Made by a program: the position numbers and the translations under genes
Shown here: positions 1 through 64,000 of the stretch, piece after piece
Numbering within the stretch: the first letter of the stretch is position 1
Layout of the letters: each line of letters starts with the position of its first letter
The notes under the pieces: model-generated
Database searches by the model: none
Seen by the model: the letters and a program-made list of their open reading frames with translations, nothing else
Told to the model about the DNA's origin: nothing
Assembly: GCF_032854445.1 (NCBI RefSeq)
Contig: NC_088295.1
Location: forward strand, 47,479,385-47,543,384
DNA from: Liolophura sinensis
Taxonomy: Eukaryota > Mollusca > Polyplacophora > Chitonida > Chitonidae
Direction: 5' to 3'
Length of the DNA stretch: 64,000 nt

Positions 1-633
1 TTTTTATATTGTTCTACCTTTTCGCTGTGTCTCTTACAGGTTGGAAATCAAAGCATACATTATTTCCTTGAGACTAACTATTATATATTTTGAAAATACA
101 GAATTCGGGCTCAATAAAAATACGACGCCCATCTGCGTTTACAAATTTTGACTTGTTAACTTGTTTCAAAGTTAAGCCATAACGACAACAGAGTGACTCC
201 CAACTACAAAATGGCTTTACGCCATAGTATGGCTATTTGTCTATCGTTTAACATGACGGTAGTGACTGGCCAGTGCAAAATGTCTCCACCGATTTTCGAC
301 ATAGTATGCCTACTTGCCTATCTTTTAACATGGCAGTATTCGTCTTTTGATAAAACTACTGGTAGAATATGGTTCTTCTTGCAATATATAACACCCAACC
401 CTATCCAAGAGTAAAGATTATTCTAAATTAGTTCAATATGTCGTATGCACCATCTAATGTTAAGATTGGCAGATTGGTTCTACTGTGCCGAAAATCGAAG
501 TTTCAAAGCGACGTCACTATCTGGAAACCTGCGTATTGTTCAAATAATTAGGTTTACTGCAAAAAACTTATTTTCAAAATATTAGGAAAAAACAAAAAAA
601 AACAACTTGTATTAGTTCCTATCTGCACAATAC
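1..633. other. Left-edge intron sequence of receptor gene A
   Basis: No coding exon was recognised here. By comparison with copies B and C, the next exon of gene A (the M3 exon) should lie 0.8-1.4 kb downstream of the pore exon, which puts it beyond the left edge. The stretch is therefore read as part of that intron. Confidence 0.6.
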
Positions 634-3600
634 CTTGTTTTATCAAATTTCCAAACAGGAACCACGCCACATTCAGCTGAAGACGGTGTAGAACCATGAA
701 GCTGCAGTCTGTACAGGTACATTTATCGGAAGAATCAATACTTTGGAACGTCCCCAAAACAAATGCTGTACCCAGCAACGATATCGCGGTCAAAACCAAG
801 GCCTGCCATGATAACAGATCCACTAAAAGGCGCCAGCGAAGGTCTACGTCATCTTGGATTTTGTAATATGCCTGCATGCTGTTAATACTTACAGGGTAAG
901 TAAAATCCATGGAGAGGGCTCTTTCTGGTGTCATCATTAAAGGACATGCCAAGATATCAAGTTCCTGACAACAAGCACATGGGAAAATTACGATAGATTT
1001 GAGCTTAAGCAATATTTAAAAATCTATTCTTTTTAAATATGCATGTGTTTTATTTGTAAATTTGCTTTTTGGGTGTTAAATAAGTTTTATGAAAACTGAA
1101 AGGACCTCCTAAAACCCATAACAGTGTCACTGCTTATTCAGAAGTTGGAACAAATGAGAAAACTTGGGATTGAATGCCCATTAATAGAAAAAAAGACCCA
1201 GTGAAACCAAGGTTCTTTTTAAACGAAATGTGGATGAATCATCTGAATTTTTGAAGATTCATTTTGTCCCAGTTTGTAAATAACAAAAATAAGAGATCAC
1301 CAATCAAGGCGAGAAATACAAACCTCGTTAATAAGCATGTCGAAAAGTTTCGACCACTTGTAGTCGGTGTCATTCAGGTCGATATACTTGATGCTGAAAA
1401 AGTCAGCGTTAAAATGAACCTAAGCAAACCTGAAAACATGTGCCTGGCATATTTAGAAACATTCCTTTCGAGAAAGTCGAATGACCCAAATAACCTTCGT
1501 TCAAGTATACCATGGACAATATGGGTCATACCACTTTCTCCAAATGCCAGGCACCTATCTTTAGGCTTGCTAAGTTTTCTGTTAAGCATTACTTATATCA
1601 CATATTCGAAAGAAGAGATGATAAATTAGTAATTGTAACTAACGTAATTAAAAAAAAATTTTTCATTGTTTCCTTAATCAGTGATATAATCACTTAACCC
1701 CCGCTTAAAGAATGGCTTAATTCTACATGGGAATCAAGTCTGCCAGTCAAATAAGAGAAATTGTTCAATATATATGACAGTGAAATCACAACTAAATAAA
1801 TGAACAAAAAAAAATCATTTGTCACGGTTTAGATATTAAATTCATTACTGTTTCTAAATAATGTAAAGTTTCTTTGTTATCTTAAATTTATGGCTGGCTC
1901 CGTGTCATAATGAAGCTCAGGCAAAGGTCAGTGCTTTTCCGTTATCGTTCTCGATATTCTACTATCTGACATGTGAAGAATTCTTTACTTTAACGATAGT
2001 CACCAATCAAATACATTAGTATATATTCTTCAGACGGCTAGGCAGAGTGCCAAAAGCAGGCGAAATAACAAAAGGAATAAATATCGTTATATACAGACGT
2101 ACTTGAAGTTGAGGTAATGCGCCATTTCTTCCAGCAAAACGATTCCTAATCCTGTGTAGATTTGAACCCCGTCATTAGTCTTCTTCTTAACATACGGTTC
2201 CCACTGGGGTTGTACAAAATATAAACTTTATGCGATAAGAAGGATTCTCCAGTATTTTTTTGTCAGGGTTGACAAAGACCACTTTGGTGTTTGCTGTTAT
2301 GTTTTGCAGCAATTTGTACACCAGTACACGAAGACGACTTACTTGTGTCTCAGAGTTCAAGATCGGTTGTGTTGCCAACAGTTCGTGTTTTGTCTATCCG
2401 ACAGGAATGAAGATAAAAAGAAACTTGACAGATACTTTCCACCTACAAGTTATAGCTGTTGGAACGCTACGTGGGAATACATATCTATCACGAACTTCCG
2501 AACAATCACCACAGAAGATACATGTGAATTAAAGAAAGCACGATGCTTGTTGCATTACTGATGTTAAGTGACCTAACACTGATTAAACACTATTAAAACC
2601 ACCGCCCCTGTAAACAGGCTATGTATTTGTCAATTTGGCAACAAAGAAAATGCGTTTTTATATTTCCACAGGACCTCTCTATTGTGTCATAAGACAGAAC
2701 CTTTTAAACGTGTGCAATCTTATTACCAGACGGAGAAATCAATACTGAAAACGTGACAGTTCTGACGTTGATTTGATTTCTAAACTTATGTTAACATTCG
2801 ACTAAGAATGCATCGTGCTTCATACCAGATGTTCAGAAATTGATTTTGTAACGTTCTCAATGGAAATGGGAAACTATAAAAGGAAGTTGTCGTAATAAAC
2901 ACATATAATTGAGAAAAGACGCTTTATTGAAAGTATGAACAGTTAAGTATATAGAACACGATCTCACCTCAGCAACCCCAACCAGAATCGTTCGACCCTG
3001 AAGCCCCGTGACAAGGTTCGGGAAAAGCCTGTGCTCATAACTCGAGCTAAAATAACGCTCATCTTCGCAAATGTTAATGTCTTGAACCAAACGGAAATTC
3101 CTGTCGTTTCCCGAATGTTCCAAGGTCATGAGGTCAACAGAACATCCAGAATCCTGAGTTATCGTCTGGAAAACCGGACAAAAAGAATGACTGCGAACAT
3201 CCCCCAGTGCTAACATTTAACAGAGACCTTTAGTTAGAAGTTACAAGTTCAGCTGGTAACATCAATCTAAAATAGGTAAACTAGTTATGGCTTGAAATTA
3301 CGGAGTTACAACTTGTAACTTATAACCGAAGGTATCTAATAAAACATCTCCATGTTCACGCATAGATATTTACTTTCCAATCTTATGTTCGGATCTGCGC
3401 CTCATCAGTTCCTTATCTGTCTGTGTGAAATAAAATATCTGGCTATTAACCCAGCGTTAAGCAAGTCTATATTTTAGAATAACTTGTCCTTTACTCAGCT
3501 GTACAGCACTATGCCTCATATATTCATTGGGGTGTGGGATTAGTTCGCATTAAGTGTTACGTCTTGGCAACAGCACACTAATACTCTAGAGACATTTTTA

Positions 3601-6600
3601 ACTATCGTGTCTTAGCTCTCAGTTTCATATTTTTCCGTAAATTTGATCGGTTGTGCATTTCAAACAAAATGCCAAAATATGTATTTGAAAGTGTTTACTT
3701 CTTTGAAAGCATTCAACATAAGTGACCCTTTTGGAAACAATATTTGATTTGCCACAACACCTAAATATATACCGTGGCTGTTTCTTTTCCACATTTCAAA
3801 TGGGCGATTCGTGATTTGTGAAGTGTAGCTCTTACCTTTGGATACAAGTACGCAAAATTAGTAAACTTGTCAACCATCGCCACAGGCAGACTTGCCTTTG
3901 CAACTATCAACCATCTGGAGGAAAACAAAAAATTTGCCGAAGACCAACTTCTGACCTGAAACAAAAAAGCCACACTAAATAATATCTCGTAAAAGAGATT
4001 TAAAAACAGAAAGATTGTCACTGAAAAGCGTTATATTAAGGTATAAGACGCACAATGAAAAACAGTACTTGTTTTTTTTTTTTTTTAAAGGGACAGTTCA
4101 AAACCATTGAATGGAGGCTTCAATTATGACGTTATATCGTCATAACTGATAAGGACGCTTAACAAAATAGTTGACTGCTAAGCATATATTTAGTGTTCAC
4201 AAGCGTGAAACAAGGTTAAGAAGAGATTTTCCACCAATCTGGACCGTTTTGCTTTAGAAACTTCACCTTAAAAATGTCACAAACGTTTAGCTCCCCAACT
4301 TTCTGCATCTCAGTGTCTACTCTAAATAGCTTTTTTGCGAAACTCTTTGAAGGCGATCATGTTATGGTAAATGTGATCATTAATAATTTTTGACAAGTTA
4401 CATGATACAATAGGACTATTTTTATCTTAAAAGATAAAAGAGGTTGAAATCAAAACTCGAAATATAAGAGATACCGGCCTGCACGTACCTTGTTGATGAT
4501 TTCTTCAACGCAGTCTATTGGACAGATGACCAGGTGAAGGCGGCCGTTCAAATCTTGACGTTCAAAAACACCACGGTCGATTTTATCACCGTCCAAGTTT
4601 GACAATAGAGTAAGTCTGACTTCAAAAGATTGTGTAATCATCTTTAAAACGTCATTCGAATCATCTGAAAACAATGATTATATCACTTATATCAGATTGT
4701 TTTGACTCGTTGAAGTGAAGCAGAAGATCAAATTCCTAACTCTACACTCCTTTGAATATAGTTTGCCTTTTTTCTTAATTTTCACTAATCGGAAAACTAT
4801 AGGTTTCATTAGTTAATAGTGCATCTAGTACGTACATCTTTGTCGTTATTTTTGTACAGGCCATCCCACAATCTCAATCCCCAAAATATTTACAGTCTGA
4901 CATTCAAGAAAGTAGTTGCCTCTATGGATATGAGTATATTACACACAAGATTAGTAAGCCCCCCCCCCCCCCCCTTGCCAGAGTGGTTAGTGTACTGGTG
5001 CAGCAGAATAACTCAAAGGCCTCTTGATCCAAATCCAGCTCATGCTGGCTTCCATAGCTCCCATTTCGGTCGTAGTTGGGAAGGTCTCTCAGCAACTTGC
5101 GGATGGTTGTGGGTTTTCCCCGGGCACTGTCAGGTTTCCTCGCACGATAATGATGACCACCGTCGAATAAGTAAAATATTCTCGAGTAAGAGGTAAATAC
5201 CAAACAAATATAAAAAAAGTGAAAAGTATGCTGTAGGTAACTGACATTTAATCTGAGATGAGACATACTGTGTTACATGTATACAATATCGCTCATGGAA
5301 GAACAAAAGGACCATTGAATGGATTACCTCTCTCTGAATTTGTGTAGACGATCATCGAGGACAAGTTCAGAGCAGTCACAACTCGGTACACAGCTTCATT
5401 GTTAATCCGTTCCTCAACGTTAGAAAAATTGCCCATTAAACAATCTATAAAAGAATGGGTTAAGATTAAATACCCGGTACCAACCATCCTTTGTTTGCAG
5501 CCCTCTCTCACCGTCGCAACTTCAGTTTATTCTCCATTAGAAATACATTATTGGTGTATTTGATTATTGTGTAACGTCATACCCAAGAATACTCGGCTAA
5601 CACTATGTAGTGAGGGAACTGAAAAGCCGAATTTAATTGTCCTCGGCATGTGTCGCCAAACGCGGCCGTCCTTACCTAGGGCGATCAGATGTCGTACCCG
5701 TTTGATGTAAACATGTCCTCAGGTCGTAGATTGTCCGTCAACTGCATTTCATGGTACGCGCAAAAACCACACTAGATTGGCCAATCTAGAGCATGCCAAC
5801 TGCTCGTTCACGAGAATCGTTCATTTCTCAAAGCTGGTTAGCGTGTTTTTTTTTCTAATCACCAGCAAATTCTACACATGTCTTGATGCTTAGCCAAATG
5901 AAATTGTGGTCACCTCGCACAAGTGCAGGTCGCGTTTTCACAAAAGAGCGTGCTACATGCACCGCGCGGGGTTCACCACAATTGCAATGGTCCGATGCGT
6001 CTGGTCAGACCTAGTCATAGTGATATTAGCCCATATTAACTAACTTGTGCTACCCCTTTCCAATAAAAATTTTTTTTTTCAGACATGAAGGTTTTTCAGT
6101 TTATGTACCTGGCTTGCTTCCGACCCATTTCAGTTTGCGGAACCTATATAATCGCGTACTGTATTGTCCAGAAACAAGAACATGTCTTGGTATTATAGGC
6201 TATATATTCTACAATACTCCGATCTCCAAAAAATAAACTTCCGTACTGTTAAAGAGACATTGTCGATGGTGAAAAAATTCTGGTGTTATCTTAGACGTTA
6301 TTTACATTAAGTTGAGACTTTCAAATGTCTACTGACAAGTAGGCTAAGCATCTAAGCATCCCCGAGACCTGAGACTTAGCATCCCCGAGGCCTGGTCCCT
6401 TTACATTGTTTTAATGTGATTGTATGTTAAATGTGATGACAACACATCACTTTGAGTAATTCTAGACCAGTGACATCTAATAAATTGCAATTAGCATCAC
6501 TGCATTTTTTTTACCTACTTCTGCTTAAGTCATGGTGCCACGGGACGTGTAAATCGCTACTATTTATGCATAAATATGAACAGTTGAATAAAATCCTGTC

Positions 6601-7967
6601 TGAGGTAAACTGACAAGAGGCCGTATTTCACCAGTTACGTGCGATCATTTGACAGTATCACACTGTCGTCGCTGCTCTGCTTTTACTCTCCATGATGTAC
6701 GATTTTAATTACAATGTATCTGACTTTGAGTGAACAATCAAATGCACACTTTTATCCGGCATTTACCTTGGACCATCAACTCACTCAAATCGCTATATTT
6801 AGAAACATGGTCTAAGTCTGACATTTTTGACTACACGACGGGAGATGTTCAGCGAAGTTCAAATGTCAGACACCGTATTCTTTTGTAATGATGCGGCCTA
6901 CCACGCAACTTCAGTTCTGCTGTAAAATTCGATAGGAATTAGTGTCTGGTTTACTAGACTTATAATTCGCTGTCAATCTATCATATTGCTTGGGAACCTT
7001 TGCGCTGCCTCATTTGCATGTTATCTCGCCGGTGGAAGAGTTTACACCATTTCCATTTACAATTCTCTTAACTGACATATTTGGGGAAATATAGGCCCAG
7101 GAGGTTTAATTTGGGGTGAAATCCAATCATTTTTACTTAGCTGTACCAACTCATACAATCTGAATTTCTTTCAGCGGTGTGTCCCTTGCAGGGTAAGCGT
7201 CTTTTTGCAATGTTTTAATGTTATTGTATAATGAATGTGATGACAACACAGCATCTTGAGTAATTCTAGACCAGTAACGTCTAACAAAGTGCAATTAACA
7301 TCACCGCATTTGTTTTGGCCAAATTCTGCTTAACCCGTGATGCTAGAGGCGTGTAATTTGCAACGGTTAGCATAAAGCCCTGACTGAGGTAAACTGACCG
7401 TATTTCACCGGTTACCTATGACCATATGTCAGCTATCACACTGTCGTCGCTGCTCTTGTTTTACTCTCCATGCAGTACGTCTTTAATTATATTAATTAAT
7501 CTGTACGTTTAGTATGATACACCCCACTCAACATATCACCGTCAAAATGTATGACGCTTTAGCATAAAATAAATTTACATTTACATACGCATTCTCGGGA
7601 GGCAAGTGGAAAACGGACAAAAAACAAACACACACATACTGAAAAAAACACAGAAGTCGATACGTGGAATTTTCCAGCATAATAAACAGATAGCCCGTAT
7701 GGAATGATCAAGTCTACTAAAAATTAAATACCTTTAAACACACTTACCTGGCCTTGATTGTTGTGACTTAACCACAAATGTCATGAAGCTAACACCAATC
7801 GTATAAAGTACAGTGCATTCAGACATGACTGAAAGCATAGTTCGCTCTGAAAGAATTGAAGTACTTGGTTTAAAGCTGTATATTGATCGCTGTGACCCAA
7901 CCACAAATGTCATGAAGCTTACACCAATCGTATAAAGTACAGTGTATTCAGACATGGCTGAAAGCAT
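634..7967 (-). CDS. Ionotropic-glutamate-receptor-like channel, copy A (3' part cut off by window edge)
   Basis: Eight coding exons, in order: 7748-7838 (or to 7967), 5328-5444, 4489-4664, 3836-3955, 2968-3165, 2103-2203, 1324-1393, 634-964. All junctions are GT-AG and their phases agree. Exon 1 gives a hydrophobic signal peptide. Exon 6 begins W-E-P-Y, the usual start of iGluR S1. Exon 8 carries the end of S1 with the ligand-binding arginine (T-P-E-R), M1 (LLSWQALVLTAISLLGTAFV) and a pore loop ending G-N-L-I-K-Q-G, with lysine where AMPA and kainate receptors have Q or R. M3, S2 and M4 lie left of the window. Known of the family: tetrameric cation channels gated by small ligands at the plasma membrane. 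There is no room for a full amino-terminal domain, as in most IR-type receptors. The ligand is unknown. Exon 1 is tandemly duplicated (see findings). The exon 5 acceptor could also be at 3153. Confidence 0.82.
4975..5216 (+). repeat. tRNA-derived SINE, degenerate copy
   Basis: Plus-strand copy lying in the intron between exons 3 and 2 of receptor gene A. It shows the degenerate box-B region, the core (GGTTTCCTCGCACGATAATG, equivalent to the family's cccaccataatg) and the 3' end near the (AAAT)-like tail. A poly-C run sits just 5' of it. Confidence 0.8.
6340..6700 (+). repeat. Dispersed repeat family R2, copy 1
   Basis: Shares long stretches with 7200-7480: the aagcatccccgaggcctgg head, a gtgatgacaacacatcac segment, and a tail reading ctgacaagaggccgtatttcacc followed by cactgtcgtcgctgctctg. 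Shorter relatives of the tail occur at 20.3, 21.3, 23.2, 23.8 and 37.3 kb, and reversed at 10.7 and 27.1 kb. No coding capacity. The class is unknown; a SINE or a non-autonomous DNA element is possible. Confidence 0.65.
7200..7480 (+). repeat. Dispersed repeat family R2, copy 2
   Basis: Same orientation as the copy at 6340-6700 and alignable to it over most of its length. Both lie in intron 1 of receptor gene A. Confidence 0.65.
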
Positions 7968-8013
7968 AGTTCGCTCTGCAATAATTGAAGTACATGGGTT
8001 AAAGTCGTATATT
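7756..8013 (-). repeat. 129-bp tandem duplication covering exon 1 of receptor A
   Basis: Two units of 129 bp in direct orientation. Each holds about 50 bp of 5' flank plus the signal-peptide exon. The downstream unit keeps the splice donor at 7747-7746. In the upstream unit the sequence switches into the second unit's flank just before the donor would come, so it has no donor but stays open in the same frame. Confidence 0.85.
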
Positions 8014-11000
8014 CCGTGGGTCAGTTTAGTTATCTCTGGCTATCACGCCACGTTTTACCCATCGATGGCTGCTATGCGTGTATTTACTGATCAAATTTAA
8101 ACACGAATCCCTGAATGCATCCGAATGGTGCGTATTTATGAATCAAATATTTATAGTGTTTTATCAGGTTAAGTTTTCATGATCTCACCCCACGAAAAGC
8201 TACCTCATGCAGTAAATGTCCGTGCTCAACAGTTAGCTTAGATGTTACCTTTGAGATGCAAGTTAAATAACATAATCCGCAGATTTGCTGCTTTGTGTAC
8301 TGTGTTCTTAGGTGCCCTTGATGGACAAAAATTAAAAACACACGTGATAAAGATATCAGTATATAAAAGCAGCCTACACGTCACAGGAAATCTTGTGCTT
8401 TACGATTTTTAAGACTTCAGGTTCTCCTCTACAACAGCTTGTTGACTACAATCACTTCGACATATCTAAATATACAAAAGAATAAACAGGATTTTGTTGA
8501 ACACTTGGGTGTGTTCTGTCTTATATGGAAGGACGGTGTCTACAGACACTGCAGTGTGGTCTTGGACAAGAGATTTTGTTGCGACAGAACAGAGCAATTT
8601 AGTGAGTTGGCTACAACTCGCATAAATACCTAATGCATAAGAATGACGCATGTCAACTTGAACGTTATAACATATTAATATCGTCCATGGCGTTATTTTT
8701 CAAGGAATAGGTTGGTATCTTAACTCGGCATTAAATATTTTTTTAGATTTATTTCAACCCAGTAAAAGTTAAGTGAAACTTCGTCTTGAGACAGCTTCAG
8801 CACGTCTTCGTTATCGAGAGTAAAGTGACGTCACGTTTACTCCAGCTCTTTAACGTCGAAGGTATTTTCAGTATAGTGTAAGCAGTAGCTTCTGGCAGAC
8901 AAAAGTTGTGGACCTCGGCGATGAAGGCCCAAGTGATAACTATAGTTTTCTCGGAAATTCGACATACTGGAAGAATATTTCTTCCACTGCTTGAACTGTT
9001 GATATTATGTGCCTATTACATCATTTACAAATAACTCCAGCGACCCTGTTTAAATAGCCTAGCTGGAGATGTACGATCGGGATATTTTTGGTTCTAGTCG
9101 TAGCCTCCGGAGGGTTGTGCTGGTGACTTTGACCCCTACTAAAATTACAAAATTACAATAGGATTGTTGTACAACTAGATTCATGCTCAACTCTGAAACA
9201 AGCCAAATATAAATTCTTCACTTGTAATAATTTCAGAGAAAAAAATGATAATTTTAAGCTGTGTCCGGTGAGATGCCATCTTATATTCCCATAAATCTTC
9301 GGCATCCCTAATGAATTTTGCGCTGACTCTGATATTTGTTATTTAGAAACTGCTGACTAAACTCTAAAATGAACAACAAAAAATGTTTTTGGGAAGATAT
9401 ATGAGGTTTGGGCCGTGACGGTATGTTACTGTCTGACATAATTTGCCAAACCGTCGTTGAATATTACACGACTTGTAAATCAGCTGCGTTTACGACTGTG
9501 GTGGTTCGTAAATGACACAGACCTGCCCCACAACACTTTGTGAAATGGCCCTTCGGCTACATGTAAACGTTATAAATGATTTCAAAATGAAATCTTATGC
9601 AGTAATTCTGTGCTATTATATGTCACTTCTTGGAGTGAATGGATAAAAGCTGCGTTGCAGCTTAAGTCGTGTGATCTGACAGGAATCTGACACAAAAATC
9701 TTGACATAGGTTGTCCGTCAAAATCTGAACCTTCCCATGCCAAAAGCTTGGAGGAATACTTAGTAACGCCAAGGGGACGCCATTTGCGGACTCATCACTA
9801 CCTGGCACTTTGTGTCTAGCCAAGAATTCGAAACTTTCATCAATAAAACTCCTGCCTAAAGTTCAGAAAATACTTTTACCATTTTCATACTTTGGATGTG
9901 CCTGTACACCAAAAATGGCCGGCTGGCAGCGAAAACTTTATACACTAACACACACAGAAATAAATTCAACTACAAACTAATAGGGTACTGGTGTCATACA
10001 GATTTGTTGTGCCACCATCTATAGTCAATGTGCAATGGTCGATATCCGGAATATGTACTAATCCGAAATTCTAATGAAATAAGTGCAAGTGTTTCTCCAG
10101 GTCAATAATCGCAAGGCAAATTCCCAAAACGGCGTTTAACACAAAAGCAACAAAGTGCTAATAAAGTATATAAAGTTAACGGAATCATCATGCAAAGAGA
10201 TGCGGTCAAAAGTGTCAGTGATGCTGGAGAGGCGTAAGGTATGTTATAGGCGAATGAGTGAAATCAGTATTTAAATTGTGTACCATGCTAAAATATAGGT
10301 TGTCGGTAAAACACGTATCTCGGTTGTGCTTTTGATTGTTCATATAGTCAACGTGGCGATTTAATTCAACATGATGAGTACATATGTTCTATAGTCCCGG
10401 GTTAAGCGGAATTAGACGCAATCATGAAGCCAAGCATCCTGAGCGTCATTTACAAAAACGTCTGTTTACTTATTTATTACGTTACACACTGAGATTCTTC
10501 AATAAAATTCGTCGACTTCTGTACCTGGTAGTAGACAGTGTAATGGAATCTTTCAAACAGTGTCTTGAGATTTTTTTGTCAGGAAAGGAATACATAGATA
10601 CAAATATCGAAATTTGTCTTGCCGACTTTTGTATAAATGGAAAGTTTTTGAGTTCGACATAAAACAACAGCGAAATAAATTAACTAGGGTAGAAACCTGA
10701 TCATAAATGTAATAAAAGATTTACAGCAGAGCAGTGACGACAGTGTGATAATTGACAAACGTTCACACTTAACCGCTGAAATACGGCCTATAAAGATATT
10801 TCTTGTGACATATTCTTGCGTACGGTAAAACTTCAAAACTTCAGTTGATCACCTGATAAGTTTCAGTATTTTCTTATGTCATCATTTATGATGATGGCAT
10901 AATAAAATGCTGAAATATTGAGTCAAAATGAAGATTTAGTTTTTCGAAGTTGCACTGTTTGTGCATTACGTAGATCATCAAGGGAATTGATAAATTAAGT

Positions 11001-11990
11001 ACACTTAGGCCAAGTAATACCTGGATGACGACGCTCAGGTTGTTTGGGGCCGTATGAGATGATTTATTGATATATACTGTCATCAAAACACATCACGTAA
11101 CACACACTATGATATATTACACCCACGTATCACGCAGACATCACAAGTGTAAATCGATATGTGGACACAACAGCTTATGTAACACAGTTATCTGCCCTTG
11201 CTGAGGTAGGCGTGACAGGCAATATGTCTCTAGGCTTATATCGACCAGCATTCATTGTCTATTGCCGGCATGACTTATTTTTCGAAAGCGATCTAAGCTG
11301 TAAGCTAATAAACAAACCATTTGCTTTTATTCAGCTTAGACGATCCCTTGAAAACAGTGAAGACAATTTGTTTTCCATCGAAATAATAAAACAGACGAGT
11401 ACCTATAAACAGATAACATGCATGTAGATACAAACAAAATTCGCCTTCCATCCCATGTTTACAGTCTGACAGCATTCAATAGGTTTGACATCGCTACCAT
11501 GGGTAAGGATTACATTTTAACACCAACTATATACAAAGAGAATTAAAATATTGTCTACCATGAAATACTGACAACCAGTTATATTGGTTCGATGTTGTCA
11601 CTTTTTCAAGTGTATGTTTAGAAACCGCCATAGTACATCTTTGCTATTGCAGAGAGAGACCAGAGAGCGGAGAGCATAGGGCAAAACCACCGACTTTTGG
11701 CAAGTTACTCACGAACTTTCACACATGTGACATACAGATGTGTACAGCTCCATACAGGTGGAAAGCAAGCGGTCTTCACCGAACGTTACAGTGTGTTCGG
11801 CAACACGAGCATTGTCAAACGTTAATCATCACCAAGGTCCGTTGACGTGAAAGCGAGAAAGTCTACAAATTGCCTGCTCTTGGCTGGTTTATAAGCTGCT
11901 CCCCGTGAGTTCAAGGTATTGAAAGGTAAGCATCTTTAATCACGAATCCCAGAGAATCACAGAGACGGTTTCTATTGTTTCTGTGATCCC
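8014..11990. other. Intergenic region between receptor genes A and B
   Basis: No gene recognised. It should contain the promoter of A (right of about 8.0 kb on the minus strand) and the 3' UTR of B. A reversed fragment of repeat family R2 lies near 10.69-10.80 kb, and a reversed fragment of another dispersed repeat near 11.69-11.77 kb. Open frames on both strands are short and show no protein-like pattern. Confidence 0.5.
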
Positions 11991-19434
<7,444 letters not shown>

Positions 19435-21717
19435 GGTCTTAATTATATGCAACACATCTTCAGTAGATTGGTGCCTACCGTTACTTGCCTTAAGCAAAGA
19501 TTCGCAAAATGATCGAAACAATACGTTATTTTAGCATGAGAGCAAGAAGCTTTATTGTAATCAATTATCTGAGAAACGGTCGGCTGTTATACACCCGAAT
19601 GTTCGTCAGGTATTAGTATATTCGTACTCTGGCAATATTTACACAGTGGTTTCACTATCTGTTAGCTAGACAATCCATATCGGCAGCTATACGTGCGCAC
19701 GTTCGCATGAAAAGTTTTTTCACGACCTAAATCAATAACGTGTGACAGTGCGTTAACAGCAGGGCACCACACTATTGTTAATTCATAATAAATAATAAAT
19801 ACACAACTGATTGCATTTTAGTTCTATAAATCGGCTTTGGGCCTCAGCTTGGTAAACACTGTGATTATACCCGGAACACGCAAACTCCCAATCGCCATCC
19901 CTGCAGAACCTTTCTGTGTTTTTGCAAAAAATGTAGTGGTGAACATGAAATCGTTTTTGAAATAGCGACATAGTATTTGCCTAATTATCTAAGCCGCGGT
20001 CGAGTTGTAAGATGCATGGTTTTCAGTCGATAGGACACACGAGTTGTGGGTTCAAACCCGACTTTGTAGGATGTCTGTAGATTCTCCCTCCCTCACTCTT
20101 TAAGTGGCTTTGGTAACAATAAGTGTGACTGTTTGAGCAGTGTAACGCTTGGAGGCCACTTGTCTCTTGTCTGAAAGTTCGCCAGTAACTTGACAAAGGT
20201 AAGCTCTTTACCGAGGGGTTTTTCTGCATCTAAAGCATTAAACCACGACCTGTTATTGAAGCACCTACATGTACATGAGCAGTTAGAATATAACCCAATC
20301 TGAAGCAAATTGACAAGAGGGAGTATTCCATTTTTTAAGAGTGAGATTTCCTAACCACAACACAGTCGTCGTGGCTGTGGTTTTAATCTCTGTGCTGTAC
20401 AATTTTACACTTTGTGATTGACCAGTGAAGTATACGACGCCCACAATTCACAGAACAACATTCAGTTCTGTAAAACAAACAATGTAAGCATTAAAAAAAT
20501 GGGTTTATGATGCTCAAAGTTGTGCCCTTGGCTAATATCTAATTCAGTATTGAGAATTTTATTTGACTTATGACCTGGCAGAACATGACCTTGGATATCG
20601 CCGTATATAGATCATCGATATCCTGGTTTATTCCATTGCAGTCTGTGTATTTGACAATGGAAAAGCCAAGATGCATATGAGTTCACGCTCTGAATATTAA
20701 GTTCTAGTGGTACATGTGGTGGGACGAAAGCAATTGTGTACAATGAGGTATCATTTCATATGCTGCCAGCTGGAAATCTTTCGTTTTGATCCGAGATGAT
20801 AATGTTAGAAATTGCTCATGCCTTTTGGGTTTGTATAATCTGTTTTACTGAAGATAAATTGGAAATTGTGGTAAGATGCTTGTTACCAGATAGAGATGAT
20901 AATCACTGTGACATCTTACTGTCTTACTGTCCAAACTGTGTTTTTTAGTATAAGTTCAGATTTAACACATCTTAAACAAAAAACAATACAATTTTGGCAG
21001 TTTATGGTACAAAATAAGCTGAAAGTGTCACATATCGACAAAGTATGTTATTCTAACCGTGTAAATATTCATACTATATAGAATAAGTGTTTTCCCATTG
21101 CCTCCTTACGAATGTCTATGTTTCTTTCAGTCATGTTTTTCTCACAGATTTCGTGACTTGGGCTGACATTATATTCACATGTTTTCTATCCACAAATGAA
21201 GTAGTGAACAGTATGTTGTTTGATCACAAATAAATAAAAAAATAGGTAAATATACATCAAATCTTTTATTGACAAAGTATGCAAATAAAAATACCCAAGG
21301 GCAAAGTTAGACATTTCAAATGGACAGTTAGAATAAAACCCCGAGGTAAACCGACAGGGGTCCCGATTTCACCGGTCATCTATGTGATTATTTCCTCGCT
21401 GCCGAACTGTCATCGCTGCTTTACATTTTACTGTCTTTACTTTAGTCTTTTATATCAAACAGAGAAATAGAGTATTATAAGAACGTTGTAAATTTAAGTT
21501 TTGGAATCTATTGGAAAATGTTAATATAATATGACTTGCAAGTTTATCTAAATCTTTGAGTAGGAATATGCAGTAGGAATTTCGTGAAAAGTTGACATGC
21601 TCATTTGTACCACACATAAGCAAATCGTTTGTTTTAGAATGTTCATGTCAATGTTCCAAGAGCCGTATGGGTATCGACGACGCACATCAAATCCCTTTGT
21701 TGCCAGCAGAATAGATT
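19435..21717. other. Intergenic region between receptor genes B and C
   Basis: No gene recognised. It holds a possible tRNA-headed repeat at 20010-20280 (box-B-like GGGTTCAAACCC at about 20050), R2-like fragments at 20.28-20.40 and 21.31-21.44 kb, and otherwise AT-rich sequence. The promoter of B and the 3' UTR of C must lie here, but I see no decisive signal for either. Confidence 0.5.
20010..20280 (+). repeat. Possible tRNA-headed repeat (family R4)
   Basis: Has a box-B-like gggttcaaacccgac, then a body reading gttcgccagtaacttgacaa, which recurs at 16.93-17.00 kb and, reversed, at 11.69-11.77 kb. Box A is not convincing. It may be a second SINE family. Confidence 0.45.
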
Positions 21718-24700
21718 TCATTTCTTTACTAAAAACCGCTGGACGCATGACTCACACAAAAATGTTAGAACTGACACTGTCGTCCCGACGCAGAAGAGAA
21801 TGAACACGCTCTGGACATGTGAAAGGTTGAGATATGTTGTCTTCGTCTTCTTCACTTTGCAGTTTCTTTTGGGTAGCCACTTCTGTCCCCATCTTTCCAA
21901 AAGTCCACTTTCATGGAAGTTGATGATACTAAGTAACAACAAATCAATCATAAGTTGGTAAAAAAACAAACGCCAGCCAACCCTACTGAATGAAAGCAGT
22001 ACATGCAGCTATACATATGTAGGTAGCCTTATTACAAAGTCTGTCAGGGCCAATGTGTTGGGGGGGGGGGTATTTATTTGTTTATTTATTTATTTATTTG
22101 ATTCTTGTTTTAGGCCGTACTCAAATACACTTCCCTGATACGATGGCTACCAGCATTATGATGGAAAAATCCGGAAAGTGCCCGCGGGAAGACGCATGAC
22201 CTTTCTGCACCTTGTTTAATTGATATGACGAGTTTAAATATGGAGAAAGCGGGAATGCTTGAAGTAAGACAACTTTTAGGCTTAATGCCGCAGCAGAAAC
22301 AAGGAGAGCTGGATTTGTTTTATTTATTTACTTGATTGGAGTTTTACATCGTATTCAAGAATATTTCACTTATACCACAGTGACCAGCATTATGGTGGGA
22401 GGAAACTGGACAGAACCAGTGGGAAACCCACCACCATCCGCAGGTGGCTGCAGGTCTTCCCACGTACGGCCAGAGAGGAAGTCAGCATGAGCTGGACTTG
22501 AACTCACCGCGATCGCACTGGTAGGTGCTGTCACTGTTGGCGTCGAAAATTTCTCGATATTGATTGTGGTATAAATTATAGAATTTAACATTTAGAATGC
22601 CAACATCGCTTCACAGAATAAGTGCTCGAATACAAAGTGCCCGACAGTTTCATATATCTACTGAAATTTATGACGATATGCATCTATCCATTATCGTAAA
22701 CATCATCTCACCTTTCAGACAATAAGCTGGCGTATTTCCAGTTCTTGGAAATTGGGAACGAAAGGGCCATTTCAATAATCCTTGTGTCCATGTACACAAC
22801 ATCACAATTTTCAGCGTAAAACCCACTGTTGCTAACATCTATATGCATAAAAGCATATTTTTCTCTTAGAACTTTTTCTTTGTGAACATTTAAGTTTGTA
22901 CTCATTACTTCGTCGTCAGTTTCCGCAAACTTAAGCCACCGAGTATAAAGCTGTCGATACTCCTCTTTGTCAGCGTCCTGCAAACAGATTGGACAAAAAC
23001 ATATCGATCATTTCAGTCCATGAGAATTAATAGTTATGCCTAGAAGGGAAGGCCTTTCAACCGATCTTCATGAAACTGTAAATTTTGTCTAACTTTCCTT
23101 AAACCGTGGTGAAAAGGGCTTGTAAGCCGCTACCATTTAAGCCTTTGCATGAACAGTAAGAAAAAAAAAACTAGTGACAGGAGAAAACTGACAAGAGGCC
23201 GAATTATCACAGATTATTGGAGACCATTGCCGGCGATTAAATGGTTTCACTCTCCTTGCCGAAGGTCTTATGTATGTAGTTTAACCTTAGTTTTATTAAG
23301 AAGCAGCTCCTTCAACAGGTGCATGGGTAAGTATATATTAAATAATACGTGCATGCTTCAGCGTGTTTACTGATCCATTATTAGATGTAGGGCTCCAAGC
23401 AGAGTACCAATCAGAATTGTTCTCCCTCCTTGGAATACCACAGCTGAATTTCTATTGGCCCAACAACGAACGGACATTTTTCATTAGATTTATAGTCAGA
23501 GACAGTATGGGAATGGCATAGTGGCAAACTGCGGAGCTGTGAGTAAGAATATTTTAGCCTGGCCAGCACATTTAGTTTTCGGCAGGTGGACTAAGCATGC
23601 CCGAGGCCTGGACCAACTGCACCGGAACTCCATTTTTGTACTTATTTCTGTCTCAGCTGTAGAATGTTAAAGATCTGTAAGTTGTTACTACTTAAACATT
23701 TACATGAAAAGTAAAACCTCTACAACTGTGACCACAGAACTGACAAGAGGCAGGGGTCCACAGGTTAGGTCTATCAACTATCAAACTGTCGACGCTCCTC
23801 TGATCTTTCTCTCAATGATCTCGTTTTTTATATTACAAAATAATACCTCAACACACACCTTTAGGAAATCGATGATATAGTTCAGTTCCCCGAACATCCC
23901 CCACTTGTACTCGTCTTGGTCTAGCAGATCCTCGACACTGTGGAACAGAATAGGTTGTTTGACAACGCCAAGAGCGGGGACGAGCTGAGCAGCAAAAGTA
24001 GCGGTGAGAACCAAACAAAAGATGCACCAAGTCGCCACCACAATTCGTGTGGAGAACGCCTTCTGTCTATGTTTTACCTGAGGCCTGCCTGAAATGTTAA
24101 CCCAATTCATGATAACTTATAGCTTAGCAGTCAGATTCTATCACAATGGTAGAAAGAAAAATACTACTCTTAATCGTTAAAGTGGCCTTTTTCCTCAGTA
24201 TTAGAACATATTTACTCAGGCATATCGGGTTGAACGTTCAGAAATATTATTCCCTCTGAATCTTCCAGTTCTTTATTTGTTACGAAAAGACAAAAATAAA
24301 ATCAAACATGGAGCTTGCTCTTCAACGGCATTTTACACAATTAAGATATAAGAAGCAGAACTGGCGAAAAAAAGTAACTAGATTTTATTTAGTTTTACGC
24401 CGTACTCAAGAACATTTCACTTAGACGACGGCGGTCAAAATTATGGTGGGAGGAAACCGAACACCGTCCGAGGGGAAACCCATGACCAAGTTTCATGCAG
24501 TCGTGCATAAACCTCGGGTGTTAAAATTTTGGAGAAAAATCGAATGATTTCTGGAAAAATTTTTGGCGAATTATTTGAAAACCAAAAGTCAGTCGGGAAA
24601 AAATCTTTAAACTTCATAATCATGCAGTCAAGGTACCGACTTTAGAGCTAATTTCATTGACCAGTTACAGCTTAATTTGCATACCAAACTCAATGATTAT

Positions 24701-27700
24701 TGGAATCTTTGTAGGGCCATCCACTGGGAAACTGCTAACGAAAATATCATGCGGATAGCTTCAGTCGTTCTTGAGAAGAAGATTTTTAATCTTATCAATA
24801 ATATTCAAAATGGCTGCTAAATTACGTGACTGACCAAACAACACAAAACGTCAGAAGGTGTTCATATGTTTGTTATTAAAACCCCAAAATTTGGTTTTTC
24901 TACCTTTACCAGTTTTCGAGATATTGCAATTTTACCAGCTGACTAAGAATAATAATAATAATACGAACGATTTCAGGAGACGTCCAGCTCGGATAGCGTG
25001 AACCTCTAATAAACAACTGAAAATTTGTGCTCGAATGTAGTCTGGGTAAAATTCAGGCAGCCTACACAAAGATCATTAAATAGACCTTCTTCATATTTCC
25101 AGTTTCATTCTACAAGACCTGGCATTCTCCAATGTCATGACTTCAGTAACATAATGTTCATTGCATGACAATTCATAAGTGATGACACTGCAATTTTTGT
25201 GATATCACCATTTCAACGCAATGAGTTCAGACCCCAAGCGTGCACGTTATTTACACACATTAATAACGTTGAATGACGGGTCTGCACATCATATGAGAAG
25301 GTCTGTTGTCGTAAGCTAAATTTCGGTGTATACTTATTTCATCTGAACAATATGCACCAAATATATAATATATAAATTTATCATTAGAACAATTAGAAAC
25401 ATTAGGAAGAATAATGCAGTCAATAGCTTGACGGTGAATTTATTGTCGCTATACTAACCTTGTTTAAGCAGATTCCCAAACAAGAACCACGTAAAATCAC
25501 CAATTTTTTTACTCATAACTCTCCATCGTTGTGCAGACACGTTTGGAGAAACATCAAAGAAGCTTTGGAATGTTCCCAACACAAAGGCTGTACAGAACAA
25601 GGACAAAAATGTCAGGACAACGACTGGCCAGGAACAAATGTCCAACAGGAGTCGCCACCGACGATCCACTTCCTGTATTGGCTTGTAAAATACAATGATG
25701 CCACTGAACAGTACAGGATACATAAAGTCAACTCTTTTGTTCCTCTCTGGTGACTTAACCAGTGGGCAACCAATTATATCGATTTCCTATTAAAATAAAA
25801 CAAAGCAACAAGATTCACTGACGACAAATGCACTTTCATATAAGATATAGTACAGGGAACAAAACTATAGCCAAGACCTCGTTCAAAAGAATGTTTGTGA
25901 TATTTTAATAAAATATTCTATTCATTTATCGCAAATAATGTTATTTTTATCTGGGATTTCTTTCAAATGTTGACAGGTTTCCCATTCAAGCAGATAATAA
26001 GCGTCTGCTGCATCGAAACACGTTAAACAACTGACGCCTAACATAGAAACGAACAACATAAACTGAATAATTCTACAGCTACAGTTGAAACAGTTTTCTT
26101 TCTGTAGAAGAATTAATGATAGAGGTTTCACGATCGATTAGCAGTATATTTCAGTAATATTTTGGCGAAAGAGTTTCTCCACAAGATATGTTGAATGAAG
26201 TACGAAGTATCACATTTTTCTTTACAGCCACTGTGCATATTTTAAAATACATGTAAAGTTATTGGACTCCCCCCCCCCCCCCCGTGGGTTCAATTTCATG
26301 AAATTTGTAAATTACTTTGCTATAACTTGTAGCCTTGTTCGAAAAACGCTACGATATAATAAAAGATTTACTGCATAGAGAGTAAAACGAGAAATAAAAC
26401 GAGAAATAGTCCAAACATTCAAAGTTTTGGGAATGTCGCCCATTGTAAATTACATTGTGATGATCCTGATATCTTTGGTCACACGTAATGCAAATAATGG
26501 CATCGCACATTGAGCTAAACTAAATACCATATTTAAGTGTATGTTGGTACACGTAGCTTGCGACAAATGACAAAAGAGTTGGGCCACTTGTACCTTGTTG
26601 ATAAGCATCGTGAAAAGCTTTTCCCATACGGAATCTGTATCGGTGAGTTCAACGTACTTGATCCTAGAATCGAAAATAAATGAGATAACGCATATAAAAC
26701 ACGGAATTATAGCTTCTTTCCACATTCAATAGCTAAAACGTTTGTGTTTTATTGCACAATCTTAAGAAACATTTATACATTGGCTGCAAGGAAAGCAAGG
26801 GTCAATATTGTGAGAGACATACACTGTATATATGTCTGATCATATTCAATATCTGCAATATCTTACCACTTAACAAGTGGCGTTAAGCAACCATCAAATC
26901 ACTAAATTTTACCCAGGTGATATTTGGACACAGAGATGTGAATCAGCCACGCTTATAGGTTACTCTTAGGTGTCCAGGGCAATGTTAGGAACTTGAATTT
27001 GAACTATGAAACTGTATGCGTTGAAAAAACATTCGTATACCAGCCATCAACCAATTTTGACGTTACAGGCTTACAAGGCCAATTCACAAAATGGAGTTTA
27101 ACACAAACCGCCAAACATAATTAAGATGGCCTCTTGTCAATTTACTTCACTTAGGGTTTTGTTCTAACTATTAATGTAAATGCATAAACAGGAGCAAATT
27201 ACATGCCCCCTAGAGAAATGGCATAAGCAGAATTATGTATAAAAAGCAGTAGCGTTAATTACATTTCAAATTCTATTCAAATTTTACACAGAATGATATA
27301 TTATTACAGACAGACATACTTGAAGTTTAGAACCTCTGCCAGTCCTTCCAAAATATCGATGGCAAATCCAGTAAATCTCTGTTTTCCTCTGGTGGACGTG
27401 TTCTTAATCACTACAGGTTCCCACTGAAAACAGACAGGCTACGTTTGATGTCACACCAAAAACAGGCAGACAACATTTAATGTCACACTGAAAATAGAAA
27501 GGCAACATTTAATGTCACGCTGAAAATAAAAAGGCACCATATACGTTTAATATCGCAACAAAACAGAAAGGCAACATTTAATGTCACACTGAAAATAGAA
27601 AGACAACATTTAATGTCACCCTAAAAATAGAAAGGCACCATGTAATGTCACATTGAAAACAGAAAGGCAACATTTAATGTCACACTGAAAATAGAAAGGT

Positions 27701-30700
27701 ACCACGTAATGTCACACTGAAAATAGAAAGGTACCACGTAATGTCACACTGAAAATAGAAAGGTGCCACGTAATGTCACACTGAAAACAGAAAGGCACCA
27801 CGTAATGTCACAATGAAAACAGAAATTCTACATTTAATGTCACACTGAAAACAGACAGGTTACATTTAATATCAGCATTATGCTGCACAGTGGTGATATC
27901 GGCCACATGAGTCATGTACTTAGGCATTACACTGTAGTTTCGAGCATTCTAGTCTCTCTTGAAAATTCGCTTCTCTAAGCAAAAATCTCAAAAAACAGCT
28001 CTTTCTTCCTAAACTCACTGATATTTCTGATGATTACCAGCACATGGTGTAAAAGAGAAAGTTTGTTAACTTCTTTTCGTCTAAAAGACTGACTGGCCCA
28101 TGATCACTGAAATCGTATGCTTGACAGTGTCCTCAAGTTTTTCAGATATGTGACGACGGTCGGTGGGTTACTCAGGGCTCGTCGATTTCCTCCACTCGAA
28201 AAGGTGATCACCGTTACATAAGTCAAGAATATAAGTCAAATGCATAAATACATGTTCTCTAAAATACGGCATTTTTGACAATAAACTGTACCAAATTGAC
28301 GTAAATGTTCCCCAAAAGAATGAAAGAATGTTTTGGACAAAGCAAAAAAAAAAATAACACGCACTGCTTCACACACCACATTGACAGTATTTCAGTTATA
28401 TGAGAGGGTATGACAGAGCAAAAATAACAGGTTCTTCCTCACACACCACAATGGCAGTATTGTAATCATAGGTGAGAAGATAACAGAGCATAAACAACAG
28501 GTACTGCTTCATACACCACACTGCCAGTATTTCAGTCATATGAGACGAAATAACAGAGCATATATAAAAAAAACAGGTACTGCTTCACACACCACATTGG
28601 CAGTATTTCAGTCATATGAGAGGATATAACAGAGGGTATATAAAAAAAAACAGGTACTGCTTCACACACCACAATGGCAGTATTTCAGTCACAAGACTGC
28701 GAGGAAATGCATACTCTTTTCAATGGTATTTGAATGATATTTAAATTTCCTTCTTTTCAATGGTATTTGAATGATATTTAAATTTCCTTCTCCTTTAATA
28801 CTGACTTCTGACTTTTGATGACTCGTTACTGAAATGTAACGTCGAATTCACTAACAGCCATTGAATATCCGAAAAAAGTCTTTCCTTACACGTGACATTG
28901 TCAAGATAGCCGATTGGCCCTCCGTGGCACTGTGGACAATATACTGTAACTCACGAGGACAAAAAAACCAGTAAATACCTCATTGCGAAATTTTACAATT
29001 CATTGTTTCGTTGAATGTATTGATATAAAGAACGGCTATGAAAAATATTGTGGAACATTATATCTTAAATATTTCTGCAAAGATATCATTGAAAACCACG
29101 ATGTACGGAAGACTACAGAATAAGCTTTGTATTTTCCACGAATCTACGCAGATAAAATATTTCATTTGTTTATTTGACTTGTGTCAAAGAACATTTCATT
29201 TGTACGACGGCGGCCAGCATTGTGGTGCAAAACCCACGACCATCCGCAGGTTGCTGACAGATCGTCCTGCGTGCGGCCGGAGAGGAGGGCTGGACTTCAA
29301 CTCACAGCGATCGCATTGGTGGGAGGCTCCTGGGTCAATGCGCCCCGCTGGCGTGCTATTCCAGGAAATATTAGTGCCGACTATAAATATCATAAATGCT
29401 TGTTGACATATATTGAATAGTATTTGTATGTCATGAAATGGTACTTTGAACCATTCACCACTTAAACAATACAGTTAAGCAAAACGTTTTTTGCCACATA
29501 ACGTTGGTCAATACACTCACCTCTTCAATTCCTATCCGAACTATTCGACCATTGAAACCTCGGTATAGGTTGGGGAAAATTTTGTCTCGGTAAACCGTGC
29601 TGGAGTGCCCCTCGTCCTCACAAATGTTAATGTCCTCGACGGGATTAAATACCCTGACGTCATCAAACATTCGTTTGTGTCCACAGTTCAAAAGGACAAT
29701 TTGAACACCCGAGAGGTTTCAACTGCATAGAAGCAATTTCAAGATAGAATGAATTATTTTAATATTAGGAAAACGGTGTAAAGGAAAAGCGAGACAAAAC
29801 CAAATTAACATTTACAACATTATAATATGGAGTAAAAAATAATAGCTTAAGTTTAAAGGGCATTTGGACAAATCGCATTAAGTTAAATGACATTAATTCA
29901 GTGACATTTTTGTGGCTTCACTGAGTGTTTACGACAATGTCTTAACTGTATACGAGCGCATCGAATGACCGCCCTCTTCGATTTCCTGGTTGACAGTTTG
30001 CATAAAAATCAGTTATGTGTTTTACATATCTGTGGAATCCATGCGAATAACACTGACAGTATCGATTTATGTTGACCTACTTCTCTCAAATGTCCCTTTC
30101 CTACCGATACACTTCGCGTGTATAGAGGCTAGCTTTTACAAAAAGTATCTCGAAAGCGTTGTATTCATATTGGTTCGTGCGTTCAGTTATACATCACCAA
30201 AGGTGGATGTATCGTAAAGCACTTCACATCTGGGCTACGACAAATGAGCCACAATTATGGTTCATTTATCACTGTATCACTTAATATGTCCCCCCAAGAA
30301 AAATTTCAATTTCCGTATGGTTTTCTTCAAATGCTATGGATTTTACTGATACGGCAACGGTTACAAATGACATCGATACTCGGAAACTTGTCCCAAAAAT
30401 ATCGAATGGAGTGCAACAGAGGAGTGCCAAATCGTCGAATGCGCTTTAATGTTATTCTTTCACTCACTTTTAACACACATTACGGAAGATTTCTTGGTGT
30501 GTTTTATTCCATCGTGCAAGTTGCCCAAAAACATTAATATATACATGACAGTACAGAAAGGGACCTTGTCACTATTATATGACTGGTGCGGGAATGCATA
30601 AGCGTATATCGTGTCTAGTGCTGTAGTTAGCCTAATTTTGGTTGACCTCCGATTTAACACTGACGTGTTTTTTTAACACATTGAAAACACATTTCCACAC

Positions 30701-32828
30701 TATATATACAAATTTAGTTCCATTCTAACTCATAACGCTGGCTCAATGATGTAGAATACGAAAAGACAGCGTGCAATGGGTAATGCATAAACTCCTCAGG
30801 GATTTACCTTTGGGCATATGTAAGCGATATTATCCAGCCTTGTGGTGATCGTCGAAGGTAAATGTGATGTTGTCATCACCAGCCATTTGGATTTAAATAA
30901 AAACTTCTCCGAAAGTCCTGACGTCATCTGAAACAGAAGAAGGGTCATACGCGATGTGTTGATTTTGTTAAGCATGGAAAAAGGAATACATGGGATATTT
31001 GTTATTGTCTTAAAAACCATGCAGGTAAAAAACAGAAAGGGCTCTGACATGAAACACAGTTTTGTTGAAAAAATGAGAGATCTAAAATGCCGACATTTTG
31101 ATCCTTTGGGTTTCTTTTTGATATTCACCTAATGAAAAACGTGTTGACGATAGCATCATTTAGATCAACGAGAAAAAATCGTGGGTTTCATATTTTACAC
31201 ACTCACCAGTTTAATGATATTTGTGGCATAGTCCAATCCACCAATGATGACATGAAAAGGCCCTTTCGAACCATCAAATACTCCCTTGTTGGCAAGGTGG
31301 TGAATTTGTTCGGTGTTTATATCAGATAACAAGGTCACCCGAAACGTCTGACCTTCGGTGAACCTCCGCAGCACAGAACTCCGGCTGTCTTGGTGAGAAA
31401 ATGTCAGAATGAGTCTCTTAAACTTGACTTTTGAAGAATATGATTAAGTGTAACAATAATTGGCAAAAAGATGCATGAACTGTGATAAAATGCTTTATTT
31501 CCCGGCGTTCCCCGCCAGTAAGGCAAACCATCAGGTGCAAATAATATACTAAGGACTGAGTTCAAATGAAGTGTCTCAGGTAGATATTTTTGTGCTATGT
31601 TTATTCGTATGGAAATTTGTAGTCTAACGTGCAAATTTTAGTTTTGATCGAGACTTAAAAAGGACGTGCAAGGATACCTGATAATGAGTCCGCATAAATG
31701 CTGAGCGACTTCCAATTCAGACCTGCTACAATTCGGTGTACCATTTCAATTTCTTCTTCACCGAGCCCCTTGTGCTTGTTTGTATAATTGCCATCCAGTG
31801 ATTCCTTAAGATTATCTGCAAATCAATAGTGTGACCGAAAATGGTTTGGACAATTGATGTATATAAGTCATACTCCTTAGAGCGCATGCGTCCCTCTCTA
31901 CCTTTCCCTTTACATCACTGCCACCAATATACAAACTTGACCTTTGGAGCCTGTGAGACACACGCAGGCTTGTTTAGGCTTAGCCTCATCATTGTTTCTC
32001 CTCTCGCTGAAATACTTAATCAGCATTCATCAATAAAAGTATTTCAGATTTGGGTTAGAATCATGTTGAACATACTTTCGATAAAGAGAATGTATGCGTA
32101 TAAAGTATTATTAGAAACAAAGTTGAGACGGATTGTTTGTGTTTTCTGACATCACTTCCTGTTTCATCACTGTGGCCCCATGATTTCGGGGTTGTTCAAG
32201 AATTGTGTACAGACTTTACTAGTAGTGGCAGTGATGTAAAGCGAAAGGTAGAGACCCGCCCATGTGCTGCAAGGAGTATGTGTATAAGTTTCTTCCGAAA
32301 GCTATTTATTTTCATCCACGATAATTCAAATGGTTTTGAAGTTAAATCAGAATTACATAGATAAGTACACAAATTAACGTAAAACCAGTTTATGAGGAGA
32401 AAACACATATCTGCGAAGATTGAGGTGAAATACTGAAAAATACTATAATAAGGTCTAGTATTTAACTTCAGATAATTTAGCAGATCATCCTGCCAACATA
32501 AAAGATGTGATAGAAATAACAAATGCAATACATCCGCCAAAAGTATTCTCGGTGATCATTTATTTATTTATTTGATTGGTGTTTTACGCCGTACTCAAGA
32601 ATATTTCACTTATACGACGGCGGCCACCATTATGGTGGGAGGAAACCGGACAGTGTCCGGGGGAAACCAGCCTATATACTCTTGCAGTCTACATACAAGT
32701 GACTTTCTTCAATAATGAAAGGACAAAATACACAGCTAATTAGACTTACTTGGTTTTGAGGCAGGGGCGACATTCACTTTCCCAGTCATAAACCCATAAA
32801 AGAGCACTACAAGTTGAAATTTTATCAT
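21718..32828 (-). CDS. Ionotropic-glutamate-receptor-like channel, copy C (one frameshift)
   Basis: Eleven coding exons in the same order and phases as B: 32750-32828, 31678-31815, 31207-31388, 30808-30927, 29521-29722, 27320-27423, 26594-26663, 25459-25786, 23859-24088, 22712-22977, 21718-21928. Six have exactly the length of their B counterpart (for example 182, 120, 70, 328 and 266 nt). The signal peptide is M-I-K-F-Q-L-V-V-L-F-Y-G. S1 keeps the arginine (K-S-P-E-R). The pore ends G-N-L-L-K-Q-G, with lysine at the Q/R site. The M3 gate reads F-A-A-Q-L-V-P-A-L-G. M4 is present. The summed length is 643 codons plus one base: exon 5 (29521-29722) needs a shift near 29660, where the frame homologous to A and B meets stops. 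So either the gene is newly inactivated or the base is an assembly error; everything else looks functional. Its introns are long and carry SINEs and two tandem-repeat arrays. Confidence 0.83.
22080..22200 (-). repeat. tRNA-derived SINE, 3' fragment
   Basis: Starts with the (TTTA)n tail and runs into gccgtactcaaatacacttc and a diverged core. Minus orientation, in the last intron of receptor C, beside a poly-G run. Confidence 0.75.
22318..22530 (-). repeat. tRNA-derived SINE
   Basis: Minus-strand copy in the last intron of receptor C. It shows tail, core (gaccagcattatggtgggag), accatccgcaggtggctgca and the box-B-side agctggacttgaactcac. Confidence 0.85.
23590..23810 (+). repeat. Dispersed repeat family R2, diverged copy
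   Basis: Has the head aagcatgcccgaggcctgg and the tail ctgacaagaggcagg, then actgtcgacgctcctctg. It lies in the intron before the S2 exon of receptor C. A second fragment of the same tail is at 23.17-23.29 kb. Confidence 0.6.
24380..24490 (-). repeat. tRNA-derived SINE, 3' fragment
   Basis: Shows cgccgtactcaagaacattt and then a core cut short after about 110 bp. Minus orientation, in an intron of receptor C. Confidence 0.75.
27440..27870. repeat. 32-bp tandem repeat, about 13 copies
   Basis: The unit is close to aatgtcacactgaaaatag followed by aaaggcaacattt. It begins right next to the acceptor of the S1 exon (27320-27423) of receptor C and fills that end of the intron. Confidence 0.92.
28340..28705. 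repeat. About 73-bp tandem repeat, 5 copies
   Basis: Units contain actgcttcacacaccaca, then cagtatttcagtcatatgag and an a-rich linker. It is in the same intron of receptor C as the 32-bp array. A separate 41-bp direct duplication (ttcaatggtatttgaatgat) follows at 28719-28795. Confidence 0.9.
29160..29350 (-). repeat. tRNA-derived SINE
   Basis: Minus-strand copy in the intron between exons 6 and 5 of receptor C, with core (acgacggcggccagcattgt), accatccgcaggttgctgac and part of the tRNA-like head. Confidence 0.85.
32555..32672 (-). repeat. tRNA-derived SINE, 3' fragment
   Basis: Shows the (TTTA)n tail, gattggtgttttacgccgta and the core, then stops after the cggacagtgtccgggggaaa segment. It lies in intron 1 of receptor C. 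Confidence 0.85.
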
Positions 32829-32935
32829 GATAGGTTTAAGACTTTAGATCAAGTATTTAGTAAATCCATCCCAGACTACTTACAACCAGAATGCATGATG
32901 TACCTGTTCGCACATATGCGCTAGAATTGTTTGCG

Positions 32936-33144
32936 TTAGGAATATGACAGTCCACTGGTAGAACATATTTGTTCATACAAACGTTTGTCAGCACAGGTAT
33001 TTCCACCGAAGTTTTGTATAAACAGGTAATTACATTGTTGTGTTACACAAATGACGCCATCATATGCATATTTACACTTGGTTCTGCAAATAAAATCCTT
33101 TGTTGAACAGTCAAAGGCACAAATCACACAACAGACACGCGAAC
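32936..33144 (-). CDS. Cysteine-rich 3' terminal exon of an unrecognised small protein
   Basis: The acceptor tatttcttag is followed by 68 codons and a stop, entered in phase 1. Ten of the residues are cysteine, with spacings such as C-x2-C-x3-C-x6-C-x3-C-x8-C-x4-C, which is typical of a small disulfide-stabilised secreted domain. I do not recognise the family. It lies only about 110 bp upstream of the first coding exon of receptor C, on the same strand, but it ends in a stop and so cannot be a 5' exon of C. The nearest upstream exon of matching phase is the signal-peptide exon at 34651-34774 (relic D); joining the two would give a secreted peptide of about 110 aa. That link is an inference from phase and order only. 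It could also be an isolated open frame by chance, though the cysteine pattern argues against that. Confidence 0.45.
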
Positions 33145-34261
33145 CTAAGAAATAACATGTGAATATTTTCTACACGACAGCGTTTTATCGATTACAGCCG
33201 GGAGTGGTAAAGTGCACGACCATTAAGGGGTTCTGATTCCTACGCGTTTGACTAAATTAGCGCTGTAAAACACATAATGTTAGTCTTTTATAAAGAGGAA
33301 CCAAGAAAAGTTTGGCAGAGCAGCAAGCGATGAACATGTTAGACACATTAGACAAGAGAATTTGCGCGCTCTTCACTCTCAAAATAATAATTTATTTCAC
33401 AGAATGTTTCTTGTTTAAATGATGCTAGAATGTATTCTGTAATTGCAACAGATTCTGTTAAATACAGCACATATTTCAATACTTCACCATGAAGATTGCA
33501 ATAGACTGACATGACATTAAGCTGAAATCTGTTATAATACCACAATTCATTCTAGCATCCAAATTCTTAAAAGTAACAGAGTATGTTTTTGAGTGCACCG
33601 GGAAAATACATATCAGAGAACAGGAACTGAAATAAAATGAAACGTCTTCAACAATTTAAACAATAAACAGGTTTCGAAAATACATTCTTAACAGTGCTAA
33701 TCCACAACATGTCTGATAACACTTTTATTCAGACAGTTCAGACCGAGTGAAAACTAAGTTTTAGGCCTCCATATAACGTGATTACTACAGATTATAGTCT
33801 TCTCGAAGACAATAATCAGAATTGTCATGTGACATGCTATCCCTTAACTCGATTAACTATCACTTACAATGATAGATCTAATTTAAAAAGGGTAAAAATT
33901 TCAACTGCTAGTACCAAAAATTAAGCATTGTGAGAAGATTTTAGATTTTGACTTTGTCAGTTCTGTTTTTTGTGGAATCGGCCCCAGAGCCATGTCGCAA
34001 GCAACTGACTGTGTAATTAAATATTGTACCGATGTTCATGTTAAAGATTCATTTTGATTTTTACATCTAATAACTAAACCTCATTCAACTGTTCATTGTT
34101 CACTTATGATAGACACACTTTTCTTCTCATCTTTTACTTGACCTTATACGGATGTCGTGAGGGTTGTTTGGAAAGTACTATGATATCCCACTGGAAAAAA
34201 GTAAGTAAGAAATATTTTACTCCACTGCCTGTAAAAATGCTCTTTTTGGGGCCACGTTTAG

Positions 34262-34774
34262 AACATACCTTGGTAAATTAGATTCTGTAATCACAAAAAT
34301 CAATCTCACTGAGTTTTAACGTCATCTGAAATCAAAAAATATCCCGTTGTACAGAAAGAGTTTGGCATATATATCATCTTCAATAAGAAAATTAGATGTT
34401 TTGACACACAAGTTTGAACAGTAGCATAAACTCCATAGACGCAGAATTCTTTGCACACTGTGTACAAATTTTCTAATTTCCGTTCAGACCATCTTAATAT
34501 TGCATTTTGCACGTCCGCGAATGATCCAAGCCGTTCTTGGCCTTTTATTAATCACAGAATTAATGGTTATTCTTGTGACCAGATACATAGCATCAAGTAT
34601 ATCATCAGTAGGAAACTGTTTATAATGCAGAAAATTGGACTCAGATATACCTGCTTCTGTAACATGGGTCGATTTCACTTTTCCAGTCACAAGCACAAAG
34701 GTAACCGCCAGAATGGTAAGGTTGCACTTTGCGAGGCGCAATATTAGTGTCTGGTGTGGTCCAGCATCAGCCAT
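34262..34774 (-). pseudogene. Relic D of a fourth receptor copy (5' exons only)
   Basis: 34651-34774 reads as a signal-peptide exon of 41 codons ending in phase 1. Its V-T-G-K-V segment matches M-T-G-K-V of receptor C exon 1. Just downstream, about 34510-34615, D-A-M-Y-L-V-T-R-I-T-I-N resembles exon 2 of A and B (A-V-Y-R-V-V-T), but in a frame that does not fit a normal splice. Near 34326, after tttcag, M-T-L-K-L-S-E matches the start of exon 4 (M-T-P-E-L-T-E in B) and soon meets a stop. No S1, pore or M3 exons were found between here and receptor C, so this copy is truncated and decayed. The first exon might still be in use by the cysteine-rich exon at 32936-33144. Confidence 0.55.
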
Positions 34775-35019
34775 TTGCCTGTCATACTATTTGTCAGCAG
34801 GGATAATCCCGATGTAGTTAATAAGTCATTTTTGTGATACTAACGATACATTCAAATACTGTCGTTCAATAATGTCTGTAAGCGACAAATGTGGTATAAA
34901 AATTTGTGTTAACCATCAACGCCCTTTACCTCCAGAACATTTGCTGGTATAGGCAATTTTGAACTCTGCATGTAGTCATAATACCACTTACGTAGGAAAT
35001 CCTGACGAATGTGGAAGAC

Positions 35020-35660
35020 GACTGTATGTCACCCTGTAGTGCATATAGCCCCTATGGCGAGCTAACCGTTATGTGGAAGACGACTGTATGTCACCCTGTA
35101 GTGCACACAGCCCCTCTGGCGAGCTAACCATTATGTGGAAGACGACTGTATGTCACCCTATAGTGCATATAGCCCCTCTGTTTGGCGAGCTAACCGTTAT
35201 GTGGAAAACGACTGTATGTCACTCTATAGTGCATATAGCCCCTCTGGCGAGCTAACCATTATGTGGAAGAAGACTGAATGTCACTCTATAGTGCATATAT
35301 CTCCTCTGTTTGGCGAGCAAACCGTTATGTGGAAAACGACTGTATGTCACCCTATAATGCATATAGCTCCTCTGGCGAGCTAACCATTATGTGGAAGAAG
35401 ACTGAATGTCATTCTATAGTGCATATATCTCCTCTGTTTGGCGAGCTAACCGTTATGTGGAAAACGACTGTATGTCACCCTATAGTGCATATAGCCCCTC
35501 AGTCTGGCGAGCTAACCATTATGTGGAAGAAGACTGAATGTCACTCTATAGTGCATATATCTCCTCTGTTTGGCGAGCTAACCGTTATGTGGAAAACGAC
35601 TGTATGTCACCCTATAGTGCATATAGCCCCTCTGTCTGGCGAGCTAACCGTTACAGTCTG
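35020..35660. repeat. 62-66-bp tandem repeat, about 10 units, partly dimeric
   Basis: Units are marked by gcgagctaaccgttatgtgg at about 35057, 35119, 35184, 35246, 35311, 35377, 35441, 35507, 35572 and 35638. From about 35250 on, two unit types alternate (gactgtatgtcaccctatag versus gactgaatgtcactctatag), giving a dimer of about 130 bp. The last units are 66 bp and so stay in frame, which produces a 127-codon open frame with 22-residue repeats. Confidence 0.93.
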
Positions 35661-35944
35661 ATTAAATGTGATGACTTACAAAATCACCACCTCTTCATGC
35701 GGGGTCAGTGGGCTCTTCGTAACTCTTGCTTAGATTATCTATTCCTAGGTCGGGAGCTCAAAAAATATATTACGTAAATTCCATTGGCATGGTTTTTAAG
35801 GGTTGTACTAAGATGGGCAGATTTTTACTCTTACTAACGTGCTGGTAAGATTTGACCTGAGGCCTGTCAACATTGCCTTTCAAGAACATGCACACGTGGC
35901 ATGTGGCAATATTGGCAGGGAACTTTTGTCGGCAATTGGACAGC

Positions 35945-36066
35945 CCAACAGGGAAACCATTTTGATCGGAAAACTAGTCTGACCTGAAAACCAGTCTGTT
36001 CTGGAAACCAGTTTGATCTGGAAACCAGCCTGACTTGAAAACCAGTTTGACCTGAAAACCATCGTC
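35945..36066. repeat. 16-17-bp tandem repeat, about 7 units
   Basis: The unit is close to gaaaaccagtctgacct. It gives a short repetitive open frame on the minus strand, taken as non-coding. Confidence 0.88.
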
Positions 36067-36644
36067 ATATTAACCTAGGAACTGAAGAGAAAAACGCCTT
36101 CCATATAAGAACAGTGTTTTATCCAGCACTTCATTGTTAAATAGCACTGGATCAAATACGGAAAAATACCCCTGAGAGCATTTGAAAACCACTTTCTTAT
36201 TGAATAGCACGGGACCAATACGGGAATTGTCTTACCTGTACCTGAGAACATATGTTGTATAAAACTTTTTGATTGCACTTTCGGTTGTCGTTTCTAATAT
36301 AGTCGGTATTTACATTTCCACCAGCGTTACAAAATGCTCCCTACATAGTTAATTAACCTATTTTCAGACTCGGCTAGGCGAAAATAGTCGATGATTTTCA
36401 CGAACGTGCACATTTTTAGATCATGTATCGTCAATGCAATAAGAAAACTAAGAGTAAAAATTTAGCATTAAGAGTAAACCTGAGCAGCGACGCTTGTGTG
36501 ATAGATGACTTATGAACGGTCATTTGTAACCGGTGAAATTAACCCTATTTCATGCATATTTTCCGTCAGTGGTAAAAAATTTGAGGCGTTTTCTGTTTAA
36601 AGGCAAAGAAAGCACCAAGATATACATGTGTGTCACAATCATTT

Positions 36645-36812
36645 ATTTATTCAGATATTTATTTATTTGATTGGTGTTTAACGCCGTACTCAAGAATATT
36701 TTATGTATTTACATATTTTTATATTCGCTTATACGACAGCGGCCAGCATTATGGTGGGAAGAAATCGGGCAGAGTCCGCGGGAAACCCACGACCATCCTC
36801 AGGCTGCTGACA
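36645..36812 (-). repeat. tRNA-derived SINE
   Basis: Minus-strand copy with tail, core (gcggccagcattatggtggg) and accatcctcaggctgctgac. A short unrelated stretch (tttatgtatttacatatttt) interrupts the 3' end. Confidence 0.8.
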
Positions 36813-38201
36813 CAAGCTCCTATATTCTTTTACACTTGGAGCCGTTTTGTGTAAATTATTGCTTTTCGGATGTTCGCTGGATGGCCACTTTAAGGTACGG
36901 AAAAGCGCCTGTCACAATTCACCTTTTTAAACAGGCTTTACCGGAGATTTTGGCAAAACATCCATCATGAAAAAATCAACCTTTTTTTTTTTTTTTTTTT
37001 TTTGAGGGGGTGGGGGGGTGGCTATTATTATTAAATAACCCCAAAAATTACCTTCCACAAACTATCAGCCTCATCTGTTCAAAATCGCTAATAAACTTTC
37101 TGAAACCTATAAAGCTGTTCACCTTATAACGTTTCAGAGGGGTTATTAACAGATAACAAAATATGCCTCACAAATCACAATTTTTCCCCTTTTTACCCTT
37201 ATAACCATTGCAACATTTACATGAACGGTTAGATAAAACCCTGACTGGCAAATACCGACAAGAGCCGTACATCACCGGTTAGGTTTGAACATCTGCCAAC
37301 TATTACACAACTATTACTATAGTATTGTATATTATTCAGCGCTGAAGAGGACTAATGTATTGACCGCCCCAGGGCTTGGATTATTTACAATCCTGTAAAC
37401 AAAAACTGAAATATATATACATCTCACCTGTCGTGGACAAAGAGAGACCTTCAATAACTACGCGATCCAATTCTATCTCCTGGTATACACTTTACCTCTA
37501 GGCCCTCTTTTACACACGAGGTATTTGGCGTGCAAGTAAACAAGATAGCTGAATGGCTTGAATTTCACATTGTACAAATGGTAGTACAAACAATAATATA
37601 ATTGATCGCCAAACATCAGATCAAAAAGGGATGGCTTGTATTGTCTATGAATTTAATTACGAGCTTGTAGGTATTAAGATTGACTTTGTAAGTTGGCGCG
37701 TTTACCTGCAATGGGGGCATTCGGTTAAATATTGATTAGTTAAATAAACGATTTTTGCCGTACTATGTGTTGCCAGGAGTCTGGTAGACAAAGTATCCCC
37801 AAAGCCTGTTCGCGCATTAATTGTATTAACGTTGTTGTTTCTTTAATTATTCATGCTGCTGTAAATGGGGGCCTGTACTTTGATACTACTGAAGAATTTA
37901 CATGAACTATTCAGTGCTGTACTGATGAAGAAAGACATACCTCGCGAATATCGTGGCGCTTTGTTTACACATTTTTCATTGATAATTATTTCATTTATTA
38001 TTTTGTGGGGTTACAATGCCTTTTGTCTGTTTACATAAGACTTATGTATCTGAATGTTTATAACAATAAAACAGTTATTGATTCGTTGAGAGTAACTGAG
38101 GTATGAAAATGTTTAACTTAGAAACTACAATGAAGACCAAATGACATGAATGTTGATTCGCTGAGAGTTACTGAGGTATGAAACTTTTTGATTAAGAAAT
38201 T

Positions 38202-38444
38202 ATTTATTTATTTATTTATTTGATTGGTGTTTTACGCCGTACTCAAGAATATTTCACTTATACGACGGCGGCCAGCATTACGGAGGAAACCAGGCAGAGC
38301 GCAGGTTGCTGCAGACCTTCCCACGTACGGCCGTAGAGGAAGGCAGCATAAGCTGGACTTGAACTCAAAGCGACCGCATTGGTGAGAGACTCTTGGGTCA
38401 TTACGCTGCGCTAGCGCGCTAACCGACTCAGCCACGGAGGCCCC
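38202..38444 (-). repeat. Full-length tRNA-derived SINE with 13-bp target-site duplication
   Basis: The body is 243 bp. It is flanked by TGATTAAGAAATT at 38189-38201 and again at 38445-38457, a perfect target-site duplication. On the minus strand it begins with a tRNA-like head: box A TGGCTGAGTCGG (consensus TRGCNNAGYNGG) and box B AGTTCAAGTCC. The central domain with cctggtttcctccgtaatg follows, then gtataagtgaaatattcttg, and an (AAAT)n tail. The perfect duplication suggests a fairly recent insertion. It landed inside an older local duplication (gctgagagttactgaggtat at 38159, related to 38095). Use it as the reference for the other copies. Confidence 0.95.
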
Positions 38445-39717
38445 TGATTAAGAAATTTCAATGGAGACCAATTGACATGAAATTGATACGGAAACAGAAA
38501 TAACAGTGATGTGATAGCTGAGATGATAGATAACTGTTCTCTTGCTTCCTCCACTTTGACGCAGGGTTCTAGTGTCCCGCACAACATATACCTGACACCT
38601 TCCAAGAAAAAAATCGCTCTGGCACACATGTATCTATAAATAAATGTGACAAGTTGGTGGGAGAAGCAAGTATGTCAGGTTTTATCCACTCGAATGAAGT
38701 ACTCCACGATTCCTCATTTAGAACACATCAAATCAGTCTAGTACATATGGGGATGTATAATGTAACTGTTTTATTTACTATGTGGTATGTTTACCCGACA
38801 AACGTTTACGACCAGTCGCTTTCTGAATTGCCATTTCAGCACAAGTCCTTATATATGCTCTTACACTTCTCGTTTTGTGGTCATGTTTTTTTTTAACCTA
38901 CAGAACGGTGCTTTCGTGTAAGTTATCGCTTTTCAGATAACCGTTAAGTTATGAAAAAGGAGTTGGCCACTGTTAGGTACGGAATGGCGGCTGGGTTATA
39001 CAGCATACAGACGCCTGTCACCATTTACATAAATTCTGTCTGAGGATTTCTATTGTTTTGTGTTTATATAAATATAATAGATACCATCTTTTGATCGACT
39101 GATAAAGCGTTTATGATGTGTCATACGCGCTTTGCTTTCTGTATTGCTTAACTGATTTACGACAAAAGACGATTAAATCGATTGATAGCGTGTATTATTT
39201 GCATTTCCAGCTGTGAAATCAGGTTAATGTGAAATCAGATGGCTAAATATAAATATGGAGGATGTATTGATGTTATTTTCTCGTTGTTAAATCAAGTTCA
39301 TATATGAAATCATACAGCTAAATCTCTTGGCATAGGATGCATTGCTGTTGCCATTTCCAGTTGTTCTGTTTAGTTGATACCACTTTATTCGGTGGGGGGG
39401 GGGGGGGGAGTGACTCCATCTAGCATCGCATGTACTACTTCTGTAGATGTTGAAAGTTGGGACAATATGGCCTGAAAAACCAACTGTTACCAACCAAGTG
39501 CCAATCGCAGACGGTATTTTCCAGGAAAATTTTTTACGCAATTATGGAAGTACGAAAAGAAGTCGATGGTATAATTTTTTTCACGAAATTTCTGTTTGCA
39601 GCGAGGTGTGGCAATTATTCCCCAAATTTACAGGATTTTTGTCTCCAACCGCTGATCCAACAGGTAACCCATACATGCATTAAATATCAAAATATAGCCA
39701 GTAGTTAAATCTCCGTA

Positions 39718-42700
39718 TTACATATACATGTCAAACTTCAACGTCGAATTGTTCATTTTTTCTTGAAACACCCGGTTAAATATTTCATTCTGTTGAACTG
39801 TGAACCATTCCTTCCAGTTACCAGCCTTTCCTGTAGAAGAAAAGAACAGACAACTAGGTTAACCGACATTTAAGGAAACAGTGTGGGGAGTTGTGTTGGT
39901 GGAGGTAGAGGGGGGAAGGTGGGGGGGGGGACAGATTGGGGTTATATAAACCGGAGATTTTGGCAAAAAAATCGATCATGAATACACCAATCCTTTTCTT
40001 GCTATTATTTTAGAATGACCCAAATAATTACCATTCACAAAATATCAGCCTCATCTGTTCACGTGTTAAGGTTCGAAATCTCTAATAAAGTTTCTAAAAT
40101 TTATAAAGCGGTTCGCGTTGTAACGTTTTCAAACTTTAGTATCAATACTATAATGGTACATGTACATGTACGAGTTTTGTATTTACTGAAAGTTTGAGAT
40201 ATTAATGGCAAATACAGACAATTAGAGAATGTGGATTGTTTAGTAATCATCTCGGAGGGTATACTCTATCTGATGAAGATGGGTCATTGGGCCGAGTGAG
40301 TTCAAGTCCAGCTCATGATGGCTTCCTCTCCGGACGTACGCGGTAAGGTCTGCCCACAACCTGCGGATGCTGGTCTGTTTCCTCTGGGCTCTGCCCGGTT
40401 TCCTCCCACCCTAATGCTGGCCACCGTCGTATAAGTGAAATATTCTTGAGTATGGTGTTAAAGACCAATCAAATAAATAAATAAATATAGTGGGCCTAAA
40501 TGTTATATATAAATATGTGTACATTTTCTCGTTTCGCATTTATGTAAAAATAGTTGTGATTAGTGATACTTGTTCACTAATTTCGGTTATATTTATATAC
40601 AGGCGGAATGATTTTTTTATGGTTTAAGCCTTTAATATTTGTTCTTAAAGACACAAAGGCATATTGACATATTTTGCAACTACTCCATTATGAGTTACTT
40701 ACCCTTTCGAAATATTCTTGGGGAGTTGTCCCGCCAGAGGGCTTTTTCGCTTGGGGAGTAGACTTGATTCTTTACCTCCCGCATAGAGTCAAACGAACAC
40801 TTCTGAATGATTTCTTGATAAAAAGTGTCATCGTACTGTACATCAAGAAAGTCCGCTAGTGTTTTAATAGTGCCCATTGGATCCTAGACAATTAATGATT
40901 GCACATTAATAAGCGAAACACACCAACATACCTAAATAGGCCTATCGAAGTGTTCGCGGCGCATGCTCCACCCTACACAACTGCTACCTCCACCAGACTA
41001 CATATTTCACTCAAATTATGCTTATGACTTGCAACAAAAACTTCCTTCACACTGACCTTTAAGCAATTCTGCAGTGGCTAGAAGTGTTGAAATAAAACCC
41101 GCACAAGACCAAGGCAATGTCTTAGGAGGTAGAAATGTCTGTCATTGGCGGCAATGTTTCAATGAATATAAGTAAGGAAACCGAAGAAAGCACTTCGTGT
41201 CAAGAAGTTTGAATGTAACTACATTTAGTTTTGTTCACAATGTTAGCATTTTCACAAGATTTAAGAGAAAGATCGTCTTGTAAATTTTCCAGTTTGGGAT
41301 AGGTTTCTTTTTTTTTTTCAATAACGCATGACTGTATGCATATGCCTTTCGTATAGAAACTCCATTTTTTTAATGTAGGAGAAAACTAGCTTTCTAGCTT
41401 TCTCTTTTTGGTAAAAGGAGATTATCCAAACATCGCCAGTTTGTTTAATTTTTCCTTTAGCAAACGAAACATATGCGTTACTTGCAATGCAATCTATTGC
41501 TAACCTGCTGAAGATCCTCGTAGTATATGAACAGTATGGGGACGCCTGGGTGGTGTTTTTTACCCTCTTCCCATTCTCTGACGTAGCCAAACCAACCTTC
41601 CCCTGCACAGCACCATCCCACTGTTGTTGGAACAAGACCGAAAAAGGCAAAGTGAGTCCAAAAGAAACACCAGTATGACATTTGGAATAGTTAATTGGTC
41701 ACAATTGTGGTAATAATGCCTGATTTGGCATACCGTATTTCAATCATGTTAGTGAAATGCACCCCACTTTTCTTGTTGCAGACAAAATCAAAACCAGGAA
41801 ACTGCTAACTCGATGGTGAGTTACGATTATTGTCCCGTGAACCTACTCAATGAATGTTTTTTTTTTCAGGACAACAGTTTATCAGATATAATACTGAGCT
41901 TTTTTCATTATAATATAATGGCTTATACCACAATCTGTATATATAATATCAGATTAACTCTTTTATAGTTTCCGCCACAGTGTTCTTCACAGAATTGCGC
42001 TTTGAGATGATAAAATGTCATTGTACACAAAATTATGCCCAATAAAGCTCTTCTAATAAACTGATTTCATATATTTTCAAACATATTTGTCATTGTTTTC
42101 ACAGTGCCTAACAAATTAAAACAAACACAAAAAATGAATAGAAATAAAATATTACACAGACGAAGAAAGGAAAGAATTCAACGTGTTGATATATTTTTTG
42201 TAGTTGTTGTACAGAAACCCCGTTGGATTTATCGGGCCCATGAGTAATGATGAAGCCGCCTGCTCGAATCCAGATTTCACTGCTTCGACTGAGACAGGTT
42301 TATCCGGTACCCGGCAAATGGTGGTGTTTTACCCACGCCTCTATTCTTTCCTTCACACATGCACCAAGTCGCCATCATCAAACTTCTTGATTGCGCCGTT
42401 AAACACCAATAGAGGAACTTCGAAATCGAACTGTTTTATCACTAAAGCTGAAAAATCCTATACTGTAACATACCTTTAAAAAATGTTGGGCACTTTTTTT
42501 TTGGTTCATATTTACGAGAACAGATAACATAGGCACCTAAAAAGAAAAGGTTCACAAAAAGCACTTTGGTGTAGCTGAACAATGGAGAAATTTGAGGAGC
42601 TACACGTTTGTGAATACGAGTTCCTAAAGGACAGATGTGTCATTTATGTCTCTGGAACACCTTACCTTCAACGCCAAAAGAGTCCGAATTCCAAACTTTC

Positions 42701-44411
42701 CTATAAAAGGCAAACATTACACTCAAATAAAGCACATGTATGTATCATTTGAAAGACCATTGAACACTGGCCAGGAAAATAGTTCTGTTTATATTTGTAG
42801 AATTTTTCCACCCAAGTAAAATGGTTTTAAGACATCAGACTCTGCCGTGATCTGTGGTGAACCAATGGGTATCATTGGAGTCACTTCCACATTTTTTGCT
42901 TCATATAGCTCGTTTTAAGGTCCATTTGGCGAATGTATTCATAAATTTATATGTATATGCATTTAAATGATGAAATGTATGGCAGTCCATGTCTGATAGG
43001 TGGCAAAAACCTCATGTGACGTCACTGATCCCAATGTGGTCCAAAAGGATACCGTAGAATCCAAAAGTATTCAAATGCGTTTTAGCAGGATGAAAATATT
43101 ATTAAAAAAAATAAATGGAACTATTTTCTACGAACAAAGGTTAATGGCCTTTCACTTGACATATACTTCATGTTAGTGATTTCTCAGCCATAAAATAAAT
43201 TGCTCCTGTACGTACCGTGTCCTTGCAGGAAGAGCTGTAGATAAGCCCCCCAGTTCCCGTCGTATTTCCACACAGAATACATGCTGTAGTGGTGGTTGTA
43301 GCACGACACAGCCACATCCTTCGGGTTTCTCATCACGTGGATGATTTTGTTGCCCGTATTGAGCACACTTCTGGGAATCAGTGGGAAGGGGAGATGACTG
43401 TTGATTACTCTTGGTGCCGGTTTGGAGTCAATGACGTGCTGATCGACAAACTCGAACATGATTTGATCTTTGCTGTAAGACATGAACTCAGTCTGTCCAC
43501 GCAGAAGCATATTGAGCATTTCCCATGTCCAGTGAGTTCCTGAGGGCACAAAAGAATAGAAGAAAAAAAACCCCATTTGAATGTAACGGTGGAGGGGGGA
43601 GGGGGTGGGGGTTTCCATCGCCCAGTGGTCATAGCCTAGAATATCACCAATGAAATCGCTGTGAGTACAAGTCCAGTTTATGCTGGCTTCCTCTCCCTTC
43701 GTACGTGAGAAGTTCTGCCAACAACCTGCGAATGGTCGTAGGTTTCTCCAGAGCTCTGCCCCCCCCCCCCCCCTCTCCATAATGATGGCAGCCGTCGTAT
43801 AAGTGAAATATTCCTGAGTATGGCGAAAAATCAAACAAATAAATAAATAAATGCAATCAATGATGTTATAATGACAGATAAGTAATGATGAGCTCGAGTC
43901 AGTTTATATGGAACTGTATGCCATTCTAGCGAAAATATTCAGTTGCTCGGAACCACGAGGCTCAGCTTCTTACTGGAGTTTCTCGTGTTCGTTTGACTGA
44001 TTGTTATAGGTGCTTGTCTTTCCATCGCAGGGTCGCGCGAGGTACGGGTTTAATCACGGCCTTGAGTGTGTGAAAGCAAGTAAATTTATAAAATCGCTGT
44101 CCAAGGAAGGGTTTGAGCCTGCACCTCGTGCACCTTGAAGTACCTTCAACCACCAGACCACAGTCCGCTACCCACCACGCAGTTAATAACTGATGCTGAG
44201 AAAAACTGGTAACGAACACCTAAAAATCAGTTGACAAACCTGATTTGGGAAAGGCAAACAGGAAGATGTCATTACTTCGAGGCCTAAAGTTCTGAAGCTG
44301 GGCTAGCCGCTCGGGGAGGCCGGGTAACACGGGGAGAATCAGACCATCAATCTCAAGCTGGTGTATGGTGTTACCATCCGCATCTGCACGATAGATCTCC
44401 TGTACATCCAT
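39718..44411 (-). CDS. Cytosolic sulfotransferase (SULT family)
   Basis: Five coding exons, in order: 44240-44411, 43216-43539, 41505-41602, 40703-40883, 39718-39830. They total 888 nt and give 295 aa, the usual SULT length. All junctions are GT-AG with agreeing phases (1, 1, 0, 1). The enzyme moves sulfonate from PAPS to hydroxyl or amine groups of small molecules in the cytosol. Visible motifs: 5'-phosphosulfate loop F-P-K-S-G-T-H-W (54-61); catalytic histidine in N-S-H-L-P (His106); 3'-phosphate site R-N-P-K-D-V-A-V-S (Arg128, Ser136); R-K-G-K-A-G-N-W near 257-264; and the dimer motif K-x3-T-V-x3-E (265-274). The acceptor substrate cannot be told from sequence. The start is the first in-frame Met after the acceptor at 44431; a non-coding 5' exon probably lies further right. 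SINEs sit in introns 1 and 4 and upstream, all in the opposite orientation. Confidence 0.95.
40285..40492 (+). repeat. tRNA-derived SINE in intron 4 of the sulfotransferase gene
   Basis: Plus-strand copy from the box-B side (gagttcaagtccagctcatg) through the core (cggtttcctcccaccctaat) to a clean (AAAT)n tail. The 5' head is missing. Confidence 0.9.
43620..43853 (+). repeat. tRNA-derived SINE in intron 1 of the sulfotransferase gene
   Basis: Nearly full-length plus-strand copy with an (AAAT)n tail. A poly-C run of about 17 bp replaces part of the core near 43759-43775. Confidence 0.88.
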
Positions 44412-44509
44412 TTCTTTTGTAATTACCACCCTGCAAATGAAAATGAGCATTTCTTTTATTTGACCGGCGGACTTTTCATACATTCTAGACATTACTGCAC
44501 ATAATTTGA

Positions 44510-44712
44510 TGTCGCTGTGAGTTCAAGTCCAGCTCACGCTGGCTTCCTCTTCGGCCGTACGTGGGAAGATCTCTCAGCAACCTGCGAATGGTCCTGCGTA
44601 TCTCCCGGGCTCTGTCGGGTTTCCTCCCACCATAATGCTGGCCGCCGTCACAGAAGTGAAATATTCTTGACTACGGCGTAAAACACTAATCAAATAATTC
44701 AAATAAAATATT
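44510..44712 (+). repeat. tRNA-derived SINE upstream of the sulfotransferase gene
   Basis: Plus-strand copy (gagttcaagtccagctcacg, then cgggtttcctcccaccataa) ending in aatcaaataattcaaataaa. The 5' head is lost. Confidence 0.88.
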
Positions 44713-45474
44713 TCCTGTGTAGACGAAAACGAGTGTGAAGCAACGATTAACAATTCAGTATGAAAGGGGAACAACTCCGTCACCCAACATCGCAGCCCGC
44801 AGTGAGTATCTTCATGGGAGATCAGAGTTAATCATGTGTAAAAGTAATCTGCGTTACGAATCCAAATCAACGCCATTAATAGAGTAGGTGACATGTACAA
44901 AACTATACTCATAAAAACAATTAAGCAATGATCAGTAAAACACGACTGTACCGCTATATACGTGTGCTATTCTTCATATCGTCTCACTTGTACCTTTACA
45001 ACGTCGCCATGCTTAACCGACAAAGAAGGCAAAACGAACAAATGTCTGCAAGAGTTATATCCCTTGTACCGATGGCCCTACAGCTAGGATAAGCAACAGC
45101 AATCAGGATAAGCAACACTATTCACGGTGGAGGACCGGTGTAAACGGTGGGAGTGAGTTGGTGGTGACTGGTGGAGTGGTGATCGGCTCTTTCTTTTTAA
45201 CTCATTCTATGTGAGGGATCAGGTAAAGAAATTTTCTTAAAGCATTTGCCAGAAAAAGAAAAAAAAAACTTGTTCGGTATATATGTATGTACATGTAGGC
45301 CAATACATAGCGAATAGAACATTAAGTTCACAATCATGAATAACTTCCATGATTTGTTCTTTCGTAATCACATCATATTAAATTCTTTGTATTTAGAGCT
45401 TGTGGAATTTTTTGGGTGGGAGCTGATAGCCCCCAAGACAGTACCCCATCCTAATCGCTAATTCAGTGATCCAA

Positions 45475-45655
45475 TAGTTGTCTAGTAGTTAGCGCGTTAC
45501 AATGAGCCTCTTACCACGGCGGATTTGAGTTCAAGTCTGCAAGCAACCTGCGGTTTCCCCTGCGCTCTGTCCGATTTTCTCCCACCATGATGCTGGTAGC
45601 TGTCGTATAAGTCAAATATTCTTGCGTACGGCGTAAAACATTTCACTTCACATTA
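45475..45655 (+). repeat. tRNA-derived SINE, internally deleted
   Basis: Keeps a box-A-like gtctagtagttagcgcgtta, box B gagttcaagtctgc and the 3' end (gtataagtcaaatattcttg), but lacks about 50 bp in the middle. Confidence 0.82.
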
Positions 45656-46349
45656 CCTGTTCATGCACGTCCTTACAGTATCCCAGTTTTCACAAGTATG
45701 TGCGGTAGCCTACATAGCTCAACTATCTATTCAGGACAACTTAATTATAGCCGATAAAGCGTGAACTTATCTCAGACACTTAAACTCTATACTGTTAAAA
45801 GACTACGGAAGAGTGTATGTTATAGAGTACCGTATGTTTAGCCTACATAAACAAAGAAAATATGAGCTTATTCACGTAAACTATCCGACATAATGTTGTC
45901 TCTCTAATTAAAACAGGATTCTCAACAAAATCCGGACCGTCGCCAGAAACCTGACAAACCGCCTAACCTTTTAACGTTTAACACCCCCCCCCCCCAAAAA
46001 AAAATAAAATAATAATAAGAACGTACGTACGAGTTTCGGAAAGAATCATGCAAAGAGAAGCTATCAACACTTTCCAGTGATGATAGGAAGACACAAGGAA
46101 TGTTATAGGCGAATGAATGAAATTTTTGAGTATTTCTTCAGTATCCAGATCTAGGCCTATTGGTGATGCTACTGTGTGTATAACCTGTCGACACAGATCT
46201 ATGTTTACTGGTAAGCCCCATTTAGTTTCGCCATTACCTTACGTTTCACTGACACAACAGGTGACACTGCGTAAAAATGTATCCTGATGTACGCATAAGC
46301 TTTCATTAGCATGGTTAATTATGTTATCGGTTATGGGGTAGGCTTATCT

Positions 46350-46475
46350 AGTAAGATTACGAGGTGGTGAGTTCCCTCAAATTCACCCCGGTTTCCTCTC
46401 ATCCCAATATGCCGGCCGCCGTACATCATATAAATGACATATTCCTGAACAAAGTGTAAACCATCAAGAAAATAC
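46350..46475 (+). repeat. tRNA-derived SINE, diverged 3' fragment
   Basis: Core ccggtttcctctcatcccaa, then ggccgccgtacatcatataa and catattcctgaacaaagtgt. An old copy. Confidence 0.7.
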
Positions 46476-47084
46476 AAAAAAGAAAAAAAAAGGAAAAAAG
46501 AAAATAGGAACACATAACAAATTTTATAATTTCCAAAAGACCTTATGCCAGGATGGCTACGGGGTATGATAGATGTATGACAACAATGGATGAAAAATTC
46601 AGGGGAAGTAACTCATTATACAATGATAATACACCCTCAGATTTATTCCCTTTGTTACAAACTGTCCTAAAAACTGACATTTCCGGAAGTGGTTTTCTTT
46701 TATTTTTAATGTTTTTCAAGAGCAACCGATGTATATTTGCTGAAGTAGAAAGGATGGAAGCTACCTTTTTGATCCTTGGTCATGACGGATTATGGGTAAG
46801 ATGTTTTCGCTCTAGTCCGTGTCCATAAATATTGTAGAAGTAATGATATTGATAGACACTGGGAATGACGTCATCGCTCCAGCAAAACAATCTCCGTACC
46901 GACTGTACTTATTCCTGCGGTTGGTCCGAAAAAAAGCGTCCTGTTGTCTACTTACAGGTAATGTAAACTTTGAATTATTATCAAACAATACTGTGAGATG
47001 CATTTTGAAGATTTTCAAGTCAAGTTTAAGTCATGGGTAGTAGGGATTTTCATGTTATAGAAGTTTAGAGATCGAGCCGTCTGC

Positions 47085-47262
47085 CGGGCGTGTCGCGCGG
47101 GCTAACTGGTTAAAGCCTAAATAAATCCGCGGAAGGTCGTGGTTTCCGTCCACCATATCACTGGCCGCCGTCGCATAAGTGAAATATTCTTGAGTACGGT
47201 GTAAAATACCAGTCAAATCAATAAACAAATAAATAAATAAGTAAATAAATTAATAAATCAAA
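47085..47262 (+). repeat. tRNA-derived SINE, internally deleted
   Basis: Head-like gcgcgggctaactggttaaa joined to the 3' half (gtggtttccgtccaccatat, gcataagtgaaatattcttg) and a long AAAT tail. Confidence 0.82.
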
Positions 47263-48840
47263 GCCTAAATGTAGAATGAGCCGACTAAGTAAACTCTTGT
47301 TTCGATAGAAAATGCTGACTTGTTTGCTATAAGAGACAGATAAACTCTATTATCAGTGTAGTAATATTCCATAAACATCACATACATTAGAGTGGTGGGA
47401 CTCATATATCCAAGATATGCAGAGCACCAAAACGCATTATTTTTTTGATTTCACAGCTTTTTTATTATTTTCATTTCTTTATATTCCATTAATTTAATTT
47501 TAAAAAATGAAAAAATTGTCACTCCACCAAACTATATCTGTACCGAGTGTACTTAATAAATCAAATGCCTTTTTGTCTATTTACAGAAAACACTGCGTTC
47601 TAGTTCCTTTCACGAACATACAACCCCAGCCCTGGAGAGGGCAACATAGTCACGTCTACAAAACGGCCATCATCTCATCGCACATGATTTTGTATTCCTA
47701 CCAGTCAGTGATAGCATGGTGTCTTCTTCCTGGGGCATTGAAATAACCAGCTAAACCAATTTCCGAAAGAAGAAAAAAGAAAAAAACAGCTAAACATGTG
47801 GACTATAGGCAGCCACAGAAAATGACCTCTTCAGTGGTGCTAACGGAGCAAGCATGACATAAGCCTTAACAGCTCCGCCACTTGGGTGTCACATGGACAA
47901 TGTGCTTCAGAGTGTAAACTTGTAATACATACTGCTTAAGGCACATAGTAATAATAAACTTTTGATCCACATGCCGGGATTATGATCCACATGCCATGTG
48001 AAACATTTACATAGTGATGCCTAGACTTCATTATTATTGTAATATATGTTGGGTATATTAACAGAAAATTAAATCCATTATTATTGTAATATATGTTGGG
48101 TATATTAATAGAAAATTAAACCCTAAGTTATATGCATAAATCTCTTACAATATATAGGTACAAGAGGCTTTTTAATATCTAAATAATCATAACACTTCAA
48201 AACCATCCATTTGTGTTAAAATTAGAATGTATTCATTCAGGTAAGCACAGACAGACAGATAGCTACCATTAATTGACATAGCGAATTCGGTAGAATTAGG
48301 AGGCCATGAGGTGCAGGATTATAAAGGCTGAATCCAGGAACCAACTATACAGGCTTGCCAAAACTGGCCTGGCAATTAACCAGTTTTTAAGCAGAACATT
48401 TCAACTCCAAGCAGTTGCCGAATGTAACTCTTTGTGTCAAGCAACACGATTAGTTGATTATAGGGACCACTCGGTTGACATCGATTGACACCAGAGAGGA
48501 TGCGCGTGAAGCACTGGACGTATTTAATTCAGGTTTGATATTAAAGTGCACGTAAATTTAAATTTAAAAAGTGAAGACTTTTGATGGGACAGCTTTTATA
48601 ACCAGCAGTTGTTGAGAATCAAAGTTTTACAGCTGAATGAATGGTAGTAATGAATTTTGGTTGTGATAAATTAGGTTGTGGTTAAGCCACAATTTCTTGG
48701 TTTTTCAGTGACAGCCTGGGTATATATCTTTTGTTGCAGTTTAGAAATATCATAGAAGTATAGAGATATATGGCGATAGTATTAAATGAAATCTTTCATC
48801 CTGAACAACTCGTGACTTACCCAACCTACTCGGAACTTAC

Positions 48841-49467
48841 TCAGGTTGTGCCCTCATCCCCGAGTACAAACTCCCTGTAGATTACATGATATGTCTGGTA
48901 AAAGACCTCCCGGATCAGGCCTCTGGCTGGCCCCAGACGCTGGACTTGGAGGTTGATGCCCTCCCCCAGGGCCAGAACGGCCGCAAACCTGAAGGCCTCT
49001 GTGGCCACCCCAACAAACTCTGGGTCTGGTCCGGGCCCATCTTCGTTGTCCATTTTTGGTCTCTCTTTGGAATACGAATCAAGAAAGGTACTGATCACTT
49101 GTCTGATTGCCAGAAATGTGGTCGTCACAGGTCCAACCAAAATCTCTCGATATCGTTGTTCACCTTTCGGTTTTCCTTGCAAAAAAGTGGCATACAGTTG
49201 AGTCAGACAAATTTAAAACTTGACACATTTGTTCAGTCAGAGATCCGTATAAACAAACCTGAGGCAAGCGTTTTAAGTTGGAATTTTGCTTACATGTTAT
49301 AAATATATGTACACGTTGCTGTTGTGCTTTTCGAACTTCGTATTTTAAGTTTCTTTCGATAACGCTTACATGTTTGACGAAAATTTCTCCATCGATAGTT
49401 GGGTAACTTGTCTCAACTACAGCCTTGCTTTTACTGTTCTCGAACACAGGGTTATCCGGAAGAAACT
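48841..49467 (-). CDS. Gene X, last two exons of an unrecognised protein
   Basis: Exon 49315-49467 and terminal exon 48841-49175 join in phase and give about 160 residues to the stop. Acceptors are ccaacag and ttttttgcaag; the first is also kept in the neighbouring copy. Reading-frame conservation with the copy is clear (V-K-H-V in both; G-K-P-K-x-E at the start of the last exon; E-A-F-R-F-A against E-A-V-R-F-A), which supports a real coding past. I do not recognise the family. The E-A-x-R-F string flanked by small hydrophobic residues faintly recalls the active-site helix of N-glycosidase-type ribosome-inactivating domains, but the other signature positions do not fit and the idea is weak. 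A 69-nt exon at 51958-52026, which enters and leaves in phase 1, fits as the next exon upstream. The start codon was not found. Confidence 0.5.
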
Positions 49468-50579
49468 CTGTTGGATGATAAATATGCGTAATTATAACGT
49501 ACATATAACATACTAGGTGACTCTTATACTGAAATGGAATCAAGATTCCGGCCGTACATTGGAACTGGCTTAGCACCATCAGTAAAATAAGAAAGGTACG
49601 GTAAGGCGGAGAATCGGCCCCACAGAGGTACGATAAGAAAGTGCAAATTTCAAAATTCCAGCACAGTTCTGTAAATTCCCAAATCAGAAGTATAAAAACT
49701 GGTCCAATCGCCCATAACTGTTAAATGGCTATAACGGAGATGGTTGCTTAGTAATAACAAACCAAAAATGCCCTCACGATGAAACAGCCAATTTTGCGTT
49801 CAAACGAGGCACTGTGTCTTTAATTTGCAGTACGAATATCAATGTTAACAAGAAAAATATCTTTACTGGAACTTTCATGTGTGTATTTTTACTTCTACTT
49901 GCTGTCACAGTTTGGTCTTGATTAATGTTGGTCAGTTTTGTCATGTTTTGGCAAGTCATGTTTTTAAAATTCATTCATTTTTAAAAATCATAGTCTGTCA
50001 GGCATCCTTCATAGTACAGTGAACTAACCAAGTCACTGTGCATTGTCTGAAAATGTATTTAGTTTGTGAATTGTAGTTGAGTATAGCCACTGGGTTGACA
50101 TCGATTGACGCCAGGGAGGATTTAATGCGTGTTAAAATGCGGCAAAAGTGGCCTATCGTCGATCAGACACCTTAGAAGCAGTTTCTCTCAGTAACTCTCC
50201 CAACACTTGCTTGATACAGAGAGATACATTCCGCAACTAGAATTGCAAGTACTTAATCCAAGTTTGATATTAAAGTGCACGTAAATGTAAATTTAAAAAA
50301 TGAAGACTTTTGATGGACAGTTTGTATAACCAGTAGTTGTTGAGAAAGAAAGATTTATAGCTGACTGAATTAAGGACATGGTAGTAATGAATTTTGGTTT
50401 TGATAAATTGGGTTGTGGTTAAGCCGCAATTTCTTGGTTTTTCAGTGACAGTCTGGGTATATATGTTTTGTTGCAGTTTTAAAATATCAAAGAAATATAG
50501 AGATATATAGCGATAGTATTAAATGATATCTTTCATCCTGAACTTGTGACTTACCCAACCTACTCGGAACTATACAGGA

Positions 50580-51345
50580 AGGTGGTTCTCATCCTGCGGT
50601 ACAAGCCCCCTGTAGTTCAGGCCCCAGACGCTGGGCCTGAAGGTTAAATACCTTCGCCACGGAACAGCACAAGCGCAAATCTCACGGCCTCACTCTGGGG
50701 TGCCATCCTGGCAAATCTTTGTCGTCCTTTTCTGGACAGTGAGCATTTCCAGGAAAGCACTGATGAGATGTTTGACAGCCTGGAAATTTACAGGTGCAAT
50801 GATAATCTCCCGGTTTCTACATTCACTTTTTGGTTTTCCCGCATATAAAGTGGCATACAGCTGACAGAATCAGACAAATTTAAAACTGAGCATATTTGTT
50901 CATATTGATCCATATCAACAAATCGACTTTGCCTGACGTACATGTAGGCATTTTAAGTCTGAGTTCTAAATATGTATATACAAGTTGCTGATGATCAAAC
51001 AGTATATGTCTTCACCTTTTGGTTTTCCTGCCAAAAAAATAAGGCACTGAGTTCACAGATTCAGACAAATTTAAAACTTAGCACGCTTGTTCACTTCCAT
51101 ATTCATGCAAATAAATCGACTGTGCGTTAACCAAACGTTTTCAGCATGAGTTTTGTTTACATGTTCTTACATGTTGCTGTCGTGGGTTTCGAACTTTGTA
51201 TACAAAGCTTCTTTTCATAGCGCATACATGTTTGACGAAAACTTCTCTGGCGATGGTGGGATTGTGACAACTAGGGCTATGCTCATGCTATTTCAAAACA
51301 TGACGTCATCCGGAAGTAACACTGTTGGGTGATAAATATGAGTAA
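50580..51345 (-). pseudogene. Broken duplicate of gene X
   Basis: Matches both exons of gene X. The terminal exon has lost its acceptor (GCGG in place of CAAG near 50835), has a TAA soon after the conserved E-G-I, and has lost sequence in the middle. The upstream exon near 51200-51320 keeps the acceptor cacccaacag and part of the frame, but needs frame shifts. A second copy of the terminal exon's first bases, at about 51.01-51.03 kb, does keep an AG acceptor. Read as a pseudogene from tandem duplication. Confidence 0.65.
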
Positions 51346-51957
51346 TATATAAGATACATATAACATACATGTCTTAGATTTGTTTGATGCTGTTCTTCTT
51401 ACATAAGAGATTCTTATACTGTAACAACAGAACTCGGATAAAATCAAGATAGTGAACCTTTATATTGTTATTTGTAACTGTCTTACCACCATCAGCAAAT
51501 TAACAGGTTCATTGCAATATTTTGACGCAGTGGTGAATCTGTTTCTAAAACGTAAAAGCTGCGTGTATATTTAAATGTAGGAATAGGCAGAAAGGGATAA
51601 AGGATGATACATATGATGCATTTTCTTCCAATGGGGCTTGGCATTGTTGTCGGCATTTTTCTGGGGGGGGGGGGGGATGACTGTAATAAGTGGACAGGAT
51701 ATACTTTGACCGCTTCTTTGCATTATTTATTAAGGCAGTACAAATGTAAACAATACACAGTATTCCAGTGCTGCAGTAAATTCTGTTGATAATACATGAG
51801 AGATATGCCTTCTTTGCACAATTCTAGATTGATATTGATATGAGAGTGTTGGTGGTGCATAAACTGATGTAACATTTAATTACAGCAGTATTACAAATTT
51901 TTGACAACAACAGCATAAGTAAGACCTTTCCCTTTACTCTAAAAACATGAAACTTAC

Positions 51958-52715
51958 TTTTATGGCGCTGGAGTCCTTTCCCATACCGCCGGTTCAGGCC
52001 AGTGCTTATTATGGCACAAGGTCTCCCTGACGACAAGAAATGTTATGTTAAAGTTCTACAATTTTAAACATAACGTGATCGGTAAGCAGACCAAACGTGA
52101 AGCAAGATTGCATGCTTGACACAATTAGGCGTCTCACAGACGAAGCTAACCTTAACGGTAAGGCGCTTACTGATAGACTTTCCCCGAAATCAGAAGAGAA
52201 ACATAACCAGCACCATCGCCATGTGCTGAGTGTAGGCTGTAAATAAAAGAAACATGAGCTTCTGTATAAGAAAAAAAAATGGCTGGTTGTGATTAGAAAC
52301 CGAAGGAGAAACACCGCTTTACAAAGGGTAAAGTGTTTCCTGATTACATAGGGTCAAATGAAACAATTTTAACCGACTATTTACTACCTGAATACATTAT
52401 AGGGGCCTACAGCTAGGCAAACACAGGATATAGAACAAGAAACCTTAAACTTTTCTTCGCGCGAAAGGCGAGTGAAAATATTGAACTGAGATACGAAATA
52501 TCAGGCCGTATAACAACGCAATACGCTGCCAATTGGTATGATGAATCTATCACAACGAAGACAATTACGAACAATTTTGCTTGAATTGATACCTGTACTT
52601 CAGCCACAGCTCGCTGGGTTTTTACGGACGGTTTGCCACTGTGCGTCCAAAGACGGACGCGCGGCACACACGCATGAATGAATGCTGAGGCTTTTTTGTC
52701 GTACTGTAACGACAT
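51958..52715 (-). other. Candidate upstream exons of a minus-strand transcript (perhaps gene X)
   Basis: Three stretches look like spliced exons: 52593-52715 (Met start, 41 codons, donor cag|gtatca), 52171-52236 (acceptor tttatttacag, donor atca|gtaagc) and 51958-52026 (acceptor gtcgtcag, donor aaaa|gtaagt). The last is 69 nt, open in one frame, and joins gene X exon 49315-49467 in phase (a|ag). The phases of the first two do not lead into it, so they may be non-coding or belong to another transcript. Confidence 0.3.
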
Positions 52716-53225
52716 GACATCGTTACATGTTTTGTTTTAATGGCTCTTGGTATATATTTCGATTACCTGAAATACTTGGACTGGATCTTTCTTATTTAAC
52801 TACTAGTTGTTGTTGTTCTTACACACAGGGTGAAGAGAGACTATAGTTTCACTTCAGGTTCGTGGCTCACTATACTCTCTTTATCTGATTCTGATTGATG
52901 TGATTGAAGGGGTTATTGTTAGGTCATGAGGTACTTACCAGGCGAGTTTATTTCACCAGATTTCTTCCATTTTCGTTCGTCACGGCGAAAGAACTTGGTT
53001 CGAATGGAGATCACATTCAGGGTCAATCCTCACACGCGCACGTGTTTCCATAGTGAATGACGCAATGCAGTGTTGATGTGACTGACACTGTTCTTTTGAT
53101 TGGTTGAATTACGGGGCGACAGGTCATGGTTGGGTACTGTAAACTGAGCCCGCGAAATAAAATATGTCGGTTATTCAAAATTCTCTCTCGGAACATAGCA
53201 AAATTATCCTCAGTATTTCCCGATC

Positions 53226-53264
53226 ATGGCGCAACAACAGCTGAGTGCTGCAGATCGACCTACC
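53226..53264 (+). CDS. Candidate first coding exon of a plus-strand gene
   Basis: ATG GCG with 13 open codons (M-A-Q-Q-Q-L-S-A-A-D-R-P-T) and a strong donor acc|gtaagt, preceded by a stretch richer in CpG than its surroundings. A strong acceptor and donor pair further on (54897-54981; ctcttttag ... ataag|gtatgt) continues in phase 0 for only 20 codons to a stop. So the protein is either very short or built from exons I did not find, or the transcript is non-coding. No family recognised. Confidence 0.3.
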
Positions 53265-54240
53265 GTAAGTTATTACTTAATTAAACCTGTTGTAGTTATC
53301 GGGGTCACACATCGATACACAGACATATGCCGTGCACATGGCTAATTTTGTATGCAGAAATGGAACTCCGATTACGTCACTACCGAATCCGGTGATTCTT
53401 CCTTGTACATTTCACGGCTAACATAGAGCTTTGATTATGAGGGTTTCTAGGTTCAAATCCTGTTTTTAATACCTGGAAAGGACCTTTAGAAGTACTCACC
53501 ACACATCCAGTATAGTGCATCCAGCCGGTGGAATTATTCTTGAATCAAACAAAGGTTACAGACTTCCCCGTATTTAAACCGATGTGTTGGTCACCCCAAC
53601 GGAATTCGGTGGTTAGTGGTTGATCGACTGAACCAAGAGGGAATCCCTACTGCAGCCTATAATTAGGACGGTTACCTTTGGAAGTCCTAGAAGTTGACTT
53701 AGTTACCCTCTATGGGTAAAATAGTCACTGGGGTCCTGGACAAATTGCGACCAGTCAACAATAGGATGAAAAGACGGCCGAGACTTTAATGGAAGGGCCA
53801 TTGTATTTTAACATGGATGGGACATTCCACCAAATATGGTGATACATATATCCCTGGTGTAATCGGTTTCTTTCCTGTGGATCAGTGCCTTCCCCTTTAG
53901 CCACATCAACCTTGTTATTTCCGAGATGAGGGATGATCCCTACTTTGGCCAGTGAGGTATAGGGACTTAATGAGACCAATTTGAATCCTTGGACTAAATT
54001 TGTCGAATTTAAATCGTTTTAATTTATTGTATTTTGATATAATAAAACTGAAAGTTCAGTTGAATTCCTACACTGTTGTTTATGAACCTGTTGATTCCTT
54101 AGTTACTGTCTTAATTAAGCACCTTACTAGAACCCTTGGCAATAGGTTAATACAGTACCATAAATTATAATGTGCGTTATAACCCTGAGTTGCTGGCTGT
54201 GAAGTTATTAGAGACTCCCCAGTAATAACGACCAGGTGCG

Positions 54241-54580
54241 GCAGTACTTAGCAATTTTTCAGTCGTTTTTCAGCCGACGAGGAGTCATCAGGTGTGTGTA
54301 CATATCATTATACCGTGTCTTCTTTTGACTGGGCGAGTCCGTGCCGCCAAAGTGAGCACTCCATGCCGCCACTGAAGCAACATGCCGAAGACACCAGACA
54401 TGACACCCCACCCAGTCACATTATACTGATACAGTGCCAACCAGTCCTGTTTCATTGCTCCAAACTCTCAGTGCAGAGCGCCAAACGAGACAGCCACATG
54501 TACCATTTTATGTCATTAATTCGTATGACCCGACCCTAGTTTGATCCACAGTCTCTCAACCACTAGATTAGACCACCGAA
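54241..54580 (+). repeat. Dispersed repeat family R3, copy 2
   Basis: Aligns with 14429-14755 (gccgccaaagtgagcactcc, cagtcctgtttcattgctcc, gagcgccaaacgagacagcc). Same orientation in the window. Confidence 0.75.
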
Positions 54581-56794
54581 GTGATTGAGCTTGGAGAAAA
54601 TTACTTTCCATAGGTGAACTAGTAAGTCATTTTTGATTCAGTTTGCAAGAATGTGGAATTTAAGTTTTTCCACATGTTGTTAGCTGCTCTTTTGAAAATG
54701 AAGGCAAGAAAAAGTTATATACTGGTACATTGTCAACCAGTACTTCTATCTGCCCACACGAGTCTCGAACTCCGGATGTATACATGCGATCGAGGGTTAG
54801 TAACAATATGACCAGTCCTTTCTTGACTCCTCAGATATATTTAATACATACAGAAAAAATATACAACGCTGGTCGGTGAATATGGCCCTCTTTTAGGTTG
54901 TCCTCGCGAGCCGGCGAACGCAGCCGTCTTTAGAAATTTGGCGACTTCTCGGCAAATAATGGTTAAATTTTAACATATAAGGTATGTATAGACAGATTAA
55001 GTCAATCTACGCAGGAAGCGGTTTAATGTTGACTTGCCCCGTCCTTATACCCTAAATTGACACACCGTCATCAGGCCGTCAGGTAAATCGTCTTTCAGGT
55101 CGTCCCACCAAGCTTGGCCAGCTGACCTGATCTTTCGGACGCTGGCCAATGGGTACGTCACAGGCTGCATTCATGCTGTTGCTGGTGCAGTATGTTCAGT
55201 CTGGTTTTCCAGTTTCCGTCAATCATAAACATGACTGCAACGGTATGAATGGAAATATTTATAAGCATATCCTTGCACACCAATGAAATAAATTAATAAA
55301 CAGATTAAACTTCACTTGTAACAAACACAAACAGCCTGTAATTAATGTAAAATGAATTCTTATTTACTCTTGACAACATCTCCACTGATTAACAAACATA
55401 ATTTAGATGTCTTGCTGAACTTACTGATTGCTCAACCTTTCACTAAGTATTAGTACCACATACATTTTGTATACGTAAGTATGATAACCCAAAAGAATTT
55501 TCACAGTATCGAAAGAGTATCACATCTCATAACATACCAAATTATACACATAGGCATTAAGAGAACCATATTCCACAGCAGTATAGAAATAATTTGTAGT
55601 TGAGCAATTACCAACTGAAACCAATGATGGGAATAAGGAAGTGTTGTCCAAGAGGGTGTTGTAATGGATGTAAAGGGTTAACTCTGATTACAGCAAAGGC
55701 ATTGTCACTCAGTAAGTTACATTAAACAATCATGACAACAAGCTTTTTAAATTTAATTTTTTTATAACATGTTTACAAAAATGCACAACTACCCTGTTCA
55801 ATGTAAAACAGATACCTTTATACCCAAATATTGAAACAGAATGAAAAAAAAAACAAAAACATAACTGCTAGACAAATATATGAGAAAAACACAGATGTAC
55901 ACTTTGAAAAGCATATACAGGTGAATGTTGGAACTTCATTCATCAATGAAAGTGATATTTCATTCAGTTAGATATCACATTTGGTATTACATTTTGATAT
56001 GTTTCAAAAAAGAAACATTCTCTTTTTCTGACAGTTCCATCTGAGCTCAGAGAGATGACGTCATAATACAACTTTAGTCAACTTTAAAGTACTACTTCAG
56101 TCCCAAGAAAGGTCAAGCGAAAATTATAAATTAATGTAAAGGATATCCTGTGGAATATAGCTAGCACCATGCTTCAAAAGAATTTAGGAAGAATAACACG
56201 GTTTAACCCCTGTAAGGGGAGAGTCCTGAAAAACAAAATCCTCTGCAGTTTCCATAAAATTTTCCTAATGATAATATTCCTTATGTGACAATGAATCGGG
56301 TAGATACGACGTCAAGTAAGGCAGTTATGCTGGAATGACGTCATGCGCGTTTGACAGTATTTGTGGCAACGGCATTTGTGGCTATGCATCAGTGATGGGA
56401 GATGTCAAGTGTTCTTGCATTACATCACACCAGGCAAAAATTGGAAACCACAGAAAACTTTGCATTCCTTGTTATCCTCCCAAACTAACAACAGTAACCT
56501 TAATACAATGCATTTTTTTTTTATAATATAAGAAAGCAATTCCGACTATTTTGATCCTTATCATTTAACCTTGCTTTTAGGACCTACAAGTCTTGACACT
56601 AACATATTCAACTTAAAAACATTCAAATACACAAAATCATTACTAAAATAAAAATATAAATAAATATTTGTGTTGAGTGGGTTATCATTTCCACAATTCA
56701 ATAGATCAATATTTATATATTATATATTTACGTACCAGTTTTACAAAACTGGTATAACAAAATCCCACAAACATCTATGGCACTATACAGTTCA

Positions 56795-56912
56795 TAAACA
56801 TGAATATTTCATTTATACAACGGCAGCCAGCATTATGGTGGAAGGAAACCGGGTAGAGCCCGGGGGAAAACCACGACCATCCGCAGGTTGTTGCCAGACC
56901 TTCCCACAGGCA
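56795..56912 (-). repeat. tRNA-derived SINE, middle fragment
   Basis: Minus-strand fragment from tgaatatttcatttatacaa through the core (cggcagccagcattatggtg) to ttgttgccagaccttcccac. Both ends are missing. Confidence 0.82.
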
Positions 56913-57628
56913 TACCAAGTCCATACACATCCTAAATTCCTACTATATACAGCTGCTAAAAATATGTACAATTATGTAATGTACAATATACATACAACCG
57001 GGGACAACAATGCCCAATCAATAAGAATTAGACTCTTGAAGTGTTTTCACATTCAGTCCTTGATGGTTTAGTTGTAACTATTACTAATGTACATGATGTA
57101 CACAGTCACTGGTCGGAGATGATTTAAACTTCCAAAAGACTGGGGTCAGTTCTTCAGAAGTGTATTTAAGTTAAAATAGGTTTAAATCTTAATACAAGAC
57201 TCATCCTAATACAAAGTAAACGGCACTTTAGTCTGGACTGAAGTTAATACCACACTGAAGTCGTAATACACTTTTGAACAACAGGCATGACTGGGCCCAG
57301 ATTTTTATTCCACGATCTCCTGCTTTCTCTACCCATAAAAATCAGTGATGCCAGAAAATTCTTCATTTTCCCACTAAACAACAATCAAACAAATAAATAA
57401 ATTGTAGCCTGGTGAAATGCTATTAAATGTTTAGTGTAACTGTCAGACTACACCACAAGTATTTGTGAAATAGATACAAAGAAATTATTTTAGCTCTGTA
57501 ATACTCAGCTGTGATAAGCTTTAAAGTTTTGATAAGAAATCAGCCCTGAATGGGGCGATGTGATTGAGCCCTGGTAGCACATTATAAAGTAAATCGGGTA
57601 CAACACTCATATACTCATGTAAAGTACA

Positions 57629-57759
57629 GAGGCCGGTTTCATGAAGCTTACTTAGTGTTAAGTTGCCCTTAGATAAGTGCACTTTATATCTCTACAACAC
57701 ACGTTGCCATGGTAGTCAAGGGCTTACTTAGCTAAGTGAGCTGCATGAAACCGCCCCCA
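57629..57759. mobile_element. Short inverted-repeat element (MITE-like)
   Basis: About 130 bp with imperfect terminal inverted repeats: ggccggtttcatgaagctta at the left, and the reverse of gctgcatgaaaccgcccc at the right. The inner arms cttactta / gctaagtga extend the hairpin. No coding capacity, so it is probably a non-autonomous DNA element. Confidence 0.65.
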
Positions 57760-58177
57760 GAATACTTCAGTTTTATGTGTGTATGTTAAAACTAGGCCAT
57801 CATTAAAAACATGTTTGCTGGTCGCCACCCAACTGACACTCACCATCCACAACCCCCCCCCCCCCCCCCAAAAAATGTCCCTACTCTACAGTCTTTATTA
57901 GGATTTGACTTAAACATTTTTTTTAGTTCTCTGTCAATTTTAATTTCTTTAAAATCCCTAATTTTGCGATAACGCTGTGTTATGCACAAGAAACAATTCT
58001 AATGTACGGCTGTATAAAATATTTGTTTATGTTGAAAATCCCTCACACCTCTCACTATTAAAATATTGCTGCTGTAGTACAAAAGCTCAAGTGCATTAAT
58101 GAAAGTTTTGCTGAGCAATAACCTCGCCTCTTTATGAACATGACCACTTCAAATCAAGGGTGAGCGGAGTACATATT

Positions 58178-61100
58178 CTAAGACAAACTGTGCTCTGGCC
58201 CAGTATTTTGGTCTGGCTGACGGGAATCATCTGACTCTGCTCGTGGGAAAGACATGACACGGATGCGACCGTAAGATGGAGGCCTGTGCTGGCTATCCCT
58301 TAATAAGGGCCGTCTTTCGTCACTTTCATCTTGTTTTTGCTGACGATACAAGGTCCTTGCCCTTATCTTGCTCCTGGGGCATGGTGGGAAGGGTGGTCGT
58401 TTCCGTTCTCTCACATACTGGAAAATCGTCCCCGAGATAAACAATACTGCCCACAGGGTGCTCAGTATGATTTCTGTGTGGAAGACAGTTACATAAAAGC
58501 ACTGTGGAAAAATACTACAGGTATAGGTGGCTCAGGTGGTTGCAGCATTACATGATACACAATCCATGTATAAACTTGAAATTAAATTTGCCTCATCATT
58601 TGAATATTTATGCTGTGTTTTGTCTTTCTAGCAAAGCATTGTACTTGTAAGCTACAAGCTACTATGGTTAATTACATGAATTCACAGTAAGCATTCATGC
58701 CCCTGAGTATTCACCCCTCTCCAAACCTTTCTTGTGACAGACCACACAACAAATATTTAAAAAAAAGAATTGGATAGATACATCAGACGAATACAAGGTG
58801 TTCTTACCATTTAACTGGAAAGGTACTGTATGTATAGCAGAGTTGTATTCTGGCAAAAAGAAGCGGTTAAACTGGCTAAGCAGGATGTACTTGATCTCAC
58901 TGTGAAGGTACATGCCAGCTGCAAGTATCACACTGAAGGAACCCACAAAGGCACAGGATAAAATGTTCAGCTGAAAGGGCAAGAACAAAGGTGATGAAAA
59001 GAACCTCAGGTGAAAAGAACAGGGTACGTCTTACAATCCTACTGAAGAATTAGGAATGAACAAAGGTACAGGATACTAAACTCAGGTGAAAAGAACAGGG
59101 TCCATCCTACAATCCTATTGAAGAATTAGGAATGAACAAAGGTACAGGATACGAAGCTCAGGTGAAAAGAACAGGGTCCATCCTACAATCCTATTGAAGA
59201 ATTAGGAATGAACAAAGGTACATAATAGGAAGCTCAGGTGAAAAGAACAGGGTCCATCCTACTTAAGAATTAGGAATGAACAAAGGTACATAATAGGAAG
59301 CTCAGGTGAAAAAAACAGGGCACATCTTACAATCCTACTGAAGAATTAGGAACGAACAAAGGTACAGGATACGAAGCTCAGGTGAAAAGAACAGGGTACA
59401 TCCTACAATCCTACTGAAGAATTAGGAACAAACAAGGGTACAGGAGGCGAAACTCACGTAAAAAGAACAGGGTACATCTTACAATCCTACTGAAGAATTA
59501 GGAAAAAACAAAGGTACAGGATACGAAATTCAGGTGAAAAGAACAGGGTACATCCTACAATCCTACTGAAGAATTAGGAATGAACAAAGGTACATAATAG
59601 GAAGCTCAGGTGAAAAGAACAGGGCACATCTTACAACCCTACTGAAGAATTAGGAACAAACAAAGGTACAGGATGCGAAACTCAGGTGAAACGAAATGGT
59701 ACATCCTACAATTCTACTTAGCAATTAGGAACCGACAAAGGTAAATGATAAGAAATTCATCTGAAAAGAGCAGGGTGCAGTCTACCATTCGAATAAATAA
59801 TTTGCTCATAGCTTCATAATGAATAATAATACGTTCTTTAACCACTGTATCTACAGTGTCCATGTACATTGATTCTTGAGCATGGCATTAGAGAACAATC
59901 ATGTGAGTGCATGGATTGTACACCTGTAGTTTTCAGCTTTTATATGTACACAAGATGCACCCATGCATGGCATATGTAAATGGCTGTATCTTGACAGTCG
60001 TAAAATGACCACATGCTTCTGTTGAAGATGAAGAGGTTGGGTAAAAATATAATTTTACACATCATGTTAACAATGTGTGTACAATTAATGACACATCACT
60101 AACTACACAGGCTGGCAGTTGAGAAATAATAGTGAATACAGTATAAAACAGACAGTAAATAAATAAAACAATCGAATTGAATTTTTCAAGTTTATAGCAG
60201 TTTCATACATACGATTCTTGTGAAGCAGAGCAGCAACACTGGTAAAATCAACACACCACAGCTAAATGTCATCCCAAAATTAAATCGATTGTGCCAGTAC
60301 TTCAAATCACCTGGAAGAAAGGGTGAAACAATGAAAAAATCAAAAATAACATTTACAATAGCTTTTTAGGTTAACAATATGAAGACGTGTGTGTATATAC
60401 ATGAAATGATGTAAATAACTGAAACAGTGAGGTGCCCTAATCAAAACCCCTGGGTTCTGGGGCTCATCACCACAGCCCATTATCAACCCACCCCTCCCCA
60501 CCTACATTTAGCTCTCTCCACTGATAATCCTTCAGTGAATGCCATCCTGCACTGTGTGTACTGGAATCACGTACCAAATGGTGTGAAGAACACAAGAGAT
60601 GAGAAGACATAGCCAGCCACAAGTCCCACAAGGAGAACAGACAAGACAGGAATTCCCAGGAACCACCAGAAGATTAACCAAGCCAGACCTCCTAACACAC
60701 CTACAGCCCCAGCCACCAGCAGGTGTTCTGAAATAGAGGATATACACCTGTTTATAACATCCTTAACAAGTTTATATTTTTAATCTTTGATTGATTTTTT
60801 ACATATTTGTTTATGGTAATTCTTCAACCTTTTTGCATGTTTCAAAGGTGCTTATTCAAGTATATTCCGAAGACATTATTCTGTGTAGAATGATAAAATT
60901 CTATTTTGTGTGAAGCCCCAAAAATGGCCAAGCCAACAAAATTTAGTTTTGTCTCCAAAATCAAACTAAAAATGTTCATAATTTGCACTCAACTGAATAT
61001 TGCTCTTTTTCATACGCGAAATGGTTGAGGAATTGGGGCAGTATCATAATCAAGAATTACTTCAGTTTAACATACACTTGGCAGTTTTATGCATGGACAA

Positions 61101-63041
61101 AACAAGCGTACCAAGGGTGAACTGCTAATCATGTTGGCCAGTTACTGACAAAACTTTTCAATGTGTTAGATTTAGCAAATTATCTAAAGTCTGTTAACTG
61201 GCAAATCTCCTCGCCAAGGTATAGATGGAAATCAAAGTGCTTGTGCCCGTTTTTTTTGAGCCACTCAAGTTTACCAAGTTATGCCATGCCCCCTCAATTT
61301 CATGTTCATGGAACTTACCATTGGTATACGTCATTACTTTATATATCATGTAAGTTAAAAACAATAAACTCAGACTAATGGTGATGGAATGTTTATTAAT
61401 ATTTATATCTGTTTTTCACATAATATGCTAGACAATTTCACTCATATGATGACTGTCACATTTATAAAATGTTGGGAGCCTGCCACACCTAGTCAAGTAC
61501 AGTGTGTATGTGACAACATTCTTCGGATTGCTGATCCACTGCAACCTGGATTTGAACCGGAGACCTCATTTGTCATGGGCTAGGTGGACATCCAGCACAA
61601 GGCACCAAACTAAGTAAGCCAAGGCACCTTCACTGTGGTGAGTGAGTGGGTGCTTGGGGTTTAACGTCGTATCTTAACAATTTTTCAGTCATATGATGAC
61701 AACCTTCACTGTGGGACTACACCACTATCAAAGAAAACTACATTTTCATTCTATAATAACTGATCAACACCTGGTGAACTTTGTTCTTTTTCACAAAGTA
61801 TCAGAAGTGCACCACATTTCACAACGCGACTAGAAAGTGAGAGCAAAAGAGAACTGTGATTTTACCTACCTGCCAAACCTAACTCTCCTGGTATGAGGCC
61901 AATATATGTCACCAAAGCCATGGACAAGAAACCAAATATGAACATTTCTGTAAATAATCAAAATATTGGCTTGCATTCATGCAGTTGTTCATTTTCTCCT
62001 TCTATTCCAGACAATCCTGAATAGTATATTATCCCATATCACCTGCGAAATTTCAACAAAGCCAACTAATTTACTTTTAAAAGGGAAAAGTCTGCAAAAA
62101 TGCTTAGTTTTTGGCAACAAGTTTCAAATTGTGAAAGATCTGTCTTCACTTAACACTTTTCAGGTATTCACAGTTTGTCATAGCCAGGATATTAAAGAAA
62201 ATGGCATTTAATTTAAATTATTAAATTAATTCAATTTTGAAAACCCGGTTATTATAAACATAACAACAGCACAAACCTGTCTTAAAGAAGCGATGACCAA
62301 AGAAGCAGATGAAGATGCCCACAAACGAAGCAATTGTTGTTAACACTATTCCCGCCACGTCCGCTGAAATGACAAATCAGATCTATGTGAGGGATCATTG
62401 TAAACTAAACTTGTAGCCATATAAAATCTGATTTTCAAATCTCTCTTGTCAATGTTCTGAGTCATCTTAGTCAGCACAGCGCTGAAGACTTTCATCAGTA
62501 CTGTGCTAAAGATTACCAAATATTCACCCTGTCCTAAAGACCTTCAAATGTTTCTCGCCTTGTGTTAGAGGTTTTTAAATCCTCCATATATTGTGCTGAA
62601 GATTTTTAAATCTTGTTCAGATTTCATACCGGTAATCCAGCATTGACCACCTGATTCTTATTCACACCAATATGGATATTCATATTCATACATTCATCAA
62701 TAGAATAATAATTCTAGCTTCTCATTAACTACCTCAAAGAATCTCACCTTGTGGTACTATAAAAATGACACTTGATATGATAAAGCATCAATCAAAGACA
62801 TGTAATTAATCATCAGTTTTAAATGAATTTTAACCTCAAATATATAAGCTAGAGTAGCTGTCTCACCTTTCAATGCTTGTTCACAGCCTGACGAATTCAA
62901 AGAACAACTGTAGGTTGAAACAGGGAAGTAGAGTGAGCTCCCCTTCCCTGTCTGAGTGACCAGCACAGTATAGATCACACCATGGCCAGGGTAGGACACC
63001 ACACTAATGTTCGATTTGTCGTTGTACGTTAAACTGGCAAT
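58178..63041 (-). CDS. TM7SF3: TM7SF3-like seven-membrane-span protein, C-terminal part
   Basis: Eight coding exons, in order: 62867-63041, 62277-62363, 61870-61947, 60575-60727, 60213-60310, 58808-58970, 58178-58473, with the N-terminal exons beyond the right edge (seven are visible, and the first visible one enters in phase 0). All junctions are GT-AG and in phase. 62867-63041 is extracellular, with cysteines and an N-S-S glycosylation site. Later exons carry membrane spans such as VLTTIASFVGIFICFF, FIFGFLSMALVTYIGLI, VLSVLLVGLVAGYVFSSLVF, CGVLILPVLLLCF, ILSCAFVGSFSVILAAGMYL and TLWAVLFISGTIFQYV. The tail starts R-E-R-K-R-P-P-F-P-P and holds E-R-R-P-L-L, as recalled for vertebrate TM7SF3. 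That protein is a multi-span membrane protein linked to cell survival under ER stress; the role here is inferred from likeness. A nine-unit tandem repeat fills the intron at 59.0-59.8 kb. Confidence 0.85.
59000..59770. repeat. About 85-bp tandem repeat, roughly 9 units
   Basis: Units read gaacaaaggtacaggatacg, then aggtgaaaagaacagggtac and cctactgaagaattagga. Some units lack about 10 bp. It lies in an intron of the TM7SF3-like gene, just upstream of the exon at 58808-58970. Confidence 0.93.
61480..61640 (-). repeat. Possible tRNA-related sequence (old SINE head)
   Basis: Reversed box-B-like GGTTCAAATCC (from ggatttgaaccggagacc at 61548) with a weak box-A-like stretch about 50 bp away. Similar faint tRNA-like pieces occur near 15.89 and 44.11 kb. 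It does not fold as an intact tRNA. Confidence 0.35.
61645..61705 (+). repeat. Dispersed repeat family R3, head fragment
   Basis: gtgagtgagtgggtgcttgg, then ggtttaacgtcgtatcttaa and tttttcagtcatatgatgac. Only the first 60 bp of the family is present. Confidence 0.75.
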
Positions 63042-63639
63042 CTAAGAAACAAAGAATACAGGAGCTACTGCATAAAATGAAACTTAAATTCAATTTGATA
63101 CCACATGATCATTTGTGAAAACTCATTCCCCACTACCAGCTAATTACTCTATTTCACCTAAAGGTTGGCTTGTAAAAAATCCACTTTTCAGAAGCACAAA
63201 AAATGACTTAAGTTTATCTCAGAGAGAAGATATTAATCTAACTTCACAAAAGCACTTGTTACATTTTAAAGCCCTATTGGATGGATGAATAAATCAGAAT
63301 CAAGCAAAACGTCACTTGAAAGTGCTAAACTTCAGGTGAAATATTGTAATTAACAAAATGTTCTTCTAACGATGCTGGAAAGTCTTGTAAGATTAATGTT
63401 AACATGAATCCGTAAGTCCGATATACCACTCTTCCATCCACCATCATTACCAAAAAAAAAAAAAAAGAAAAGAAAACTAAGAAAACCTTAAAAGAAATGA
63501 CAGGATATCATGTTGCTTAGTTTGACTTCCTATAGATTATTTCATCGGCCATTCACTGTGCCCACTCCTTACACTGCTGGGGCATCCAGTTTCAATGGAG
63601 AAATGTACCAGTCAGAAGAAAATACATGAAAACACATTA

Positions 63640-64000
63640 TTGCTCTATGTATCTGAACGGGAGTAATCATTAAATTAATTACCACATTGTAAATAAACTT
63701 GATCAAGCACACGTTTCGATAATAGGAAGGATGTATGCTAAATTTCATTAAAATAAGTCTAGTAATGCAGAAAGAGTTACAAGGAAAAAATCTGAATACA
63801 TGGAAAAGCATTAAATGCCAAAGCAGGTCCTAAATGGGGTAATTATTTTCATTATATTTAAGCATGCACAAGTTCGGATAATAGGCAAGATGCATGGTAA
63901 GATTCATCGGAAATGGCGCAGTAGTTTAAGAGGAGATGCATGCACAAAATCGTGTCTACAAACATGACAGACAGGCAGACAGACATACAGGCAGACAAAC
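63640..64000 (+). repeat. Degenerate repeat pair ending in (CAGA)-like microsatellite
   Basis: Two related stretches (about 63.65-63.82 and 63.84-63.95 kb) share ataataggaaggatgtatgc / ataataggcaagatgcatgg and agtaatgcagaaagagttac / cagtagtttaagaggagatg. The second runs into a cagacagacatacaggcaga microsatellite at the window edge. The form suggests the 3' end of a retroelement, but the type is unknown. The rest of 63042-63640 shows no exon. Confidence 0.5.

Follow-up and report, generated by a model that had tools for sequence, protein, structure and literature searches.

Three divergent ionotropic-receptor-like genes at one end of a larger tandem cluster in the chiton Liolophura sinensis

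Three tandem minus-strand genes, here called A, B and C, lie in a 64-kb stretch of the genome of the chiton Liolophura sinensis (C1:47479385-47543384; hereafter the window, meaning the whole stretch of DNA that was analysed), and judging from their sequences they are relatives of the ionotropic glutamate receptors (iGluRs) whose anatomy is that of the divergent ionotropic receptors (IRs) of protostomes. The reading that we prefer, and to which a probability of roughly 0.72 is given, is that the three genes are divergent IRs of this species, that they form one end of a nine-copy cluster of ~395 kb, and that they work by the mechanism proposed below; the chemosensory role of the cluster is a putative one. 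Membership of the cluster among the IRs is argued from anatomy and residues, and not from position in a tree. The assembly (GCA_032854445.1) was published under the name Liolophura japonica (PMC11068029), which was later corrected to Liolophura sinensis (PMC12441733), so that the mollusc source guessed in a preliminary description of this DNA was right.

An all-against-all comparison of the open reading frames of the window gave minus-strand exon families with three copies each; splice sites were set one by one, and the last exons of gene A were recovered from the left flank (Table 1). The 11 exons of gene B span 19434 to 11991 and encode 648 aa without a stop, and gene C also has 11 exons, from the ATG of its first exon at 34774 to 21718. 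Gene A, which had been described as leaving the window at its left edge, does so: position 634 is the 3' edge of its pore exon, its last three exons lie ~70-3005 nt further left, and 606 aa were read from its 10 supported exons, which begin at 5444 and end with the last of these three. Its first exon was sought in 6.5 kb upstream, where several openings were found and one is named as a candidate only; at 79 nt this candidate is as long as the first exon of D1, one of the further copies described below, but it is part of a 129-bp tandem duplication whose other repeat offers longer starts that are no less open. In gene B, a 61-bp tandem duplication covers the donor of the pore exon, and the frame, if continued beyond the first donor, reaches a stop after four residues. 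Scans of the window for non-coding RNAs (at gathering thresholds) and for tRNAs were empty.

Table 1. Coordinates of the exons and associated features of genes A, B and C (window positions; positions left of the window are given on C1).
Feature	Position	Strand	Length	Remark
Gene A candidate first exon	7748..7826	-	79 nt	signal peptide; unproven; full-consensus donor
Gene A N0	5328..5444	-	117 nt	
Gene A N1	4489..4664	-	176 nt	
Gene A N2	3836..3955	-	120 nt	
Gene A N3	2968..3165	-	198 nt	
Gene A S1a	2103..2203	-	101 nt	
Gene A S1b	1324..1393	-	70 nt	
Gene A pore exon P	634..964	-	331 nt	end of S1, M1, pore loop; Pfam PF00060
Gene A M3	C1:47479315-47479092	-		left of window
Gene A S2	C1:47478631-47478369	-		left of window
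Gene A M4	C1:47476602-47476380	-		left of window
Gene B first exon	19335..19434	-	100 nt	ATG, signal peptide
Gene B N0	18873..19004	-	132 nt	
Gene B N1	18084..18265	-	182 nt	
Gene B N2	17597..17716	-	120 nt	
Gene B N3	17182..17385	-	204 nt	
Gene B S1a	16553..16647	-	95 nt	
Gene B S1b	16015..16084	-	70 nt	
Gene B pore exon P	14885..15212	-	328 nt	
Tandem duplication	14811..14933	.	61 bp	over 3' end and donor of gene B pore exon
Gene B M3	13853..14076	-	224 nt	
Gene B S2	13220..13485	-	266 nt	
Gene B M4	11991..12216	-	226 nt	with stop codon
Gene C first exon	34651..34774	-	124 nt	ATG at 34774, signal peptide; phase-1 donor
Gene C N0	31678..31815	-	138 nt	
Gene C N1	31207..31388	-	182 nt	
Gene C N2	30808..30927	-	120 nt	
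Gene C N3	29521..29722	-	202 nt	frame lost compared with A and B
Gene C S1a	27320..27423	-	104 nt	
Gene C S1b	26594..26663	-	70 nt	
Gene C pore exon P	25459..25786	-	328 nt	
Gene C M3	23859..24088	-	230 nt	
Gene C S2	22712..22977	-	266 nt	
Gene C M4	21718..21928	-	211 nt	with stop codon

The three genes follow one exon plan. Their intron phases are identical (1,1,0,0,0,2,0,1,0,2), as had been claimed, and GT-AG is present at all 29 modelled introns; GT-AG sites were selected where several were possible, and the agreement in phase, length and frame is unselected. The exon lengths quoted earlier are also correct, with 120 and 70 nt in all three genes, 328 nt in B and C (331 nt in A) and 266 nt in B and C (263 nt in A). 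An 11-exon layout had been ascribed to three genes and a decayed copy, and this stands for B and C, and for A as 10 supported exons plus the candidate first exon, but not for the decayed copy. For the latter, which had been placed as a separate relic at the upstream end, profiles of 10 exons (made from A, B, C and D1, with first exons left out) were run over 260 kb with a reversed-sequence control. The search returned 30 strong matches (50.9-185.8 bits), one for each of the 10 exons in A, B and C, top scores that are expected of profiles built from those very genes, and the leftovers stay near the control maximum of 11.6 bits: the next match (14.0 bits, near 68.1 kb) is outside the window and spans only 13 residues of one exon, and the best one inside the window (11.9 bits) is the 61-bp duplicate by the pore exon of gene B. 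A fourth, relic copy in the window is thus supported neither by tblastn nor by the profile search, and the damage at the upstream end is that of gene C's own exon N3, whose 202 nt (198 in A and 204 in B) lose the frame. Acceptors that would keep the frame occur only within this exon, the first at 29634, at a cost of ~29 codons. Either gene C has recently become a pseudogene, or its N-terminal part has been shortened, or the lesion is an assembly error.

This common exon plan at low identity supports the earlier proposal of old tandem duplication with divergence. Overall identity is 41% between A and B, and 48% between A and the core of C. Exon M3 is 57-65% identical between genes, whereas the N-terminal exons show 20-38% identity in 11 of 12 pairwise comparisons (the exception being N2 of B and C, at 68%), which bears out the wide divergence reported outside S1, the pore and M3; the lowest value, 20%, belongs to N3 of A and C, and the N3 values with C are depressed by its lost frame.

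Further copies were sought in the genome with B and then A as query, and the best 68 of 115 and the best 72 of 122 candidates were scored. Among these, strong matches occur at only one other site, C1 47.683-47.871 Mb, where six copies, D1-D6, are spaced ~35 kb apart on the plus strand, 169-357 kb from the start codon of gene C; elsewhere, matches stay below 60 bits at 22-39% identity, figures that apply to the best candidates, so that weaker relatives may be missed. Within the reach of this search the cluster therefore comprises nine copies over roughly 395 kb at one place on scaffold 1. The expectation that the array might be larger is borne out in number, but not in side, as no copy occurs in 99 kb to the left (or in 96 kb to the right) of the window and the six additional ones lie on the right on the opposite strand; likewise, the single orientation described for the array is true of A, B and C within the window, but not beyond it.

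Exons N0 to M4 were read in D1-D5 and N1 to M4 in D6, whose N0 is beyond the stretch obtained, and their phases are the same as in A, B and C; in D1 the first exon, which encodes a signal peptide, was found as well. The frame of D1, D2, D4 and D5 is open throughout N0-M4, while D3 is disrupted by a stop in N2 and D6 by three single-base losses, in N3, S1b and P. Exon identity among the D copies is 97.31-99.95%, exceeding the identity outside exons in 15/15 pairs, and dN/dS is 0.29-0.86 in nine of the ten pairs among D1-D5 (undefined in one); given values of up to 0.86, reached by the pair of D1 with D5, constraint on these copies may be weak. The cluster thus consists of two opposite-strand groups of very different age, the old and divergent genes A-C and the recent near-copies D1-D6.

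The number of D copies may be affected by the assembly or by haplotypes, because D1, D3 and D4 are closer to one another (0.12-0.49% difference outside exons in these three of the 15 pairs, and one exonic difference in 1877 sites between D1 and D4) than the heterozygosity of 1.24% given in the assembly report, which also gives a HiFi depth of 14X and mean reads of 8.3 kb, shorter than the 35-kb spacing of the units (PMC11068029). It is nevertheless rather unlikely that the six-copy array is partly an artefact of two haplotypes laid end to end, with a smaller real cluster behind it, as the other 12 D pairs differ by 2.1-5.2% outside exons, which exceeds heterozygosity, and haplotypic duplicates were purged according to the same report (PMC11068029).

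Placement in the iGluR superfamily, which had been proposed together with a check against PF00060 and PF10613, is upheld by that check: both profiles, and PF00497, match each of the three sequences scanned (A, B and the core of C). When a profile of A, B and C was compared with the PDB, GluK2 was matched at E=1.9e-37 over positions 185-591 with the order S1-M1-pore loop-M3-S2-M4 preserved through M4, GluD1 and GluA2 were also matched, and A, B, C, D1 and D5 could be aligned to GluK2 from S1 to the end of S2. Chance resemblance to iGluRs is ruled out by the Pfam matches together with the GluK2 profile alignment. The amino-terminal domain (ATD) that had been reported as lacking is indeed not recognisable in Pfam or PDB searches: scans of A and B at E<=1 gave no match to PF01094, and neither did a scan at E<=10 of four N-terminal parts (those of A and D1 without first exon, of B, and of C without N3), in which HMMER's filters discard most weak matches; a PDB search of the N-terminal profile at E<=10 returned only two unrelated matches. 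The idea that the N-terminal part represents a shrunken ATD is therefore without sequence support in these searches.

Of the glutamate contacts of GluK2, the S1 arginine persists in the eight copies that are in frame over that stretch (A, B, C and D1-D5), whereas other residues take the place of the S2 threonine and of the acidic contact in each of the five array sequences aligned (A, B, C, D1 and D5). The Q/R site, which is the first glutamine of the GluK2 motif QQG (Q621), is occupied by lysine in 9/9 copies, with no acid at +4, as read from the alignment for A, B, C, D1 and D5 and from translations for D2, D3, D4 and D6. An arginine occupies this site in another chiton iGluR locus (L003), so that a residue other than glutamine is not unique to the cluster. 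The roles of the glutamate-contact residues agree with those described in PMC7882480. The array thus shows a short N-terminus without PF01094 and a ligand-binding domain missing one or more glutamate contacts, both of which are marks of IRs, and it is without those of AMPA and kainate receptors, namely a recognisable ATD, the S2 threonine and glutamate contacts, and SYTANLAAF in M3.

These same comparisons bear on the possibility that A, B and C are divergent but conventional synaptic receptors gated by glutamate or another amino acid, belonging to a mollusc-specific non-NMDA branch that lost its ATD, rather than chemosensory IRs. The best 60 of the 357 PDB matches are kainate, delta and AMPA receptors, the S1 arginine is retained, and mollusc-specific GluR-m subfamilies have been reported in gastropods (PMC12837371), all of which would suit such a branch; the loss of the S2 threonine and acidic contacts, the lysine at the Q/R site, the absence of a recognisable ATD, and the resemblance of a lineage-specific tandem cluster with disrupted copies to chemosensory families make it improbable. 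The tree also speaks against it, as four other chiton iGluR loci and GluK2/GluK5 are set apart from the array sequences by a branch supported at 100/100, whose length of ~2.6 changes per column is the sum of 1.52 and 1.05 on the two sides of the midpoint root; the tree holds A, B, C, D1 and D5 (two of the six D copies), four of eight other loci (L005-L008 being left out for want of a usable frame on the translated strand, and L001 being partial) and no IR of known identity, and in it D1 and D5 are closest to A (91/96). All four of the other chiton loci that were read have the acceptor at the start of the pore exon in common with the array, and one of them (L001) also has a donor at the array's place after M3; these shared positions point to duplication at the DNA level and not to retroposition, and an origin of the latter kind is rejected, the introns having been kept. 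Finally, a mostly decaying locus, in which C, D3 and D6 have broken down and A and B may survive as unexpressed remnants, is very improbable: frame or stop lesions affect three of nine copies, gene A is without a certain first exon and the four D5 pairs have dN/dS of 0.66-0.86, but A and B are intact over their 10 and 11 exons with all modelled splice sites in place at only 41% identity, for which long-lasting constraint is needed in such old duplicates, and four of six D copies remain open from N0 to M4 with exons more conserved than the rest in every pair.

The preferred reading as divergent IRs is in line with the features set out by Croset et al. (2010), that is, a core of ligand-binding domain and pore, no ATD, and lost glutamate contacts (PMC2924276). 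As in the divergent or tuning IRs of protostomes described there, a PF10613 and PF00060 core follows an N-terminus of ~200 aa, glutamate contacts are partly lost, and the genes stand in tandem arrays with pseudogenes, which are known in flies; lysine at the Q/R site in all nine copies is a difference from them. Unlike the divergent IRs of Drosophila, which are mostly single-exon (PMC2924276), the chiton genes have 10-11 exons, and the two introns shared with other chiton iGluR loci indicate that old iGluR introns were kept. Gastropod IRs have already been catalogued, and the IR-A, IR-C and IR-D groups offer the nearest mollusc comparison, since their genes have 7-22 exons, encode 436-1361 aa and form small tandem clusters (PMC12837371); the chiton array differs from them in mixing very old duplicates with very recent ones and in its two opposite-strand groups. 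With the kainate receptor GluK2 (PDB 7f56 and others) the array shares the order of core segments and the S1 arginine, but not the ATD, the S2 threonine and glutamate contacts or the Q/R glutamine, and in M3 the GluK2 motif SYTANLAAFLT is replaced by F(T/A)AxLVPxLG. The chemosensory IR is a well known kind of receptor, to which the chiton cluster would add a new member. In a literature search with subscription journals and preprints mostly outside its range, 'ionotropic receptor' and 'chitons' co-occur only in work on RFamide peptides, once each, and the main text of a comparative chiton genome paper holds no occurrence of 'ionotropic' or 'glutamate receptor' (PMC12005716).

Each gene is predicted to encode a membrane subunit that carries a signal peptide (the first exon having been found in B, C and D1, and as a candidate only in A), an N-terminal part of roughly 200-250 residues with no recognisable ATD, and a core in which a two-lobed ligand-binding domain is split by the pore and followed by a final membrane helix. 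A small environmental or internal ligand would close the S1/S2 clamshell and thereby open a cation pore, and our best guess at this ligand is a carboxylate-bearing compound that is not glutamate, because the arginine of S1 that binds the alpha-carboxylate is kept and the threonine and acidic contacts of S2 are lost. Since lysine occupies the Q/R site and no acid is found at +4, such a channel is expected to pass mostly monovalent ions and little calcium; in fly IR84a, mutants of the glutamine at the Q/R site are reported to conduct monovalent ions without calcium permeability (PMC7882480). The channel would probably be heteromeric, with a subunit such as IR25a as partner. Taken on residues, this suggests that the cluster genes encode tuning subunits of low calcium permeability that probably depend on a partner. 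The fuller proposal, that all nine copies are chiton tuning subunits with a genome-encoded positive selectivity filter, which depolarise the cell with little calcium and work poorly alone, is put forward tentatively, and we would sooner bet against it than for it.

Chitons have elaborate and dispersed sense organs, and ion channels of the IR family serve smell and taste in many invertebrates. The cluster provides candidates, with exact exon coordinates, for a chiton family of chemoreceptors, and the pore prediction speaks to the question of whether calcium passage is required of IR tuning subunits. If the proposed reading is true, recent near-copies beside old genes would be raw material for new ligand specificities in the sensory organs of chitons.

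Similar ORF fragments mark a dispersed repeat in and between the minus-strand divergent ionotropic-receptor genes A, B and C, which looks like a SINE-type element and of which further copies were seen by eye at other places in the window. Gene C is adjoined immediately upstream by a tandem array of a 66/128-bp unit, and the introns of genes B and C hold three of the four other tandem repeats (the 32-bp, 70-bp and 76-bp arrays and the (AT)70 run). To the right of the receptor genes lies a sulfotransferase gene exon. An ORF close to it gave no Pfam match, but on visual inspection it resembles an exon further upstream in that gene.

Features in and beside the receptor array (window positions)
Feature	Position	Strand	Detail
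Dispersed repeat	18523-18606
Dispersed repeat	22350-22451
Dispersed repeat	24398-24480
Dispersed repeat	29177-29257
Dispersed repeat	32587-32676
(AT)70 run	19036-19176
Tandem array	27422-27874		32 bp x 14
Tandem array	28350-28691		70 bp x 4.6
Tandem array	35009-35653		66/128 bp; short unit ~10 copies
Tandem array	58983-59776		76 bp x 10.6
Sulfotransferase exon	43184-43903	-	PF00685, E=2.2e-18
ORF	44220-44522	-

Elsewhere in the same genome, further clusters of Lig_chan (PF00060) exon matches were found on contig C1, which carries the window (6.07-6.31 and 18.67-18.80 Mb), and on contigs C6 (12.8-12.95 and 14.2-14.4 Mb) and C8 (37.56-37.73 Mb), indicating that glutamate-receptor relatives are clustered beyond the A/B/C locus too. 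At the iGluR-like chiton locus L003 (C8:30559202-30559516), the Q/R site, the pore position for calcium permeability, encodes Arg, and thus non-Gln residues at this site also occur outside the array cluster.
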